Under the pieces are notes generated by a model. That model did no database searches and was not told the origin of the DNA. It saw only the letters and a list, made by a program, of their open reading frames with translations. A stretch of 64,000 nucleotides of DNA from Aliihoeflea sp. 40Bstr573 (lineage in GTDB: Bacteria > Pseudomonadota > Alphaproteobacteria > Rhizobiales > Rhizobiaceae): positions 1 through 64,000 of the forward strand of contig NZ_JAAAMH010000014.1 in NCBI RefSeq assembly GCF_024105655.1, written 5' to 3'. This document shows, in pieces, positions 1 to 64,000 of the stretch (the first letter of the stretch is position 1; each line of letters begins with the position of its first letter). Both the position numbers and the translations under genes were made by a program.

Positions 1-1422
1 GAGGATCGGAACGCGCGGATCTCCATCTTGGCGGCGGCCGTCAGGCCGACATGCCGGATACGTTTGTGCAGACTGTTTACACCATCGTCCAATTGTCGCT
101 TGCAACCGGGGCGGGCCATACGTTTGCGACAGGCGGTCATAGATCGGTGTCGTGCGCAGCGGCCGTCCGGCCGGCAGTTCCTCGTTCGGAAAGCGGATCG
201 AGAAGCGCCGCGAATAGTTCTCACGCACCTTGGCGTTGGTGTAGGCCATCGACGCCCAGTCGCCGTAGCGCGCGACATCCATCGCCCAGATGTCGGCGCC
301 CGGATCGTCTTCGATCATCCAGTTGGCAATGGCAAGCCCGACACCCCCGCCCTGACTGAAACCTGCCATGACGCCGCACGCCACCCAGAAGCCAGGCAGG
401 CCGCGCACCGGGCCGACCAGCGGGTTGCCGTCCGGCGCAAATGTGAACGGACCATTGATGATCTGCTTGATCCCGGTCTTCTGGAACGCGGGGAAATGTC
501 GAAAGCCGACTTCGAGCGACGGCGCGATGCGGTCAAGGTCCGGCTCCAGCAATTCGTGCCCGAAGTTCCATGGCGTCTCGACCTGCGACCACGGCTTGCC
601 CGCCTTCTCGTAGGTGCCCATCAGCATGCCGCCGCGCTCCTGGCGCAGATAGAACTCGCCGTCGAAATCGATCGCGTGGATGATTTCGGTTCCGGTCTTG
701 GCATTCCAGGCCGCGACCTCGGGCATGTCCTCGGTGATGAGGTACATATGCTCCATGGCGAGCACCGGCAGTTCCAGCCCGACCATGCGCCCGACCTCGC
801 GCGCCCACAGCCCGCCCGCATTGACGACGTGCTCAGCGATGATCTCGCCCTTGTTCGTCGAGACCTGCCACTGGCCGTCCGGCCGCTGCGCGATGCCCTC
901 GACCTTGGTGAACCGCTCGACCGAAGCGCCGAGCTTGCGCGCGGCCTTGGCATAGGCGTGGGTCACGCCCGATGGATCCAGATGGCCGTCGACGACCGTC
1001 CGGACCGCGCCGACGAATTCGGCCGGATCGAGAAGCGGCATCAGTTCGCCGGCTTCCGCGGCGGAGATTTCCTCCAGTTCGATGCCGAGATAGCGCCCCT
1101 TGGCGACGAGATTGCGCAGCCAGTCCATCCGCGCCGTCGTCGCCGCCAGCATGACGCCGCCGGTCAGGTGAACGCCGGTCGCCTGGCCGGAAAGCTCCTC
1201 GATCTCCTTGTAGAGGCTGATCGTGTATTTCTGCAGCTTGGCGACGTTGGGGTCGCCATTGACCGTGTGCATGCCCCCTGCCGCGTGCCAGGTCGAGCCG
1301 GACGTCAGTTCGTCGCGTTCCAGCAAGACCACATCCGTCCATCCCGCTCGCGCCAGATGATAGAGCACAGAGCACCCCACAACCCCGCCCCCGATGACCA
1401 CGACACGTGCATGCGATTTCCT
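1..1422 (-). CDS. FAD-dependent dimethylglycine/sarcosine dehydrogenase-like oxidoreductase, 3' end outside window, possibly damaged
   Basis: The minus-strand frame reads through a Rossmann FAD motif (VVVIGGGVVGCSVLYHLARAG), then DELTSGSTWHAAGGMH, HLDPSGVTHAYAKAA and FAPDGNPLVGPVRG, the order seen in FAD-dependent N-demethylases of the dimethylglycine/sarcosine dehydrogenase family. These enzymes oxidise an N-methyl group and pass the one-carbon unit to tetrahydrofolate through a C-terminal GcvT-like domain, which would lie outside the window. Two things are odd. The frame has no ATG, GTG or TTG at the expected start; the codon just before the usual N-terminus (Lys-Ser-His-Ala-Arg) is AGG at 1420-1422, and the only nearby ATG (1411-1413) is in another frame. 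Left of about position 133, after TTPIYDRL, the translation stays open but no longer resembles the family. It lies about 65 bases after the MttB-like gene and probably shares its operon. The family call is firm; the 5' end and intactness are not. Confidence 0.7.
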
Positions 1423-1486
1423 GGATGTTCCTGTGAAGTCAGATGGTTGAGTTGGTTCTTGGAATCGACGTCTCAGCTTCTTGAGA

Positions 1487-3025
1487 TCAAGGCTCCCCGC
1501 TGCCGATCTCCTCGCGCCGCCGCGCCACATAGGCATCGAGTTCCTCGCGAACGCCCGGATCCATCGCCGGCTCGACATATTCCTCCAGCGCCTTCTTCCA
1601 GACCGCCGTCGCGCGGTGGGTGGCATCGAGCCCGCCCGCCTCCTCCCAGCTCTCGAAATTCTGCCAGTTGGAAAGGATCGGCTGGTAAAAGGCGGTGGAA
1701 TAGCGCTCCAGCGTGTGCGGGTCGCCGAAGAAGTGCCCGCCGGTCGGGACGCGGCCAAGCGCGTCGAGCGCGAGTTCGCCGGCATCGACCGGGATCGGCG
1801 TCAGGAACTCCATCATGTGCTGGATCATCTCGACGTCGATGACGAACTTCTCGAAGCCCGCCGTCAGCCCGCCCTCCTGCCAGCCGGCCGCGTGATAGAC
1901 GAGATTTCCATGCCCGAGGATCGCGCCCCAAAGCGCCATCATCGTCTCGTACGCCCCTTGCGCGTCCGCCGCATTGGAGGCCGAGCCGGGGGTCGTTCTG
2001 TAGGGCAGGCCGTATTTCCGCGCGAGCTGGCCGGACGCGATGTTGGCCTTGGTATTTTCCGGCGTGCCGAAGGCCGGCGCACCCGACTTCATGTCGACGT
2101 TCGACGTGAACGCGCCATAGATCGCCGGCGCGCCGGGCCGCACGAGCTGCGTCAGCGCAATTCCGGCCAGCGCCTCGGCGTTCTGCTGGGCCAGCGCGCC
2201 GGCGAGCGTCACCGGGCTCATCGCCCCCATCAGCGTGAACGGCGTCACGCAGACCGACTGGCCATGCTCCGACATGGCAATCATGCCGTCCAGCATGTCG
2301 CCGTCGAAGCGGCGCGGCGAGTTGACCGAGATGATCGTCGTCACGGACGGATCGCCGCGCATCTCGTCGAGCCCCATCCCGCGCGCGATCGCGGCCATCT
2401 TCACGCCGTCGAGCGCCCGCCCGGCACCGATCGCCGAAACGTGGAAGGCCTTGTCGGTGAGCGTCAGATTGGCGCGATAGGTGTCGAGATGGCGAGAATG
2501 GGCCGGCAGTTCCATCGGCGCGCAGACCTGATTGCCGAGCATGTGGATGCAATTGAAGTGCTGCGCCAGCCGAACGAGGTCGCAATAGTCGCGGTAGTTG
2601 CCCGACCGCCGCCCGCGCTCCATGTCGTGAACGTTGGGCGGACCGGCAACGAGCGTGAAATTGATCGCATCGCCACCGATCGTCAGCCGGTTTTCGGCAT
2701 TGCGCGGCGTCAGGTGAAATGACGAAGGCGCCTTGGCAACCGCCTCCAGGACGAGCCCCCGGTCGAGCCGGACGAGCCCGCTCGCATGATCGACTTGTCC
2801 GCCCGCCGCCTCGAAGATGGAGCGCGCCCGCGCGCTCATGATCTCGACGCCGAAATTCTCCAGAATATGCATCGAGGCGTCGTGGATCGCCTCGATCTGG
2901 TCGGCGGAGAGGAGTTCCATCGGCGGATATGGATTGCGCGCCGCGCGTCGCGGCAATTGCGCGATGCCCGCATCCTCGGAACGGCGGGCACGGTCGGCGG
3001 AACGGCGGCGGCGAGGCTGGGTCAT
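1487..3025 (-). CDS. MttB-like trimethylamine/betaine methyltransferase family protein (COG5598, non-pyrrolysine type)
   Basis: A 512-residue protein with the sequence character of the trimethylamine methyltransferase family: an N-terminal segment around IHDASMHILENFGVEI, a central TSNVDMKSGAPAFGTPE stretch, GSASNAADAQGAYE and a C-terminal GRVPTGGHFFGDPHT. Family members move a methyl group from a quaternary or tertiary amine to a corrinoid. There is no in-frame amber codon, so this belongs to the non-pyrrolysine branch, which includes a glycine betaine methyltransferase. I chose the ATG at 3025; a TTG five codons upstream is possible. It sits between the peptide-type ABC importer and the dimethylglycine-dehydrogenase-like gene, which suggests use of a betaine-type amine. 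No dedicated corrinoid protein gene is visible. The true substrate cannot be read from sequence. Confidence 0.82.
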   Translation of the reverse strand: MTQPRRRRSADRARRSEDAGIAQLPRRAARNPYPPMELLSADQIEAIHDASMHILENFGVEIMSARARSIFEAAGGQVDHASGLVRLDRGLVLEAVAKAPSSFHLTPRNAENRLTIGGDAINFTLVAGPPNVHDMERGRRSGNYRDYCDLVRLAQHFNCIHMLGNQVCAPMELPAHSRHLDTYRANLTLTDKAFHVSAIGAGRALDGVKMAAIARGMGLDEMRGDPSVTTIISVNSPRRFDGDMLDGMIAMSEHGQSVCVTPFTLMGAMSPVTLAGALAQQNAEALAGIALTQLVRPGAPAIYGAFTSNVDMKSGAPAFGTPENTKANIASGQLARKYGLPYRTTPGSASNAADAQGAYETMMALWGAILGHGNLVYHAAGWQEGGLTAGFEKFVIDVEMIQHMMEFLTPIPVDAGELALDALGRVPTGGHFFGDPHTLERYSTAFYQPILSNWQNFESWEEAGGLDATHRATAVWKKALEEYVEPAMDPGVREELDAYVARRREEIGSGEP

Positions 3026-3177
3026 GCCGCCAATGTGCAAACCCGCAGCGAGGGCCGCTAGAAGAAATGCGACGTCTGAATATGGCGATCGCGCCAGTTC
3101 ACCGGCACATCAATTGACAAGTACCCAAATAGCGACACATCAAGTCGCCTCATCAACAAAGACGCCTTCGGCAGGGA

Positions 3178-5643
3178 TCACTCACTATCCTTGCCGCTCA
3201 CCGCACGCGCGCCGATCGAGCGCCGAGCCTCTTCCGGCGAGGCGGCGACGTCGATCGGCTGGCGCGGAGCGCGCTTTGCTCCGGCCGCTTCTGCCTCTTC
3301 CTTCGGCGTCGCGGCAAGGCCGGGCTTCACCTCGGCGCTTGCGGCCAACCGTCCCTCGCCGGCCTCCGTCAGCGACTTTTCCGGCGCCGAATCGCCGGGC
3401 ACGGCCGACATTTCCTTCGACGCCACGACAGGCGGCTCGCCGTCCTCGGCGCCGTCGTCCACTGGATGCTCTGCCGACTCCTGCACATGGCCGCGCGGCG
3501 CGTTCGCCATCGGCGCGCTGCTCGCCGTGTCGTCTTCCTTCTTGCCGTCGAAGCTGATCACCGGCTCCATCTGCGCAAGTTCCGCATCGTCGAGCCAGCA
3601 AAGGCTCTTGTGCCCTCCGCCAAGTTCGCGCAGCGGCGGCAGCTCGGTCTCGCATTTGTTGCCGGGCACCAGATGCTTGTAGTTGCAGCGCGTCTGGAAC
3701 GGGCAGCCCGAAGGCGGGTTCATCGCCGAGGGAATGTCGCCTTCGAGCACGATGTGCTTCTTGACCACGGACGTGTCGGCGATCGGGATCGCGGACAAAA
3801 GCGCCTCGGTATAGGGGTGGTAGGGCGGCGCGAAGATCTGGTCTGTCGTCCCCTGCTCCACAATATAGCCGAGATACATGACGACGACGCGGTCGGCGAG
3901 ATAGCGCACGACCGAAAGATCGTGGCTGATGAACAGCATCGTCGTCTTGTTCTTGCGCTGGATGTCCATCAGCAGTTCGGTGACCGCCGCCTGCACCGAG
4001 ACGTCGAGCGCCGAAACCGGCTCGTCGGCCACCACCACGCGGGCGTTGCCTGCAAACGCCCGCGCGACGCCGATGCGCTGCTTCTGCCCGCCCGAAAGCT
4101 GGCGCGGCATCCGGGTCGCGAATGCGCGGGGCAGCTTCACGAGGTCGAGCAGCTCGAACATGCGCTGCTTGCGTTCGGCCGTGTTATTGCCGATCTTGAA
4201 CTTCTCCAGTGTGCGGATGATCTGCGAGCCGACCGAATGGCTGGGATTGAGCGTGTCGAACGGGTTCTGGAACACCATCTGGATCGACGAGATCGTCTCC
4301 GTGTCGCGGCCCTCGATCGGCGTGCCACCGATGGATTTGTTGTCGAGCGTCACCGACCCTTCCGTCGCCGTCTCCAGCCCGAGCAGCACCTTCGCCAGCG
4401 TGGACTTCCCGCAGCCGCTTTCCCCCACGATCGCGACGGTCTCGCTTTCGCGTGCCTCGAAGCTGATCTGCTCGTTGGCCTTGACGGTGCGCGTGTCGCC
4501 GCCGCCGAAAATGGCATTTGCCGCGACCTCGTAGTGCTTCTTCAGCTTCTCGATCTTCAGCACCGGCGCACCGGGCTTCACCGCTTCCTTCTGCGTCGTC
4601 GCTCCCTCCGGCACCGCCGCCCAGTCGATCTGATCGAACCGCACGCAGCGGCTCATATGCCCCTCATGCCCCTCCACCTTCACCATCGGGATTTCGGCGG
4701 CGTCACACACACCTTCCACGAAATGGTGGCAGCGCGGGCCGAAATTGCAGCCCTTCGGCCGCTCGTGCGGCAGCGGCAGCTGGCCGGGAATGGCGATCAG
4801 CGGCCGCGAATTCTTGTCGGCGCCGGGCAGCGGAATCGAGCGGAACAGCCCTTGCGTATAGGGATGGCGCATATGATCGAAGACGTCGCGGATCGAGCCT
4901 GTTTCGACGGCCTCGCCCGAATACATGACCGTGATCCGGTCGCAGGTCTCGAGGATCAGCCCCAGATTGTGCGACACGAAGATCATCGACGTGCCGAAGC
5001 GCTTGCCCAGATCCTTGACGAGCTGGACGATGCCCGCCTCCACCGTCACGTCGAGCGCCGTCGTCGGCTCGTCGAGCAGAAGCAGCGCGGGCTTCGACAA
5101 GAGCGCCATGGCGATAACGATGCGCTGCTGCTGGCCGCCCGAAAGCTGGTGCGGGTACGAATCCATGATGCGCGCCGGATCGGGCAGGCGAACCGCCGTC
5201 AGCATGTCAAGCGCGCGGTCATAGGCTTCCTTCTTGGAAACCTTTTCGTGGATGATCGGCACTTCCATCAACTGCCGCCCGACCCTCATGGCCGGGTTCA
5301 GGCTGGCCATCGGCTCCTGGTAGATCATCGCGATCTTGTTGCCGCGGATCGCGCGCAGTTCCTCATCCGACATGTCGCCCATGTCGCGGCCCTGGAACTT
5401 GATCCGTCCGCCGACGATCTTCCCGACATTGGACAGGTCGCGCATGATGCCGAGCGAGACGGTCGACTTGCCGCAGCCCGATTCCCCGACGATGCCCATC
5501 GCCTCGCCCGGCATGACCGAGCAGGAAAAATCCATCACCGCAGGGATTTCCCCGCGCTTAGTGAAGAAGGAGATGGACAGGTTCTCGATTTCGAGGATGG
5601 GCTCGGCCCCCTCGACGGCGGAGGATTTGACGGTCTCGTTCAT
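3178..5643 (-). CDS. Fused double ATP-binding subunit of peptide/opine-type ABC importer (DppD-DppF-like)
   Basis: An 821-residue protein with two complete ABC ATPase domains. Domain 1 has Walker A GESGCGKST near residue 55, signature LSGGQQQR and Walker B ALLLLDEPTTALD. Domain 2 begins near residue 365 and has [17 protein letters not shown] and VVVADEPVSALD. Each is followed by an oligopeptide-transporter C-terminal segment with Cys-containing motifs (GCNFGPRCHHF and GCPFQTRCNY). It would energise the two permeases encoded directly upstream; the start codon lies 4 bases after the permease stop. The last 140 or so residues are rich in Ala, Glu, Pro and Gly, look disordered, and are not part of the usual ATPase. 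Fused DppDF subunits are known in Rhizobiales; the long tail is the unusual part. Confidence 0.93.
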   Translation of the reverse strand: MNETVKSSAVEGAEPILEIENLSISFFTKRGEIPAVMDFSCSVMPGEAMGIVGESGCGKSTVSLGIMRDLSNVGKIVGGRIKFQGRDMGDMSDEELRAIRGNKIAMIYQEPMASLNPAMRVGRQLMEVPIIHEKVSKKEAYDRALDMLTAVRLPDPARIMDSYPHQLSGGQQQRIVIAMALLSKPALLLLDEPTTALDVTVEAGIVQLVKDLGKRFGTSMIFVSHNLGLILETCDRITVMYSGEAVETGSIRDVFDHMRHPYTQGLFRSIPLPGADKNSRPLIAIPGQLPLPHERPKGCNFGPRCHHFVEGVCDAAEIPMVKVEGHEGHMSRCVRFDQIDWAAVPEGATTQKEAVKPGAPVLKIEKLKKHYEVAANAIFGGGDTRTVKANEQISFEARESETVAIVGESGCGKSTLAKVLLGLETATEGSVTLDNKSIGGTPIEGRDTETISSIQMVFQNPFDTLNPSHSVGSQIIRTLEKFKIGNNTAERKQRMFELLDLVKLPRAFATRMPRQLSGGQKQRIGVARAFAGNARVVVADEPVSALDVSVQAAVTELLMDIQRKNKTTMLFISHDLSVVRYLADRVVVMYLGYIVEQGTTDQIFAPPYHPYTEALLSAIPIADTSVVKKHIVLEGDIPSAMNPPSGCPFQTRCNYKHLVPGNKCETELPPLRELGGGHKSLCWLDDAELAQMEPVISFDGKKEDDTASSAPMANAPRGHVQESAEHPVDDGAEDGEPPVVASKEMSAVPGDSAPEKSLTEAGEGRLAASAEVKPGLAATPKEEAEAAGAKRAPRQPIDVAASPEEARRSIGARAVSGKDSE

Positions 5644-5647
5644 GGCC

Positions 5648-6805
5648 TCAATCCTTCAGTGACTGCTCACGCAGCGCATCCGCCAGCAGGTTGAGCCCGA
5701 GCACGAAACTCATCAGGGCAACCACGGGCGGCAGCGCCGGGTGGACATAGGCGCGCAACAGGCGGCTCGCATCCTTGATCGCCGTGCCCCAATCCGGGCT
5801 TTCGGGAGACAAGCCAAGGCCGAAATAGCCGAGCGTGCCGAGCAGGATCGTCGTATAGCCGATGCGCAGGCATGCATCGACGATCAATGGGCCGCGCGCA
5901 TTGGGCAGCACTTCCCACAGCATGATGTACCAGGGCGTCTCGCCCCGCGTTTGCGCGGCCGCCACATAGTCCCGCGTCTTGATGTCCATGACGAGCCCGC
6001 GCACGATGCGAAAGACGCCCGGGCTCGACGCAAACACCACCGCCACGAAGATGTTGAGCTCGTTCGGCGAGATACGGATGAATCCCAGCGGGTCCGCGTC
6101 GAACACCAGCCCGGCATAGATCCACCCGCCGATCAGGAAGGTCAGCCCGAGCTGGATCGCGAGCAGGACCGGCCGGTGCTTGTTGCGGGTGTAGAACAGC
6201 GTGGCGAAGAAGATGATCGGGAACAGGAAGAACAGGCCCGCCATCGCATAGGGGATCGGCGTCTCCATGATGCCGGGGGTGACCAGCAGGTAGAAGAGCA
6301 GGATCACCGGGAAGGCGAGGACGAGATTGGCGAGGAAGGAGAGGAAGGAGTCGATCCGCCCGCCATAATAGCCGGCAGGCAGGCCGAGCGTCGTTCCCAC
6401 CATGAGCGCGAAGCCCGTCGCAACTGGCGCGATCAGGAGCACGATCTGGCTGCCATAGATGGTGCGCGAGAAGATGTCGCGCGCCAGCCGGTCACCGCCG
6501 AAAAGGTAGGCCTGGCCTGATTCCGCTTCGATGGCGCCGGGCAGCGCATCCTTCATCATCAGCATCTGGCCGAGCGGATCGAACGGCGCGATGATGTCGG
6601 CGAAGATCGCGGTGAACAGCCAGAAATAGCAGATGGCGACGCCGACCACTCCGACCGGGTTGCCGAAGAGTTCGCCGTAGAGGGCGAGCCTTTTGCGAAA
6701 GGCAAAGCTTGCGCCCATGACGATGAGAAGCGCGACCCAGACGGGCCAGAACCGGGCGAGAACGCCCGTCAAGATCTGGAGTGCACTCAGATATTCAAGC
6801 TGCAT
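5648..6805 (-). CDS. Peptide/opine-type ABC importer permease (DppC-like)
   Basis: A 385-residue inner-membrane protein. After an N-terminal helix and a region naming the DppC-type start (FGNPVGVVGVAICYFWLFTA, DIIAPFDP), it carries transmembrane helices and the permease coupling motif around DYVAAAQTRGETPWYIMLWEVLPNARGP, which contacts the ATPase. It ends with FVLGLNLLADALRE, typical of DppC/OppC. It is longer than usual DppC because of an insertion of about 80 residues with extra hydrophobic segments around residues 195-245. It lies 12 bases after the DppB-like gene and 4 bases before the ATPase gene in one operon. Substrate is not predictable from the permease. Confidence 0.93.
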   Translation of the reverse strand: MQLEYLSALQILTGVLARFWPVWVALLIVMGASFAFRKRLALYGELFGNPVGVVGVAICYFWLFTAIFADIIAPFDPLGQMLMMKDALPGAIEAESGQAYLFGGDRLARDIFSRTIYGSQIVLLIAPVATGFALMVGTTLGLPAGYYGGRIDSFLSFLANLVLAFPVILLFYLLVTPGIMETPIPYAMAGLFFLFPIIFFATLFYTRNKHRPVLLAIQLGLTFLIGGWIYAGLVFDADPLGFIRISPNELNIFVAVVFASSPGVFRIVRGLVMDIKTRDYVAAAQTRGETPWYIMLWEVLPNARGPLIVDACLRIGYTTILLGTLGYFGLGLSPESPDWGTAIKDASRLLRAYVHPALPPVVALMSFVLGLNLLADALREQSLKD

Positions 6806-6817
6806 GCGCGTTTCCCC

Positions 6818-7852
6818 CTATTGAACGCGAATGCGCGGATTGAGATAGGCATAGCCGACGTCGGAAATGAGCTGCGTGAACAGCACCACGAAGACCGAGA
6901 CGAGCGAGCAGCCGAGAAGCATGTCGATGTCGTTGTTGCCGGCCGCTTCCACCAGCGTGAAGCCGAAGCCCTGGTAGCGGAACATCACCTCGACGATGAC
7001 GACGCCGGTCAGAAGCCATGGAAACTGCAGCATGATCACCGTGAACGGCGCGATCAGCGCGTTGCGCAGCGCGTGCTTGATGACGACGGACGAAAAGCCG
7101 AGGCCCTTGAGGCGTGCGGTGCGGATATATTGCTGCGTCATCACCTCGACCATCGAGGCGCGGGTCATGCGGGCGATGTAACCGATGCCGTAGATCGCCA
7201 TGGTCATGACCGGAAGCGTGAAATTGTTGAAGGTGATGCCCTGGTTGGTGGCGCTCGCCGCCGACCCGTTGAGCCAGCCCAGCCACGAGGCGAAGATAAC
7301 GGTGAAGATGACCCCCGACACATATTCGGGCGTCGCTGTCGTGGTGATCGCCGCCACCGAGAGACTTCGGTCCGTCCGCGTTCCTTCGCGCATCCCGGCA
7401 AGAATGCCCATCAGGAGCGCGATGGGGACCATGGTGACCATGACCCAGAACATCAGCTTGCCCGTCGCCGCCAGTGCCGGGAAGAGCTTGTCCTCGACCT
7501 CGGTCCGAAACTTGGTCGAGCAGCCCCAGTCACCCTGCAGGATGCCGGAATAGCTCGGCTCCATCGGACCGGAGCAGTAGCTGAATCGCGGCTGCGGCTC
7601 ACCGGCATCGTTCGTCACCGGTTGCTTTGGCACCACGCCGAGCCACTGGCCGTAGCGCACGAAGAACGGCTCGCGATAGCCGTTATTGACCAGCCATTGC
7701 TCGATCTGCGCGTCCGAGGACCGCATGTCGATCTGGCTGATCGACAGGCGCCGCAGGTTCGGCTCCAGATTGACGAGGAAGAACACCACCAGCGTCAGGC
7801 AAACCATCGTGAGTGCCATGACGCCGAGACGCCGCAAGATGAAAGACAGCAT
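6818..7852 (-). CDS. Peptide/opine-type ABC importer permease (DppB-like)
   Basis: A 344-residue membrane permease of the DppB/OppB family. The N-terminus MLSFILRRLGVMALTMVCLTLVVF is the characteristic first helix, and the coupling loop around YIRTARLKGLGFSSVVIKHALRNALIAP is the EAA-type motif that binds the ATPase. It pairs with the DppC-like subunit to form the channel. A periplasmic insertion between helices 1 and 2 carries several Pro, Arg and Trp residues. It follows the binding-protein gene after a 99-base gap that contains a perfect hairpin, as is common where the binding protein must be made in excess of the permeases. Confidence 0.93.
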   Translation of the reverse strand: MLSFILRRLGVMALTMVCLTLVVFFLVNLEPNLRRLSISQIDMRSSDAQIEQWLVNNGYREPFFVRYGQWLGVVPKQPVTNDAGEPQPRFSYCSGPMEPSYSGILQGDWGCSTKFRTEVEDKLFPALAATGKLMFWVMVTMVPIALLMGILAGMREGTRTDRSLSVAAITTTATPEYVSGVIFTVIFASWLGWLNGSAASATNQGITFNNFTLPVMTMAIYGIGYIARMTRASMVEVMTQQYIRTARLKGLGFSSVVIKHALRNALIAPFTVIMLQFPWLLTGVVIVEVMFRYQGFGFTLVEAAGNNDIDMLLGCSLVSVFVVLFTQLISDVGYAYLNPRIRVQ

Positions 7853-7905
7853 GAGCCCCCTGCCGTTCTGGTTGGGGTTTTGTTTTTATGTTCCCGAAGC
7901 AGTCT

Positions 7906-7932
7906 GGCGAAGGCCGGCTTGCGGCCTTCGCC
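7906..7932 (-). terminator. Perfect hairpin between binding-protein and permease genes
   Basis: An 11-bp perfect stem (GGCGAAGGCCG at 7906-7916 pairing with 7922-7932) with a 5-base loop lies just past the stop codon of the binding-protein gene. No T-run follows directly on the minus strand, so it is more likely a partial terminator or an mRNA 3'-end stabiliser that raises binding-protein levels over the downstream permeases than a full operon end. The role is inferred from position and structure. Confidence 0.6.
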
Positions 7933-7951
7933 TGTTGCGTAGCGCGGCCGA

Positions 7952-9616
7952 TCAGGCGCCTTCGGCCAGCCACACCTTGCCGAGATCGATCTCGAAGGTC
8001 GGGTGCATGCCGTGGTTCTTCACCGCCTCGACCGAATGGTTGTAGAGCGTACGCCAGTAGGGCTGGATGATGATGCCGGAATCCTGGATGATCGTTTCGA
8101 TCTGCTCCATGACTTCCTTGCGTGCTTCCGAATCCCCGATCGCCAGGCCCTGGCTGATCAGCGCGTCGAGCTCTTCGTTCGCATAGGCCGTCTCGTTCCA
8201 GCTTCCGCCCGAGCGGTAGGCGAGCGCGATGACCTGGATGCCGAGCGGGCGCATGTTCCAGTTCGTGGCCGAGAAGGGATACTTCGTCCAGTCGTTCCAG
8301 AAAGTCGAACCCGGCAGAACCGTGCGCTTTACCTTGAAGCCGGCGTCGCGAAGCTGCGCGGCGACGGCATCGCACGAATTGCGGTGCCAAGTTTCGTCGA
8401 CCGAGATGATCTCATGCTCGAAATCCATCTGGCCGGCTTCTTCCATCATCTGCTTGGCGCGCTCGACGTCGCGCTCATGCGCGGCGATCTCGACATGGTC
8501 CGGCTGGATCGGCGCGACATGGTAGTTGTCGGCCTTCACGCCGGCATTGTCGATGCCAAGCTGCAAGATGACGTTGTTGTCGACGCCGTACTGGATGGCC
8601 TTGCGCACGTTCTGGTCGTCATAGGGCGCATTGTCGACGTTCATGCGAATGCACAGCGTCGTGCCCGTCATGACTTCCGAGCGCACCAGGCCGAGACTGT
8701 CCATGATCTCGAGATAGTCGGAGGTCGTCTCGTAATTGGTGTGGATCTCGCCGGATTCGAACGCCGAGACCATGGCTGCCGGATCGGTGCCGTAGTCGAT
8801 GAACTCGACGCCGTCGAGATAGACGTCGCCATTCCACCACGAACCGCTTTCGCGGCGCTTGAAGACGATGCGGTCGCCGACCGAATAGGAGACGAGTTCG
8901 AAAGGCCCGGTGCCGATCGGGTTCGCAACCCAGTCCGCGCCGGTCTCCTCGAAGCTCGGGTGAACGATGAGCGCCGGATAGTCGGCGAAGCCGGGGATGA
9001 TGGACACGTCCGGCTCGGGCAGCGTCAGCTTGACCGTGTAATCGTCGACACGCTCGACCGCGCCTTCGCGCAGCTTCTTCGTGTCGGGATCGATCATCGA
9101 GGAGACACGCGTCGCCATCGAGTTGCCTTCGGCTTCCTGGTCGGCCCAGCGCGTCAGATTGTAGATCACGTCGTCTGCTGTGAATTCGTCGCCGTTCGTC
9201 CAGGTCACGCCCTGGCGTACGTTGAGCAGGTATTCCGTCGCGTCCTCATTGACTTCCCAGCTTTCCAGCAGCCGGCCCTCGAAGGTGAAGTCACGGGTAT
9301 ACTTGACCAGCGGCTCGAGCGACTGGCGCATGCCGTTGGCGATTTCGGACCAGTCGGCCGTACGCGGATCCTTGTTCGCCTTGACGAACATGGCGACACG
9401 CAGCGTGCCGCCGGTGACGGGCTCGCCGTCATCCTGCGCAATCGCCTCGCCCGGCAGCGCCATGCCAAGCATCGAATAGGCAAGCGCGGTCGTCGCGCCG
9501 AAAGTGCTGGCCAGCGCCAGGAACTCGCGACGATCCATATCGCCGGCCTTGGCTTCTTCGGCCAGCTTCTCGATATGCGCGGGAACGCGATCGCCGTCGC
9601 TCTTGAAGAACTTCAT
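7952..9616 (-). CDS. Periplasmic substrate-binding protein of peptide/opine-type ABC importer, Tat-type signal
   Basis: A 554-residue extracellular solute-binding protein of family 5 (DppA/OppA-like). It contains the family's core pattern: [29 protein letters not shown] near the N-terminal third, then [22 protein letters not shown], and [18 protein letters not shown]. The N-terminus has [21 protein letters not shown], a twin-arginine-like signal, rather than a plain Sec signal. I chose the ATG at 9616 because the GGGAG ribosome site sits about 9 bases upstream; the ATG at 9625 would abut it. It is the first gene of the importer operon running to the MttB-like and FAD genes, so a methylated amine or amino-acid betaine is a reasonable guess for the ligand. 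Confidence 0.92.
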
Positions 9617-9904
9617 GACTGTCATCTCCCATTATTTTGCCTGAACCCTACCATCCCGTATCGGTCAACTATTGTCAAAAACGCCGCCAGATCAGGATGT
9701 TCGGCGCTGAATGTGCCCCGCGACGTGCATCGCGAACCGCGCAAATGCGACATCCATGGCGCATTTTCGCCACTTATACGGCAAAAATTGACGTTACGTC
9801 GCCCGACCGCGCGTTGCGGACGGGCCACACGAGCACATCCCGATAACAAGTTGGTGACAGCCCCGATTGACGCCGGGTTTCCCGCCCTGCTACCCATTTC
9901 TCAG
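9617..9904. other. Divergent intergenic region upstream of the importer operon and the B12 locus
   Basis: This stretch separates the leftward importer operon from the rightward cobalamin riboswitch. On the minus strand it holds the GGGAG ribosome site next to the binding-protein start and TTGACA/TTGACC-like hexamers about 60-75 bases upstream, but no convincing paired -10 box. On the plus strand a TTGACG hexamer near 9787 could belong to the riboswitch promoter. No credible coding sequence is present; the frames across it are not protein-like. Confidence 0.4.
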
Positions 9905-10085
9905 CTTGAGGTGCCTTGCGTCGTCGGACGCAGGCTAAGAGGGAATACGGAAGGACGAGCGATTGTCCGAGCCGTGGCTGCCCCCGCAACTGTAAGCGCC
10001 GAGGACATTCGAACGACCACTGGACCATCGGTCCGGGAAGGTGAGTGATCCGCCGAAGCGCGAGCCAGGAAACCTGCCTCGAGTG
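9905..10085 (+). promoter_or_regulatory. Cobalamin (B12) riboswitch
   Basis: The leader contains the conserved landmarks of the cobalamin riboswitch in order: GGTGCC near 9911, the GAGGGAA segment near 9940, GGCTGCCCCCGCAACTGTAAGC near 9979-10000, and the B12 box AGCCAGGAAACCTGCC at 10063-10078. It lies about 160 bases upstream of the btuB start. Binding of adenosylcobalamin would be expected to shut off expression of the btuB-btuF-btuC-btuD operon, by hiding the ribosome site or by termination; I did not resolve the expression platform. Confidence 0.95.
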
Positions 10086-10242
10086 TCACCTTTGCCGGAT
10101 GCGGGGCGCGTTCGGGGCTGTGGTTTCGCAGTGGTGACTTCTGTCATCGCTGGCGATATCGGGGCTGCAACGGTTCCTTTTCCCAGCATCGTTGAGAAGC
10201 TTGAGCTGCCGCCCGCGACGCGTGGCCGGCACGGGGGACCGA

Positions 10243-12069
10243 ATGCATATTTCCCATCTTGGCGCAGCCTGCGCCGTATCCGCCATTGCCGTTCTGGCGA
10301 GCCTTCCCGCGCACGCCCAGTTCACCGAACTGCCGCAGATCGTCGTCACACCCAATCGCGCCCCCACCGATGCGACGAAAACCGGCTCCCGCGTCGAGAC
10401 GGTCAGCCGCGAGGAGATCGAGGAAAAGTCGCAGCCGCTCGTCATCGACTATCTCGACCGCCTGCCGGGCATCAATCTGGTGCAGACCGGGCCCGACGGC
10501 TCGACATCAACACTGATGATGCGTGGCCTTCGCAAACAATATGTGAAGACGCTGTTTGATGGCATCGACATCTCCGATCCCACTGGACCGCAGAACGCGA
10601 CGCTTTACGAACATCTTCTCGTCGGTGGCGTCAACGGCATCGAAGTGCTCAAAGGCTCTCAGAGTACACTTTACGGCTCAGACGCGATTGCCGGTCTTAT
10701 AAGCATTTCGACACTCGGAAACATCGAGCCAGGAATCCACCATACGATCACCGCTGAAGGCGGATCCGACGGCACAGTGCGCGGCGGCTACAGGCTGGAA
10801 GGTGGATTCGAACGCGGTAGGGTGAGCGCCTTTCTTGGCGGTTTGCGCACGGACGGCTTTTCGGCTGCCGCAGCTGGCACCGAACGCGACGGCTACGAAA
10901 ACATTACTGCCAATATCTCCGGCGAATTCGATATCAATGAGGATGTCTCGGTATTCGGGTCGGCGCTTCTGCTTGACGCAACGACCGAGTACGATGGTTT
11001 CGCCCCACCGACGTTTACACTCGGTGACACGGAAGACTATGCAGAGATTCGCCAGGCTGGCGTACGCGGCGGTGTGAACTTCGCCCTGCTCGACGGACGG
11101 TTCAAGAATACCGTTTCGGCGCAACTTTTCGACTCCACCCGTGAGGTCGTGGATTCCTTTCCGGGACGATTCGACGGCCAGCGAATCAAGCTCGACTATC
11201 AGGGCTCCTACGAGTTCAATCCAATGCTTACGACACAGTTCGGATTCGATTTCGAGCGCACGGCGGCGGAAACGACCGGCGGGGTCGATGAAGATGCGAC
11301 AATGGCCAGCGTTTGGGGACAGGCCCTATTATCGCCTATTGAGCCCCTCGATCTGACGGTCGGAGTACGTCACGACGAACACGACATGTTTGGCGGTTAC
11401 ACCACTTGGCGCACAACGGGTTCTTATCAGTTCGAGACGGCCACCCGTCTACATGCTTCGGCTGGCTCGGGTTTCCGCGCGCCGAGCCTTTTCGAGTTGT
11501 ATAACCCGACGAGCGGCAACCCAAACTTGGATCCTGAAACAAGCGTCAGCTTCGACGTCGGTGTCGAGCAGCGCTTTCTTGATGGCCGGCTGATTGCTGA
11601 CGTGACATTCTTCCATAGCCGCATCGATGACCACATCGAATGGGCGGCCGGCAGATATCGCCAAGTCGAAGGAACCACCCGCACGAGTGGCATCGAATCA
11701 ACCCTCGTTTATGATGTAAATGAATGGTTCCAACTCGGCACAAGCTACACGTATACGCGTGCAAAGCGTCCCAACGGCGACCGTGAGGTGCGCGTTCCAG
11801 CGCACACGGCCGGCCTCTCGGCGGTTGTCCGACCGGCCGAGAAATGGACCATTGCAGCCGACGCCAAGCTCGCGTTCGACACAATAGATGTCGGAGGCCT
11901 CGAATTGGATGACTATGTTCTTCTCAATGCGAAAGTTGCTTATCAGGCTAACGATAGCACTGAGATATACGTGCGCGCCGAGAACCTGCTCGATCAAGAT
12001 TACCAGACGATTAGCGGGTACAACACGTCGGGCTTCGCCGCCTTCGCCGGCGTCAGGTCGAGGTTCTGA
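10243..12069 (+). CDS. btuB: TonB-dependent outer-membrane cobalamin receptor
   Basis: A 608-residue outer-membrane receptor. The N-terminus has a signal peptide ending in LPAHAQ, then a TonB box-like stretch (PQIVVTPNR), a plug domain with RLPGINLVQTGPDGS and VEVLKGSQSTLYGSDAIAG-type motif (here GIEVLKGSQSTLYGSDA), and a beta-barrel that ends in a terminal Phe (GVRSRF), as outer-membrane barrels do. I chose the ATG at 10243, preceded by GGGGGA, over an in-frame TTG at 10192. The upstream cobalamin riboswitch and the downstream btuF, btuC and btuD fix the substrate as a corrinoid. The stop codon overlaps the next start (TGATG). Confidence 0.95.
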   Translation: MHISHLGAACAVSAIAVLASLPAHAQFTELPQIVVTPNRAPTDATKTGSRVETVSREEIEEKSQPLVIDYLDRLPGINLVQTGPDGSTSTLMMRGLRKQYVKTLFDGIDISDPTGPQNATLYEHLLVGGVNGIEVLKGSQSTLYGSDAIAGLISISTLGNIEPGIHHTITAEGGSDGTVRGGYRLEGGFERGRVSAFLGGLRTDGFSAAAAGTERDGYENITANISGEFDINEDVSVFGSALLLDATTEYDGFAPPTFTLGDTEDYAEIRQAGVRGGVNFALLDGRFKNTVSAQLFDSTREVVDSFPGRFDGQRIKLDYQGSYEFNPMLTTQFGFDFERTAAETTGGVDEDATMASVWGQALLSPIEPLDLTVGVRHDEHDMFGGYTTWRTTGSYQFETATRLHASAGSGFRAPSLFELYNPTSGNPNLDPETSVSFDVGVEQRFLDGRLIADVTFFHSRIDDHIEWAAGRYRQVEGTTRTSGIESTLVYDVNEWFQLGTSYTYTRAKRPNGDREVRVPAHTAGLSAVVRPAEKWTIAADAKLAFDTIDVGGLELDDYVLLNAKVAYQANDSTEIYVRAENLLDQDYQTISGYNTSGFAAFAGVRSRF

Positions 12070-13106
12070 TGCGGACGAGTCCGGCAGATCGGAAAGGTCG
12101 GAGCTTCATAACGCCCCCTTCTGTCCTGCCGGACTTCTCCCCCGCAAGGCGGGTGATTGCCCCCTCGTTCGCCGCGCGTGATCTCGCCACTCGCTGGGGG
12201 GGCGAAGGACGCAACGAGACCGGTGGCTCGGCCCAAGGCGGCCGACCACCCAGAGGGAGGCGCCGCAAAGCTCTGGTCTTGGTGGCTTTCGCGAGCGCCA
12301 TATCGACCACGTCTTACGCCGCCGACCTGCCCCGCGTCATGTCCATGAACGTGTGCACCGACCAGCTCGTCCTGCTCCTCGCCGAACCAAGTCAGATCGC
12401 GTCTCTCTCCGACCTCTCCCTTGACCCTTCCCTCTCCTTCCTCCACGAAGAGGCCGCGCCTTACCCCAAGAACAGCGGCCGCGCCGAAGAGGTTTTCCTG
12501 TCGAAGCCCGACCTCGTCGTCACGGGCACCTTCTCGCTCCACAACACGACCAGCCTCCTCGAAGCGCTCGACTTCGCCGTCGAGGAATTCGCCTACGACC
12601 AGTCCGTAGACACCATCGCCGGCGAAATCCGCCGCATGGGCGCGCTCATAGGGCAGGACGCGAAGGCCGAGCAGATCGCATCGGCCTACGAGCGTGATCT
12701 GGCCGACCTGCGCGCCCGCCAGTGCTCGACGAAGCCCGCCGCCATCGCCTATGAGCAGAACGGCGTGGTGCTCAGCGAAGGCACGCTCGCCGACAGCGTT
12801 ATCGAGGCCGCCGGCCTGACGAACCTTGCGACCGAACTTGGCTATTCGGCCATGACGCCGCTGCCGCTGGAACAACTGGTCTCGCACGAGCCCGATATCG
12901 TCATCGTCTCCGAGCCGATGACGGACGCCCCTGCCCTTGCCGACCAGATCGCTCAGCATCCGGCTCTTCGGTCGCTGGAAAGCTCCCGTATCGGCGCGTT
13001 CGTGCCGCGCGGCGCCTGGGCCTGCGGCGGGCCGTTCGTCATCGAAGCCGTGCGCGCCCTGACCGCTCTGCGCGAAGAGATCGCTTCCTGCGCGCCGGCG
13101 CGGTAG
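12069..13106 (+). CDS. btuF: Periplasmic cobalamin-binding protein with repeat-derived N-terminus
   Basis: From residue 87 onward this is a class III substrate-binding protein of the BtuF/FecB type: VMSMNVCTDQLVLLLAEP, SKPDLVVTGTF, and a C-terminal GPFVIEAVRAL. It would hand cobalamin from BtuB to the BtuC permease. The only upstream ATG in frame (12069, overlapping the btuB stop) gives 345 residues, with about 65 odd Arg/Gly/Pro-rich residues before a signal-peptide-like core (ALVLVAFASAISTTSYAA). Those residues come from a GC-rich palindromic element that sits between btuB and the signal peptide. TTG and GTG codons inside the hydrophobic core (about 12285) could start a shorter protein but would lack a positive n-region. 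Function is clear; the true start is not. Confidence 0.88.
   Translation: MRTSPADRKGRSFITPPSVLPDFSPARRVIAPSFAARDLATRWGGEGRNETGGSAQGGRPPRGRRRKALVLVAFASAISTTSYAADLPRVMSMNVCTDQLVLLLAEPSQIASLSDLSLDPSLSFLHEEAAPYPKNSGRAEEVFLSKPDLVVTGTFSLHNTTSLLEALDFAVEEFAYDQSVDTIAGEIRRMGALIGQDAKAEQIASAYERDLADLRARQCSTKPAAIAYEQNGVVLSEGTLADSVIEAAGLTNLATELGYSAMTPLPLEQLVSHEPDIVIVSEPMTDAPALADQIAQHPALRSLESSRIGAFVPRGAWACGGPFVIEAVRALTALREEIASCAPAR
12105..12265. repeat. GC-rich palindromic intergenic repeat element inside the 5' part of btuF
   Basis: This segment looks like a dispersed rhizobial intergenic element. It starts near CCCCCTTCTGTCCTGCCGGA, contains CCCCCGCAAGGCGGG, which can fold back, and ends with an imperfect inverted repeat GGTGGcTCGGCC (12222-12233) facing GGCCGACCACC (12240-12250). 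The reading frame stays open across it, so it is translated if btuF starts at 12069. Its family membership is from memory of similar elements in Rhizobiales and was not checked. Confidence 0.55.
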
Positions 13107-13114
13107 AAGGCGCG

Positions 13115-14092
13115 ATGCTGAATCCGATCCTCGGCCTTGCCTGCCTCCTCCTGACCGCCGCCTCGCTGCTCGTCGGCCCGGCAGATCTCGACCTGGCGTC
13201 GAGCATTGCAGGCCTCTTTGCCGGCGGCGATGCGGCGGCGATGATCATCATGCAGGAAATCCGCCTGCCCCGCGCGCTCCTCGCGCTCACCATCGGCATC
13301 AGCCTCGGGCTTGCCGGCGCGGTGCTTCAGGGCCTCCTGCGCAATCCGCTGGCCGAGCCCGGCCTCATCGGCGTCACCTCCTCGGCCTCCTTCGGCGCGG
13401 TGGCGATTTTCTACACCGGCCTTGCCGGCGCCTCGCTCTATGCGCTGCCGGCCGGCGCGCTCGCGGGTGCGGCCGTGTCCGTCCTCCTGCTCCTCGCCAT
13501 TGCCGCCCGCAACGGCGCGACGCTGACCCTCATCCTCGCCGGCGTCGCACTGACGAGCCTGACCGGCGCCTTGACGTCGCTGGTGCTGAACCTTTCGCCC
13601 AACCCCTTCGCCTCCTACGAGATCATCTTCTGGCTGCTCGGCTCGCTACGCGACCGCTCGATGAGTCATGTCTGGCTGGCGCTGCCACTGATGGCCCTCG
13701 GCTGGGTGCTTCTGGGCGCCTCGGCCCGCGCACTCGATGCGCTGTCGCTGGGCGAGGAGGCGGCGTCGAGCCTCGGAATCCGTCTCTCGGCGACGCGGCT
13801 GCTGGTCGTCCTCGGCACCGCGCTCAGCGTCGGCGCCGGCACGGCGGTCGCAGGCGCCATCGGCTTCATCGGGCTTGTCGTGCCGCATCTCGTACGCCCC
13901 TTCACCGACCGCCTGCCCTCCAGCCTGCTCGTGCCGAGCGCGCTTGGCGGCGGCGCGTTGCTGCTGGCAGCCGACATTGCCGCGCGCATCGTCGTGCCGA
14001 CACGCGAACTCAATGTCGGCGTCCTGACGGCGCTGATCGGCGCACCGTTCTTCTTGTGGCTGGTCGTGCGCGCCCGGCGGGAATTGTTCTGA
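13115..14092 (+). CDS. btuC: Cobalamin ABC importer permease
   Basis: A 325-residue polytopic protein of the FecCD/BtuC permease family. It has about ten hydrophobic segments, the early family motif IRLPRALLALTIGISLGLAGAVLQGLLRNPLAEPGLIGV, a central LSLGEEAASSLGI that forms the ATPase-contact loop, and GAIGFIGLVVPHLVRPF near the C-terminus. It would form the inner-membrane channel for cobalamin. It begins 8 bases after btuF and its stop overlaps the btuD start (ATGA), so it belongs to the riboswitch-led operon. Confidence 0.95.
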   Translation: MLNPILGLACLLLTAASLLVGPADLDLASSIAGLFAGGDAAAMIIMQEIRLPRALLALTIGISLGLAGAVLQGLLRNPLAEPGLIGVTSSASFGAVAIFYTGLAGASLYALPAGALAGAAVSVLLLLAIAARNGATLTLILAGVALTSLTGALTSLVLNLSPNPFASYEIIFWLLGSLRDRSMSHVWLALPLMALGWVLLGASARALDALSLGEEAASSLGIRLSATRLLVVLGTALSVGAGTAVAGAIGFIGLVVPHLVRPFTDRLPSSLLVPSALGGGALLLAADIAARIVVPTRELNVGVLTALIGAPFFLWLVVRARRELF

Positions 14093-14862
14093 TGCTTGCC
14101 GCCCGCAACCTCTCCGTCAGCCTGTCCGGCCGCCCGATCCTGCATGACGTTTCGCTTTCGCTGCAGCCCGGCGAAGTGGTCGGTCTTCTGGGCCCGAACG
14201 GCGCCGGCAAGTCGACGCTGATGCGAAGCCTGTCCGGCCTGATCCCGTTTTCGGGCACCATTGAACTGGACGGCCGAAACCTCGCCGCCATGAGTGACCG
14301 GGAGCGCGCGCGCGAAATCGCGTTTCTTCCACAGGCCCGCGCCATCGCGTGGCCCTTGTCCGTCGAGAATGTCGTCCGCCTCGCCCGCTCCCCCTGGCGT
14401 GGCTTCGGCGCGTTGTCGCAAAAGGACCTCGCCATCGTATCCGATGCGATGGAAGCAATGGACGTCGCGGCGCTGGCGGATCGCCCCGTCACCGAACTCT
14501 CAGGCGGCGAGCAGGCCCGCGTCCTTGCCGCCCGCGCCATGGCGCAGACGACGCCCGTCCTCCTCGCCGACGAACCCGTCTCCGGCCTCGATCCGGCGCA
14601 TCAGATGACGATGACGGGCGCCTTCCGGCGCCTTGCCGGCGAACGCCGCGCGATCCTCGTCTCGCTGCACGATCTGACGCTCGCCGCCCGTTGGTGCGAT
14701 CGCCTGGTGGTGATGGCACAGGGACGCATCGTCGCCGAGGGCAAGCCCGCCGACATCATGACGAGCGAGCGCCTGCGAGAAGTTTTCGGCATCACCGCCC
14801 ACATCGCCCATGACGAATGCGGCATGATCTTCGCGCCGACAGGTCTGGCTGCAAATAGTTAG
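14092..14862 (+). CDS. btuD: Cobalamin ABC importer ATP-binding subunit
   Basis: A 256-residue ABC ATPase with Walker A GPNGAGKST, signature LSGGEQARV, Walker B VLLADEPVSGLD and an H-loop in LVSLHDLTLAARW. The FecE/BtuD-type layout and its overlap with btuC identify it as the energising subunit of the cobalamin importer. I chose the ATG at 14092, which overlaps the btuC stop as ATGA; an in-frame GTG 36 bases upstream lies inside btuC. It is the last gene of the operon and faces glpK across a strong inverted repeat. Confidence 0.94.
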   Translation: MLAARNLSVSLSGRPILHDVSLSLQPGEVVGLLGPNGAGKSTLMRSLSGLIPFSGTIELDGRNLAAMSDRERAREIAFLPQARAIAWPLSVENVVRLARSPWRGFGALSQKDLAIVSDAMEAMDVAALADRPVTELSGGEQARVLAARAMAQTTPVLLADEPVSGLDPAHQMTMTGAFRRLAGERRAILVSLHDLTLAARWCDRLVVMAQGRIVAEGKPADIMTSERLREVFGITAHIAHDECGMIFAPTGLAANS

Positions 14863-14880
14863 GCGTTTCAAGAGTCGGTC

Positions 14881-14939
14881 GAAGTGACCCCCACCCTGTA
14901 TCCCTCCCCACAGGGGGGATACAGGGTGGGGGTCACTTC
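14881..14939. terminator. 24-bp perfect inverted repeat between convergent btuD and glpK
   Basis: Positions 14881-14904 (GAAGTGACCCCCACCCTGTA followed by TCCC) are a perfect reverse complement of 14916-14939, with an 11-base middle that can extend the stem. It lies between the 3' ends of btuD and glpK and could stop transcription from either side, although no long T-run follows. The sequence style (ACCCCCACCC...CTCCCCACAGGGG) also resembles a dispersed palindromic repeat of Rhizobiales, so it may be a mobile-type element serving as a terminator. Confidence 0.7.
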
Positions 14940-14957
14940 AGAAAAAACCTTCAGCGG

Positions 14958-16445
14958 TCAACTCAACGTCCGCCGCACCGCATCGCGCCACCCCGCCAGC
15001 TTCGTCTCCCGAAGCTCGTCCCCCATCGCCGGCTCAAACCGGCAATCGAGCTTCCAGGCCTTCGAAAAATCCTCCATCCCCGGCCACACGCCCGCGCGCG
15101 AACCGGCCAGCCAGGCGGCCCCCAGCGCGGTCGTCTCCAGGATCGTCGGCCGGTCGACGGGTGCGTCGAGGATGTCCGCGAGCCGCTGCATCGTCCAGTC
15201 GGATGCCACCATGCCGCCATCGACCCTCAGGACCGTCTGCCCGCTCGCATCCGCCCAGTCCTTCCTCATCGCATCGAGCAGATCGCGGGTCTGGAATGCC
15301 ACGGATTCAAGCGCGGCGCGGGCGAACTCCGCCGGACCGGTGCTGCGCGTCAGACCGAAGATCGCGCCCCGCGCGTCCGCGTCCCAGTGCGGCGCGCCGA
15401 GCCCGACGAAGGCCGGCACCAGATAGACCTGTTGTGTCTCGTCCGCCTCCGCCGCCAACAGACCGCTTTCCTCGGCCTTGCCGATGACCTTGATCCCGTC
15501 GCGCAGCCATTGCACCGCCGCGCCGGCAACGAAGATCGAGCCTTCCAGAGCATAGGTCGTGCGCCCGTCGAGGCGATAGGCGATGGTGGTCAGGAGCCGA
15601 TTCTTCGAGCGCACCAGCGTCTCGCCGGTATTGAGAACGGCAAAGCAACCAGTGCCATAGGTGGATTTCATCATGCCCGGCTTGAAGCACGCCTGGCCGA
15701 TCGTCGCCGCCTGCTGGTCGCCGGCAACGCCGAGGATCGGGATCGCCGCGCCGAAAAGACCAGCCTCCGTCATCCCGAAATCCGCCGCGCTGTCCTTCAC
15801 TTCGGGCAGCATCGACACCGGCACATCGAGAAGCGCGCCGAGTTCGGCGTCCCACGCATTCGTTTCGATGTTGAAGAGCAGCGTGCGCGACGCATTGGTC
15901 GCGTCGGTCACATGCGCCGCGCCGGCCGTCAGCTTCCAGATCAGGAACGAGTCCATCGTGCCGGCAAGCAGGTTGCCCGCCTCGGCGCGCGCCCGCGCGC
16001 CCTCCACATTGTCGAGCAGCCAGGCGAGTTTCGTGCCCGAGAAATAGGGGTCGAGCAGAAGCCCGGTCTTGCCCGCGAAGACCTCTTCAAGCCCCTTCTC
16101 CTTCATCTCGTGACAGATCGCGGCAGTCCGTCGGTCCTGCCACACGATGGCATTGTGGATCGGCTTTCCCGTTGTCTTGTCCCAGACGACGATCGTTTCA
16201 CGCTGGTTGGTGATGCCGATCGCGGCGACATCCGCAGCCGACACGCCAGCCCTTTCGAGCGCCGTCTTCACCACCGCGACGACGCTCTCCCAGATTTCAT
16301 CCGCGTCATGCTCGACCCAGCCGGACTGGGGAAAATGCTGCGTGAACTCCTGCTGTCCGACGCCGGCGATCTTCATCTCGCCGTCGAAGACGATCGCCCG
16401 GCTCGAAGTCGTGCCCTGGTCGATCGCGAGAACGAACCCGCCCAT
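14958..16445 (-). CDS. glpK: Glycerol kinase
   Basis: A 495-residue FGGY-family kinase that phosphorylates glycerol to sn-glycerol 3-phosphate in the cytoplasm. The N-terminal phosphate-binding motif [38 protein letters not shown], the [15 protein letters not shown] segment and the second-domain [19 protein letters not shown]-like stretch (here [20 protein letters not shown]) are all present and match glycerol kinase rather than other FGGY kinases. Length is normal. It follows glpD by 24 bases in the same operon. Here glycerol could also come from sulfoquinovosyl glycerol, given the adjacent sulfonate-sugar locus; that link is inferred. Confidence 0.96.
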
Positions 16446-16469
16446 GAAATCCTCCCCGATGCTGGTCTG

Positions 16470-17975
16470 TCAGGCGGCGGCTGCGAGCCCGCCCATGAAG
16501 GTCTCGAGCCGTGCGGCGTCTTCCCTGGACACCACCAGCCCGCGCTTGGTGCGCCGCCATAGCACGTCCTCGGCGGTCTTCGCCCATTCGTGCGCCATGA
16601 GATAGCAGATCTCGGCCTCGTAGAGGTCGGCGCCGAAATGCCGTCCAAGATCCTCGATAGACTTCGCCGAGCCAAGGATCGTGCGCGCCCGCGTGCCGTA
16701 GAGCCGGGTCAGCCGCCGTGAATGCGCCTTTGCCAGGAACGGAAAGTCGTCGCTCAGCTTGCGCACGGTTGCGTCGAATGTGCCGACCGCGAAATCCCCG
16801 CCAGGCAGCGCCGCCCTTTCGGTCCAAGGCCGCCCCTTGGCGCCGATCAGCCCCTCGATCTTCGCCAGCGTGGATTCGGCGAGCCGCCTGTAGGTGGTGA
16901 TCTTGCCGCCGAAGATGTTGATCAGCGGAGCGCCATCCGTATCGGCCTTCAGCACATAGTCGCGCGTCGCCTCCTGCGCCTTCGACGCGCCGTCGTCATA
17001 GAGCGGGCGCACGCCCGAGAACGTCCAGACGATGTCCGCGCGCCGCACCGGCTCTGCGAAATACTCGCTCGCCGAAGCGATCAGATAGTCGATCTCCGCC
17101 TCGGTGATCGCAACCTCCTTGGGGTCGTCCTGATAGTCCTGATCGGTCGTCCCGATCATGGTGAAGTCGTCATGATAGGGAATGGCGAAGATGATCCGCC
17201 CGTCCGCATTCTGGAAGAAATAGGCGCGCGGATCGTCGAACTTCTTCTTCACCACGATGTGGCTGCCCTGCACCAGCCGCACATTGTGGACGTCGCCGCG
17301 GCCGACCGTCTCGCCCAGCACATGGTCGACCCACGGGCCGCCGGCATTGACGAGAAGCCGCGCCCGCACCGTCTCGCGCGTGCCCGTCGTCTGGTCCTCG
17401 ATCTCCACCGACCAGACGTCGTTTTGCCTCCTGGCCGAAACGACCTTGGTGCGCGTGCGGATCACAGCGCCCTTGTCGGCCGCGTCGCGGGCGTTGAGCA
17501 CGACGAGCCGCGCATCGTCGACGCCGCAATCCGAATATTCGAACGCCTTCGAAAAGATCGGCTTAAGCGGCCGTCCGGCCGGATCGGCCCTCATGTCGAG
17601 GACGCGCGTTTTCGGCAAAAGCTTTCGCCCGCCAATGTGGTCGTAGAGGAAAAGCCCCAGCCGCAGAAGCCAGGCCGGGCGAAGACCCTTGTGGTGCGGC
17701 AGCACGAAGCGCATCGGCCAGATGATGTGCGGCGCGTTCTTCCACAGAACCTCGCGCTCCTCCAGCGCCTCGCGCACGAGTCGAAATTCGTAATGCTCGA
17801 GATAGCGCAGCCCGCCATGAATCAGCTTGGTCGACCAGGACGAGGTGCCGCTCGCAAGGTCGTTCATCTCGGCCAGGAACACCGAATAACCGCGCCCGAC
17901 GGCGTCCCGCGCGATGCCGCAGCCATTGATGCCGCCGCCGATGATGAAAATGTCGTGGATCGTCTCGTCAGGCAC
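16470..17975 (-). CDS. glpD: Aerobic glycerol-3-phosphate dehydrogenase
   Basis: A 501-residue FAD enzyme that oxidises glycerol 3-phosphate to dihydroxyacetone phosphate and feeds electrons to the quinone pool at the inner membrane. The N-terminal FAD fold is DIFIIGGGINGCGIARDAVGRG, followed by the family signature SSWSTKLIHGGLRYLEHYEF, and later VNAGGPWVDHVL, IGTTDQDY and FSGVRPLYDD. The C-terminal alpha-helical domain includes CYLMAHEWAKTAEDVLWRRTK. It lies between glpR and glpK. Four tandem CGAAA-type motifs lie immediately upstream of its start and probably bind GlpR. Confidence 0.96.
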   Translation of the reverse strand: MPDETIHDIFIIGGGINGCGIARDAVGRGYSVFLAEMNDLASGTSSWSTKLIHGGLRYLEHYEFRLVREALEEREVLWKNAPHIIWPMRFVLPHHKGLRPAWLLRLGLFLYDHIGGRKLLPKTRVLDMRADPAGRPLKPIFSKAFEYSDCGVDDARLVVLNARDAADKGAVIRTRTKVVSARRQNDVWSVEIEDQTTGTRETVRARLLVNAGGPWVDHVLGETVGRGDVHNVRLVQGSHIVVKKKFDDPRAYFFQNADGRIIFAIPYHDDFTMIGTTDQDYQDDPKEVAITEAEIDYLIASASEYFAEPVRRADIVWTFSGVRPLYDDGASKAQEATRDYVLKADTDGAPLINIFGGKITTYRRLAESTLAKIEGLIGAKGRPWTERAALPGGDFAVGTFDATVRKLSDDFPFLAKAHSRRLTRLYGTRARTILGSAKSIEDLGRHFGADLYEAEICYLMAHEWAKTAEDVLWRRTKRGLVVSREDAARLETFMGGLAAAA

Positions 17976-17991
17976 GTCGAATATCCGATTT

Positions 17992-18029
17992 CGAAATCAA
18001 ACGAAATCTAAACGAAACTTCATCGAAAT
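17992..18029. promoter_or_regulatory. Tandem CGAAA(T/C) repeats, probable GlpR operator
   Basis: CGAAAT occurs at 17992, 18002 and 18024 and CGAAAC at 18013, spaced 10, 11 and 11 bases apart, that is once per DNA turn on one face. On the minus strand this reads as repeated ATTTCG. They lie in the 72-base gap between glpR and glpD. DeoR-family repressors are known to bind TTTCG-type direct repeats, so this is the likely operator for the glpD-glpK part of the operon. Confidence 0.7.
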
Positions 18030-18047
18030 CCAAGCGCTGGCAGTGCC

Positions 18048-18812
18048 TCAGCGCGTCGTTTCCACCAACTGCACGCCCGCTTCCTTGCATACCCGCCTGA
18101 TCTCGGCGCTGGGACAGCGGTCGGTGACGAAGCTCGAAACCTGCGACAGGTGCGCGATCCGCACCGGCGCGGTGCGCTCGAACTTGGTCGAATCGGCGAC
18201 GAGGATGACGTGCCTTGCATTGGCGATGATCGCCTGCGCGACTTTCACTTCGCGAAAGTCGAAATCGAGCAGCGCGCCATCCTCGTCGATCGCCGAGGCG
18301 CCGATCACCGCATAGTCGGCCTTGAACTGGCGGAAGAAGTCGACCGCCGCCTCGCCAACCACACCCCCGTCCGAGCCGCGCACCACACCTCCCGCGATTA
18401 CCACCTCGATCGACGGCTGCACCCGCATCCGGTTGGCGACGTTGATGTTGTTGGTGATGACCATCAGCCCCTTGTGGTCGCCCAGCGCCTCGCTGACGGC
18501 CTCGGTCGTGGTGCCGATGTTGATGAAGAGAGAAGCGTTATCGGGCACGAGCGCCGCCGCTGCCCGGCCGATCGCCTGTTTCTCGTCGGCCGCGATGCGC
18601 CGCCGCGCCTCATATTCCATGTTCTCGATGCCAGACGGAATCACCGCGCCGCCATGGACGCGCGCGAGAAGTCGCTTGTCGCAAAGCTCGTTCAGATCCT
18701 TGCGGATCGTCTGCGGCGAAACGTCGAAGCGAAGCGCAAGATCGTCGACAAGGACACGTCCGCTGTCCTTGGCGAGTTGCACGATTTCGGCATGGCGCGG
18801 AAGAAGGAACAT
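18048..18812 (-). CDS. glpR: DeoR-family transcriptional repressor, probable GlpR
   Basis: A 254-residue DeoR-type regulator. The N-terminal winged helix-turn-helix reads RHAEIVQLAKDSGRVLVDDLALRFDVSPQTIRKDLNEL, followed by the DeoR effector domain with INIGTTTEAVSEAL, the sugar-phosphate loop, and IVIAGGVVRGSDGGVVG-like (here EVVIAGGVVRGSDGG). Such proteins respond to phosphorylated sugars; glycerol 3-phosphate is the likely ligand because glpD and glpK follow directly. It lies 56 bases after galM of the sulfonate locus, so some read-through from that operon is possible. A YihW-like role in sulfosugar control is an alternative but less supported by position. Confidence 0.9.
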   Translation of the reverse strand: MFLLPRHAEIVQLAKDSGRVLVDDLALRFDVSPQTIRKDLNELCDKRLLARVHGGAVIPSGIENMEYEARRRIAADEKQAIGRAAAALVPDNASLFINIGTTTEAVSEALGDHKGLMVITNNINVANRMRVQPSIEVVIAGGVVRGSDGGVVGEAAVDFFRQFKADYAVIGASAIDEDGALLDFDFREVKVAQAIIANARHVILVADSTKFERTAPVRIAHLSQVSSFVTDRCPSAEIRRVCKEAGVQLVETTR

Positions 18813-18824
18813 GGAAGCCGTCTG

Positions 18825-18880
18825 CTTTCGTTTTCGCTCCTTCTAATGCAAATCGAAAGCCGATGCATCTATTTCGAAAA
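18825..18880. promoter_or_regulatory. TTTCG-rich region upstream of glpR, possible autoregulatory sites
   Basis: The short space upstream of glpR, running into the end of galM, holds TTTCGTTTTCG near 18826-18836, ATCGAAAG near 18852 and ATTTCGAAAAACGA near 18871. These share the TTTCG core with the regular repeats upstream of glpD. The spacing is less regular, so I rate this as suggestive of GlpR autoregulation only. Confidence 0.4.
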
Positions 18881-19876
18881 ACGATACTCGGTCACTTGCT
18901 CGTAGGTCTCGCCCGGCCGCAAGTCCGCCTGCGGGAAATCCGGGTTATTTGGCGCGTCCGGCCAGACCTGGGGCTCGAGGCAGAGACCGGCAAACGCGCC
19001 GTAGTTGCGTCCGCCGAGCCCGCCATCCACGGCTAGCTTGTGCCCCGCATAGAATTGCACGCCCGGTTCGCTCGTCCAAACTTCCATCGCTACGCCCGAT
19101 CGCGCGCCTTCTAGGCGAACCACTCGCGTCAACGAACGCCTGCCATCGGCAAGGCACCAATTGTGGTCGTAGGCGAACTGCGCACCGTCCTCGTTCCACG
19201 CAATCTCGCGCATCCTTCTGAAGTCGAACGGCGTTCCAGCCACATCGAGCGTTCCGCCGGTCGGAATCCATTCGCCATCGACCGGCACATAATTGTCTGC
19301 GTCGATCATCAACCGATGGCCGAGCACGTCGCCCGCCCCGCCATCGTCGAGATTGAAATAGGAGTGATGCGCAAGATTGCAGAGCGTCGGCGCATCGGTT
19401 CGCGCCGTCAGCCTCACTTTCAGCGCGCCATCCTCAAGCGTGTAAAGACATTCGATGTCGAGATTGCCGGGAAACCCCATTTCGCCGTCCCGGTCGGCGA
19501 GCGTCAGCCGCACGAAATCCGATCCCATGTCCGCGATCGTCCAGATCCGTTTGCCGATCCCCAAGATGCCGCCATGAAGCAGATGCTTTCCGAGGAAATT
19601 GGTATCGACCTGCACCGGCCGGCCGTCGAGTTCGAACCGGCCATGCCTGATCCGGTTGGCATAGCGCCCAGCGGTCGCGCCGAAGAAGGGCGAGCGCGCG
19701 GGGTAGTCCTCGAAGCGCTCGAAGCCGAGCACGAGCGGCGGCTCGTGGCCATCAAGGCGCAGATCCTGCATCACCGCGCCCCATGTCAGCACATGCGCGG
19801 TCAGCCCGCCGCCGGCGATGCGAATGCGCTGGACCGTCTCGCCAGCAGCGGTCCGACCGAATTCCTCGATGCTCAT
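18869..19876 (-). CDS. galM: Aldose 1-epimerase family mutarotase, possible sulfoquinovose mutarotase
   Basis: A 335-residue GalM-family protein. It has GATAGRYANRIRHGRFELDG, the catalytic-His segment NLAHHSYFNLD, a second conserved stretch around VDGEWIPTGGTLDVAGTPFDFR, and the C-terminal catalytic Glu in GLCLEPQVWPDAPN. The family interconverts sugar anomers. Its start overlaps the comC stop by four bases, so it is cotranscribed with the sulfolactate genes. In the E. coli sulfoquinovose cluster a mutarotase (YihR) has the same association, so sulfoquinovose is the likely substrate here; a general galactose/glucose role cannot be excluded from sequence. Confidence 0.88.
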   Translation of the reverse strand: MSIEEFGRTAAGETVQRIRIAGGGLTAHVLTWGAVMQDLRLDGHEPPLVLGFERFEDYPARSPFFGATAGRYANRIRHGRFELDGRPVQVDTNFLGKHLLHGGILGIGKRIWTIADMGSDFVRLTLADRDGEMGFPGNLDIECLYTLEDGALKVRLTARTDAPTLCNLAHHSYFNLDDGGAGDVLGHRLMIDADNYVPVDGEWIPTGGTLDVAGTPFDFRRMREIAWNEDGAQFAYDHNWCLADGRRSLTRVVRLEGARSGVAMEVWTSEPGVQFYAGHKLAVDGGLGGRNYGAFAGLCLEPQVWPDAPNNPDFPQADLRPGETYEQVTEYRFSK

Positions 19877-20877
19877 GCGGCACCGATCGCGCCGATTTCG
19901 TCGATCAGCGCCTCATCGACCGAAATGCCCTCGGCAGTGAGTTTCTTGCGCAGCGCGATACGACGATGTCCCGGCACGCGCGCGCCGTCACTGCCTGCGA
20001 TCTGGTCCGCCATCTGCGCAAACCGGACCATTGCATGGCTTCCGAATACGCCCGGATCGATGGCGATGATCGCCTGTCCCGTGCCCGGCGGATCGCCCGC
20101 GGCGTCGAAGAACGACGTCTGCTCATATCCGTAATTCGCGCCGGTGAGCCCGGCGCAGAGCAGCTCGACCATCAGCGCAAGCGCCGTTCCCTTGGCATTG
20201 CCGAGCGGGATCATCGTGCCGGCGAGCGCAGCCTTGGCGTCGGTCGTCGGATTGCCGTCCACGTCGAGCGCCCAGCCTTCGGGAATGGACTGCCCTTTCT
20301 GGTTTGCGGCCATGATCTTGCCGCGCGCGACCTTGGATAGCGAGACGTCGACGACGATCGGATCGCCGCCCTCCGTCGGACAGGAAAACGCAATCGGATC
20401 GGTTCCAAAGAGCGGCCGACGCCCACCCCACGGCGCCATCGCCGCCGGCGCATTGGCGAACATCAGCGCCACAAGCCCGCGCTCGGCCAGCGCCTCGACG
20501 GCGAGCCCCGCAACGCCGGCATGGTGCGAGCGATGGATGCCGGCAATCGCGACGCCTTGCGCCGGCGCCATCTCGGCCAGTTGCTCGCCGGCCATTTCCA
20601 GCGCCGGATAGGCAAAGCCGAACCCGGCATCGATCCGCACCGCGCCGGGCCGGACGCGCTCGGCACGCGGCACCGCATGGCCCTTGACCTTGCCGGCACG
20701 CGCCTGCGCCGCATAGGCCGGAACGCGCCTCAAACCGTGCCCGCCCTGCCCAACGAGCTCGGCGCTCACCAACGCCCGCGCGACAGCGTCGGCATTGTCG
20801 ACCGACGTTTCGCACGCCGTCAGCACGGCGGCGATCAGCGCATGCGCCTCACCCACCGTCAGAACCCGTTCGCTCAT
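19873..20877 (-). CDS. comC: Malate/L-lactate dehydrogenase-family enzyme, probable (R)-sulfolactate dehydrogenase
   Basis: A 334-residue Ldh_2-family NAD(P)-dependent oxidoreductase with GHGLRRVPAYAAQARAG, the catalytic histidine region GIHRSHHAGVAGLAVEALAE, the NAD-site segment APWGGRRPLFGTDPIAFS and DVSLSKVARGKI. This family includes ComC, which reduces sulfopyruvate to (R)-sulfolactate. Its neighbours are the reason for that call: it overlaps by four bases both a D-2-hydroxyacid dehydrogenase of the SlcC type and the galM gene, downstream of suyAB. Together SlcC and ComC would invert (S)-sulfolactate to the (R) form that SuyAB cleaves. Family is certain; the sulfolactate assignment is from context. 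Confidence 0.82.
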   Translation of the reverse strand: MSERVLTVGEAHALIAAVLTACETSVDNADAVARALVSAELVGQGGHGLRRVPAYAAQARAGKVKGHAVPRAERVRPGAVRIDAGFGFAYPALEMAGEQLAEMAPAQGVAIAGIHRSHHAGVAGLAVEALAERGLVALMFANAPAAMAPWGGRRPLFGTDPIAFSCPTEGGDPIVVDVSLSKVARGKIMAANQKGQSIPEGWALDVDGNPTTDAKAALAGTMIPLGNAKGTALALMVELLCAGLTGANYGYEQTSFFDAAGDPPGTGQAIIAIDPGVFGSHAMVRFAQMADQIAGSDGARVPGHRRIALRKKLTAEGISVDEALIDEIGAIGAA

Positions 20878-21806
20878 GCCTGCTTCTCCAGATGCGCGAT
20901 CACGAGTTCCGCGATCATGTCGGAGACACGCACATTCGATTCTTCCGTCACGCCCGCGATATGCGGCGTCAGCACGAGATTGGGAAGCCCCCTGAACTTC
21001 GCGCCGTCCGCCGCCGTCAACGGTTCGCTTTCGAACACGTCGAGCGCGGCTCCGCCAAGCCTTCCATCACGCAGCGCGTCGGCAAGCGCCGCCTCGTCGA
21101 CGACCCCGCCCCGCGCGGCATTGATCAGCACCGCGTCGCGCTTCATCAGCCCGAGCCGCCGCGCGTCGATCATGTGCCGCGTCGCCTCGGTCAACGGCAC
21201 GTGCAGCGAAACGACGTCGGCAAGTTCCATCAGGCCGTCGAGCGCGACATTGCGCGCGATCTGCCAGGCAGGGTGCCCCGCGTCCAGGTGCGGATCGTAG
21301 GCGAGTAGCCTCATGCCGTAGTCATGCGCCCGCCATGCAACTTCCTGCGCGATCGCGCCGAAGCCGATCAGGCCGAGCGTCTTGCCGGCAAGTTCGCGCC
21401 CCATCATCTTCTGGCGCGGCCACGCGCCCTCCGCCACCGCATCGCTCGATTGATAGGCCTGGCGCAAAAGCAGCATCGCATTGGCGATGACATATTCGGC
21501 AACCGCCAGATTGTTCGCCCCCGTCGCCGGGTGCACCGCGATCCCGCGCGCCGAACATGCCTCCACGTCGATATTGTCGAGCCCGACGCCCAGCCGCCCG
21601 ACGATTTCCAGTTTCCCCGCGCTCTCCAGAAGCGCGCCGCGCACCTGCGTGCGGTTGCGCACGATCAGCGCGCGCGCCGGCCGAACCAGGTCGGTGAGCC
21701 TTTCCGGATCATCCACCAGCTTCGGGTCGTAGAGCGTGTCGAACCGCGCGGTCAGCCGCGCGACCGCTGCCTCGTCCATGAATTCGCTGATGACGATGTC
21801 GGCCAT
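20874..21806 (-). CDS. slcC: D-2-hydroxyacid dehydrogenase family, probable (S)-sulfolactate dehydrogenase
   Basis: A 310-residue NAD-dependent enzyme of the phosphoglycerate dehydrogenase family. It shows GRLGVGLDNIDVEAC near residue 70, the NAD-binding GLIGFGAIAQEVA near 145, the catalytic Arg in INAARGGVVDE (about 232), the Glu in DVFESEP (about 259-261) and the catalytic His in LTPHIAGVT (about 282). SlcC, which oxidises (S)-sulfolactate to sulfopyruvate, belongs to this family. It starts one base after suyB and overlaps comC, the expected partner. A different hydroxyacid substrate is possible, but the operon makes sulfolactate the best choice. Confidence 0.83.
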   Translation of the reverse strand: MADIVISEFMDEAAVARLTARFDTLYDPKLVDDPERLTDLVRPARALIVRNRTQVRGALLESAGKLEIVGRLGVGLDNIDVEACSARGIAVHPATGANNLAVAEYVIANAMLLLRQAYQSSDAVAEGAWPRQKMMGRELAGKTLGLIGFGAIAQEVAWRAHDYGMRLLAYDPHLDAGHPAWQIARNVALDGLMELADVVSLHVPLTEATRHMIDARRLGLMKRDAVLINAARGGVVDEAALADALRDGRLGGAALDVFESEPLTAADGAKFRGLPNLVLTPHIAGVTEESNVRVSDMIAELVIAHLEKQA

Positions 21807-21807
21807 G

Positions 21808-22989
21808 TCACGCGCTGCGATAAAGCTTCGTCATCGAGAACTCGCGGTGCCCGAGCGCCTCGGCCGCCGTGTTGCGCCCGTTCGCCGTGCGCACGATCAT
21901 GTCGATCAGGGCGTCGCCCGCCTCGTCGATCGTCATCTCGCGCCGCAATATGCCCGACACGTCGACATCGACATGCTCGCCCATCGTGCGCACGGTGCGA
22001 GGATTGGCGGTGATCTTGATAACGGGCACGATCGGATTGCCGATCACGTTGCCCTGACCCGTTGGAAATGTGTGGATCACATACCCGCCCGCCGCCATCA
22101 GCGTCACGCATTCGGCCGCGGCCGACGAAGAATCCATGAAATAGAGCCCGTTGCCCGATTTCGGCATCTCGGCAGGCTCCAGAATGTCGATATATTTCGA
22201 CGTCCGGCCAATCTTCTCGAGGTTGCCGAGCGCCTTTTCCTCGATCGTCGTCAACCCGCCTTCGATATTGCCCTTGGTCGGCTGGCTTTCGGACAGATCG
22301 TCGGTCTTGAACTGCTCGATGACGTCGTCCTGATAGGCCTTCCACATCCTGTACCAGCGCTCGCCGACTTCCGGGTTGATCGCGCGCGCCTTGGCGATGT
22401 GCTCCGCGCCGGTGATCTCGGACGTCTCGCCAAAGCAGCCATAGATGCCTTCGGGCAGGAGCTTGTCATACATGTTGCCGACGGTCGGGCACGAGCCGAG
22501 CCCGGTCGTCGTGTCGCTCTCGCCGCATTTGGTCGAGACCCACAATTCCGAGATCGAGCATTCCTCGCGCTGCAGCTCGGTGGCGTAGTGGACGAACTCC
22601 TTCGCCTTGCGGCTGGCGTCCATAATTGTCTTCAGGTCGCCATTCTGCTCGATGGAAAAGCCCGCCACCGGCTTGCCGGTCTCCGCTATGCCGTCGACGA
22701 TCTTCTTCGTCCAGCCCGGTTCGATGCCGATGACGACGACGGCGGCGACGTTCGGGTTCGCGCCGGTACCGATCATGGTGCGGAAATGCAGCTCCAGGTC
22801 CTCGCCGAACTGCAGCCGCCCATAGGCATGCGGCAGCGCCATCGTGCCCTTGATGTTGTTGGCGACCGCCTCGCAGGCGGCGTTGGAAATGTCGTCGACC
22901 GGCAGGATGATGACATGGTTGCGCACGCCCACGCGCCCATTGTCGCGCCGATAGGCCTTGATCGTCCGGTTCGAATATTTCGACGCCAT
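21808..22989 (-). CDS. suyB: (R)-sulfolactate sulfo-lyase, large subunit
   Basis: A 393-residue protein of the UxaA/GarD altronate-galactarate dehydratase family, C-terminal part. It has [22 protein letters not shown] at the N-terminus, the metal-site motif [20 protein letters not shown], and [40 protein letters not shown]. With SuyA it forms the lyase that splits (R)-sulfolactate into pyruvate and sulfite. The split two-gene form (95 and 393 residues), the partner SlcC and ComC genes, and the sulfosugar genes nearby favour SuyB over a plain altronate dehydratase. I chose the ATG at 22989, with AGGAG 8 bases upstream, 10 bases after the suyA stop. Confidence 0.87.
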
Positions 22990-22999
22990 GGGTCGGCTC

Positions 23000-23287
23000 C
23001 TACCAGCGCTTGGTCTTGAGATTGTGGACATGGACGTGGCCGCCCTTGGCGACGTCGGCGACGAACCTGCCGATGTCCTCGCCATACTTGATTGCCGTGT
23101 CGCCGCTCTTGATGTCGGCAAGCGCGACCTTGTGGCCGATCGGCACGTCGGCCTTGGCTTCCAGCTCGAAGCTGGAATTGTCCTGCGTGACGACGCCGAG
23201 CATCTTCGTGCCCGCCGTCAGCCCTTCCACGACGACGACGCCGACATTGTCCTTGTGCTCGTGAACAAGCAGATGGGGAATCGCCAT
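23000..23287 (-). CDS. suyA: (R)-sulfolactate sulfo-lyase, small (SAF-domain) subunit
   Basis: A 95-residue SAF-domain protein, the N-terminal module of the UxaA family encoded separately. It reads [42 protein letters not shown] and ends [13 protein letters not shown], the usual end of these small subunits. It joins SuyB to make the sulfo-lyase that releases sulfite. GGAGG lies 6 bases before its ATG. It is the first gene of the suyA-suyB-slcC-comC-galM operon, and an inverted repeat shared with the importer promoter lies about 50-70 bases upstream. Confidence 0.88.
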
Positions 23288-23334
23288 CCTGACCTCCGCA
23301 AAACCTCAAAGCCACGCTGGCGGTGCAGCGATAG

Positions 23335-23355
23335 CTCTTGTATAAGATAAAAGAC
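23335..23355. promoter_or_regulatory. 8-5-8 inverted repeat, probable GntR-family operator (copy 1)
   Basis: CTCTTGTA (23335-23342), a 5-base spacer TAAGA and TAAAAGAC (23348-23355) form an imperfect inverted repeat in the gap between the divergent suyA and GntR-family regulator genes. Each half differs by one base from the perfect copy at 29354-29374. Placement over both promoters fits control of suyAB and autoregulation by the adjacent GntR/UTRA protein. Confidence 0.75.
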
Positions 23356-23419
23356 CAGCGACGCAATCGGGAAACGGCGGGCGACCGGGCAAACGAGAGT
23401 TCATTTCGCGGAGAAGAGT

Positions 23420-24202
23420 GTGACCAGCGCACGGATGGAAGAATCAGACGGCGATTTCCAGGAAGAGCGCTTCCGCGCCGAGCGAGCCGGCAAGCTCGGC
23501 TACCAGCCGCTCTACAAGCGCGTGAAGGCGCTGCTCGTCGCCCGCATCGCCGACGGCCGCTGGCAGGCCGGCCAGTCCATCCCCAACGAGTTCCAGATTG
23601 CCGAGGAACTGAACGTATCCCAAGGCACGGTGCGCAAGGCCTTGCACGAGATGACGCTCGACAATCTGCTTGTGCGCCGGCAGGGGCGCGGCACCTTCGT
23701 CACATCCTATGATGACGAGCGCATCCTGTTCCAGTTCTTCAAGCTGACCCCCGACGAGGGCAGCCGGGAGTTTCCCGACTCGACGGTCCTCTCGCTCGAG
23801 AGTGGCGACGCCAACGCGGCCGAGGCCGATGCGCTTGCCATTCCCGCCGGTAACCCCGTCTGGCGTCTCATCCGCCGCCGTACGCTTGGCGAGAAGCCGC
23901 TGATCATCGAGCGCATCGTCCTACCGGCCGAGCACTTCCCCGAACTCGACCGTTTCGAGACCATCCCCAACAATGTCTACGGCCTCTATTCCACCCGCTA
24001 CGGCATCACCGTTGCCCGTGCGGTCGAGCGGCTCAAGGCAGTCGGCGCCGACGCCCACGACGCGCGCCATCTCGACTGCCCCTTCGGCATGCCACTCCTG
24101 GAAGTCGACCGCCGCGCCGTCGGCCTCGACGACCGCATCGTCGAATGGCGCATCTCCCGCTGCCTCACCGAAGCGCATCACTATCTGTCGGATCTGAAGT
24201 AG
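23420..24202 (+). CDS. GntR/HutC-family (UTRA) transcriptional regulator of the sulfosugar locus
   Basis: A 260-residue regulator. The N-terminal winged helix runs from about residue 28 to 95: YQPLYKRVKALLVARIADGRW, then IPNEFQIAEELNVSQGTVRKALHEM and the wing LLVRRQGRGTFV. A UTRA ligand-binding domain follows (PVWRLIRRRTLGEKPLIIERIVLP, then VEWRISRCLTEAHHY). The start is the GTG at 23420, with GGAGAAG upstream; an ATG five codons later is possible. It is transcribed away from suyA across a probable operator that recurs at the kinase/importer promoter, so it likely represses both and is relieved by a sulfosugar or its phosphate. The ligand is inferred. Confidence 0.88.
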   Translation: MTSARMEESDGDFQEERFRAERAGKLGYQPLYKRVKALLVARIADGRWQAGQSIPNEFQIAEELNVSQGTVRKALHEMTLDNLLVRRQGRGTFVTSYDDERILFQFFKLTPDEGSREFPDSTVLSLESGDANAAEADALAIPAGNPVWRLIRRRTLGEKPLIIERIVLPAEHFPELDRFETIPNNVYGLYSTRYGITVARAVERLKAVGADAHDARHLDCPFGMPLLEVDRRAVGLDDRIVEWRISRCLTEAHHYLSDLK

Positions 24203-24249
24203 CTTGCCGCCCGCAGCACGCATTGAACGTAACTACATAATGTGCTTAC

Positions 24250-24540
24250 ATGACTTTTGAATGGGATGAGGCGAAGAACCGGACAAACATCGCCAAGCAT
24301 GGGCTGAGTTTTGCAACCGCCTGTCGAATCTTCGAAGGTCCCGTCCTGACGGCAATCGATGACCGGTTCGAATATGGCGAAGTTCGCCGCAACAGCATCG
24401 GCGCGATCGAAGGCGTGTTCGTGCTCGTGGTGACCCACACCGACCGGAATGGCACAACCCGCATCATCTCCGCGCGCCCCGCCAAGCGCGTCGAAAGGAA
24501 CACCTATGAAGAAGCGCTACGACAGGGAATTGACCCTTGA
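24250..24540 (+). CDS. brnT: BrnT-family type II toxin (ribonuclease)
   Basis: A 96-residue protein with the BrnT pattern: FEWDEAKNRTNIAKHGLSF at the N-terminus, a central FEYGEVRRNSIGAI and the closing GTTRIISARPAKRVERNTYEE. BrnT toxins are small RelE-like ribonucleases that halt translation until bound by BrnA. The antitoxin gene overlaps its 3' end by 35 bases, the usual toxin-first order of this family. The pair lies between the GntR-type regulator and the candidate sulfoquinovosidase, in the middle of the sulfosugar locus. Confidence 0.9.
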   Translation: MTFEWDEAKNRTNIAKHGLSFATACRIFEGPVLTAIDDRFEYGEVRRNSIGAIEGVFVLVVTHTDRNGTTRIISARPAKRVERNTYEEALRQGIDP

Positions 24541-24769
24541 GCAACTGGCCGCCCTGCCGGACGACCAGATCGACACCAGCGACATTCCCGAACTGGACGA
24601 GAACTTCTGGAAGAATGCGAAGCTGGTCGAGCCCGACACGACGCAGCAAGTGACTTTGCGTGTGAAGAAGTCCGTCCTCGATGCCTTCAAGGCGACGGGC
24701 AAGGGTTACCAGACCCGCATGAATGCCGTGCTGGAGACCTACGTCCGCACCTTGCACAAGCAGCGCTAG
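24506..24769 (+). CDS. brnA: BrnA-family antitoxin
   Basis: An 87-residue protein with an acidic N-terminal part that would cover the toxin (LTLEQLAALPDDQIDTSDIPEL and DENFWKNAK) and a C-terminal ribbon-helix-helix DNA-binding segment (VTLRVKKSVLDAFKATGKGYQTRMNAVLETYV). I chose the ATG at 24506, with GAAAGGA about 6 bases upstream, over an in-frame upstream ATG inside brnT. BrnA usually represses its own promoter; short repeats around 24224-24248 upstream of brnT could be the site. Its stop is 10 bases from the convergent sulfoquinovosidase-like gene. Confidence 0.9.
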   Translation: MKKRYDRELTLEQLAALPDDQIDTSDIPELDENFWKNAKLVEPDTTQQVTLRVKKSVLDAFKATGKGYQTRMNAVLETYVRTLHKQR

Positions 24770-24779
24770 ACCGCAGCGA

Positions 24780-25892
24780 TCACGCCACCTGACGGTCGCG
24801 CCAGCCATCCGCAAACTCCACCGCCTGCCCCGTGCGCGCGGAAAGCTCCGCCGCCGCGCCCATCTCGACCGATCGCAGCCCGTCCTCGAGCGACACCTGC
24901 GGCTCGCCGCCTTCCAGCACCATCTGCCGGAACAACCGGTGCTGGTAGAAGGTCGAGCCGTGATGGTCGCCGGCGGCGAGGATTTCCGGGTCGACCTCGA
25001 TCACACGCCGCTCAGGCCCCTTCGGCTCGCGCGGCGAAATGACGATCTCCGCCGCCCGTTCGCCCGCGCCCGGCCAGAACCGCGCCGGTCCGGGCACAAA
25101 GGCCTCGATCTTGGCCGCGGAGCCCATCGCCGAGACGTGTTCCTGGAACCAGCTTCCTTCCGAAAACATGCAAAGTTCGAGCATCGCCCGCATGCCGTTG
25201 GCGAAATCGACGATCACATAGGCATTGTCGAGGATGTCCGGCGCGCGGCCGTCATAGGCCTCGTCCTTGTGGTTCACATCCTGCGCGCCGGACGCGAAGA
25301 TCCGCACCGGCTCCGATTGCGTGACGAGCCGCATCAGGTCGAAGAAATGGCAGCATTTCTCCACCAGCGTGCCGCCTGTCTCCGCCGAAAAGCGGTTCCA
25401 GTGGCCGACTTTGTGGAGGAAGGGAAAGCGGTGTTCACGGATCGTCAGCATCTTGGTCTCGCCGATCGTCCCGGCGCGGATTTCCTCGATCATGCGCGCG
25501 ATCGGCGGCATGTAGCGATATTCCATCGCCACCCATACCGGAGCCTTGCGGCTGGCGGCCACTGACAGGATGTGCCGGCTCGCCTCGGCAGTCGAGCAGA
25601 GCGGCTTTTCGACGAGGATCGGCAAGTCTGCCGGCATGACATCGAGCAGGATGTCGTGATGGGTCTGGTTGGGACTGGCGATGAGGAGCACATCCGCGAG
25701 CTGCGCATCCATCAGCGCACGATGATCGGCGAACTGCCGCGCCCCTCCGGCAAGCGCCGATGCACGTTCGCGCATGCTCTCGTCCGGATCGCTGACGGCG
25801 ACGATTTCCGTATCGGGCAAGAGCATGATGTTGCGAATATGCTCCTGCCCCATCATGCCCGAACCGATGATCGCGTAGCGCAGTCTGGCCAT
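24780..25892 (-). CDS. Gfo/Idh/MocA-family protein, candidate NAD-dependent sulfoquinovosidase (GH188-like)
   Basis: A 370-residue protein with an N-terminal NAD-binding Rossmann fold (YAIIGSGMMGQEHIRNI, residues 6-22), the family motif LVEKPLC near 93-99, and a C-terminal substrate domain containing VEKCCHFFDLMRLVT. By fold it is a Gfo/Idh/MocA oxidoreductase. Members of glycoside hydrolase family GH188 share this fold and use NAD transiently to hydrolyse sulfoquinovosides, and they occur in sulfoglycolysis gene clusters. This gene follows the sugar isomerase by 11 bases and no GH31 sulfoquinovosidase is present, so it is the best candidate for the gateway hydrolase. A plain sugar dehydrogenase is the alternative. 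The fold is certain, the reaction inferred. Confidence 0.75.
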   Translation of the reverse strand: MARLRYAIIGSGMMGQEHIRNIMLLPDTEIVAVSDPDESMRERASALAGGARQFADHRALMDAQLADVLLIASPNQTHHDILLDVMPADLPILVEKPLCSTAEASRHILSVAASRKAPVWVAMEYRYMPPIARMIEEIRAGTIGETKMLTIREHRFPFLHKVGHWNRFSAETGGTLVEKCCHFFDLMRLVTQSEPVRIFASGAQDVNHKDEAYDGRAPDILDNAYVIVDFANGMRAMLELCMFSEGSWFQEHVSAMGSAAKIEAFVPGPARFWPGAGERAAEIVISPREPKGPERRVIEVDPEILAAGDHHGSTFYQHRLFRQMVLEGGEPQVSLEDGLRSVEMGAAAELSARTGQAVEFADGWRDRQVA

Positions 25893-25903
25893 GTGTTTAC
25901 CCT

Positions 25904-27304
25904 TCAGAATTCGAGAACCGGAAGGCCTATCTCGGCCGCGAGTGCCCGCAGCGCCGGCCGGTGATCGCCGTAGACGAGACTCAAATGATGCTCGAGTCCG
26001 GCCCCGATGATCGTCTCGGCGACGGTTTCGATTGCTGCGTCGAAGGCGAGCACGCCTGCCGTGCCGGAAAAGGCGAGCGGTCGGCGCTGCATCTGCCCGC
26101 CTGCGATCACCATCGTCGGATGCCCGCGCGCCTGGCTGATCCGGGCAAAGGTGACGCGGCCGGGCTTCAGCGGGAACTCGAAGAGCAGCGGCATCTTGCG
26201 GTTGGAATGGATCGCAGCCTTCGCGATCACCGTCTCGTCGCGCATCGAAACCGGCGCCTGCCCGCAGTGCCAGACCACGGCGGTGCCGTCCTCAGCGTCC
26301 AGGTCGACGAGATCAACGAGAAACGCCGCCTCGCCGGTCATCTCTTGGAGGAAAAGGTTCGTCAGCGCGCCATGGACGTCGGCCTCGCAGGCGCACGGCA
26401 CGCGCCGCTCCCCCATCATGCCGACCGGCCCACAGACCGCGCCGCCATATTGCGTGAACATCTCCGGCCAGCAGCGCACCGCAAAGGCCGAATAGCCGCC
26501 TGTCGCGCGCACGTCTTCCAGCGCGGCGCGCAAGCGTAGCGAGCGGTCCAGTTGGTCCTGATCGACCGTGTCGAGATCACCGAGCGTCGCCCCCGCCTCC
26601 GCGCGCGCCTCGCCGACGGCGCCCGCGTCCGCATTCCGCGCGGCGTCGAACAGCGCGTCGAGCGCGATTGGCTCTACCGAGACTCCGGCTAGGCTTTCCA
26701 GCCGCTCCGAATCATAGTCGCAGGTGAAGAACCCGTCCGGCCGCTCGCCGATCCGCCCGATCCGGCTGCCGGCGATGCGTGCCAGGAGCGCCCGCGCGCC
26801 GGCCCTCTCGACTTCGCCCGCTTCTGCCGGAGCAAGCGGCAGCGCGTTCGCCTGCCGGTTCCCGGCAAGAAGATCGCCGGCCAAGGCACCGACATCCGTC
26901 GTCGCGGGGTCCGCATGGACCCAGCCGAACGCAACGTCGTTCAGGCCCAGCGCGTGCGCCGCGAGATTGAGTCCGCAAAATGCGTTGAGCCGCAGCCGCC
27001 CGCCGGTCCGCGGCTCGGGAAGCGACCAGATCGCGAGCGGCGCATCCGCTTCATCGGCAATCTTCACAGTCATCGTCGCATCGGTGAAAGTCACCTGCAC
27101 GATAAGCAGGAGATCGAGCGGCTCGCCCGTCATCGCAGCGAGCGCGGCCTCGGTCGCCGGCGCGTCGAACAGCAGCGCATCGCCGCTAACAAGATCGTGC
27201 CCTGCAGCCAAAAGCCCGCGCCTCAGCTTGCCGTAGAGCGCTTCGGCATAAGGCACGTCGAAGGTCGCACGCGCCAGCGGCAACAGCCCGATCCGTGCCA
27301 TCAT
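25904..27304 (-). CDS. L-fucose isomerase-family protein, candidate sulfoquinovose isomerase (SqvD-like)
   Basis: A 466-residue protein of the L-fucose/L-arabinose isomerase superfamily. The N-terminal domain begins MARIGLLPLARATFDVPYAEAL, and the C-terminal half carries the metal-site region CGPVGMMGERRVPCACEADVHGALTNLF, then LVDLVDLDAEDG and VVWHCGQAP. These metal enzymes interconvert aldoses and ketoses. Within this locus the expected step is sulfoquinovose to sulfofructose; fucose-isomerase-type SqvD enzymes do this in other bacteria, in place of YihS. Its start overlaps the aldolase stop, so isomerase, aldolase and kinase are coupled. The substrate assignment comes from neighbours. Confidence 0.8.
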   Translation of the reverse strand: MMARIGLLPLARATFDVPYAEALYGKLRRGLLAAGHDLVSGDALLFDAPATEAALAAMTGEPLDLLLIVQVTFTDATMTVKIADEADAPLAIWSLPEPRTGGRLRLNAFCGLNLAAHALGLNDVAFGWVHADPATTDVGALAGDLLAGNRQANALPLAPAEAGEVERAGARALLARIAGSRIGRIGERPDGFFTCDYDSERLESLAGVSVEPIALDALFDAARNADAGAVGEARAEAGATLGDLDTVDQDQLDRSLRLRAALEDVRATGGYSAFAVRCWPEMFTQYGGAVCGPVGMMGERRVPCACEADVHGALTNLFLQEMTGEAAFLVDLVDLDAEDGTAVVWHCGQAPVSMRDETVIAKAAIHSNRKMPLLFEFPLKPGRVTFARISQARGHPTMVIAGGQMQRRPLAFSGTAGVLAFDAAIETVAETIIGAGLEHHLSLVYGDHRPALRALAAEIGLPVLEF

Positions 27305-28356
27305 CCGCCTCCCATGCCGGGATAGGCCATTCCCTCATAAGAATGCCGGAACGAAGCATCCGCATGGGCAATCTCGGCCCTGCCGCCATAAAGCGGCGTG
27401 TCGAACCACGGCGTCGCGCCTTGATCCGTCAGCGCATTGATCCGCTTCACATAGGGCAGGCTCGTCTGCCGCAGGCCGGCGCGGATCGCCTCCCAATCCG
27501 GAAACGCCTTGAACGGTTCGGACCAGATCGCTCGACCCGCCAGATAGCCTGACGCACCGGCCGCGTAGGCGTGCTTCAACACCGCCTCGAACTCCGCCAT
27601 GCCGGCGCCCGCCGAAAGCATCACCCAGGGGCGGCGGGCGATCCGGCCCATTTCATCGAAGAGTTTCTGCGTCGCGCCGCCCGACCCGTCGCCGATACCC
27701 TTGGCCGGCACCGGACTTTCCAGCTTGAAGATATCGATGCCAAAGGCCGGGTCGGCGAAACGCCGCACGCTTTCCAGCACGTTGTCGGCCTGTTTCGCCG
27801 CCATCTCGACATAGTCCGTCGTCTGGTCCGCCTCGCCGGGCAGCGGATAGACGAGCAGTTCGAAAAGATAGGGAATGTCATAGACTTGGCAGGCTTCGCC
27901 GATTCTTTTCGCGAAGTCTTCCTGTGCCTGGCAATTGGCGCGATCGGCATCCGGCCGATACCATGCCAGCACCTTCACCGCGTCGCCGCCGGCGCGCTTT
28001 ATCTTTTCGACCGACCAGTCGTCGATCTCGCCCGAAAGCCGCCCCGTCTCCGTCTCTTGGAAAATCGAATCCTCCAGCGTCACGATCATGCCCTTGGCTG
28101 GCGAAGAGACGGAAAGCCCGCGCGGCAGCGCGAAATGCGGGTCCATCAGCACCGCCGAGGTCTCCGCCTGCAACTCCTCCACCAGCATCAGCTTGAAGCG
28201 GGCCACGTCCTCATAGGGCGCTTCAGCGGTGCCACGCATCGCCTTGATCAGTTTCTTGATCGGCGGGCGCTGGTCGACGGCCAGCATCTTGAACCGCCCG
28301 TTGTCGTCGGCGAGCCGCCGCAGGCCCCACAGCTTGCCGGCCGAAAGTGACGTCAT
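27301..28356 (-). CDS. LacD/YihT-type class I aldolase, candidate sulfofructose-phosphate aldolase
   Basis: A 351-residue TIM-barrel aldolase related to tagatose-1,6-bisphosphate aldolase LacD and to YihT. The N-terminal motif MLAVDQRPPIKKLIK, the phosphate-side region VKVLAWYRPDAD and the Schiff-base lysine in DIFKLESPVPAKG (Lys211) are visible, then WVMLSAGAGMAEFE and GASGYLAGRAIW. In sulfoglycolysis this class splits sulfofructose 1-phosphate into dihydroxyacetone phosphate and sulfolactaldehyde. It starts at the ATG at 28356, overlapping the kinase stop (ATGA). It is longer than YihT by about 60 residues, part of it a C-terminal tail. Tagatose-bisphosphate cleavage is the alternative, but no galactose or tagatose genes are near. 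Confidence 0.83.
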   Translation of the reverse strand: MTSLSAGKLWGLRRLADDNGRFKMLAVDQRPPIKKLIKAMRGTAEAPYEDVARFKLMLVEELQAETSAVLMDPHFALPRGLSVSSPAKGMIVTLEDSIFQETETGRLSGEIDDWSVEKIKRAGGDAVKVLAWYRPDADRANCQAQEDFAKRIGEACQVYDIPYLFELLVYPLPGEADQTTDYVEMAAKQADNVLESVRRFADPAFGIDIFKLESPVPAKGIGDGSGGATQKLFDEMGRIARRPWVMLSAGAGMAEFEAVLKHAYAAGASGYLAGRAIWSEPFKAFPDWEAIRAGLRQTSLPYVKRINALTDQGATPWFDTPLYGGRAEIAHADASFRHSYEGMAYPGMGGG

Positions 28357-29258
28357 GCCTGCGATCCTTCGCATCTGTTCAGGAATTGATCGAGTTCGAC
28401 GCGGGTCGGAATTCCCGCTCGCCCGCCGAACCGGGTGCATTTCAGCGCCGCCGCCGCCGAGGCAAAGCGTATCGCCGCGCGCGTTTCCATGCCTTCGGCA
28501 AGCGCCACGGTCAGCGCGCCATGCCACACGTCGCCGGCGCCGAGCGTGTCGACGACATCGACCGCGTAGGCCGGTTCATGCGCGATCGCATCGCCCTCGA
28601 AGAACAGCGTTCCCTCCGCGCCGATCGTGACGGAAAGATGCGCGGCACACCGTTCGCGCAGGCGCGTCAGCCCGGCGCGCGGATCGGCCGTTCCCGTCAT
28701 CTCGCGCAGCGCCTGCGCCGACAGCGCGACATGGCTCGCAGCGTCCAGAAGGCTCGCATCGAAGGGCGGCCGGTCGACGTCGAGCACGGCCGGCAGGCCC
28801 GCGCCGCGCGCAAGATCGAAGAGATGCCGCGCGCCCTCCTCCCAACGAATGTCGCCCATCACCGCGCCCGTTCCGGCCGGCAGTTCGTCCGGCAGCCAGT
28901 CCGTCGCTGTCGGGATCGACCAGTCGCCGTAATTGACGATCATCCGCTCTCCCGCATCGTCGACATAGACCGAGGAGAGCGGCGAGCGATGCCCTGCAAA
29001 GCGGCGCAGACCGGCGCAATCGACGCCTTCGGCCGCAAGTCCCTCCCCGATCTGTCCTGCCACGACATCGTCGCCGATGCGCCCGATCATATGCGCGCTG
29101 TGGCCAAGCCGCGCCGCCGTTACCGCCGCATTGGCGGCCAGCCCGCCACCGACGATCTGCAAGTCGCGCGCCCGGTATTTTTCGGCGCGGTCAGGGAGAC
29201 GGTCGACCAGGAAGATATAGTCGACGACCGCGATACCGATGAAGAAGATGTCGCTCAT
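28353..29258 (-). CDS. PfkB-family sugar kinase, candidate sulfofructose kinase
   Basis: A 301-residue ribokinase/PfkB-family kinase. It begins [21 protein letters not shown], has the first signature region [16 protein letters not shown] near 37-51, and the catalytic loop [13 protein letters not shown] with the general-base Asp at about 243. YihV, the sulfofructose kinase of E. coli, belongs to this family and is encoded beside the aldolase, as here. I chose the ATG at 29258; upstream in-frame codons read unlike protein and run into the divergent promoter. It is the first gene of the kinase-aldolase-isomerase-glycosidase operon and faces the sugar importer across a shared operator. Confidence 0.85.
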
Positions 29259-29353
29259 GCACTCGTATCGCAATATTGGGGCATCGCAATGTGCCGCCGG
29301 AACCGGCGCAATGCGCGGCTGGGCACGCCCTTTAGATGACTGGACGGTAACAG

Positions 29354-29374
29354 GTCTTGTATCTTTTACAAGAC
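29354..29374. promoter_or_regulatory. 8-5-8 perfect inverted repeat, probable GntR-family operator (copy 2)
   Basis: GTCTTGTA (29354-29361), spacer TCTTT and TACAAGAC (29367-29374) form a perfect inverted repeat in the 205-base gap between the divergent kinase and importer ATPase genes. The same architecture with one change per half occurs at 23335-23355 beside the GntR/UTRA gene. A two-fold symmetric site of this size is typical for a dimeric GntR/HutC repressor. Confidence 0.8.
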
Positions 29375-29463
29375 ATGGCATGATCCGCCTCGATCGATGC
29401 TCTTGGATGGCATCGCACCTTACGCATATGGTCCCGCCAAGAGGATCGTCTGGGAGGTCAAAC

Positions 29464-30552
29464 GTGGCAGGCGTCGAAATTCGCCGGGTCGTCAAGCAAT
29501 ATGGCCGCGTCGAAGTGCTTCATGGCGTGGACCTTTCGGTGCGCGACGGCGAGTTTGTGGTCCTCGTCGGCCCGTCCGGTTGCGGCAAGTCCACGCTCTT
29601 GCGAATGATCGCAGGACTGGAGGGCATCACCGGCGGCGAGATCGCCATCGACGGCACGGTGGTCAACGACATGCCGCCGCGCGAACGCGACCTTGCGATG
29701 GTCTTCCAGGACTACGCGCTTTATCCGCACAAGAGCGTCTACGACAATATGGGCTTTGGCCTGCGCATGCGCGGCGCGGCGAAGTCGGAAATCGAAACGC
29801 TCGTCCACGAAGCTGCGGACATCCTCCAGATACGGCACCTGCTCGAGCGCCGCCCCGGCCAACTTTCCGGCGGCCAGCGCCAGCGCGTCGCCATGGGCCG
29901 TGCAATCGTGCGCCGGCCGAAGGTCTTCCTTTTCGACGAACCGCTCTCCAATCTGGACGCCCAGCTCCGCGCCGAAATGCGCGTCGAGATCAAGAAGCTG
30001 CACCAGCGCTTCGGCACCACCATCGTCTATGTCACGCACGACCAGATCGAGGCGATGACGCTCGCCGACCGCATCGCGATCATGAAGGATGGCCATCTCC
30101 AGCAATACGGCACGCCGGACGAGGTCTACAATCGCCCGGCCAACCGCTTCGTCGCCTCCTTCATCGGTGCCCCGCCCATGAACATGACGCCCGCCAGCGT
30201 CTCGGCCGATGCGCAGGCGATCCGCCTGCCGTCGGGCGTGGACGTCGCGCTGCACGGCGCGAACCTTGCCGCCTGTGCCGGCCGCGACATCGTCATAGGC
30301 CTTCGCCCCGAGCACGTCACGCTCGGCCATCACGATCCGTCGCGCACGCCCGTTGCCGGCCAGGTCGAACTGGTTGAGCCCCTTGGCTCCGAGACACAGG
30401 CGACCGTGCGCGTCGGCGACGCCCGCTTCACCGGGCGCTTTTCCCCCGATGCCGGACTGAAGTACGGCCAGGACGTCACCCTCGGCCTCGCGCTCGACCG
30501 CGCCCATTTCTTCGATGCCGAAACCGGCGAAGCCATCCGCCTCGCCGCCTGA
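29464..30552 (+). CDS. Sugar ABC importer ATP-binding subunit (MalK/UgpC-like)
   Basis: A 362-residue ABC ATPase of the carbohydrate-uptake CUT1 type. It shows [21 protein letters not shown], Walker [11 protein letters not shown]-loop [17 protein letters not shown], signature [14 protein letters not shown], Walker [12 protein letters not shown], the H-loop [12 protein letters not shown] and a C-terminal TOBE-like domain with [11 protein letters not shown] chose the GTG at 29464, preceded by GGGAGG; the frame continues upstream but is not protein-like. It heads an ATPase, binding protein, permease, permease operon that is divergent from the sulfofructose kinase candidate. Together these resemble the sulfoquinovosyl glycerol importers of other Rhizobiales. 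Confidence 0.92.
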
Positions 30553-30603
30553 GAAAGAACATTCCGGCCCGCCCGTCGGGTCCACAACATCAGGGAGACA
30601 GAC

Positions 30604-31863
30604 ATGACGAGACTGATTACCGGAACCACGCTCGCCGCGATCATGACCTTGTCGGCCGGATCGGCCTTGGCGCAGACGGAACTGCGAATCTTCACCGGCG
30701 GCCAGCAGCGCCCCGACGTCATGCGCCAGATCCTCGACGCCTATCAGGAACAGAACCCCGACGTGAACGTCGAGGTCGAGGTCGGCGGTGCGACGTCCGA
30801 ACAGCAGCAGCAATATCTGAACACCGTCTTGGCCTCGCAGGATTCCACGCTCGACGTGGTCCTGATCGACGTCATCCGTCCCGCGCAATGGGCGGCCGCG
30901 GGCTGGGCGGAGCCGCTCGACGAATATCTTGGCGACGAGCGCGACGCGGTCATGGATCGCTACCTGCCCGCCTATCGCGAGGCCAACATCGTCGATGGCC
31001 AGGTGATGGCGCTGCCCTACTTCGCGGATTCGCAGTTCCTCTACTACCGCACCGACCTGCTGGAAAAGCACGGCGTCGAGCCGCCGAAGACCTGGGACGA
31101 ACTGAAAGCCGCCGCGCTCAAGATCAAGGAAGCGGAAGGCAATCCCAATCTCGCCGGCTTCCTCACCGCCGGCGCGCCGATCGAAGGCACGGTCTGCACC
31201 TATCTCGTCCCCTATTGGGGCGCGGGCGGCGAGCTTGGCGGCGAAGGCGGCGCGATCACGCTGTCGCAGGAGCAGGCCGCGCGCCCCTTTGAGCTGTGGG
31301 GCGACTTCAAGGAATCGGGCGTCCTGCCGCCGAACATCGCCGAAATCCCGACCGACCGCATCCGCCAGGACTTCCAGGCCGGCAACGCCATCTTCGCGAT
31401 GAACTGGGGCTATGTATGGAACCGCGTCCAGAACGACGAGGACAGCCAGGTCAAGGGCAATGTCGGCGTCGTCACCCTGCCCGGCTTCACCGCCGACACG
31501 CCGGCGACCTGCATCGGCGGCTGGCAGCTCGCCGTCTCCGCATTTTCCGAGAACAAGGAAGCGGCTGTCGAACTGGTGAAATATCTCTCCAGCCCCGAAG
31601 TCTCCAAGCAGCAGGCGATCCTCGCCTCGCACATGCCGGTCTTCCCCGAGGTTTACACCGATGCCGAGGTGCTTGAGGCCAATCCGTGGTTTGAAGACGC
31701 GCTTCCAGTCGTCGAAACCGCCCGCTCGCGTCCCGTCACCCCGGCCTATCCGCGCGTGTCGGAGGTCATCCGGACCAACATGAATGCCTTCCTCGCCGGC
31801 ACCCAGGACGGAGCCGCCTCCCTGCAGGGCATCGAGCAGGGACTGTCGGAGGTCATGCAGTAA
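30604..31863 (+). CDS. Sugar ABC importer periplasmic binding protein, candidate sulfoquinovoside-binding
   Basis: A 419-residue family 1 extracellular solute-binding protein. The signal peptide (MTRLITGTTLAAIMTLSAGSALA) is followed by mature protein starting QTELRIFTGG. Typical CUT1 binding-protein segments follow: AYQEQNPDVNVEVEVGG, VVLIDVIRPAQWAAAGW, DGQVMALPYFADSQFLYYRTDLLEKHG and PKTWDELKAAALKI. It would capture the sugar for the two permeases that follow. Context (sulfosugar enzymes, shared operator) suggests sulfoquinovose or sulfoquinovosyl glycerol as ligand. AGGGAG lies just ahead of the start. Confidence 0.9.
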   Translation: MTRLITGTTLAAIMTLSAGSALAQTELRIFTGGQQRPDVMRQILDAYQEQNPDVNVEVEVGGATSEQQQQYLNTVLASQDSTLDVVLIDVIRPAQWAAAGWAEPLDEYLGDERDAVMDRYLPAYREANIVDGQVMALPYFADSQFLYYRTDLLEKHGVEPPKTWDELKAAALKIKEAEGNPNLAGFLTAGAPIEGTVCTYLVPYWGAGGELGGEGGAITLSQEQAARPFELWGDFKESGVLPPNIAEIPTDRIRQDFQAGNAIFAMNWGYVWNRVQNDEDSQVKGNVGVVTLPGFTADTPATCIGGWQLAVSAFSENKEAAVELVKYLSSPEVSKQQAILASHMPVFPEVYTDAEVLEANPWFEDALPVVETARSRPVTPAYPRVSEVIRTNMNAFLAGTQDGAASLQGIEQGLSEVMQ

Positions 31864-31927
31864 GGCTTCCTAGGCGGCCGAAACCATCCGGCCGCCTCAT
31901 TCTTCCCAAAAGCAGAGGACTTGGCCG

Positions 31928-32863
31928 ATGGCGCCACGTACGGGCAAGACGGTGGCTCTGAAGCCCCTGCCGCTGACCCGCCTGGAAAAATCCGAGCGGC
32001 GGCTGGGTCTGCTGATGATCCTGCCGGCCTTCCTCTTGCTCTTCGCCGTCGTGCTGTTCCCGATCGGCCGCCTCCTCGTGACCTCGACGCAGCAACTGCG
32101 CCTGACCGAGCCCTGGCTCGGCACACCGTTCATCGGCCTTGCGCACTACCAGAAGGCGCTCACCGACCCCCGGTTCTGGGAAACGACGCTCAACACGGTC
32201 ATTTACATCGCCGTCACGGTGCCCGGCGCCATCGTCGTCGGCCTCGGTCTCGCGCTCCTCGCCAACCAGCCCTTCAGGGTCAAGTGGCCGGTGCGGCTCG
32301 GCCTCCTCCTGCCCTGGGCGCTGCCGCTTGTCTTCGCGGGCCTCATCTTCCGCTGGTTCTTCGAGTTCAACCAGGGCATCGTCAACAACATCCTCATGTG
32401 GGTCGGCCTGCCCAAGCTCGCCTGGCTCACCGATCCATTCCTCGCCACCATCGCCATCTGCATCGCCATCATCTGGAAGACGTCGAGCTTCGTCGCGCTG
32501 ATCCTGCTTGCCGGCCTGCAGACGATCCCGAAATCGCTCTACGAGGCGGCCGAGATTGACGGCGCGTCGAAATGGCAGCAATTCATCGAGATTACGCTGC
32601 CGATGCTGCGGCCCGCGATCATCGTCGCCGCCATCTTCCGCACCATCACCGCGATCCAGACCTTCGACATCCCCTATGCGATGACGAATGGCGGGCCGGG
32701 CAATTCGACCGAGACGCTCGCCATGTATATTCTCAAGACGACGATCGACTTTCTCGATCTCGGCTACGGCTCGGCGCTCGCGGTGCTGATGTTCGTCGTC
32801 TCGCTCGTAATGACCGCCGGCTACCTGCGCTACACGCGTCGCGACCCCCGGCAGGAGGCGTAG
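31928..32863 (+). CDS. Sugar ABC importer permease (MalF-like)
   Basis: A 311-residue inner-membrane permease with six hydrophobic helices. The first helix is LGLLMILPAFLLLFAVVLFPIGRL, and the ATPase-coupling EAA motif reads YEAAEIDGASKWQQFIEITLPMLRPAII, standard for CUT1 MalF-type subunits. It pairs with the MalG-like protein whose start follows directly after its stop (TAG then ATG). It lies 64 bases after the binding-protein gene and is read in the same direction. Confidence 0.93.
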   Translation: MAPRTGKTVALKPLPLTRLEKSERRLGLLMILPAFLLLFAVVLFPIGRLLVTSTQQLRLTEPWLGTPFIGLAHYQKALTDPRFWETTLNTVIYIAVTVPGAIVVGLGLALLANQPFRVKWPVRLGLLLPWALPLVFAGLIFRWFFEFNQGIVNNILMWVGLPKLAWLTDPFLATIAICIAIIWKTSSFVALILLAGLQTIPKSLYEAAEIDGASKWQQFIEITLPMLRPAIIVAAIFRTITAIQTFDIPYAMTNGGPGNSTETLAMYILKTTIDFLDLGYGSALAVLMFVVSLVMTAGYLRYTRRDPRQEA

Positions 32864-33694
32864 ATGATGCGTCTGCCCCGCCCGCGCGTGATGGTTCTCC
32901 TCGCCGGTCTCGTCGTCGTCGTCAACGGCTTCGTGCCGGCCATCTGGATCGTTTTGACCTCGTTCAAGACCGAGGCCGAGCTCCTTCGCCTGCCGATCAC
33001 CATCCTGCCCGACACGCTGACCTTCCAGAACTACACACGCGTCTTCACCGACCAGCCGATCCTCGCCTTCATGTGGAACTCGGTCGCGGTCGCCACGCTG
33101 TCGACGCTTCTGTGCGTCACCGTCTCGGCGCTCGCGGCCTATGCGCTGGTGCGCCTTCGCCTGCCCGCACCAGGCCTCATCCTGTCGGTGCTGATGGCGA
33201 TCGCCATGTTCCCGCTGATCTCGCTGATGGTGCCGCTCTTCCAGGTCATGCGCACGGTCGGCCTCCTGAATACATGGTGGGCCCTGGTCCTGCCCTACGC
33301 GGTCCTTTCCATGCCGGTCTGCACCATGGTGCTGATTTCCTTCTTTCAGGACATCCCGAAGGACCTCGAAAGCGCGGCCATGATCGACGGCTGCTCGCGG
33401 CTCGGCGCGCTGTGGCACGTCGTCATTCCGCTGACGGCGCCCGGCGTCTTCACCGCCGGCATCCTCGCCTTCGTCAATGCGTGGGACGAGTTCCTGCTGG
33501 CGCTGACGCTCTCATCGCGCCTGTCGAGCCGCACGCTGCCGGTCGGCATCACGCTCTATCAGGGCGAGTTCTCGTTCCCCTGGCCGATCATCTCCGCCGC
33601 ACTCGTCGTGGCCATCGTGCCGATCTCGATCATCATCGCGCTCTTCCAGGAACGCGTGGTGGGTGGCCTGACGCAGGGCGGCATGAAGGGCTGA
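32864..33694 (+). CDS. Sugar ABC importer permease (MalG-like)
   Basis: A 276-residue permease of the MalG type. It has an N-terminal helix (VMVLLAGLVVVVNGFVPAIWIVLTSFKT), a NYTRVFTD periplasmic segment, and the coupling motif LESAAMIDGCSRLGALWHVVIPLTAPGV. It completes the importer complex with the MalF-like permease, the MalK-like ATPase and the binding protein. It is the last gene of the operon; no clear terminator follows in the 175-base gap before the mechanosensitive channel gene. Confidence 0.93.
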   Translation: MMRLPRPRVMVLLAGLVVVVNGFVPAIWIVLTSFKTEAELLRLPITILPDTLTFQNYTRVFTDQPILAFMWNSVAVATLSTLLCVTVSALAAYALVRLRLPAPGLILSVLMAIAMFPLISLMVPLFQVMRTVGLLNTWWALVLPYAVLSMPVCTMVLISFFQDIPKDLESAAMIDGCSRLGALWHVVIPLTAPGVFTAGILAFVNAWDEFLLALTLSSRLSSRTLPVGITLYQGEFSFPWPIISAALVVAIVPISIIIALFQERVVGGLTQGGMKG

Positions 33695-33869
33695 CCGTCG
33701 AATAAGATCACGCCCGAAGGCCGGCAAACCTTGCGCGAATTGCTCGGCGGAGCGGTTCTGACCGAGCCCATCTCGCTCGAATTCTCTCTGTCGGGGTTGA
33801 CCTTCACATTTGCCCCGCCATGCTTAGGGAGCTTTCCCAGCCTTCCGATCATCGAGACCTCCTATTCTG

Positions 33870-36140
33870 ATGCGATTCATTGTCTGCGCCTTCCTCGCCC
33901 TGTTCCTGTCCGTCGGGGGCGCCAGCGCCCAGCTGCTTGCGCAGGGCCAATCGGCCGCCAGCGAGGAGACGCCTGCGGCTAGCGTCGACGACCTCATTCG
34001 CCTGCTCGAAAACGACACGACGCGAAACGAGCTGATCGAACGACTGCGCGCGGCCGGCGGTACGGAAGGCGCGCCGGAAGCCGAGGCACAGGCCGCCGAG
34101 GGCACGGCTGACCCCACCATCGCGCGCCAGATCGCGGAATATACCCGTGACATCGCCGAAGGCGTATCGACGACGATCGGCGCGGTCGTCGAGCTCGGCT
34201 CGGATGTGGGGGCGATCTTTTCGTCGCCGACCCGCGACTTCGGAGCGATCACGCAGACTGCGACCAGTGTCGCCATCCTCGCCGTGGCGCTGTTTGCCAG
34301 CTACTTCTTCCTGCGCGCCTTGGCCACACAGGGCCAGAAATCCATCTCGAACCGAGTCGCCGGGCGCGGCTGGGTCCCCCGCATCATGGGCATCGTCGGC
34401 GCGGCCGTCATCGATGTGGTCGCAGTCGCCGCCGCCTGGGCGATCGGCTATGCAATCTCGCTCTATTTCTTCACGGGGCCGGGCCGCATGGGCATCAACC
34501 AGACGCTCCTGCTGAACGCCTTCCTCGCGGTCGAAATGACAAAGGTCGTCGCGCGCGCCATTTTCGAGCCGCACGGGCCCGCGCTTCGCCCCCTCCCCAT
34601 GAACGACACCACCGCAGCCTACTGGTATTTCTGGGCCGCGCGCATCATCGGCCTCCTCGGCTACTCGTTCATGTTCTTCGCGCCCATTCTCGCCGACATG
34701 GTCAGCCCCACGGCGGCACAGGCGCTGCGCGTCCTCGCCATGCTGACCGCTGTCGTCATCGGCATCTTGATCGTGCTCCAGAACAAGGCGGCCGTCCGCA
34801 ACGCCATGACGTGGCGGGCAAACAACGGCCGTCACGATGCCCTGTCGAAGTCGCTCGCCTTCCTGGGCGCGTACTGGCACATGATCGCGATCGCCTATCT
34901 CGTCGCGATCCTCGTCGTCTGGCTCGCCAATCCCGCCGAGGCATTGCCGTACATGCTGGGCGCGACGATCCAATCGATCGCCGCCGTCGTCGTCGGCGTC
35001 ATCGTCATCTCGTTCATCTCGCGCTTCATCCACGTCGGCGTGCGCCTGCCCGACGATCTCAAGCAGCGCCTGCCGCTGCTCGAAGCGCGGCTCCACGCCT
35101 TCGTGCCGCGCGTCATGGAGGTGGTGCGCACCGTCACGCTCATCGGAGTCGCGATCGCGATCGCCCAGGCTTGGGGCCTGATCGACTTCCTCGGCTGGGT
35201 CGCCTCGGAAGGCGGCCAGCGCGTTACCGGATCGGTCATCTCCGCGCTCATCATCCTGCTCGTCGGTTTCCTGATCTACCTGGCCATGTCGTCCTGGGTC
35301 GAATACCGCCTCAATCCCAACTTCGGCACCGTGCCGACCGCGCGCGAAAAGACGCTGCTCTCGCTCTTCCGTAACGCCTTCACGATCGCGCTCGCCGTCT
35401 TCATCGTCATGCTGGCATTGGCGCAGATCGGCATCAACATCGCCCCGCTCCTCGCCGGCGCCGGCGTACTCGGCCTTGCCATCGGCTTCGGCGCGCAGAA
35501 ATTCGTGCAGGACATCATCACCGGCATCTTCATCCAGCTCGAGAACATCATGAACGAGGGCGATGTCGTCAGCGTTGGCGCGACGTCCGGCGTTGTCGAA
35601 AGGTTGACGATCCGCTCCGTCTCGATCCGCTCGCTGGACGGGACGCTCCACCTCATCCCGTTCTCATCCGTTGACATGGTGTCGAACTCGATGAAGGGCT
35701 TCTCCTACCATGTCGCCGAGATCGGCGTCGCCTATGACAGCGATATCTCCGAGGTGAAGACCGCGATGCAGGAAGCCTTCGACAATCTGATGGAAACGGA
35801 TGCGAAGACCGCGATCCTGGAACCGCTTGAGATCCATGGCGTCACGCTCTTCGGCGACTCGGCCATCAATGTGCGCGCCCGGATCAAGACCCTGCCCGGC
35901 TCGCAATGGGGAATTGGCCGTCAGTTCAACGAATTCATAAAGGCCGCGTTTGAGCGTCGTGGCATCGAAATCCCGTTCCCGCAGGTCACCTACCATGTCG
36001 GCGTCGACGGGCAGGCCGATGCCCTTCTGACATCCAAGACGCGCAAGCGCCGCAAGAACAAGGCCGGCAAGATCATCGATCAGCCGAGCATCGAGAAGCC
36101 GGAAGAGGCCGACACGCCGGACGCAGCATCGCGGTCGTGA
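33870..36140 (+). CDS. Large MscS-family mechanosensitive channel
   Basis: A 756-residue inner-membrane protein. An N-terminal signal sequence (FIVCAFLALFLSVGGASA) and a periplasmic part rich in Ala, Glu and Thr precede about ten transmembrane helices. The MscS pore and beta domain begin near residue 515: APLLAGAGVLGLAIGFGAQKFVQDIITGIFIQLEN, then GDVVSVGATSGVVERLTIRSVSIRSLDGTLHLIPFS. A cytoplasmic domain and a basic tail (TRKRRKNKAG) follow. Such channels open under hypo-osmotic shock. The size and multi-helix layout match the large MscM/YbdG/YbiO-like group rather than small MscS. It is convergent with the hybrid kinase gene. Confidence 0.93.
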   Translation: MRFIVCAFLALFLSVGGASAQLLAQGQSAASEETPAASVDDLIRLLENDTTRNELIERLRAAGGTEGAPEAEAQAAEGTADPTIARQIAEYTRDIAEGVSTTIGAVVELGSDVGAIFSSPTRDFGAITQTATSVAILAVALFASYFFLRALATQGQKSISNRVAGRGWVPRIMGIVGAAVIDVVAVAAAWAIGYAISLYFFTGPGRMGINQTLLLNAFLAVEMTKVVARAIFEPHGPALRPLPMNDTTAAYWYFWAARIIGLLGYSFMFFAPILADMVSPTAAQALRVLAMLTAVVIGILIVLQNKAAVRNAMTWRANNGRHDALSKSLAFLGAYWHMIAIAYLVAILVVWLANPAEALPYMLGATIQSIAAVVVGVIVISFISRFIHVGVRLPDDLKQRLPLLEARLHAFVPRVMEVVRTVTLIGVAIAIAQAWGLIDFLGWVASEGGQRVTGSVISALIILLVGFLIYLAMSSWVEYRLNPNFGTVPTAREKTLLSLFRNAFTIALAVFIVMLALAQIGINIAPLLAGAGVLGLAIGFGAQKFVQDIITGIFIQLENIMNEGDVVSVGATSGVVERLTIRSVSIRSLDGTLHLIPFSSVDMVSNSMKGFSYHVAEIGVAYDSDISEVKTAMQEAFDNLMETDAKTAILEPLEIHGVTLFGDSAINVRARIKTLPGSQWGIGRQFNEFIKAAFERRGIEIPFPQVTYHVGVDGQADALLTSKTRKRRKNKAGKIIDQPSIEKPEEADTPDAASRS

Positions 36141-36150
36141 TGCCGGCCAA

Positions 36151-38157
36151 TCAGTCCCGGCCGATGATCGCCCGCACCTTGCGCTCGAACTCGGCCATGT
36201 CGAAGGGCTTGGAGATCAGGTCCATGCGCTCGCCGAGAAAGCCGGCGCGCGTGCGCGCACCTTCGGCATAGCCGGTCGCAAACAGGATCGGCAGCTCGGG
36301 CAGGTGCCTGCGCACATGGTCGGCGAGTTCACGCCCGTCCATGCCGGGCAGACCGACATCCGACACCATCAAATCGATCCTGCGCCCGCTTTCCACGATC
36401 TTCAGCGCGGATGGCGCGTCGTGGGCCTCGAGCGTCTCGAATCCCATCTCGTTCAGGGCATCGACGACGAGCATCTGGACGATCGCTTCGTCCTCGACGA
36501 CGAGAACCGTCTGCGTGACCTCATCCGGCGAGACTGCGCCATCGCGAGATGAATCCAGCGCGGCGAACTCGGCATCAGGATCGCAGGGCATGATGATCTC
36601 GATCGTCGTTCCCTTGCCCTCTTGCGAGAGGATCTGGGCAGCGCCGCCGAGCTGCTTGGCAAAGCCGAACACCATCGACAGCCCGAGTCCCGTCCCCTGC
36701 CCGATCGGCTTGGTGGTGAAAAAGGGGTCGAACGCTTTTTCCTGCACCTGTTTGGACATGCCGGTGCCAGTGTCGGTGACGGTCAACGCGACATAGTCGC
36801 CGGCCGCAAGTCCCTTGCGCTGCGCAAAGTCGCCATCGACATGGCGGTTGCGGGTCGAGATCGTCAGCACGCCGCCCTCGGGCATCGCATCGCGGGCGTT
36901 GATGGCCAGGTTGAGGATGGCGCTCTCGAGCTGGTTTGCGTCGGTCAATGCGGGGCACGTGTCGCGCGCGAGATCGAGATCGAGCTGGATGGACTCGTTC
37001 AATGTGCGCCGCAGCATGTCCTCCAGCGAGAGCACCAGTTCGTTGAGATTGGTCGCCTTGATATCGAGAGACTGCCGCCGTGAAAAGGCGAGCATGCGCT
37101 GCGTTAGGGAAGCGGCGCGTCCGGCGGAAGTGATGATGCCCTCGAGATACCGCTCGATCCCGTCTGATCGCCCCGCCGACAAGCGCCGTTGCAGCAATTC
37201 CGCGCTGCCCAGGATGCCAGCAAGCATATTATTGAAATCATGCGCGATTCCCCCAGTAAGCTGGCCGATCGCCTCCATCTTCTGCGACTGGCGCAGCGCC
37301 TCTTCGCTGTCCCGCAATTGGGCGGTGCGCTGGGCAACCTCTGCTTCCAGCATCTCGCGCGCAAGCTTGGAATCCGTCACGTCGACCGCGCAGCCGCTGA
37401 AACCCAAGAAGGCGCCAGAACCGTCGCGCCGCGGAATCGCTTCGCAGCGCAGCCAGCGCACCTCGCCATCCTTCAATGTCCGGATTTCGGCATTGAACGG
37501 CTGGCGATTGTCGAATGCGTCACGGAAGGCAGCTTCGAACCGGGCGACATCGTCCCCATGGACGATCGAGCGCCACCCCTCGCCGAGCATGTCGGCAGCA
37601 CCGCCATATTCGGCCTCGAACTTGCGGTTGGCGAAGGTCAATTTTCCGTTGGCGTCCGTCGACCAGATAAGCGCCGGTGCGCTGTCGGCAAGGTTGCGGA
37701 AGCGGTTCTCGCTTTCAGCCAGCGCGTTGACGGCGCGGGCGCGCTCGCGCTTTTCGCGCGCTTCGTCGAGCGCGCGCCGAACCACCATGGGAATCTTGTC
37801 GAGATCCTTCTTGGTGACGTAATCCGTCGCCCCCGCGCGCACGGCTTCCGTGGCGAAATGCTCGCCGGCCACGCCCGAAACGAAGATGAACGGCACGGTC
37901 GGAAAGTTTTTCTCCGCCATCTTGAGCGCAGCCATGCCGTCAAAGTCGGGCAGCGAATAGTCCGCGATGATGAGATCGAAGTCTCCGACCGCCAGAGCCG
38001 CCTCGAATTCGCGTTTGCGCGTCGCGCCGACGATATCCGCAGGCATGCCGATCTTGCCGAGCTGGTTCTGAATGAGCTCGGCATCGATATGACTGTCTTC
38101 CAAAAGAAGGATGCGGATCTGCGCGGCGCCGACCATGTTGGCTCGGAGTTGGTTCAA
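36151..38157 (-). CDS. Hybrid sensor histidine kinase (REC-PAS-HisKA-HATPase-REC)
   Basis: A 668-residue cytoplasmic protein. Residues 14-130 form a receiver (IRILLLEDSHIDAELI, LIIADYSLPDFDGMA, YVTKKDL). A PAS domain lies around 150-265 (LIWSTDANGKLTFANRKFEAEYGG). The dimerisation domain has the phospho-accepting His in GGIAHDFNNMLAGILG, the ATPase has NLAINARDAMPEGG, DTGTGMSK and GQGTGLGLS, and a second receiver ends the protein (VLVVEDEAIVQM, LMVSDVGLPGMDG). The TTG at 38157 is supported by GGAGG 8 bases upstream, inside the end of the preceding response-regulator gene. It is the last gene of the phytochrome operon. A phosphorelay from the phytochrome is likely but inferred. Confidence 0.92.
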   Translation of the reverse strand: MNQLRANMVGAAQIRILLLEDSHIDAELIQNQLGKIGMPADIVGATRKREFEAALAVGDFDLIIADYSLPDFDGMAALKMAEKNFPTVPFIFVSGVAGEHFATEAVRAGATDYVTKKDLDKIPMVVRRALDEAREKRERARAVNALAESENRFRNLADSAPALIWSTDANGKLTFANRKFEAEYGGAADMLGEGWRSIVHGDDVARFEAAFRDAFDNRQPFNAEIRTLKDGEVRWLRCEAIPRRDGSGAFLGFSGCAVDVTDSKLAREMLEAEVAQRTAQLRDSEEALRQSQKMEAIGQLTGGIAHDFNNMLAGILGSAELLQRRLSAGRSDGIERYLEGIITSAGRAASLTQRMLAFSRRQSLDIKATNLNELVLSLEDMLRRTLNESIQLDLDLARDTCPALTDANQLESAILNLAINARDAMPEGGVLTISTRNRHVDGDFAQRKGLAAGDYVALTVTDTGTGMSKQVQEKAFDPFFTTKPIGQGTGLGLSMVFGFAKQLGGAAQILSQEGKGTTIEIIMPCDPDAEFAALDSSRDGAVSPDEVTQTVLVVEDEAIVQMLVVDALNEMGFETLEAHDAPSALKIVESGRRIDLMVSDVGLPGMDGRELADHVRRHLPELPILFATGYAEGARTRAGFLGERMDLISKPFDMAEFERKVRAIIGRD

Positions 38158-38158
38158 T

Positions 38159-38602
38159 TCAAAGGCCTCCGGGATAGGGCTCGTTGAGAACGGCCCATAC
38201 GAGCCCCAGGTTCCGGATGGCTTCGAAGAATGCGTTGAAGTCGACCGGCTTGACCACGAAGGAGTTCACCCCTTGCTGGTAGGAGCGAACCACGTCCGAT
38301 TCCTCGCGCGACGAGGTCAGCATGACGATCGGGATGTTGCGGTGGTGCGGATGGTTCTTGACCTTCTCAAGCACCTCTATGCCATCGACCTTCGGTAGCT
38401 TGAGGTCGAGCAGGATGACCGCCGGATGCTCGCCGTCGCGACCTTCATGTACCCCTTCACAGAAAATGTAGTCGAGAGCCTCGACCCCATCGCGCGCGAT
38501 GACGATCTCGTTGGCTATGTTGGTCTTTCGCAGCGCTGCGATGGTCAGTTCGATGTCGGCCGGGTTGTCCTCAACCAGCAGGATCGGTCTCAAGCTTGCC
38601 AC
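38159..38602 (-). CDS. Single-domain response regulator (CheY/Rcp1-like)
   Basis: A 147-residue receiver-only protein: PILLVEDNPADIELTIAAL at the N-terminus, the phosphorylated Asp in VILLDLKLPKVDGIEVLEK, the conserved Thr/Ser in IVMLTSSREESD and Lys in FVVKPVDF. There is no output domain. Receivers of this kind (Rcp1 family) are classic partners of bacterial and cyanobacterial phytochromes. Its start lies 32 bases inside the bphP gene, so translation is coupled, and its stop is directly ahead of the hybrid kinase start. It probably carries phosphate from the phytochrome to the next relay protein. Confidence 0.93.
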   Translation of the reverse strand: MASLRPILLVEDNPADIELTIAALRKTNIANEIVIARDGVEALDYIFCEGVHEGRDGEHPAVILLDLKLPKVDGIEVLEKVKNHPHHRNIPIVMLTSSREESDVVRSYQQGVNSFVVKPVDFNAFFEAIRNLGLVWAVLNEPYPGGL

Positions 38603-40808
38603 GTTCGTTTTCGCCTTTTCGATCGGGCAGTTCGATTGTGAACATCGCCCCTTTGCCCAGCGTCCCTTCTGCGCTTATCGATCCTCCATGGCGGTCGATG
38701 ATGCGTTTCGTCAAGGCCAGTCCGATTCCCGTGCCGTCGAACTCGTCGGAATGGTGAAGCCGCTGGAAAACCTGGAACAGTTTTCCAACATAGCTCATGT
38801 CGAAGCCGACGCCATTGTCCGCGACACTGTACCGCGTCGACCCGTCGGCATCGCGACCGCCGGTAATGGTTATGACCGACGGGTCGCTGTCGCGCGAATA
38901 CTTCACTGCATTCTCGACCAGATTGAACATTGCCTGGCGCATCAGCGAGGGATCGCCCCAAGCGACGGGCAGGTCCTTGTCGACCTTCCACTCCACGCGG
39001 CGCCGTTCCGTCTCGTGCGATAGGCCGCGCTGGATTTCCTCCACCACCTTGTTCATGTCGACGCGCGACATCTTGAGGCCGGTGCGTCCAAGCTGCGAGA
39101 ACTGCAAAAGATCGTCGACGAGCTGGCCCGCCGTCACCGCGGCCTGAGAAATCCCCTCAATATAGTGCCGCGACAGCTCCTTCAGCTCCGGCTCCTCATC
39201 CTTCAGGAGCTGCGCATAGCCGGCGATGTGCCGGAACGGTGCCCGCAGATCATGGCTGATCGAGTACGAGAATGCCTCCAGTTCCTTGTTGGAACGCTGA
39301 AGCTCCTCGGTCAACTCGGCCCGTTCCTCGGCACGCTGAAGCACGAGATCGACCACTGACTGGCGGAAATCCTCCGCGCTGTGGAGTTCCGCACTCGACC
39401 AGGGCACGGAGCGGCCGCGCACGGTTTCCTTCCAAATCTCGAACGAGGTCCGCGGACTGATGCGCATCGTGCGCTCGTCGACGTTTTTCGCCGGCTCGCC
39501 GCCCCACTTGACCGTATGTTTCAGTTCCGGGCGGAACCAGATGATGAAGCTCGCATGGCGCTGCGAGATCGGCACGGCGAGGACCCCGCTCGCGACATCG
39601 GCAATGTCCCTGCCCGGCGTCCACTCCTGGCCCAGTTCACGCGTGACGAAGATGCGATCGACATTGCTCTGGTGCAGCCAGCGCGCCAGTTCCTTGATCC
39701 GCGCGGTCGAAGGCACCTGCCCTGCCGTCAGCAGCACGCCCTCGGTAACCACCGCCGCGCCCTCGGCATTGGTCAGTTTCAGCCATTGCTTGGAACGTGC
39801 GACGAGCCCTTCCTGAAAGACCGGCGTGCGGGCCAGGTGCGACACGAGTTCGGTCTCCACGCGCTTGAGCGCCAACCGATCGCTCGTCTCCGTGCGCCGC
39901 TCGTGAAACGCGATCTGGTGGCCGACGATACGGCCCAGAAACTCGCAGGCCGCACGAATGCGCGCGTCCACTTCCTTCGGGTCGCGATTATGGCACGAGA
40001 TCAGGCCCCACAAGGCTCCGTCGATGATGAGCGATATCGACATCGACGCACCGGTGCCCATGTTGCGCATGTATTCCAGGTGGATCGGCGAAACGCTCCG
40101 CAACGCCGCGTCGGAAAGATCCAGCGGCTCGCCATCCACGGGTGAGTTGACTGGCTCGATCGGCACGGGATCGTAGGACGAACTGGGGATCAGGCGCAGG
40201 CGGTTGAGCTTGTAGAGTTCGCGGGCCTGCGCAGGAATATCCGTCGCTGGAAAGCGCAGGTCGAGATAGGACGGCAGAACCCCGTCGCCGTCTTCGGCGA
40301 TCACCGTTCCGTTCCAGTCCGCGTCGAAGCGGTAGATCATCACCCTGTTGAAGCCGGTCAGGGCGCGGACTTCGCCGGCCGCCTCGGCCAGCACATTTGC
40401 AATATCCTTGCTGCTTTCGATCCGGTCGACAAAACGCTGCATTCGCGGATAGGGATTTGCGGACACGATTTCCGGATCGGTCTCCTCGAACTCCACGATC
40501 ACGCCCTGCGACGTGCCATGGGCTGAAACCAGCAGGCACTTTTCGCCGATTTCGATCGGCTTCAGGAAAGGGTCGCCCGGCGCGTTCTGCTTCAATGCGG
40601 CGAGCGCATCGGCGAGCGGCCCGGCGTCGATCCGCGCGCCGGCCTTGGCCTCAAAGCCCAGAAAGTCGGGCGCGTTCGCGCTGGCCTGAAGGATCGTGCC
40701 GAGGTCGGCGTCGAGAACGATGAGGGCGCCATGAGGCTGAATGCCGCCGGGAATGCGGATCGGCTCCTGCGCGCACAGATCGAGGTCGGTCGAAACTTTG
40801 ACGTTCAT
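38571..40808 (-). CDS. bphP: Bacteriophytochrome histidine kinase
   Basis: A 745-residue red/far-red photoreceptor. It has the biliverdin-attaching Cys at residue 12 (DLDLCAQEPIRIPGGIQPHG), a PAS domain, then a GAF domain with the phytochrome motif LRFPATDIPAQARELY and SPIHLEYMRNMGTGASM, and a PHY domain whose tongue carries the PRTSF motif (MRISPRTSFEIWKE). The output is a HisKA domain with YSISHDLRAPFRHIAGYAQLL and a HATPase with NLVENAVKYSRD and DGTGIGLALTKRI. I chose the ATG at 40808, after the heme oxygenase stop; an in-frame TTG at 40895 would overlap that gene. Heme oxygenase upstream supplies biliverdin and the receiver gene downstream is its likely target. Confidence 0.94.
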   Translation of the reverse strand: MNVKVSTDLDLCAQEPIRIPGGIQPHGALIVLDADLGTILQASANAPDFLGFEAKAGARIDAGPLADALAALKQNAPGDPFLKPIEIGEKCLLVSAHGTSQGVIVEFEETDPEIVSANPYPRMQRFVDRIESSKDIANVLAEAAGEVRALTGFNRVMIYRFDADWNGTVIAEDGDGVLPSYLDLRFPATDIPAQARELYKLNRLRLIPSSSYDPVPIEPVNSPVDGEPLDLSDAALRSVSPIHLEYMRNMGTGASMSISLIIDGALWGLISCHNRDPKEVDARIRAACEFLGRIVGHQIAFHERRTETSDRLALKRVETELVSHLARTPVFQEGLVARSKQWLKLTNAEGAAVVTEGVLLTAGQVPSTARIKELARWLHQSNVDRIFVTRELGQEWTPGRDIADVASGVLAVPISQRHASFIIWFRPELKHTVKWGGEPAKNVDERTMRISPRTSFEIWKETVRGRSVPWSSAELHSAEDFRQSVVDLVLQRAEERAELTEELQRSNKELEAFSYSISHDLRAPFRHIAGYAQLLKDEEPELKELSRHYIEGISQAAVTAGQLVDDLLQFSQLGRTGLKMSRVDMNKVVEEIQRGLSHETERRRVEWKVDKDLPVAWGDPSLMRQAMFNLVENAVKYSRDSDPSVITITGGRDADGSTRYSVADNGVGFDMSYVGKLFQVFQRLHHSDEFDGTGIGLALTKRIIDRHGGSISAEGTLGKGAMFTIELPDRKGENERGKLETDPAG

Positions 40809-40845
40809 GCGCGGGGCCTGCTTCAGGATTTGCGCCGATCCCGTT

Positions 40846-41454
40846 TCACGAACGGTTCGCGGCGACAATGCGGTTTGCGTTTTCAACTGGACCAACGGGC
40901 TCGATGCCGCCCCGTTGCATCATGGCAAGGATTTCGGCAGTCGCCGTCATATACTGTTCGAACGCCATGCTCGCGCCATTCGCCAGGCTGCGGCGCATCG
41001 CGAGATCGTCGGGCAGGCTTTCGAGATGGCGCAGGAAGTCCTGCCAAAGGGGCTGTCCCGCCCCATGCGTGAGAAACGCGTTGCGCGCGCCCTGAACCCT
41101 GGCCCTGCGTTCCAGAAGCCTGCCTCCCAGACGCGAGCCCTCCAGGACATAGAGAACCCCCATCTGTTGACCGGTGCCGCAGATTGCGGGCAGCGCCGCG
41201 CCGGTCCCCTCCTCGATATCGCATGCGCGAAGGTCGGCGATCAGCGCGTGGCTGCGGCGATGGCGCGGCCACGTCGGAAAGCTGCCTTCGATGCCACTCG
41301 CCTCCAGCGCAGCTTCGAGGGGCAGTAGCGCGGCGGCATGGATGCGCAGGAACGCCGCGTAGTCACCGGCATCGGCGAGATCGAGACGCGAGATAAGCGC
41401 GTCGAGGTCGTGGTGAAGGTCGCGTGTCGTCTCACGCAGGAAAAACCGATGCAA
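40846..41454 (-). CDS. bphO: Biliverdin-producing heme oxygenase
   Basis: A 202-residue all-helical heme-oxygenase-family protein. The proximal histidine region lies in LRETTRDLHHDLDALI near residue 14, and the distal helix contains QMGVLYVLEGSRLGGRLL, the usual glycine-rich segment over the heme. It would open heme to biliverdin, the chromophore for the phytochrome encoded 37 bases downstream. The start is a TTG at 41454, as no ATG is in frame nearby, so the exact N-terminus is uncertain. The bphO-bphP pairing is a standard arrangement. Confidence 0.9.
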   Translation of the reverse strand: MHRFFLRETTRDLHHDLDALISRLDLADAGDYAAFLRIHAAALLPLEAALEASGIEGSFPTWPRHRRSHALIADLRACDIEEGTGAALPAICGTGQQMGVLYVLEGSRLGGRLLERRARVQGARNAFLTHGAGQPLWQDFLRHLESLPDDLAMRRSLANGASMAFEQYMTATAEILAMMQRGGIEPVGPVENANRIVAANRS

Positions 41455-41643
41455 TTCGTTCCATCCGCAGTTCGTTGTCTGGAAGACCCTATTCGCACTC
41501 GGGCCGGAAGCGAAACACCTCCAGCTTGATTAGCAGGAACCAAAATGCGTGCCAGCACATTATTGCAGCGCGATAAGGGATGTCGCATTCACCGGCAATG
41601 CTGATCCGCAGGTGGATTGCCCAGAATTTGAGAGGAAACAAGA

Positions 41644-41877
41644 ATGTCTGATCGTGGACCGACGATTGTCAATACGGGTCGCGGCGGTGGCGGTGGTGGC
41701 GGCTGGGCTGTTGCGCTCGTGCTCGCCATCGTGGTCATCATCGGCGGAGTCTGGCTGCTCGGTGGATTCGGCGGCGGCGGCGGTGCCGACGACGTCAACG
41801 TGACCATCGACACGCCGGACGTCGATGTACCTGATGTCGACGTGCCCGATGTCGATGTGACGACCGACGGCGACTGA
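41644..41877 (+). CDS. Small Gly-rich single-span membrane protein with Asp-Val-Pro repeats
   Basis: A 77-residue protein I do not recognise. It starts MSDRGPTIVNTGRGGGGGGG, then has a single hydrophobic span (WAVALVLAIVVIIGGVWLL), a second glycine run (GGFGGGGG), and an acidic tail built on repeated PDVDV units that ends TTDGD. GAGGAAACAAG lies just before its ATG and a clean terminator follows, so it is a real monocistronic gene. The layout suggests an inner-membrane anchor with a Gly-rich N-terminal tail and an acidic, probably periplasmic and extended, C-terminal tail that could bind divalent cations. Function is unknown. Confidence 0.75.
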   Translation: MSDRGPTIVNTGRGGGGGGGWAVALVLAIVVIIGGVWLLGGFGGGGGADDVNVTIDTPDVDVPDVDVPDVDVTTDGD

Positions 41878-41895
41878 TCGGCGGCAGCACTCACT

Positions 41896-41921
41896 ATCAA
41901 ATGATTAAATCAAATGATTGA
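41896..41921. repeat. Tandem 13-bp direct repeat
   Basis: ATCAAATGATTAA (41896-41908) is followed directly by ATCAAATGATTGA (41909-41921), 12 of 13 bases identical. Each unit contains the near-palindrome ATCAAATGAT. It lies between the small Gly-rich protein gene and its terminator and is AT-rich against a GC-rich background. It could be a protein-binding site or a slippage product. Confidence 0.6.
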
Positions 41922-41927
41922 ACGAGA

Positions 41928-41957
41928 CGTCCGCCGGTGCAGCCGGCGGGCGTTTTT
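41928..41957 (+). terminator. Rho-independent terminator
   Basis: A 10-bp stem (41928-41937 with 41943-41952, one G-T pair) around the loop TGCAG is followed by TTTTT at 41953-41957. It ends the transcript of the small Gly-rich membrane protein. Confidence 0.9.
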
Positions 41958-42053
41958 CGCGGCTGAACGCCGTCATATTAAAAATCTAGTGGCATTTCGC
42001 GGGTCGATGGGCCATTGCTCGAAGCGGGGACGGACTTTGGGCTGAACGATCGA

Positions 42054-43544
42054 ATGCCGACTGCTAATAAAAATTTCATCAGGACCACCGGGATCCTGCT
42101 GCTCATCGGCATGCTCGCGCTCGTGGCCATTGTCGGTACGTCGGCGTGGCTCGTCGAGCAGACTCAGAACCATTTCGAAGAGGTTATCGAGGCCCGCCAG
42201 GCGCGCTCCGCGACGGTCGACCTGCGCAGCGCGTTGCAGGATATCGAGACCAGCCAGCGCGGCTTCATCCTGACGCAGGAAGAACGGTATCTCGAACCTT
42301 ACGAGGCCGCGCGCGGCACCGTGATGGAGCGCTACGAGCGGCTTCGTACGATCCTTCTGCCCTATCCGCAGGCGACGGAGCCCATGGCGCGCCTGCTCGA
42401 AGGCATCAATCTCAAGATCGACGAGATCGACGAGACGATCGAACTCGTCCGCCAGGGCGATGTCGCAGCCGCCGTCGCGATCGTCCGGACGGATCGCGGC
42501 AAGGAGATAATGGACGAGGCGCGCGAACTCTTCACCGCCATCATCCGCGCCGCCGACGAGCGGCTGGACACGGGCGCAGACCGCCAGCGGGACAGCGCGA
42601 ACTGGCTGCGCCTGACAACCTTTCTCGGGGCGCTCGTCATTCTCGCGGTCGTCGGTGCGGCCGTCTGGATGGCGCTGCGGTATACGCGCGAACTTCTGAA
42701 TGCGCGCGAGGAGGTCAAGGAACTGAATGCCGGCCTTGAACAGCGCATCGCCGAGCGCACCGAAGACCTCGTGCGCGCCAATGAGGAAGTGCAGCGTTTC
42801 GCCTATATCGTGACACACGATCTGCGCGCGCCGCTGGTCAACATCATGGGCTTCACCAGCGAACTCGACTCGACCATGAAGACGATCCAGACCTACGTCC
42901 TGGCCGACGGCGAGCCACTTTCCGAGCAGGAGATCCAGGACGCGCGCCTTGCCGCTTCGGAAGATCTTCCCGAGGCGATCGGCTTCATCCGCTCATCCAC
43001 GCGCAAGATGGACGCGCTGATCAACGCGATCCTCAAGATTTCGCGCGATGGTCGCCGTCCGCTCAAGCCGGAGCGCATCGACTTGAAGGAACTGATCGAG
43101 GCCAACGCCAACACGATGCAGCACCAAGTCGCCGACAGCGAGGGCCGCATCGATGTCGATGTCGCGGTACCACCGATCCTGTCCGACCGCCTGTCGCTGG
43201 AGCAGATCATCGGCAATCTGCTCGACAATGCGGTGAAGTATCGCGCGCCCGACCGTCCGATCGAAATCGGCGTCTCCGCCCGCAAGATGAACGGTCGCCA
43301 GATCGTCATCGACGTCAAGGACAATGGCCGCGGCATCGCTCAGCAGGATCACCAGCGTGTCTTCGATCTTTTCCGCCGTTCCGGCACGCAGGACAAGCCC
43401 GGCGAAGGCATCGGCCTCGCCCATGTCCGCACGCTGGTTCGCAACCTCGGCGGCGATATCACCCTTCAGTCCGAGTTCGGGCGTGGAACCACGTTCCGGG
43501 TGACCTTGCCGGAAAAACTTCCCACGGTTCAAAGGAGTGCATGA
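42054..43544 (+). CDS. CHASE3-domain sensor histidine kinase
   Basis: A 496-residue membrane kinase. A first helix (TTGILLLIGMLALVAIVGTSAWLV) and a second (TFLGALVILAVVGAAVWMAL) bracket a periplasmic CHASE3 domain that includes the typical DIETSQRGFILTQEERYLEPYE. A coiled linker leads to HisKA, with the phospho-His in FAYIVTHDLRAPLVNIMG, and a HATPase with LLDNAVKYRAPDR, DVKDNGRGIA and KPGEGIGLAHVR. I chose the ATG at 42054; an in-frame TTG at 42015 would add a short tail. The gene is followed at once by a receiver-only gene and a receiver-kinase gene, so a local phosphorelay is likely. The signal is unknown. Confidence 0.92.
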   Translation: MPTANKNFIRTTGILLLIGMLALVAIVGTSAWLVEQTQNHFEEVIEARQARSATVDLRSALQDIETSQRGFILTQEERYLEPYEAARGTVMERYERLRTILLPYPQATEPMARLLEGINLKIDEIDETIELVRQGDVAAAVAIVRTDRGKEIMDEARELFTAIIRAADERLDTGADRQRDSANWLRLTTFLGALVILAVVGAAVWMALRYTRELLNAREEVKELNAGLEQRIAERTEDLVRANEEVQRFAYIVTHDLRAPLVNIMGFTSELDSTMKTIQTYVLADGEPLSEQEIQDARLAASEDLPEAIGFIRSSTRKMDALINAILKISRDGRRPLKPERIDLKELIEANANTMQHQVADSEGRIDVDVAVPPILSDRLSLEQIIGNLLDNAVKYRAPDRPIEIGVSARKMNGRQIVIDVKDNGRGIAQQDHQRVFDLFRRSGTQDKPGEGIGLAHVRTLVRNLGGDITLQSEFGRGTTFRVTLPEKLPTVQRSA

Positions 43545-43545
43545 G

Positions 43546-43989
43546 TTGACCGACGGACAGCCAGTGACGATCATCATGATCGAGGACGATGAGGGCCATG
43601 CGCGCCTGATCGAGAAGAACATCCGCCGCGCCGGCGTCAGCAACCAGATCATCCCGTTCACCGACGGTACGTCTGCGCTCACCTATCTCTTCGGCGCGGA
43701 TGGTTCGGGCGAAGACAGTGCCCGCCGCCAGCTCTTGATTTTACTGGACCTCAACCTGCCGGACATGACCGGCGTCGACATCCTCGAGAAGATCAAGAAC
43801 AACGTCCACACCAAGCGCTCCCCGGTCGTCGTCCTCACCACGACGGACGACCAGCGCGAAATCCAGCGCTGCTACGATCTCGGCGCCAATGTCTATATCA
43901 CCAAGCCGGTCGACTATGACGGGTTCGCCAATGCGATCCGCCAGCTCGGCCTGTTCTTCTCGGTGATGCAGGTCCCCGAGACCGCTTGA
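43546..43989 (+). CDS. Single-domain response regulator (Rcp1-like)
   Basis: A 147-residue receiver: VTIIMIEDDEGHARLIEKNI, phospho-Asp in ILLDLNLPDMTGVDILEKI, VVVLTTTDDQREI and YITKPVDYDGF. No output domain is present. It resembles the receiver in the phytochrome cluster. AAAGGAG at 43531-43537 sits 8 bases before a TTG at 43546, so I take that as the start; the GTG at 43537 would overlap the ribosome site. It begins one base after the CHASE3 kinase stop. Confidence 0.9.
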   Translation: MTDGQPVTIIMIEDDEGHARLIEKNIRRAGVSNQIIPFTDGTSALTYLFGADGSGEDSARRQLLILLDLNLPDMTGVDILEKIKNNVHTKRSPVVVLTTTDDQREIQRCYDLGANVYITKPVDYDGFANAIRQLGLFFSVMQVPETA

Positions 43990-43993
43990 ACCG

Positions 43994-45046
43994 ATGACCG
44001 ATTCCGTCCGCGTCCTCTATGTCGACGACGATCCGGCGCTCGCGCGTCTGGTCCAGAAGCGCCTTCAGCGCCAGGGCTTCGTCGTCGAACATTGCGGCGA
44101 CATCACCGAGGGTCTGGCGCAGATCGACGCGCAGCCGATCGACGTGGTCGTGCTCGATCACTATCTCGCGTCCGGAACCGGTCTCGACATGTTGGCGGCG
44201 CTCAAGAAGCGGCGCATCGCCCCGCCCGTGGTCTATGTCACCGGCTCCTCCGAGGCGACCGTCGCCGTCGAGGCGCTCAAGGCGGGCGCTGCCGACTACG
44301 TGCTGAAGAGCGTGGGCGACGAGTTCTTCGTGCTGCTGTCGAGCGCGATCGATCAGTCGATCGAAAAGGCCCGGCTGCAGCGCGAGAAGGAGAACGCCGA
44401 AAAGGAGGTTCGCGACGCGCGCGACCGGGCGGTCATCCTGCTCGCCGAAGTCAATCACCGCGTCGCCAATTCGCTCGCACTCGTCGCGGCTCTCGTGCGT
44501 ATGCAGACCTCCGCCGTTTCCGAGCCCAAGGCGAAAGATGCGCTCGCCGAGACCCAGGCGCGCATTTCGGCCATCGCCGGCCTCCACCGCCGGCTTTACA
44601 CGTCGGACGACGTGACCATGGTCGACCTCGACGCCTACATCTCGACCCTGATCAACGAATTGGACACGTCGATGAAGGCCGCCGGCCATGCCTCGCGTAT
44701 CCGCGCCGATCTCGAACCGCTCACGGTACCCACCGACAAGGCCGTCTCCATCGGAATGATCGTTACCGAGCTCGTCACCAACGCCTACAAATATGCCTAT
44801 CCGGGCGACGCCGAGGGCGAGGTGCGCGTCTATATCCGCCGCGCTGGCGACGAGTTCGCCGTCCTGCGCGTCGAGGACGACGGCATCGGCTGGAACGGCG
44901 AAGGCAAGCCCAAGGGGACCGGCCTCGGTTCGCGCATCGTCAAGGCGATGGCGACCAGCCTCAATACCTCGATCGTCTATGGCGATGGCGTCGGCGGCAC
45001 GCGCCTGACCATCGACCTGCCCATCGGCCGTCCCGTCCAGCACTGA
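43994..45046 (+). CDS. Response-regulator histidine kinase (REC-HisKA_2-HATPase)
   Basis: A 350-residue soluble protein. Residues 5-120 are a receiver (VRVLYVDDDPALARLV, VVVLDHYLASGTGLD, VTGSS). After a coiled linker comes a HisKA_2-type dimerisation helix with the phospho-His in LLAEVNHRVANSLALVAALV, then a HATPase with IVTELVTNAYKYAYP, DDGIGW and GTGLGSRIV. Kinases with this HisKA_2 domain in alphaproteobacteria are often part of light or general-stress relays. It starts 4 bases after the receiver-only gene and could be the final step in a CHASE3 kinase, receiver, kinase chain. The downstream partner is not in the window. Confidence 0.91.
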   Translation: MTDSVRVLYVDDDPALARLVQKRLQRQGFVVEHCGDITEGLAQIDAQPIDVVVLDHYLASGTGLDMLAALKKRRIAPPVVYVTGSSEATVAVEALKAGAADYVLKSVGDEFFVLLSSAIDQSIEKARLQREKENAEKEVRDARDRAVILLAEVNHRVANSLALVAALVRMQTSAVSEPKAKDALAETQARISAIAGLHRRLYTSDDVTMVDLDAYISTLINELDTSMKAAGHASRIRADLEPLTVPTDKAVSIGMIVTELVTNAYKYAYPGDAEGEVRVYIRRAGDEFAVLRVEDDGIGWNGEGKPKGTGLGSRIVKAMATSLNTSIVYGDGVGGTRLTIDLPIGRPVQH

Positions 45047-45053
45047 AATCTTC

Positions 45054-46136
45054 TCAGGCCGAAACTTCCGTAGCGAGCCAGCGCAGCACCAGCGCTTCCT
45101 CCTCGTCGAGCCCTTCGATCGGCTTGCGGTAGCGCTTGCGCGCTTCGGCCAGTTCTTCCACCAGCCTGCCTGCGGACCACGAATCGACCACGCGCGGGTG
45201 GATGTAGCAGCGCCGGCACACGGCGCGCGTGTTGCCGAGCCGCGCCGCCACCTTGTCGATCAGGCCGTTGAGAACCCGCGCCATCTCCGTTTTCGTCCCC
45301 GGCAGTTCGACGGTTGAAAACAGGGCCGCCGCGCTCGTCGTCCCGCCCCAGGTGCGAAAGTGCTTGGAGGAAAACTCCTCGCCCGTCGCCTCGCGGATAT
45401 AGGCGTTGACGTCCTGCGAGCGCACCATCCGGCGCTCGCCGTCCTCGTCGCGGTACTGAAACAGGTGCTGGCCGGGAAGGTCCAGAATGTCCTTCATGAT
45501 CCGCGCCATGCGCTTGTCGACGAGCTTCAGGTTCCATTCCTTGCCGGACTTGCCCTTGAAGGCGAAGCGCAGCTTCGAGCCTTCCACTTCGACGTGGCGT
45601 GCGCGCAGCGTGGTCAGGCCAAAGCTCTTGTTGTCGCGCGCATAGGCCGGATTGCCCACGCGGATCATCGTGTTGTCGAGCAGCCAGACGATGGAGGCGA
45701 TCACTTTCTCGCGCGGCAGCCCGCGCTTGCGCAGGTCCGCCTCCATCCGCTCGCGCATCCGCGGCAGCGCGGTCGCGAAATCGACGAGGCTTTGATATTT
45801 GACGTCGTCGCGATATTCGCCCCACCGCGCGTGATATCGATATTGCTTGCGCCCCTTGAGGTCGCGCCCCGTCGCCTGGATGTGGCCGAGCGGATCGGGC
45901 GAGATCCACACATCCGTCCAGGCCGGCGGGATCACGAGCGCCTTGATCCGCGCGATCTCATCGCGATCCGTGAGTTTCGCCCCTTCCGGGGTCAGAAACG
46001 AAAAGCCCTTGCCGGCGCGCTTTCGTCTTATCCCGGGCTCGGCATCGCTGACATACGAAAGATCGGCCGGCCGGCGCAGCGCCATCGGCAGATCGTCTTC
46101 AACTGGCTTTATCTGTCTGGAAACGGATTCGAGCAC
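45054..46136 (-). CDS. DNA topoisomerase IB (poxvirus-like)
   Basis: A 360-residue type IB topoisomerase. The N-terminal domain reads ARIKALVIPPAWTDVWISPDP and GRKQYRYHARWGEYRD, and the catalytic domain has LLDNTMIRVGNPAYARDNKSFGL, FKGKSGKEW and SKHFRTWGGT, with the nucleophilic Tyr at about 311 in CRRCYIHPRVVDSW. It relaxes supercoils by cutting one strand through a 3'-phosphotyrosine. These enzymes are scattered among bacteria, including Rhizobiales. The first start is a GTG at 46136; an ATG at 46085 is also possible. It is convergent with the kinase cluster. Confidence 0.94.
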   Translation of the reverse strand: MLESVSRQIKPVEDDLPMALRRPADLSYVSDAEPGIRRKRAGKGFSFLTPEGAKLTDRDEIARIKALVIPPAWTDVWISPDPLGHIQATGRDLKGRKQYRYHARWGEYRDDVKYQSLVDFATALPRMRERMEADLRKRGLPREKVIASIVWLLDNTMIRVGNPAYARDNKSFGLTTLRARHVEVEGSKLRFAFKGKSGKEWNLKLVDKRMARIMKDILDLPGQHLFQYRDEDGERRMVRSQDVNAYIREATGEEFSSKHFRTWGGTTSAAALFSTVELPGTKTEMARVLNGLIDKVAARLGNTRAVCRRCYIHPRVVDSWSAGRLVEELAEARKRYRKPIEGLDEEEALVLRWLATEVSA

Positions 46137-46297
46137 GCAGATCGCTCCTGGTCGGTCTCGTCAAATGCGCCGGGCATGCGGAAGGTTCCTCTCAGGAAGC
46201 GCGATCCGAGGGAACCTGGAATGCCGTTCCGCGTTTCAGTTCGCCTTCCCAAGGGCAGACCCAAAAGACCACCACAAGAAGACATAGGGACCCTCTC

Positions 46298-46519
46298 ATG
46301 GACCATCGCGACCGGCTTATTCTCGCTCTCTCCGCGTTGATCCGCGCAGAACGCGAAGCTCGCAACGCCTGGGACTCGGCAATTGCCGCCAATGCCCTCT
46401 CCCCGGAAATCATCGACGGCGATCCGAAACGCCTGATCGGACATGAAGACCTCGAACTGGCAGAGGCGTTCGTCTCGCCGTCTTCGTCGCGAAGCCGCGC
46501 CGCCGCGCGCTTCGCCTGA
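46298..46519 (+). CDS. Small hypothetical protein
   Basis: A 73-residue protein with no family I recognise. The first 40 residues (LILALSALIRAEREARNAWDSAIAAN) form a likely amphipathic helix, followed by an acidic segment and a Ser/Arg/Ala-rich end. It has an AGGGA ribosome site 9 bases before the ATG and a strong terminator 20 bases after the stop, both good signs that it is expressed. Convergent or shared neighbours give no hint of a role. Confidence 0.6.
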   Translation: MDHRDRLILALSALIRAEREARNAWDSAIAANALSPEIIDGDPKRLIGHEDLELAEAFVSPSSSRSRAAARFA

Positions 46520-46538
46520 TTCTTCGACGAAAAGGCTG

Positions 46539-46563
46539 GCCCGGCGATTTCGCCGGGCTTTTT
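46539..46563 (+). terminator. Rho-independent terminator
   Basis: The 8-bp perfect stem GCCCGGCG (46539-46546) / CGCCGGGC (46551-46558) with loop ATTT is followed by TTTTT. It ends the small gene at 46298-46519. Confidence 0.92.
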
Positions 46564-46630
46564 GCTGTCTGGCCCTTGGATGCCCAATTGCTCCCGGCTA
46601 TCACGGAACCGCAATTTGGGAGGCGCATGA

Positions 46631-48052
46631 ATGACATCCGAACTGATCCGCAAATCAGCCTGCGAAATCGTCGACGGCCTGCGCGCCGAAAAATGGTCGC
46701 CGCGCCAATTGCTCGACGCATTGGAGGAGCGGATCGTCGTCGTCGACCCCGCCGTCAACGCCCTGCCCACTCTCGCCTTCGAGCGTGCCCGCGCAAATGC
46801 CGATGCACTTGCCAGGCGCCCGCTCGCCGAGCGCGGACTGCTCGCCGGCGCGCCCGTCGCCATCAAGGATCTGACCGAGGTCGAGGGCGTGCGCACCACG
46901 CACGGCTCGCGCATCTTCGAGAACCACGTCCCCACCCGTTCCGACATCATGGTCACGCATCTGGAGGACGAGGGCGCCATCGTCTACGCGAAGACCGCGA
47001 CGCCCGAATTCGGCGCCGGCGCCAATACCTTCAACGACGTCTTCGGCGCCACGCTTAATCCGTGGAACACCTCACGCTCGGCCGCGGGCTCGTCCGGCGG
47101 CTCGGCGGTCGCGCTCGCCACCGGCATGGCGTGGCTGGCGCAGGGCTCGGACCTTGGGGGCTCGTTGCGCAATCCTGCCTCCTTCAACGGCATCGTCGGC
47201 CTGCGCCCCTCGCCGGGCCGCGTCGCCGCCAATCCGGGCATGCTCGTCGACGACATCCTGTCGGTCGAAGGCCCGATGGCCCGCACCGTCGAGGACGTCG
47301 CGCTCTTCCTCGATGCCATGACCGGCGAGCATCCGGCCAACCCCATCTCGCTGCCGCGTGACGGCACCAGCTACCGCAAGGCCGCACAAAGCCGTGCTCT
47401 GCCGAAGCGCGTCGCCTTCTCGGCCGATCTTGGCGGCATCACGCCGGTCGATCCGGAAGTCGCCGACATCTGCCGCGCCGCCGCCTACCGCTTCACCGAA
47501 CTCGGCGTCGAAGTTGCCGACGCCCATCCCGACCTTTCCGACGCCCGCGAAACCTTCCAGACGCTGCGCGCCGTCAGCTTCGCCACCGGCCACGCCGCGA
47601 AGCTCGAGACGCACCGCGATCTGTTGAAGCCGGAAGTCGTCTGGAACATCGAAAAGGGCCTGGCGCTCACCGTCGGCGACGTCGCCAAGGCTGAGGCCCG
47701 CCGCGCCGGCATCATCGCCCGCGCTCTCGCCTTCTACGAGGAGTACGACCTCCTCCTGACGCCCGCGACCATCGTCTCGCCCTTCCCGGTCGAGAACCGC
47801 TACGTCACCGAATGCGCGGGCGTGAGGTTCGAAACCTATATCGACTGGCTGACGATCGCCTTCGCGGTCACGCTCACCACTGGCCCTGCCCTGTCGCTGC
47901 CCTGCGGCTTCACGCGCGAGGGCCTGCCGGTCGGATTGCAGATCGCCGCGCGCCCGCGCGGCGAGGCGCGGCTCCTTGCCGGAGCCGCCGCCCTCGAGCG
48001 CCATCTCGATCTCGGCACGGTCGCGCCGATCGATCCGCGCCCGGGAAGCTGA
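46631..48052 (+). CDS. Amidase-signature family hydrolase
   Basis: A 473-residue amidase-signature enzyme. The Ser-cisSer-Lys triad is visible: Lys79 in GAPVAIKDLTEVEG, Ser154 in RSAAGSSGGSAVALATG, and Ser178 in QGSDLGGSLRNPASFNGIVGLRPS. The family hydrolyses amides, and the same fold forms the GatA subunit of glutamyl-tRNA amidotransferase. There is no gatB or gatC next to it and the C-terminal half differs from GatA, so it is more likely a free amidase of unknown substrate. GGGAGG lies upstream of the ATG at 46631. Confidence 0.9.
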   Translation: MTSELIRKSACEIVDGLRAEKWSPRQLLDALEERIVVVDPAVNALPTLAFERARANADALARRPLAERGLLAGAPVAIKDLTEVEGVRTTHGSRIFENHVPTRSDIMVTHLEDEGAIVYAKTATPEFGAGANTFNDVFGATLNPWNTSRSAAGSSGGSAVALATGMAWLAQGSDLGGSLRNPASFNGIVGLRPSPGRVAANPGMLVDDILSVEGPMARTVEDVALFLDAMTGEHPANPISLPRDGTSYRKAAQSRALPKRVAFSADLGGITPVDPEVADICRAAAYRFTELGVEVADAHPDLSDARETFQTLRAVSFATGHAAKLETHRDLLKPEVVWNIEKGLALTVGDVAKAEARRAGIIARALAFYEEYDLLLTPATIVSPFPVENRYVTECAGVRFETYIDWLTIAFAVTLTTGPALSLPCGFTREGLPVGLQIAARPRGEARLLAGAAALERHLDLGTVAPIDPRPGS

Positions 48053-48059
48053 CGCGCTC

Positions 48060-48091
48060 TATTCGGGCGTGTCGTTATTCGGGCGTGTCGT
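48060..48091. repeat. 16-bp tandem duplication at the 3' end of the SIMPL-domain gene
   Basis: TATTCGGGCGTGTCGT occurs twice in direct tandem (48060-48075 and 48076-48091). On the minus strand this repeats the last codons, Asp-Thr-Pro-Glu and the stop: the first copy ends TAA and the second ends TAG. It looks like a recent replication-slippage duplication that left the protein unchanged. Confidence 0.85.
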
Positions 48092-48809
48092 TCCCGCCGA
48101 TGGCGAACGTCACGTCGACATGGACGACGTAGTTGTTCTCGCCGGTCTCGACGGGAACCGCGCCGCCCGAATCCGCCGCCGACATGCGCATCATCGCGCG
48201 CTCCTGCATCGGCATTGGCGGCGGCGCGGTCCGCTCGGACATTTCGACGACGTCGCCGAGCGTCACCCCGGCGGCCTCGGCCAGTATCTGCGCACGGCCC
48301 ATCGCGTCCTCCACCGCCTTGCGGCGCGCCTCGGCGGTCGCGGCCGACGGGTCGTCGTTGACGAAGGAGATCGATCCGCCCTGGTTGACGCCAAGCGTCA
48401 CCGACTGGTCGAGGATTTCGCCCACCTTGTCGATGTCGCGAATGCGGATCGTCAGGTTGTTCGTCACCTGGTAGGCGACGATGCGCGGCTGTTCTGAGCC
48501 GTCGTTGTTCTGCGGATAGACATAGCGCGGGCTGATCGAAAGACCCGCTGTTTGCAGATCGCGTTCGGCGATCCCCGCTTCTTTCATCGCCGCGATCACG
48601 TCCGCCATCGCCTCGTTGTTGTCGTCCAGCGCCGCGCGCGCCGTCTCGGCCTCGCGCAGCACGGCCAGATTGACGATCGCCATGTCGGGCGCAACAGCCG
48701 CCTCGCCCTTGCCGGAAACGACGATCTTGGGAAAGGGCCGCTCTTCCTGCGCTTGTGCGGCGAGCGGCAGGGCAAGCGCGAGGATGGCGGTCGAAACGAG
48801 AAGGCGCAT
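48075..48809 (-). CDS. SIMPL-domain (DUF541) periplasmic protein
   Basis: A 244-residue protein with a signal peptide (MRLLVSTAILALALPLAAQAQ) and a SIMPL/DUF541 domain: KIVVSGKGEAAVAPDMAIVNLAVL, TAGLSISPRYVYPQ, VTNNLTIRIRDIDKVGEILD and ARRKAVEDAMGRAQILAEAAG. Proteins of this family are periplasmic or envelope-associated and their roles are poorly defined; some are linked to oxidative stress. I chose the ATG at 48809 with GGGAG upstream, as it gives the signal peptide directly. It is convergent with the amidase gene and faces the tRNA gene. Confidence 0.9.
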   Translation of the reverse strand: MRLLVSTAILALALPLAAQAQEERPFPKIVVSGKGEAAVAPDMAIVNLAVLREAETARAALDDNNEAMADVIAAMKEAGIAERDLQTAGLSISPRYVYPQNNDGSEQPRIVAYQVTNNLTIRIRDIDKVGEILDQSVTLGVNQGGSISFVNDDPSAATAEARRKAVEDAMGRAQILAEAAGVTLGDVVEMSERTAPPPMPMQERAMMRMSAADSGGAVPVETGENNYVVHVDVTFAIGGNDTPE

Positions 48810-48928
48810 GAGGTAACTCCCTGGATATGCGGATCGAACCAGAATGCGTATGCAGCGATTATGGGTGCATTGCGGCGCGGCCCGGCTTGTGCGGTGGCCC
48901 AAAAGCCCTTAATGCCAACACCCGTGTG

Positions 48929-49004
48929 GGGCCTGTAGCTCAATGGTTAGAGCCGGCGGCTCATAACCGCTTGGTTGGGGGTTCGAGTCCCTCCGGGCCC
49001 ACCA
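48929..49004 (+). tRNA. tRNA-Ile2 (CAU anticodon, lysidine-modified type)
   Basis: The sequence folds as a tRNA: acceptor stem GGGCCTG with CGGGCCC, D-arm TAGCTCAATGGTTAGAG, anticodon arm GGCGG-CTCATAA-CCGCT with anticodon CAU, T-arm with GGTTCGAGTCC, and encoded CCA. The anticodon suggests Met, but the body closely follows the E. coli ileX layout (GAGC..GGCG.CTCATAA..CGCTTGGT) rather than elongator or initiator tRNA-Met. It should therefore be the minor isoleucine tRNA whose wobble C is converted to lysidine by TilS to read AUA. Confidence 0.9.
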
Positions 49005-49137
49005 TTCCGATCCTTGTCGGACTGCGAATACGGCACCCCGTTGGTTCGACCTCATTCGCCTGGCCATGATGGGGCGCAAGTCGTCTTTTGCCCGCGGAAC
49101 CTAAAGTCCGATCGCTTGTTGGACCATTTCCAGCCCG

Positions 49138-49386
49138 ATGGAGATGCCCGTGGCGATATACTCATTCAGCGTCCAACACCCCCATTCGCCCGCTGAATCA
49201 GTAGATCTCGATCTTCCGGATGATCTGTCTGCTTGGGCGGAAGCGGTCATTGCATGCGGCGATTCGCTGAGAGACATGAACAGCCGGTTTGGCCCGGCGG
49301 ACGAATGGTCGATCACTGTTACGGATCAAGCTAGAACGCCGCTCTTTGAGATCAGGTGCACCAGCAAGCACTTCGATCGCCGATAA
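49138..49386 (+). CDS. DUF6894-like small protein
   Basis: An 82-residue protein resembling the DUF6894 family that is common in Rhizobiales: an N-terminal beta strand (IYSFSVQHPHSP), an acidic turn and a helix with LSAWAEAVIACGDSLRDM, then EWSITVTDQARTPLFEIRC at the end. These are small cytoplasmic proteins of unknown role. It lies between the tRNA gene and a Crp/Fnr regulator. The start could also be the ATG two codons downstream. Family membership is from pattern only. Confidence 0.6.
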   Translation: MEMPVAIYSFSVQHPHSPAESVDLDLPDDLSAWAEAVIACGDSLRDMNSRFGPADEWSITVTDQARTPLFEIRCTSKHFDRR

Positions 49387-49504
49387 AGTTCATCGTCTGC
49401 GTTAGCCTCGCTCAGTACGCTTGGTCCCGGCACTTGCCGCATGCATGAAATGTCTGCATGGGATACTCGGCCAAGCCTTCGCCGCCCGCCTGACCGAGGA
49501 CAAC

Positions 49505-50233
49505 ATGACACCAGCGATCGAACTTCTATGCCGAAGCCTGTCACGCCGCGACAAGCTGACCCCTGCCGAAGAAGCGTCGCTGGCCTCCCTGACGCAGCGC
49601 ACTTCGCACTATGCCAGGGGCTCTGAAATCATTGCCGAGATGTCCCGCCCCTCGGCCAGTTGCCTCCTTGTCGAGGGGCTGGCCGGCCGTGCCGTGAGTG
49701 GTGAGGACGGCACACGACAATTGAGCGCGCTTCATATCCCGGGCGACTTTGTCGACCTTCACGGATTGCTCTTGCGCAAGATGGATCATTCGATTGTTGC
49801 GATTTCCAATTGCACGGTCGCCTACATTCCGCACGAAAGTCTGATCGCATTGACCGCGACAGAGCCGCATCTGACACGCATGCTGTGGACATTGACGGCC
49901 ATCGATGCGGCCATTCAGCGAAAAATGACTGCGCTCCTGGGCCGCCATACGCCGGCCCAGCGACTGGCTCACCTCCTGTGCGAGATTTATACGCGGCTCG
50001 AAATAGTCGGCCTTTCGTCCGGTTTGGGCTTCCATTTTCCGATAACGCAGACAGAGCTTTCGGATGTGCTCGGCTTGTCGGTGGTTCATACAAACCGAAC
50101 CGTCGGAAAGCTTCGGGCGCGGAACCTGATTTCCTGGAACTCGCAGCAAGTCGATATCCTGGACATGGAGGGGCTAAAGTCGCTGGGGGACTTCGATCCC
50201 ACCTATCTCAGCCTTCAGTCGGAACCCCGCTAG
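49505..50233 (+). CDS. Crp/Fnr-family transcriptional regulator
   Basis: A 242-residue regulator with a cyclic-nucleotide-like sensory domain (RGSEIIAEMSRPSASCLLVEGLAGRAV, LHIPGDFVDLHGLLLRKMDHSIVAI) and a C-terminal helix-turn-helix (FPITQTELSDVLGLSVVHTNRTVGKLRARNLISW). No Fnr-type N-terminal cysteine cluster is present, so it is not an oxygen-sensing Fe-S protein. The start is the ATG at 49505, with GAGGAC just upstream. This subgroup is common in Rhizobiales; the signal and targets are unknown. The next gene on the right is convergent. Confidence 0.9.
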   Translation: MTPAIELLCRSLSRRDKLTPAEEASLASLTQRTSHYARGSEIIAEMSRPSASCLLVEGLAGRAVSGEDGTRQLSALHIPGDFVDLHGLLLRKMDHSIVAISNCTVAYIPHESLIALTATEPHLTRMLWTLTAIDAAIQRKMTALLGRHTPAQRLAHLLCEIYTRLEIVGLSSGLGFHFPITQTELSDVLGLSVVHTNRTVGKLRARNLISWNSQQVDILDMEGLKSLGDFDPTYLSLQSEPR

Positions 50234-50385
50234 GCAGCGCGACGAATGGCCAACGGTTCGCGAACAAGCAAGGCGTGCGGCTCTTCCAAAGCCATCACTT
50301 CGTCAGGCCGGAACTGGAAACGTTCTGGCCGCTCGATGACTTACCAGGGTACGGCACTGCGGCAGCGGGCCGCGACCGCAATAAA

Positions 50386-50601
50386 CTAAGTTCGCCCCGC
50401 CACCCGTTCGACCGCTGCCAAAAGCTCACCTTCGCTGATCGGAAGAGCTGGATGAGTCCTCCGAACAATCGCAGCCACGGCGCGATGGGTCTGTTCGCCA
50501 TTCCGGTCGGGGAAGTCGAGCAGAGCGCGCTGGATCGCGATCTGAAGGTGTTCTGGCAGCCACATGCCCTCCCTTGTTCGAAACGAACTCTTGTTCTTCA
50601 T
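50386..50601 (-). CDS. Small hypothetical protein
   Basis: A 71-residue reading frame on the minus strand with protein-like composition: WLPEHLQIAIQRALLDFPDRNGEQTHRAVAAIVRR and LPISEGELLAAVERV, likely two or three helices. No family is recognised. A start 11 codons further upstream (50634) is in frame. The ribosome site is weak. It is kept because the rest of the local frames look random while this one does not. Confidence 0.4.
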   Translation of the reverse strand: MKNKSSFRTREGMWLPEHLQIAIQRALLDFPDRNGEQTHRAVAAIVRRTHPALPISEGELLAAVERVAGRT

Positions 50602-50757
50602 GATTGCGCCGCCGCTCTGTTGGTCCAAGCACACGCTCTAGCCGAGGACCCCAAAGCCCGAAATATCATTTGCTATACGCCGCAGCCCGCAGCCCTCATT
50701 TGCAGGATCGGGAACATGCCGAACCGCTGCTTGTTCGGTCATGAGAAGGAGCCCTCC

Positions 50758-51087
50758 ATGACCAACGAGAAGCACGACAACGGCGTCTACATACCCAAGA
50801 CACGCAATCCGCCAACCGAGATCGACCAGAATGCAGGTATGCCGAAGAACCCGCATGGCAACGGCCTGTCGCGAACGGCGGGCGAGACGAACGATGAAAC
50901 CCGCCAGTCCGATCAGGCGGGAAGCATGGCGAACCCGGCTGAAACCGACGCCAAGGGCCAGTATGCAAAACCGCAGAGCGGTGGCGACAATGATGGCGTT
51001 GCGAGTGTCGATCCGGTCGCAACCTCCGGCGCCAACAGCGGAGACGCGACGTTCAAGCACACGTACAAGGGCATCGATAAAGAATAG
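50758..51087 (+). CDS. Small hydrophilic, probably disordered protein
   Basis: A 109-residue protein with no hydrophobic segment and no cysteine. It is rich in Asn, Gly, Thr, Asp and Lys, with segments such as PPTEIDQNAGMPKNPHGNG and AKPQSGGDNDGVASVD. GAAGGAG lies ahead of the ATG. The composition resembles hydrophilin-like stress proteins, but I can assign no family or function. It sits alone between a convergent small gene and recQ. The frame is open further upstream, but that part is not protein-like. Confidence 0.65.
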   Translation: MTNEKHDNGVYIPKTRNPPTEIDQNAGMPKNPHGNGLSRTAGETNDETRQSDQAGSMANPAETDAKGQYAKPQSGGDNDGVASVDPVATSGANSGDATFKHTYKGIDKE

Positions 51088-51226
51088 AGCGACGGCCAAC
51101 GCCAAGGTGGCGGCCTTGCCGGCGAGCCGGCGAGTCATTCGACAGCGGCAGGCTGTCTGCCGAGGTGAAGGGTCGAGCATCACGCCTGCGGCAAAGCTGC
51201 TATGAGAAACACCTTTCCGATTCTCC

Positions 51227-53038
<1,812 letters not shown>

Positions 53039-53065
53039 GGACGTGCAGCCTATTGGCTGGACGCC

Positions 53066-54670
53066 TTAGCTTGTGATTCGCACCCGGTTGATCCGATGAC
53101 GGATTTCTTCGAAGGTGGATTGCAGGGTCGAAGAATCAGGCACGTCAAAGAAGTGCTGCGGCGTGGTCGCACAGTCGCGCATCAAGTTGGCAGAGTTCGA
53201 ATCCTGCAGGTCGAGGCGGATCGTGTAGATCGTGATGTCGTCCGCCTTGGCATTGGTGCAGCCTGCCAGCGTCTTGCTGTCCATGGCCGACCTGATGGTG
53301 GAATCGTTGCTGTTGCGCGCCACCAGCCTCTGGTCGGCAAGGAAACCGAAGCTCGAATAGGACGAATAGCGGTTGTTGCTCATCCTGTTCCAGGCGTTGT
53401 TGCCGTCGGTCAAGAGGATGACGATCTTCTCGTTGTTATGCGCGTTCCGGGGACGGCCCTCGGTGAAGGGCTCTGCATCGTCAAGCGTGCGCCAGCCCCA
53501 CATCATGCCTTCGAAGATATTCGTGTTGCCGAGCGCTTTCAGCCCGTCGATGGCGTCGAGAATCTTGCCGTAGTCCGTCGTCAGCGGAACGATCGGCTTG
53601 CTGTCGCAAAAGAAGCCCGGCCCCATCGGTTCCGAATAGTTGGAATAGTAGCGCGAAGAGCTGTCGTTGATGGTCGGCTTGCGCCAGGTAGAGCGCTCGC
53701 CGACCTGCCCGTTCGCATAGGGCACGCCATAGACGGCGAGCCGCTTCGCCAGGGAGGAGGCGTTCCCGTCGACCGAGACGGCACGGCTGGAATCGTTCAG
53801 CCAGTTGTTCGGCCGCGCGCTGTAGCTGTCGCTGTCGTCGATGTGAAAGGTCGGCACGAACAGGCTGCGCGGATCGCTGCTGACCGGGGCGAGCGTCGTG
53901 TCGTAGGCCTTATAGTTGACGGGATCGCGCGTTTCCACGCAGCCCGGCCACGTCTTGCCCATCAGATCATAGAGCTGGAAGCGGCTGAGGCCGGCCGGCA
54001 GGTCGCCATTCGTGGCTGGGTTTTGTCCCCAGGTGTCGAGCCAGCTTGCCCCGGCACTCTCCAAGGTTCCATCGTTCCTGAAGGTCGGCGCAAATTGCGG
54101 GCCGACATTGACGAAGGTGGAGAACGGCACCAGCGAGAACTTGATCTTGCTGGTGTCGGAAATGTCCTCGGTCATCGTCTCGACCATGGTCTTCGCCGCG
54201 ATCTTCAGATCGGCGAGCTTGGCGCCTTCCATCGAGCCTGTCGTGTCGAGAACGAGCGCGATCTCGTAACTCATGTCGCTATAGGCCGCACGCGATTCGA
54301 TTTTCATGTCGATCGTGCTGCCGGCCTTGAACAGGGCGAAGGGATTGTCGGCCACGGCCGTTGCGCCCAGCCGCCATTCGTTACCATTCCTGTCGATTGT
54401 CAGATTCTTGTAGGAACCGGCGAAATTGGCGGCCAGCATGTCGGCGGCGATCTGGAACGCCTCGGCTTCACTCAGCGTGCCGTAATGGGCGCGCGCCAGC
54501 GACAGAACGGCCGAATCCGCCGCGTTCTGCAGCGATGAGCGCACGTTCATGGCATTGGTATAGTCGACGGTCAGCCCGACCGCGCCAACCAGCGGAACCG
54601 CCAGCACGCCCAGCATCATCGCGTAGTTGCCCTCGCGATCCCGCATGAAAGATTTGAGAACGTCGATCAA
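53066..54670 (-). CDS. TadG-like pilus-assembly family protein with von Willebrand A domain
   Basis: A 534-residue membrane-anchored protein. The N-terminus has the TadE/TadG-type start FMRDREGNYAMMLGVLAVPLVGAVGLTVDYTNA, with one transmembrane helix and SSLQNAADSAVLSLARA. A large vWA domain follows, with the metal-site motif LVLDTTGSMEGAKL and later VILLTDGNNAWNRM. TadG proteins are linked to Flp pili or to surface attachment. No other tad or pilus genes are in the window, so this is an isolated copy. I chose the TTG at 54670 because AGGGGAG is 6 bases upstream; the later ATG at 54646 is in frame too. Confidence 0.88.
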   Translation of the reverse strand: MIDVLKSFMRDREGNYAMMLGVLAVPLVGAVGLTVDYTNAMNVRSSLQNAADSAVLSLARAHYGTLSEAEAFQIAADMLAANFAGSYKNLTIDRNGNEWRLGATAVADNPFALFKAGSTIDMKIESRAAYSDMSYEIALVLDTTGSMEGAKLADLKIAAKTMVETMTEDISDTSKIKFSLVPFSTFVNVGPQFAPTFRNDGTLESAGASWLDTWGQNPATNGDLPAGLSRFQLYDLMGKTWPGCVETRDPVNYKAYDTTLAPVSSDPRSLFVPTFHIDDSDSYSARPNNWLNDSSRAVSVDGNASSLAKRLAVYGVPYANGQVGERSTWRKPTINDSSSRYYSNYSEPMGPGFFCDSKPIVPLTTDYGKILDAIDGLKALGNTNIFEGMMWGWRTLDDAEPFTEGRPRNAHNNEKIVILLTDGNNAWNRMSNNRYSSYSSFGFLADQRLVARNSNDSTIRSAMDSKTLAGCTNAKADDITIYTIRLDLQDSNSANLMRDCATTPQHFFDVPDSSTLQSTFEEIRHRINRVRITS

Positions 54671-54834
54671 CTCTCGCTCCCCTGAAGCTTGTTCTGCCTG
54701 AAGGGAGTCAGTCGTAGTCCGCAATTCTGAAGGTCGGGTTGAGGGACGTCGTTAATGGCGCATTGCAAAAATCGTTTGAGTTTCCAGTTGGTGGAGACCC
54801 TACGGTCCGGCTTGCACCTCGATTGGAGAAGCGG

Positions 54835-55209
54835 ATGAAACTGCTATTGCCCCTCGCCCTTTCGGCCCTGCTGCTGGGGCCCCTGCCCGTTTCGGCGCAG
54901 CCCGCGCATGACGCACACCATGCCGGCCATGCCCCCGCCGCAGACGAAGCCGCGTCGACCGCGGCCTATCGCGCCGCGATGGAGACGATGCACGCGGACA
55001 TGGCGGCGATGGAATATTCGGGCGACGCCGACATCGACTTCGCGCGCGGCATGATTCCCCATCACCAGGCGGCGATCGACATGGCGCGCGTCCAATTGGC
55101 TGAAGGCGACGACCCGCAGATGCGCAAGCTCGCCGAGGAAATCATCGAGGCGCAGGAACGCGAGATCGCTGAACTCGAAACCTGGCTGAAGGCCAACGAC
55201 ACAGACTAG
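54835..55209 (+). CDS. DUF305-family secreted protein
   Basis: A 124-residue secreted protein. A signal peptide ([22 protein letters not shown]) precedes a His-rich N-terminus ([12 protein letters not shown]) and the DUF305 core [26 protein letters not shown], then [23 protein letters not shown]305 proteins form ferritin-like four-helix bundles and some bind copper; the HAPA and MIPHHQ histidines would fit metal binding. The start is ATG 54835 with GGAGAAG upstream. The terminator-like hairpin after it is shared with the convergent gene. Confidence 0.9.
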
Positions 55210-55222
55210 CGCCAACACGCGA

Positions 55223-55253
55223 AAGGCGCCGGACCTCTTCGGTCCGACGCCTT
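55223..55253. terminator. Bidirectional terminator hairpin
   Basis: AAGGCGCCGGACC (55223-55235) pairs with GGTCCGACGCCTT (55241-55253) except for one C-A mismatch, around the loop TCTTC. It lies between the convergent DUF305 and small secreted-protein genes. A weak pyrimidine tract follows on the plus strand. Confidence 0.75.
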
Positions 55254-55281
55254 CCGTCTTCCGCGGATCAGTCTCGCGGGT

Positions 55282-55641
55282 CTATCGGATGACCGGGCAG
55301 TTCGGCGCGCGGGCAAAGACGATCGCCGTGCGGCCATGGCGCCAGGCCCGTCCCGCAACGCGGATCACGTTGCGGTTGGCGTTGACGACGCGCGGATCGC
55401 GCAGCCCCATGCGCGCAGCCTTGTGGACGGCCTGGCCGGGTGTGCAGGCCTGGCGGTGGTGGCGCGGTCCGCCGCGGTGCCAGCGGTCTCCGCGATGGTG
55501 GCGGCTGCCCCACTGGACGGTGACCACGCTGGCATTGCCGTGAAATTGAAGGCTGGTGGCGTTGGCCTGGACCGGCGCCGCGGCCATCGTGCCGAGGCCG
55601 ACCAGCGCGGAAAGAGCCGCCATCTTGGCGAATTTGAACAT
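55282..55641 (-). CDS. Small basic secreted protein
   Basis: A 119-residue protein with a signal peptide (MFKFAKMAALSALVGLGTMAAAPVQA) and a His/Arg-rich mature part (RHHRGDRWHRGG, PRHHRQA). It ends with the conserved pattern KAARMGLRDPRVVNANRNVIRVAGR and APNCPVIR, which I recall from small exported proteins in other Rhizobiales. Two cysteines could form a disulphide. The role is unknown; the His-rich part suggests metal or polyanion binding. Confidence 0.75.
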   Translation of the reverse strand: MFKFAKMAALSALVGLGTMAAAPVQANATSLQFHGNASVVTVQWGSRHHRGDRWHRGGPRHHRQACTPGQAVHKAARMGLRDPRVVNANRNVIRVAGRAWRHGRTAIVFARAPNCPVIR

Positions 55642-55755
55642 CGTGTCTCTCCTCGTGGCAGATGCGGATCAGGCATCTCGTCTCGCTCGTGAGCGATGGG
55701 GAGAGAATGGCTCAGCCAAGCTGAACCCGTTCAAAATCTAGCGTTCATGCACCGT

Positions 55756-56355
55756 TCATCTGGCCGGCACGATATCCTTCATCCAGTATTCCATCGGCTT
55801 TTCGCTCGCTTCGCCCGCGCCGACGTCCCGCCAGGAAAAGGATGTGACGAGCCCGTCGATCCGCCGATATCCGCGCTTTTCCCAGAACCGGTTGAGCGGC
55901 ATGTAATCCGCCGGTCGCATCGGGTGGTCCACTGGCCGCACGACAGCGGAAAAGACGCACTTCGCATAACCTGCCTCGCGCGCAGCCCGTTCCCGCTCCT
56001 CGAAGAAGCGCACGCCGATCCCCGCGCCACGATAGCGAGCCTTGAGGACGGATTCTCCAAAATAAAAGAAATCGCGAACGTCGAGACTACGGTCGGCGAA
56101 GGGTTTCGCAAATTCTGGATGGTGCTCGCCGAGCGGCGAGGCTGTCGCCGCGCCGACGAGTTCCTCGCCGTCGAATGCGCCGATCACCACCGCGCCCGGC
56201 GCATCCATGTAGGTCGCCAGATAGTCGCGCTCATAGGCCACGTCGCCGTCATAGAGATAAGGATAAGCGCGGAAGACCTCGATGCGCAGCGCCGCGAGGT
56301 CGTCGATGCGCTCTTCGACTTCCTCGCGCGCCAGGCGCCGGACTGTGATGCTCAC
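55756..56355 (-). CDS. GNAT-family acetyltransferase
   Basis: A 199-residue N-acetyltransferase. The acetyl-CoA-binding motif lies in KARYRGAGIGVRFFEERERAAREAG, and the N-terminal half has the GNAT arrangement (AYPYLYDGDVAYERDYLATY and VIGAFDGEELVGAATASPLG). The acceptor substrate is unknown. Its GTG start is 3 bases after the stop of the NTF2-like gene, so the two are cotranscribed. Confidence 0.88.
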   Translation of the reverse strand: MSITVRRLAREEVEERIDDLAALRIEVFRAYPYLYDGDVAYERDYLATYMDAPGAVVIGAFDGEELVGAATASPLGEHHPEFAKPFADRSLDVRDFFYFGESVLKARYRGAGIGVRFFEERERAAREAGYAKCVFSAVVRPVDHPMRPADYMPLNRFWEKRGYRRIDGLVTSFSWRDVGAGEASEKPMEYWMKDIVPAR

Positions 56356-56358
56356 CGT

Positions 56359-56772
56359 TCAGCCCTTGGAGACCGCCGCGATCCAGTCTTTGAGATTGTA
56401 GTAGGTCGTCACGCGCGAGATGCGACCGCCGTCGATCTCGAACAGGATCGCGCCCGGCACCGAGTAGCGCTGGCCGTTCGCCTCGGGCAGCCCTTCGGCG
56501 GTGGAGAGATACTCGCCGTGCACGGTGAACTCCGCCGCCGCGCGGCTGCCGGTCTCGTTGGTCATGATGACGATGTCGGCCAGTTCTTCCTTGTAATGGC
56601 GGTCCATCATGCCGAGGAACCACTTGAACTTGTCCTTGCCGATCTCACGGCCACCTTCGTTGATGTCGTGCGCCACATCCTCGTCGAGACAGTCGAGCAT
56701 CCCCTGGCTGTCGCCGGCATTGAAGGCTTCGAGATAGCGCTCGATCAGGACTTTGGCTTCGGTCTGGCTCAT
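56359..56772 (-). CDS. NTF2-like (SnoaL/ketosteroid isomerase-related) protein
   Basis: A 137-residue protein with the NTF2-like fold pattern: VLIERYLEAFNAGDSQGMLDCLDEDVAHDINEGG, then FKWFLGMMDRHYKEE and a C-terminal YSVPGAILFEIDGGRISRVTTYYNL. The conical pocket of this fold often binds small hydrophobic molecules; the ligand here is unknown. The ATG at 56772 is preceded by AAGGA. It is the first gene of a pair with the GNAT acetyltransferase. Confidence 0.87.
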   Translation of the reverse strand: MSQTEAKVLIERYLEAFNAGDSQGMLDCLDEDVAHDINEGGREIGKDKFKWFLGMMDRHYKEELADIVIMTNETGSRAAAEFTVHGEYLSTAEGLPEANGQRYSVPGAILFEIDGGRISRVTTYYNLKDWIAAVSKG

Positions 56773-56838
56773 CGGTGGTTCCTTGGTTCGAGGTCGGGGA
56801 ATTGCAGGTAGGCGGATGCCCAAGCGCGCGCAAGCGCC

Positions 56839-57285
56839 TTATGGCTCCTCGTCCAGCATGTGGTCGAAATAGTCGTCGACGCTTTCCATGTCGGTCTCGA
56901 GCGCGGTCACCTTGCCGCGAACGGAGATTCCGGCCTCGTGCACGGTCTCGCGTGAGCCAGAGAGGAGATGGTGCCACCATTTCAGGTCCTCGCCATTCGC
57001 GACCAGTCGGTAGGCGCAGGTCGAGGGCAGCCATGGCAGCGTGCGCACCTTTTCTGGCGTCAGCTTCACGCAGTCGGGCACCTTGGCCAGCCGCCCCGGA
57101 TAGTCGGAGCAACGGCATTTGTCGGCGTCGAAAAGGCGGCAACCGATGCTGGTCCAGTAGATGTCGCCAGTGTCCTCCTCTTCCAGCTTCGACAGGCAGC
57201 ACTTGCCGCAGCCATCGCAAAGCGACTCCCATTCCGGCGTGGTCATCGCCTCGAGCGTCTTGGTTTTCCAGAAAGGATCGGACAT
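56839..57285 (-). CDS. YcgN/YkgJ-family cysteine-cluster protein
   Basis: A 148-residue UPF0260 (YcgN-like) protein. It opens [20 protein letters not shown] and has the cysteine cluster [16 protein letters not shown], followed by further cysteines in [15 protein letters not shown] and [25 protein letters not shown]. These patterns suggest binding of a metal or an Fe-S cluster. The family is widespread in proteobacteria with no settled function. I chose the ATG at 57285, matching the family N-terminus; the frame upstream is not protein-like. Confidence 0.92.
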
Positions 57286-57465
57286 CGCGCCGATGTGGAC
57301 CCGCGCCCTGTCCCGGTCAAGCCGCATTGCCCCCGAGGTCGACCGATTTGCCCCCGCATTGCCGTCAAATGGCCTTCCGGAAGCCCGTTTTCCCGCCAAA
57401 CCGGAACAAAAAGCTGGTCTTTCTGTTGAAGCCGGGTTGGGACCTACTTTCAGGAGCACACTCTA

Positions 57466-59439
57466 ATGAAGAGACAGTCGCGGATATTGGCCGGGACCGC
57501 CCTCGGGTTGATCATGGCCACCGCTCAGCTCGGCGCGGCACCGCTTGCCGGCGCACGAACGGATTTCGACGCCTTGCAGAAGGATGGGCAGCTCAACGCG
57601 CCGGTCATCCTCGCCCAGGCGACAGAGGAGACGGAAGAGCAGCGCCTGCAGCGTGAAGCGCAGGAAGCTCAGGATGCCGCTGAAGAGGCACCCGTAGAGG
57701 AAGAAGCACCCGTAGAAGAGGCCCCCGCCGAGGAAGCCCCGGCCGAGGCGCCCGCCGCCGAGGAAGCGCCAGCCGAAGAGCCGACCCCCGAGGAAGCACC
57801 CGCGGCTGAAAAGGCCCCGGCTGAAGAACCTGCTGCCCAAGAAGCCCCGGCCGAAGAACCCGCCGCCGAGGAGGCGCCGGTAGAGGCTCCGGCAGCCGAG
57901 GAAGCGCCCGTCCCGCAAGAGGCGCCGGCTGAACAGCCCGCTGCCGAAGAAGCTCCAGCTGAAGAACCGGCCGCGCAGGAAGCCCCGGCAGAGGCTCCGG
58001 CAGCAGAAGAAGCGCCCGCTCCGGAAGAGGCGCCGGCTGAACAGCCCGCCGCCGAAGGAGCTCCGGCTGAAGAACCGGCTGCGCAGGAAGCACCCGCTCC
58101 CGCTGACGCGGCTCCGGCTGAGGAAGCCCCTGCCGAAGATGCCGCTCCCGCTGAGGGCGCCGCCCCGACCGAACAGGCTCCCGTCGAGGGCGCAGCTCCG
58201 GCCGAAGGTGAAGTCGAAGTCGAAGGCGCCGTCACCCAGCCGGCCGAGCCAGGTGAAGCCCTTCAGGTCGAAATTCCCCCGGAGCAGGCCTTCGAGGAGA
58301 CCGAAGACCTCGCGCCGATCCTCGATTCGCAGAAGCTGGAGCCGGCCGAGGCCGAGGCCGCGTTCGAAGCCGAAGCCGCCGCTGAAGGCGAAACGCCCCA
58401 GCAGATCGAGGAAGAGCGCGCACGTCGTGCCCGTCCGGCCGGACCTGCCCCTACTTCCGAGCTGGATGCACAGGCTCTCGAACGGCCAATCGAAGTCCAG
58501 TCCCTGCGTGCTGAGGAAGGCCGCCGTCTGGAAGAGTCGGAGGTTCGCGAACGTCGTCGTGAACGCCGCGAGGGAGCGGAAGTCGTTCGCGAGATGGACA
58601 ACCGCTTCATCGTCAACTTCAACAACACCACCGTCATCCAGAGCGACGACCGCCCCCGTCTGACGGCCGGTGCCGACGAGGTCTACTACGAGGAGCTTCC
58701 GCGTGGCCGCACCCGTGAGGTGATCGTTCGTCCAAACGGCATCGAGATCGTCACGATCCGCGACCGCTACGGCGACGTCATCAAGCGCTCGCGCTTCTCG
58801 CCGGACGGACGCGAATACGTGCTGGTCTATGCCGACGATCGCCGTTTTGACGACGAGCGTCCGCGTCGCTGGCGCGACCCGGCCCGCGATCTTCCGCCGC
58901 TGGCACTGACGATTCCCGTCAGCCAGTATATTCTGGAAGCCAATCGCGTGGAAGATCCGGACATCTACTACGAATTCCTGGATCAGCCGCCGGTCGAGCA
59001 GGTCCGCGAGGTCTATACGATCGATGAAGTGAAATACTCCTCGCGCGTTCGCGACATCGCCCGCCGCGTCGACCTCGACACGCTGACCTTCGACTTCGGG
59101 TCGGCCAGCATTTCCCAGAGCGAGGTTCCCCGTCTGCAGGGTGTAGCCGATGCGATGGCACGCATGCTCGAGGAAAACCCGGCCGAGACCTTCCTGATCG
59201 AAGGCCACACGGATGCCGTCGGTTCGGATGCCGCCAATCTGGCGCTCTCCGACCAGCGCGCCGAAGCGGTCGCGGTCGCTCTGACGGACTTCTTCGACAT
59301 TCCGCCGGAGAACCTGGTCACGCAGGGCTATGGCGAGCAGTACCTGAAGGTGAACACCCAGGAAGAAGAGCGTCGCAACCGTCGCGTCGCGATCCGCCGC
59401 ATTACCCAGCTCGTCGCCCCGGTGGCGCAGGCGCAGTAA
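57466..59439 (+). CDS. OmpA-family protein with long Ala/Pro/Glu repeat tract
   Basis: A 657-residue envelope protein. A signal peptide ([25 protein letters not shown]) is followed from about residue 72 to 250 by a low-complexity tract of [15 protein letters not shown] and related units. A middle region has charged repeats and conserved [22 protein letters not shown] and [16 protein letters not shown]. The C-terminal OmpA domain has [45 protein letters not shown] and [27 protein letters not shown], the peptidoglycan-binding signature. The tract probably acts as a flexible spacer between the outer membrane and the cell wall. A terminator shared with the convergent gene follows. Confidence 0.92.
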
Positions 59440-59504
59440 GGCACCTACATACAAGGTTCCCTGCCCCATCCCCCTCGGGCTTAGGCCCGGCGGGGAGAGG
59501 CATC

Positions 59505-59536
59505 AGAGCCCGGTCGTCCTCCAGCGACCGGGCTCT
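59505..59536. terminator. Bidirectional rho-independent terminator
   Basis: The perfect 12-bp stem AGAGCCCGGTCG (59505-59516) / CGACCGGGCTCT (59525-59536) with an 8-base loop is followed by TCTCTTTTC on the plus strand. It separates the convergent OmpA-family and Na/Pi cotransporter-like genes. Confidence 0.88.
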
Positions 59537-59543
59537 TCTCTTT

Positions 59544-61205
59544 TCAGATTGCTTTCAGCCGGCTGTCCCTGAGCAGCCCATGTTCTTCGAGCACCGGATA
59601 GGCGATCGAGGCGAGCAGCGAGTTGATCTGCTTCAGGTCGCGGATCGTGTCGAGATGGATCGAGCTCGTCTCGACGCTCTCGGCCGTGCCCAGGCGCAGC
59701 CGGTCGAAATGACGCTGGCTGGAGTTCTTTTCAAGGTCGCGCAGACGTTCCTTTTCCTGCACGAGCTGGCGCGCCGTCTCCCGGTCGCGCGAGACGAGCA
59801 CGTTGAAGGCGAGCCGGGCATTGGCCAGCACCGCCGCATGCATCTCGTGCAGTTCGTCGAGCCCGTCTTGCGAAAACGACACGCCCCGCTCCAGCTTCTT
59901 CTTCACCTGCGCCAGCATGTTGCGCACGATGATGTCGCCCACCTGTTCGAGCTTCACGCAGGCGCCGAGCAGTTCCTGGTAGCGCAGCGCCTGGTCCTCG
60001 CTCATCTGCGAGGCGCTGATGCGCGCCAGATAGAGCTTGATCGCCGCATGGCGCTCGTCCACGCGGTCGTCGAGCGCCGTCAGCGCCGCGATCTTCGGCT
60101 TGTCCGCCTCCTCGTAGAGTTCCATGACATTGGTCAGCATGATCTCGATCGTATCGCAGATCGCCATCACCTCGCGCGTCGCGTTGCCGAGCGCCAGTGG
60201 CGGATTGTGGAGGACGGACGCATCGAGCGAAGAGACCGGCTGGTCCTCGAGGTCGATGAGTGCCTGCGGCTGCATCGCCGTCAGCGCCCCTGCGACCAGC
60301 CGATGGACGATGCCCGCCACCGGCAGTCCGACGATCACCAGCGCCAGGTTGAAGGCGATGTGCGCGTTGACAAGCTGCACCTCGGGCGAGCCGCCGAGAA
60401 GGTCGAGCGGCGGATGGACGAAGGCGATGACGATCAGCGCTGTCACCGCGCCGATGCCGCGCAGGACGAGATTGGCGATCGGCACCGAGCGCCCTTGCGG
60501 CGCCATCGCGCGCGACAGCATCGCCGCGATCAGCCCGCCTCCCAGATTGCAGCCGAGCACCATCACGATGCCAAGTTCGACCGGAATGAGGTCGCGCGCG
60601 GCCAGCGCGACGATCAAGAGGATCGCGGCGACGCTCGAATGGAAGAGCCAGGTCATGATCGCCGCGACGATGAAGGCGGTGATCGGGTCGGCAGCGAGGA
60701 AATCGACGATTACCGGCAGGAGCCGGCTTTCGCGCAGCGGCTCGGACGCCTCGCCGATCAGCCTGAGCGACAGGAGCAGCAGGCCGACGCCGACGAGGAT
60801 GCGCCCGAACTGGCGCCACGAGCGCCGCTCCGTGGTCATGAAGATCGCCGTGCCGAAAAACAGGCAGATCGGCACCAGCAGGCTCAGATCGAAGGACAGC
60901 ATCTTGACGACGATGGCCGACCCGAGGTCGGCGCCGAGCACCGCGACGAGCCCCGCTGCCCCGCCGACGATGCCCGAGCCCACGAACGAGCCGACGAGCA
61001 GCGCGACGGCGGTGGCGCTTTGCAGGGCGATCGCAAGCCCGGTGCCCGCGACGACGCCTGCCAGCGGATTGCGCAGTGTCGCGCGCAGCCGCCGGCGCAG
61101 CACCTCGCCATAGGCCCGCTCGACGCCGGTGCGCACCATGCGCGTGGCCCACAAGAGCAGCGCGACCGCGCCGGCGAGGTTGAGGAGAACGACCGACCCG
61201 CTCAC
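59544..61205 (-). CDS. Na/Pi cotransporter family protein with PhoU-like domain
   Basis: A 553-residue inner-membrane protein. The membrane half carries the two inverted Na/Pi-cotransporter motifs: GLAIALQSATAVALLVGSFVGSGIVG and LFHSSVAAILLIVALAARDL, with GADLGSAIVVKMLSF and GCNLGGGLIAAMLSR. A soluble C-terminal half (about residues 340-545) is a PhoU-like helical bundle. Such proteins exchange sodium and phosphate, and may act in phosphate efflux or balance. The start is a GTG at 61205. It lies alone and divergent from dnaG. Confidence 0.92.
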   Translation of the reverse strand: MSGSVVLLNLAGAVALLLWATRMVRTGVERAYGEVLRRRLRATLRNPLAGVVAGTGLAIALQSATAVALLVGSFVGSGIVGGAAGLVAVLGADLGSAIVVKMLSFDLSLLVPICLFFGTAIFMTTERRSWRQFGRILVGVGLLLLSLRLIGEASEPLRESRLLPVIVDFLAADPITAFIVAAIMTWLFHSSVAAILLIVALAARDLIPVELGIVMVLGCNLGGGLIAAMLSRAMAPQGRSVPIANLVLRGIGAVTALIVIAFVHPPLDLLGGSPEVQLVNAHIAFNLALVIVGLPVAGIVHRLVAGALTAMQPQALIDLEDQPVSSLDASVLHNPPLALGNATREVMAICDTIEIMLTNVMELYEEADKPKIAALTALDDRVDERHAAIKLYLARISASQMSEDQALRYQELLGACVKLEQVGDIIVRNMLAQVKKKLERGVSFSQDGLDELHEMHAAVLANARLAFNVLVSRDRETARQLVQEKERLRDLEKNSSQRHFDRLRLGTAESVETSSIHLDTIRDLKQINSLLASIAYPVLEEHGLLRDSRLKAI

Positions 61206-61474
61206 GACCGGGCCTGCGAAAGGGAGGCGGCCAGGGACGGCTTGAAGCGTCTGCAGAATGAAATCATGAAATCAGCTTTGCTCTCGCGCGGTTCTGCCCG
61301 CGACTTTTTCTTTAGTCGATTAACAGGAATCGCACGGCCGCGATCGGCACGCAAGCGCGCTTCCATGGTCCAGTTGCGACGCGTGAAGGGTGTGAATCAC
61401 GGGCATGAACCCGCAATCGTCTCGCGCGGCGCGCGGTTCGGCTCTATATGCAGGACAAAGCGAGCAGAACCCAG

Positions 61475-63394
61475 ATGCGATTTTCACCTTCCTTCCTCGA
61501 CGAGATTCGCGACCGGGTGCCGATCTCCTCGGTGATCGGGGCGCGCGTCACATGGGATCGCCGCAAAACCAACGCCCAGCGCGGCGACTATTGGGCCTGC
61601 TGCCCCTTCCACGGAGAAAAGTCCCCCTCCTTCCACTGCGAGGACAAGAAAGGCCGCTACTACTGTTTCGGCTGCGGTGTTTCGGGCGACCACTTCCGCT
61701 TTTTGACCGATCATGACGGCCTCGCCTTCCCCGAAGCGGTCCAGCGCATCGCCGACATGGCCGGCGTGCCGATGCCTGCCCGCGACGTGCAGGAAGAACG
61801 GCGCGAGCGCGAGCGCGCCTCGCTCTCCGACGTCATGGAAATGGCGACGCAGTTCTTCCAGGATCGGCTGCAAGGTGCGGACGGCGCCAAGGCCCGCGCC
61901 TATCTGCGCGAGCGCGGTCTCGTCGGCCCCACGCAGCAGAAGTTCCGCCTCGGCTACGCGCCCGAAAGCCGCAATGCGCTGAAGGAGCATCTGGCCGCGC
62001 GCGGTGTGGAGAAAGGCCAGATCGAGGCCTGCGGCCTCGTCGTCCACGGCCCGGACATTCCCGTCTCCTACGACCGCTTCCGCGACCGCATCATGTTTCC
62101 GATCGAGGATGCGCGCGGCCGCGTCATCGCCTTCGGCGGCCGCGCCATGTCCGCCGACGCGCCCGCCAAGTATCTGAACTCCAACGACACCGAGATCTTC
62201 CACAAGGGACAGGTGCTCTACAATCTCGCCCGTGCCCGTGCGTCCGTTGCCCGCGGCGGAACGGTGATCGCCGTCGAAGGCTACATGGACGTCATCGCGC
62301 TCGCGCAGGCCGGCATCGAAAATGCCGTCGCTCCGCTCGGCACGGCGCTCACCGAAAACCAGCTCGAACTGCTCTGGCGCATGTCCGGCGAGCCCGTCCT
62401 GTGCTTCGACGGCGACCAGGCCGGCATGAAGGCCGCATTCCGCGCCGCCGACCTCGCTTTGCCGCTCGTCCAGGCCGGCCGCACGCTGCGCTTTGCGCTC
62501 CTGCCGAACGGCCAGGACCCCGACGATCTCGTCAGGGCCGAGGGTGCGGAAGCCTTCCGGGCCATCGTTGCCGAGGCGCGCCCGCTCGCCGACATGTTGT
62601 GGCAGCGAGAGACGGGCAGTTCCACCTTTGACACGCCCGAGCGCCGCGCCGACCTCGAAAAGCGCCTGCGCGAACTCACCTTCCAGATCAAGGACGAGGA
62701 TGTCCGTCGCCACTACCACCAGGAGATGCGCGACCGCGTGATCCGCTTCTTCGGATCGACCCGCCCGCAAAACCCGCGTTTCGAAAAGGGCGGCGGACAG
62801 GGCCGTCCCGGCGGCCCCGGCCAGATGGGCAAGCAGCGCTTCGCCGTCTCGGAGACCCTTGCCCGCTCCTCCATGGTCCGCCCTGCCGCCTCCGCCATGC
62901 CGCTGCGCGAGACGTTGATCCTCGTCACGCTCGCCAACCACCCCGACCTCGTCGACGAATATTTCGACGAGATCGACCGGCTGTCGATCACCAGCGCGGA
63001 ACTGCGTCAGTTGAAGGCGTGCATCGTCGACGCCGCGGCGCACGGGTTGACCGGCAAGGCCGGTACGCTCATCGAGCACGTCCGCGCCTGCGGCATCGTC
63101 GAGATCTGGGAACGTGCCCTGCTGCAGGTCAAGGGCGCGGGGCTGTGGACCGCCCTGCCCGAGGCGGCACTGGACGACGCACGCGACGCCTTTCAGCAGG
63201 CCCTATACTTGCAGCAGGCGGCTCAGTCTCTACATAGGGAGTTAAAAGCAGCCGAGACCGCGCTTGCCACCGAGCCGACGGAGGAAAATTACCGTCATCT
63301 CGTCGATGTGCAGTCCCAGTTGCGAGACGTGCAGGCCACCGAGGCGCTCATCGAAGGTTTCGGGGTCCAATCGGGTCGTGCGGGCCGGGCCTGA
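61475..63394 (+). CDS. dnaG: DNA primase
   Basis: A 639-residue primase. The CHC2 zinc-binding domain reads YWACCPFHGEKSPSFHCEDKKGRYYCFGCGVSGDHFRFL, followed by the RNA-polymerase core with YDRFRDRIMFPIEDARGRVIAFGGRAM, the TOPRIM motif VIAVEGYMDVIALAQAGIENAVAPLGTAL and CFDGDQAGMKAA, and a C-terminal helicase-binding region. It makes the RNA primers for replication. I chose the ATG at 61475 because it matches the usual N-terminus MRFSPSFLDEIRDRVPISSV; an ATG 27 bases upstream is in frame. It is followed by rpoD, as in other Rhizobiales. Confidence 0.97.
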   Translation: MRFSPSFLDEIRDRVPISSVIGARVTWDRRKTNAQRGDYWACCPFHGEKSPSFHCEDKKGRYYCFGCGVSGDHFRFLTDHDGLAFPEAVQRIADMAGVPMPARDVQEERRERERASLSDVMEMATQFFQDRLQGADGAKARAYLRERGLVGPTQQKFRLGYAPESRNALKEHLAARGVEKGQIEACGLVVHGPDIPVSYDRFRDRIMFPIEDARGRVIAFGGRAMSADAPAKYLNSNDTEIFHKGQVLYNLARARASVARGGTVIAVEGYMDVIALAQAGIENAVAPLGTALTENQLELLWRMSGEPVLCFDGDQAGMKAAFRAADLALPLVQAGRTLRFALLPNGQDPDDLVRAEGAEAFRAIVAEARPLADMLWQRETGSSTFDTPERRADLEKRLRELTFQIKDEDVRRHYHQEMRDRVIRFFGSTRPQNPRFEKGGGQGRPGGPGQMGKQRFAVSETLARSSMVRPAASAMPLRETLILVTLANHPDLVDEYFDEIDRLSITSAELRQLKACIVDAAAHGLTGKAGTLIEHVRACGIVEIWERALLQVKGAGLWTALPEAALDDARDAFQQALYLQQAAQSLHRELKAAETALATEPTEENYRHLVDVQSQLRDVQATEALIEGFGVQSGRAGRA

Positions 63395-63722
63395 CGGCTG
63401 GACCGCCGAGCGCCGGCAAGGCAATTGATTCGCTTTTTTGCGGCGAATCGTGTCACAGCCGCTTGACCTTCCGCCTGAATGACGGAATCAGGACGACCAC
63501 GAACCATTAACGAGCGGTTTGCCCGCATTGAAGACGGATAACGGGACGGTACACTGGTTTTGATCGGGTTGGGCACGCCGGTTTCGCTACCAGGGTTAAC
63601 AGCGCATTTACGTGAACGCGCGTATGCGCGGTCGAAAAGCGCGGTCCGCGCATCTGCACCCATGTCCCCGACGAGAGCCGCTGAGGCTTCCAATGGCCTG
63701 ATGGCCGCCTGGAGAACAACAT
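63395..63722 (+). promoter_or_regulatory. dnaG-rpoD intergenic region
   Basis: This 328-base gap holds no credible gene. It has GATTCGC and GCGAATC facing each other around a run of T (about 63426-63448), a possible weak terminator or attenuator after dnaG. A CTTGAC hexamer at about 63461 resembles the alphaproteobacterial -35 box and could serve an rpoD promoter, though I see no matching -10. No clear GGAGG stands before the rpoD ATG; GGAGAAC lies about 10 bases upstream. Confidence 0.45.
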
Positions 63723-64000
63723 ATGGCGACTAAAGAGAAGGAAGAGGTCGAGAACGAGCGTGAAGGCGGGACCGACGGTCCGCTGCTCGACCTTTCCGAC
63801 GACGCAGTCAAGAAAATGATCAAGCTCGCCAAGAAGCGCGGCTTCGTTACCATGGACGAGCTCAATGCCGTGCTTCCCTCCGAGGAGGTGACGTCCGAAC
63901 AGATCGAAGACACGATGGCGATGCTGTCCGACATGGGCATCAACGTCGTCGAGGATGACGAGAACGCGGAAGACGGCGATCGCGAGAAGGAAGGCGACGC
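63723..64000 (+). CDS. rpoD: RNA polymerase primary sigma factor, N-terminal part (truncated by window end)
   Basis: The reading frame starts at the ATG at 63723 and runs off the window after about 92 codons. It encodes MATKEKEEVENEREGG and then sigma-70 region 1.1: LSDDAVKKMIKLAKKRGFVTMDELNAVLPSEEVTSEQIEDTMAMLSDMGINVV, ending in an acidic stretch. Region 1.1 keeps free sigma from binding DNA. Position right after dnaG is the conserved macromolecular-synthesis arrangement. The conserved regions 2 to 4 lie outside the window. Confidence 0.95.
   Translation, partial: MATKEKEEVENEREGGTDGPLLDLSDDAVKKMIKLAKKRGFVTMDELNAVLPSEEVTSEQIEDTMAMLSDMGINVVEDDENAEDGDREKEGD

Follow-up and report, generated by a model that had tools for sequence, protein, structure and literature searches.

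The window (the whole 64,000-nucleotide stretch of Aliihoeflea sp. 40Bstr573 DNA that was analyzed) very likely encodes a tandem pathway that would mineralize sulfoquinovose (SQ) within one cell, with both operons under one GntR regulator. One palindrome, TCTTRTAWAAGAYANAAGA, precedes suyA as well as the kinase gene, an arrangement that is new here. In the usual picture of sulfoglycolysis, two partners share the work: a first species releases sulfolactate or DHPS, and a second removes the sulfonate group. Here, a job usually ascribed to two species appears to be encoded in one bacterium, in operons lying side by side and served by one DNA switch, and many genomes of this family have the genes of both tiers together, with the common operator. 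SQ production amounts to ~10 billion tons per year (PMC10755693, PMC12890257), and the presence of two tiers in one bacterium has been called unusual (mBio 2025, PMC12421959).

From the families, residues, operator, and conservation seen in the sequences, we infer every reaction of the following scheme. A SmoF-like ABC system would import SQ-glycerol, from which the GH188 enzyme SqgA would release SQ and glycerol. A FucI-type isomerase would convert SQ to sulfofructose, a PfkB kinase would phosphorylate this to sulfofructose-1-phosphate, and a LacD-type aldolase would split the product into DHAP and (S)-sulfolactaldehyde. An aldehyde dehydrogenase (ALDH) presumably encoded elsewhere, on contig C1, would yield (S)-sulfolactate, which SlcC and ComC would take through sulfopyruvate to (R)-sulfolactate, the predicted substrate from which SuyAB would form pyruvate and sulfite. 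A SorT-like sulfite dehydrogenase encoded on contig C7 could then oxidize sulfite to sulfate. The GntR/UTRA protein would repress both operons, and because it would bind one palindrome at both promoters, the two tiers would switch together.

Pfam and NCBIfam profiles recovered, each in its place, all of the families that the earlier note had named between positions 18869 and 33694 (Table 1). In the kinase operon, the kinase and aldolase ORFs and the aldolase and isomerase ORFs overlap by 4 bp each, and the isomerase and sqgA genes are 11 bp apart. The gaps in the suyA operon are 10 bp (suyA/suyB) and 1 bp (suyB/slcC), with overlaps of 4 bp each at slcC/comC and comC/mutarotase. Start sites were revised inward of the listed ORFs for the kinase (29258), the aldolase (28356), suyB (22989), and the ATPase (GTG, 29464). 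The grouping is more than chance: most of the examined regions contain the genes for the kinase, aldolase, isomerase, and glycosidase together, and suy genes adjoin them in many. Many relatives have an extra stretch between the aldolase and isomerase genes, where the same-strand ORFs appear to be antisense artifacts of a feature on the opposite strand; the one ORF of this stretch that was scanned had no Pfam match.

Table 1. Coordinates in the window and predicted identities of the features of the locus
Feature	Position	Strand	Remarks
FGGY glycerol kinase-like, GlpD-like dehydrogenase, and GlpR-like DeoR regulator genes	14958..18812	-	Downstream of mutarotase gene
Mutarotase (aldose 1-epimerase)	18869..19876	-	PF01263, 246 bits; last gene of suyA operon
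comC-like, putative (R)-sulfolactate dehydrogenase	19873..20877	-	PF02615 (Ldh_2)
slcC-like, putative (S)-sulfolactate dehydrogenase	20874..21806	-	PF02826/PF00389 (2-Hacid_dh)
suyB, predicted sulfolactate sulfolyase large subunit	21808..22989	-	PF20629/PF04295 (GD_AH)
suyA, predicted sulfolactate sulfolyase small subunit, 95 aa	23000..23287	-	Separate, directly upstream of suyB
Operator 1, TCTTGTATAAGATAAAAGA	23336..23354	+	Between suyA and gntR; conserved upstream of suyA in relatives
GntR/UTRA regulator	23420..24202	+	PF00392, PF07702; divergent from suyA; proposed regulator of both operons
sqgA, predicted NAD-dependent sulfoquinovosidase (GH188)	24780..25892	-	GFO_IDH_MocA; PDB SqgA matches
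Putative sulfoquinovose isomerase, L-fucose/L-arabinose isomerase family	25904..27304	-	NCBIfam SftI model, 248 bits
Class I aldolase, LacD/PRK12858 type	27301..28356	-	PF01791 (DeoC/LacD); proposed sulfofructose-1-phosphate aldolase
PfkB kinase, proposed sulfofructose kinase	28353..29258	-	Best PDB match, YihV
Operator 2, TCTTGTAAAAGATACAAGA	29355..29373	-	Between kinase operon and importer operon
ABC ATPase (MalK type), GTG start	29464..30552	+	PF00005, TOBE_2, OB_MalK
SmoF-like solute-binding protein, putatively for sulfoquinovosyl glycerol	30604..31863	+	Best PDB match, SmoF 7nbz
ABC permease 1	31928..32863	+	PF00528
ABC permease 2	32864..33694	+	PF00528

The glycerol genes next to the locus have Pfam matches to FGGY (PF00370/PF02782), GlpD-like (PF01266/PF16901), and DeoR (PF00455/PF08220) families and would use the glycerol freed from sulfoquinovosyl glycerol. 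The DeoR protein is 44% identical over 197 aa to the E. coli glpR (pseudogene) region and 38% identical over 246 aa to CsqR; being nearer to the glpR region and lying beside glycerol genes, it was rejected as a CsqR.

Predicted importer, glycosidase, and sulfosugar enzymes

The importer genes make up a CUT1 set (ATPase, solute-binding protein, and two permeases). The solute-binding protein matched SmoF (PDB 7nbz, 410 bits; runner-up, 220 bits), and the importer, with SmoF as the nearest relative, is predicted to be of the SmoF type for SQ-glycerol. The sqgA product, predicted to be a GH188 NAD-dependent sulfoquinovosidase, matched the SqgA structures 8qc3 (428 bits), 8qc2 (424 bits), and 8zn9 (408 bits), after which the scores dropped to 69 bits, and the match to the GH188 enzyme spans the whole length. 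All eight SQ contacts scored (Lys107, Tyr136, Arg166, Leu170, Lys172, Glu189, His193, and His321) are identical, with an offset of 13 between chain and paper numbering and with Glu163, one residue off, left out of the eight.

The only NCBIfam model matched by the isomerase was that of SQ isomerase (SqvD/SftI, NF048012), at 248 bits, below the 700 cutoff, and its fucose-isomerase C-terminal domain scored 27.5 bits, slightly below the Pfam cutoff of 29.3. The predicted structure (pLDDT, 87) has a fold resembling those of arabinose and fucose isomerases; Foldseek gave 41 matches with a probability of 1.00 and TM scores of 0.52 to 0.58 by query length, a likeness at the fold level only (rmsd, ~24 Å; identity, 10% to 16%). 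Residues E281, D309, and H448, which we take to be metal ligands by analogy with FucI, were invariant in a 10-row alignment.

Among PDB entries, the kinase was closest to YihV (7ag6, 216 bits and 43% identity; second match, 171 bits). Its K27, N109, and R138 match those of E. coli YihV, where they presumably contact the sulfonate. K27 and R138 were kept in 72 of 72 rows and N109 in 60 of 72, and the triad was found in none of six other PfkB kinases (RbsK, PfkB, and four from the same genome, a set that leaves out two weak PfkB matches of that genome).

The aldolase appears from its sequence to be a class I enzyme of the LacD type with a Schiff-base lysine: K211 aligned with YihT K193 in 72 of 72 rows. 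Its top PDB match was 8tnf (307 bits), with LacD at 127 to 141 bits and YihT at 82 to 83 bits, and it was rejected as a YihT orthologue, since both 8tnf and LacD outscore YihT. Thus, of the LacD/YihT-type aldolase put forward in the earlier note, the lysine stands and the orthology to YihT (28% identity) does not. The same note had held that placement of the kinase and aldolase with tagatose enzymes would speak against the pathway; for the aldolase this outcome was observed, as it passes the cutoff of PRK12858, the NCBI tagatose-1,6-bisphosphate aldolase subfamily (326 bits against 184).

The positions of the aldolase in the LacD/tagatose subfamily and of the isomerase in the fucose-isomerase family would also suit another sulfohexose, such as sulfofucose, which would pass through sulfotagatose and the kinase to a tagatose-type aldolase and then to the SuyAB cassette. 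We consider such a substrate improbable: SqgA retains Glu189, the contact to the SQ C4-OH, along with the other contacts, and the importer and the kinase, like the glycosidase, are nearest to SQ proteins among solved structures, which speaks for the tandem SQ pathway. LacD aldolases are known to be loose at C4, which also counts against another sulfohexose, as does a YihQ-like GH31 protein (27% to 28%) in 2 of the 13 named loci lacking an SqgA at a level of at least 45% (L130 and L134). FlSqgA, in the accessible account of that enzyme, was active on SQ glycosides and inactive on the glucosides and the glucuronide tested, and sulfofucosides are not among the compounds named there. In favor of sulfofucose, Paracoccus wurundjeri grows on it but not on SQ, and its cluster has PF00294 and PF01791 genes by slcC, comC, and suyAB; against it, the PF00294 and PF01791 proteins showed no induction according to the accessible text of PMC12421959. 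The operator described below also favors the sulfofucose reading in one respect, as it occurs at sulfofucose-type genes in Sinorhizobium mexicanum.

Common operator and probable coupling of the two tiers

With a pattern derived from the window's own two sites, operators 1 and 2 were the only sites in the genome (4.2 Mb) at fewer than 3 mismatches; at the level of 3 mismatches, the reversed pattern that served as a control gave more matches in the genome than the operator (11 versus 4). The operator was found at the kinase gene in 24 of 36 testable family genomes, and all 24 also have it at suyA. This pairing persists where suyAB is distant: 925 kb away in G105 and, in G060, well within a different long contig. 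The kinase operator is missing from the other 12 genomes, 8 of which carry suyB, and from L187, where both tiers are present. Of 30 suyA regions with the operator, 26 have a GntR relative next to suyA and on the strand opposite to it, compared with 0 of 10 regions without the operator. Second suyAB copies lack the operator in G066, G139, and G203 and have it in G265. In S. mexicanum, the same operator is present at suyA and between the sulfofucose-type operons.

Of the 42 genomes that have a close isomerase, 34 also have SuyB, versus 28 of 255 others (the Fisher tests on these counts, as on those for the operator and GntR, ignore kinship among genomes), and it lies within 25 kb in 19 of the 34 genomes having both. 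Genomes with both tiers include named Nitratireductor, Hoeflea, and Aliihoeflea strains.

None of the 16 ALDH family matches of the genome is on the window's contig (C6). In seven relatives, an ALDH gene lies between comC and the mutarotase gene, within the suyA operon, and its orthologue in the genome studied here is at C1:39030-40484 (84% identical to the gene of one relative), with no operator at the gene. Against the PDB, the in-operon ALDH orthologue scored best with E. coli GabD (676 bits), compared with 587 bits for 8c54 (the Rhizobium leguminosarum enzyme). The C1 gene is probably the sulfolactaldehyde dehydrogenase gene, although it may be a general succinate-semialdehyde dehydrogenase gene, because it is retained in G148, a member of the genus with neither the isomerase nor suyB. 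The claim of a single locus complete from import to C-S cleavage thus fails at this step. The GabD-like ALDH of the seven relatives is a candidate for the sulfolactaldehyde step there and in S. mexicanum; in P. wurundjeri itself, the authors of that study report no GabD/SlaB homologue (mBio 2025, PMC12421959). The SorT-like protein on C7 matched 2xts at 597 bits, and a cytochrome c gene adjoins its gene.

The two operons could instead have separate functions as neighbors: the first would degrade SQ to sulfolactate or DHPS for excretion, and the second would serve to consume sulfolactate that other organisms produce. The same operator occurs in 18 of 20 examined genomes that have suyB without a close isomerase, and the sulfolactate regulon thus stands alone elsewhere; the sulfolactaldehyde dehydrogenase gene lies outside the locus, and many of 80 named loci have no suyAB in the examined flanks. 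Separate functions are nonetheless quite unlikely in view of the 24 of 24 genomes with the operator at both promoters, including those with distant suyAB, and of the ALDH inside the suyA operon of the seven relatives.

Because the operator is common to the kinase gene and suyA, even with suyAB far away, the two tiers look like one regulon that would take SQ to DHAP, pyruvate, and sulfite. The joining of an Embden-Meyerhof-Parnas (EMP)-like SQ tier to a SuyAB desulfonation tier, as proposed in the earlier note, is well supported and is strengthened by the operator common to both. Points against the tandem SQ pathway are the ALDH missing from the locus, an aldolase nearer to LacD, isomerase and ComC scores far below the NCBIfam equivalog cutoffs, the genomes and the L187 locus lacking the kinase operator, and the separate contig of suyAB in G060.

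That GntR binds the palindrome, responds to an effector, and acts as a repressor is predicted. We are inclined to think that one GntR/UTRA regulator together with the palindrome defines a sulfosugar mineralization regulon of Alphaproteobacteria, with the sulfolactate operon as its constant part, and that different sugar modules have been captured by operator gain, in cis or in trans. The modules would be SQ via a hybrid EMP route here and sulfofucose via an ED route in S. mexicanum. If this is true, single cells that mineralize SQ completely would be common among Rhizobiaceae, and SQ turnover by two species would not describe them.

Probable desulfonation operon

SuyAB is predicted to be a sulfolactate sulfolyase. 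SuyB is 69% identical to that of Cupriavidus pinatubonensis (with hpsN and hpsO upstream) and 81% identical to two Paracoccus SuyB proteins, and SuyA is 37% to 77% identical to the SuyA proteins of seven reference suyAB loci. In the tree, SuyB fell into a 10-row SuyB clade (support, 100/100) with E. coli UxaA and GarD outside, under a long-branch warning among the outgroups. SuyB as an altronate or galactarate dehydratase, the placement named in the earlier note as counting against the pathway, was rejected on this basis. That SuyA and SuyB are relatives of such dehydratases in an operon handling sugar acids is extremely improbable: SuyB matched nothing but galactarate dehydratases in NCBIfam (130 bits against a cutoff of 731) and the PDB (128 bits), but the tree excludes UxaA and GarD, the best 40 of 306 plasmid records split into 13 homologues at 92% to 60% and 27 at 39% or less, and two adjacent UxaA-family genes with sulfonate-type neighbors were found in all 6 annotated records of the 7 inspected at 92% to 60%.

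The slcC-like product is 61% to 64% identical to the dehydrogenase preceding comC near suyAB in Paracoccus aestuarii and Methylobacterium oryzae, and its top NCBIfam model is phosphoglycerate dehydrogenase, below the cutoff of that model. The comC-like product is 62% to 63% identical to a gene product near suyAB in the same two species, which also have the SuyA-SuyB-SlcC-ComC cassette. It matched the L-sulfolactate dehydrogenase model NF040650 best of five (201 bits, below the 500 cutoff), and its putative identity as ComC was assigned by context. In the suyA operons of relatives, the mutarotase gene comes after the ALDH gene. The genome has no PF03601 protein, which we take to be the SuyZ exporter family, and it has six TauE-family matches.

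Comparison with known systems

The GntR-suyA-suyB-slcC-comC cassettes of P. aestuarii, M. oryzae, and Chromohalobacter have the same gene set, and GntR is also divergent in P. aestuarii; they differ from the present operon in that it is found in a genome without PF03601 and is coupled to an SQ operon by a common operator. The sulfo-EMP and hybrid sulfo-EMP1/2 pathways (E. coli yih, Arthrobacter AK01, and Vibrio) are alike in the YihV-type kinase, the class I aldolase, and the formation of DHAP and sulfolactaldehyde, and Arthrobacter has a GH188 glycosidase and an ABC importer, as here. Unlike in sulfo-EMP, an SqvD/SftI (FucI) isomerase replaces YihS, the aldolase is of the LacD type, and a desulfonation operon is found here instead of sulfolactate or DHPS excretion (accessible texts of PMC8873060, PMC12890257, PMC13372026, and PMC9594981). 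The locus in the window has no YihU match. A FucI-type isomerase is also found in the sulfo-EMP2 pathway of Bacillus urumqiensis, which has a PfkA-type SqiK and a class II SqiA, whereas the kinase here is of the PfkB type and the aldolase is class I (PMC9594981). What the earlier note had thought might be a distinct variant, here a FucI-type isomerase with a YihV-type kinase and a class I aldolase, belongs with hybrid sulfo-EMP1/2, combinations known in Proteobacteria and Actinobacteria (2026 review, PMC12890257).

A literature search of articles without their supplements found no report of a tandem SQ pathway via an EMP route; the tandem logic itself has been published for sulfofucose (mBio 2025, PMC12421959). 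The P. wurundjeri pathway of that study is alike in that a single cluster of one bacterium encodes a sulfosugar tier, SlcC, ComC, SuyAB, and an ABC importer, and the sulfolactaldehyde dehydrogenase likewise lacks an assignment there. In its upper tier, sulfofucose is degraded by an ED-type route (SfcH, SfcD, SfcF, and SfcE), in contrast to the EMP-type tier with a GH188 glycosidase seen here, and the accessible text reports no common operator for it. The S. mexicanum strain given there as a tandem candidate has the present operator at two promoters.

Gene content of the locus

The genome comprises 4.21 Mb in 69 contigs, with the window at positions 1 to 64000 of contig C6. Three transcription units were recognized in the locus on the basis of gene spacing, and the protein families named in the earlier note were borne out by Pfam and NCBIfam. 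A BrnT relative (full length, 94%) was found in Aliihoeflea sp. 2WW (L034/L127); L033/L129 gave an 18-amino-acid match only, and L035 gave no match to BrnT at E 1e-5. FGGY kinase, GlpD-like, and GlpR-like genes adjoin the locus, and their products would consume glycerol. The TonB/FecCD genes form an uptake set of the iron-chelate or vitamin B12 type.

Features of the locus, its surroundings, and contig C1
Feature	Position	Strand	Context
Kinase-aldolase-isomerase-sqgA (unit 1)		minus	
ATPase-SBP-permease-permease (unit 2)		plus	divergent from kinase unit
suyA-suyB-slcC-comC-mutarotase (unit 3)		minus	GntR/UTRA gene divergent
SuyA-like small protein	window 23000-23287		
BrnT/BrnA toxin-antitoxin pair	window 24250-24769	plus	between gntR and sqgA
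Bacteriophytochrome-type histidine kinase (PHY, GAF, PAS_2)	window 38571-40895	minus	
Further two-component genes	window 36151-38157 and 42015-45046		near bacteriophytochrome kinase
TonB receptor, periplasmic binding protein, FecCD permease, ATPase	window 10192-14862	plus	adjoins glycerol genes
Aldehyde dehydrogenase (ALDH)	C1:39030-40484		adjoins PF03547 transporter gene

The GFO_IDH_MocA protein is predicted to be a GH188 sulfoquinovosidase, with scores of 428 bits to Arthrobacter SqgA, 424 bits to Flavobacterium SqgA, 408 bits to 8zn9, and 69 bits to the next protein. All eight sulfoquinovose (SQ)-contact residues taken from a JACS 2023 paper are identical in the window SqgA; they include Arg166, Leu170 (through its backbone), and Lys172, which contact the sulfonate, and Glu189, which contacts the C4-OH. 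Two related loci (L130 and L134) have no sqgA match and instead contain a YihQ-like GH31 protein, in line with the published complementary distribution of both sulfoquinovosidase types. The solute-binding protein (SBP) scored 410 bits to SmoF versus 220 bits for the next protein, and a SmoF-like importer is common to the window and two MAG loci (L170 and L173). The best match of the kinase was YihV (216 bits; next, 171 bits), and its residues K27, N109, and R138, which we take to be sulfonate binding, are placed as in E. coli YihV. The 72 kinase rows, drawn from 70 named loci, E. coli YihV, and the window, all kept K27 and R138, and 60 kept N109. Six further PfkB kinases examined (E. coli RbsK, E. 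coli PfkB, and four from the same genome, with a fifth, wrongly picked row left out) all lacked the triad.

For the isomerase, the structure model (pLDDT, 87) shows the fold of L-fucose/L-arabinose isomerases (TM, 0.52 to 0.58; rmsd, about 24 Å), and the sole NCBIfam match was sulfoquinovose isomerase SftI, at 248 bits versus a cutoff of 700. The closest relatives of the isomerase are those of a Rhizobiaceae MAG (91% identity), Aliihoeflea sp. 2WW (90%), and Mesorhizobium sp. YIM 152430 (88%), which places the genome in Rhizobiaceae, probably in Aliihoeflea. The aldolase is the weak point of the upper-tier assignment. Of the LacD/YihT-type enzyme with a Schiff-base lysine proposed in the earlier note, the class I, LacD-type prediction stood, with the catalytic lysine conserved in 72 of 72 rows, but the likeness to YihT was slight (82 to 83 bits). 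LacD enzymes scored 127 to 141 bits and 8tnf, labeled DUF2090 domain-containing protein and nothing more specific, 307 bits.

Among the best 40 of 306 plasmid records, SuyB matched 13 at 92% to 60% identity and the other 27 at 39% or less. The genes in the contexts examined were hpsN, hpsO, and then suyAB in Cupriavidus pinatubonensis; suyAB, a sulfate exporter, and a sulfite oxidase in Paracoccus versutus; and GntR, suyA, suyB, and then slcC- and comC-like genes in P. aestuarii; the contexts also included those of Rhodococcus koreensis and Methylobacterium oryzae. SlcC and ComC are 61% to 64% and 62% to 63% identical, respectively, to products of the suyAB-neighboring genes of P. aestuarii and M. 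oryzae. A grouping of SuyB with altronate or galactarate dehydratases, which would have spoken against the proposed pathway, was not obtained: a tree of 15 rows united the ten SuyB sequences in one clade (support, 100/100) with a long stem. E. coli UxaA and GarD fell outside this clade together with three further dehydratases, with a long-branch warning among these outgroups.

Candidates for the sulfolactaldehyde and sulfite steps

The suggestion of a single locus running from import to C-S cleavage did not hold, since the locus contains no ALDH (PF00171), the candidate for the sulfolactaldehyde step; the genome has 16 PF00171 hits, all of them on contigs other than C6. The comC-mutarotase interval holds an ALDH in seven relatives (L048, L050, L053, L091, L093, L094, and L095); the window comC and mutarotase genes overlap by 4 bp. 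The C1 ALDH is the orthologue of the in-operon enzyme (84% identical). ALDH and PF03547 transporter genes are adjacent in G060, G211, G265, G148, G255, and G021, and relatives of the transporter lie within the SQ locus in 6 of the 39 regions fetched. A dedicated role of the C1 ALDH nevertheless appears to be counted against by G148, which keeps the pair without the isomerase and without suyB, by the lack of an operator at the C1 pair, and by the closeness of this ALDH family to GabD. Oxidation of sulfite to sulfate could be carried out by the genome's only PF00174 protein (contig C7), which scored 597 bits to sulfite dehydrogenase 2xts, presumably SorT of S. meliloti, and whose gene adjoins a cytochrome c gene.

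Co-occurrence of the two tiers

Among 297 Rhizobiaceae genomes, 48 had an isomerase match (42 with an identity of at least 48% and 6 with 28% to 33%) and 62 had SuyB. SuyB was present in 34 of the 42 close-isomerase genomes versus 28 of the 255 others (Fisher p 3e-20, relatedness ignored). The two genes were within 25 kb in 19 of these 34, farther apart on the same contig in 2, and on different contigs in 13, which in draft assemblies is no proof of distance. Kinase, aldolase, isomerase, and sqgA are the common core of the 39 regions fetched, five of which have no LacD-type aldolase. Loci L037 (G062), L046 (G105), L055 (G082), and L067 (G087) contain the kinase and isomerase with no LacD-type match, and a different aldolase may replace it there.

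Among the best 80 of 288 named loci, all four core genes were found in 58, suyB (70% or more) in at least 15, ALDH (60% or more) in at least 26, slcC without comC and suyB in 35, and a YihS match in none; these counts are lower bounds because contig ends often cut the flanks. Thirteen of the 15 suyB-bearing loci among these 80 are from Hyphomicrobiales, to which Nitratireductor, Hoeflea, and Aliihoeflea presumably belong, one is from Albidovulum inexpectatum, and one is from an unplaced alphaproteobacterium.

A putative operator shared by the two tiers

The palindrome TCTTGTANAAGATANAAGA occurs with no mismatches in both the suyA-gntR and kinase-importer gaps, a match that is not itself a test, as the pattern was derived from these two sites. 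Only two more genome sites were within 3 mismatches, both at 3; since a reversed control pattern gave 11 sites at that limit, matches of this quality amount to noise, from which the two exact sites are set clearly apart. The operator was found at both promoters (3 mismatches or fewer) in 15 of 16 named loci with suyA and the kinase, the exception being L187 (Albidovulum). The relaxed form TCTTRTAWAAGAYANAAGA was applied to 40 of the 42 close-isomerase genomes, and a usable kinase upstream region was available in 36 of these (three had no kinase match, and one was cut by a contig end). It was present at the kinase in 24 of the 36. These 24 all had suyB and an operator at suyA; of the 12 in which the kinase operator was missing, 8 had suyB, and 2 of the 6 of these with a suyA region examined had the operator at suyA (Fisher, 0.008 and 0.0005, relatedness ignored). 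Seven of the 24 have suyAB at a distance of 925 kb or on a different contig; the distance is sure in G105 (925 kb) and in G060, where the two lie inside separate long contigs, and in G066, G235, and G288 the kinase and suyAB, one lying at a contig end, may be neighbors.

The operator is a sulfolactate operator first, as 18 of 20 suyB genomes examined, from the 28 without a close isomerase, have it at suyA (3 mismatches or fewer); shuffled suyA upstream regions had none within 3 mismatches in 2,000. The regulator is tied to the palindrome by the opposite-strand GntR relative beside suyA in 26 of 30 regions with the operator versus 0 of 10 without (40 suyA regions). The most economical account of these sequences would be that both tiers form one regulon, in which sulfolactate or an SQ-derived effector would relieve GntR, switching on import together with cleavage of the glycoside, of the C-C bond, and of the C-S bond.

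In G060 and G265, two members of the genus, suyB at another or second place (G060:C12:252314 and G265:C9:90978) is preceded by the operator and is 99% to 100% identical to the window suyB; slcC and comC in their SQ loci are 88% to 90% identical to those of the window, and the G060 SQ locus has no suyAB. It looks as if suyAB moved or underwent gene conversion in these genomes.

A plasmid of S. mexicanum ITTG R7, whose record is unannotated, has two exact matches to the relaxed form, one at suyA and the other in the gap that separates the SBP gene of its sugar operon from a divergently oriented gene for an HpcH-type aldolase; the region also holds an ALDH relative (83%). It contains Pfam types PF13561, PF13378/PF02746, PF03328, and PF08450, those given for SfcH, SfcF, SfcE, and SfcD in an mBio paper that lists this strain as a tandem sulfofucose candidate (PMC12421959). 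The P. aestuarii region has one operator site at 3 mismatches and that of M. oryzae two at 2; none was found within 3 mismatches in the Cupriavidus, SC52, P. versutus, and Rhodococcus regions.

In the literature searched, we found no report of a single locus or regulon that couples SQ to SuyAB, of the spread of such coupling in Rhizobiaceae, or of the operator. The tandem idea itself has been published, for sulfofucose, and the lower tier is a cassette already known. Hybrid sulfo-EMP pathways of the kind represented by the upper tier have been noted for Proteobacteria in a 2026 review (PMC12890257).
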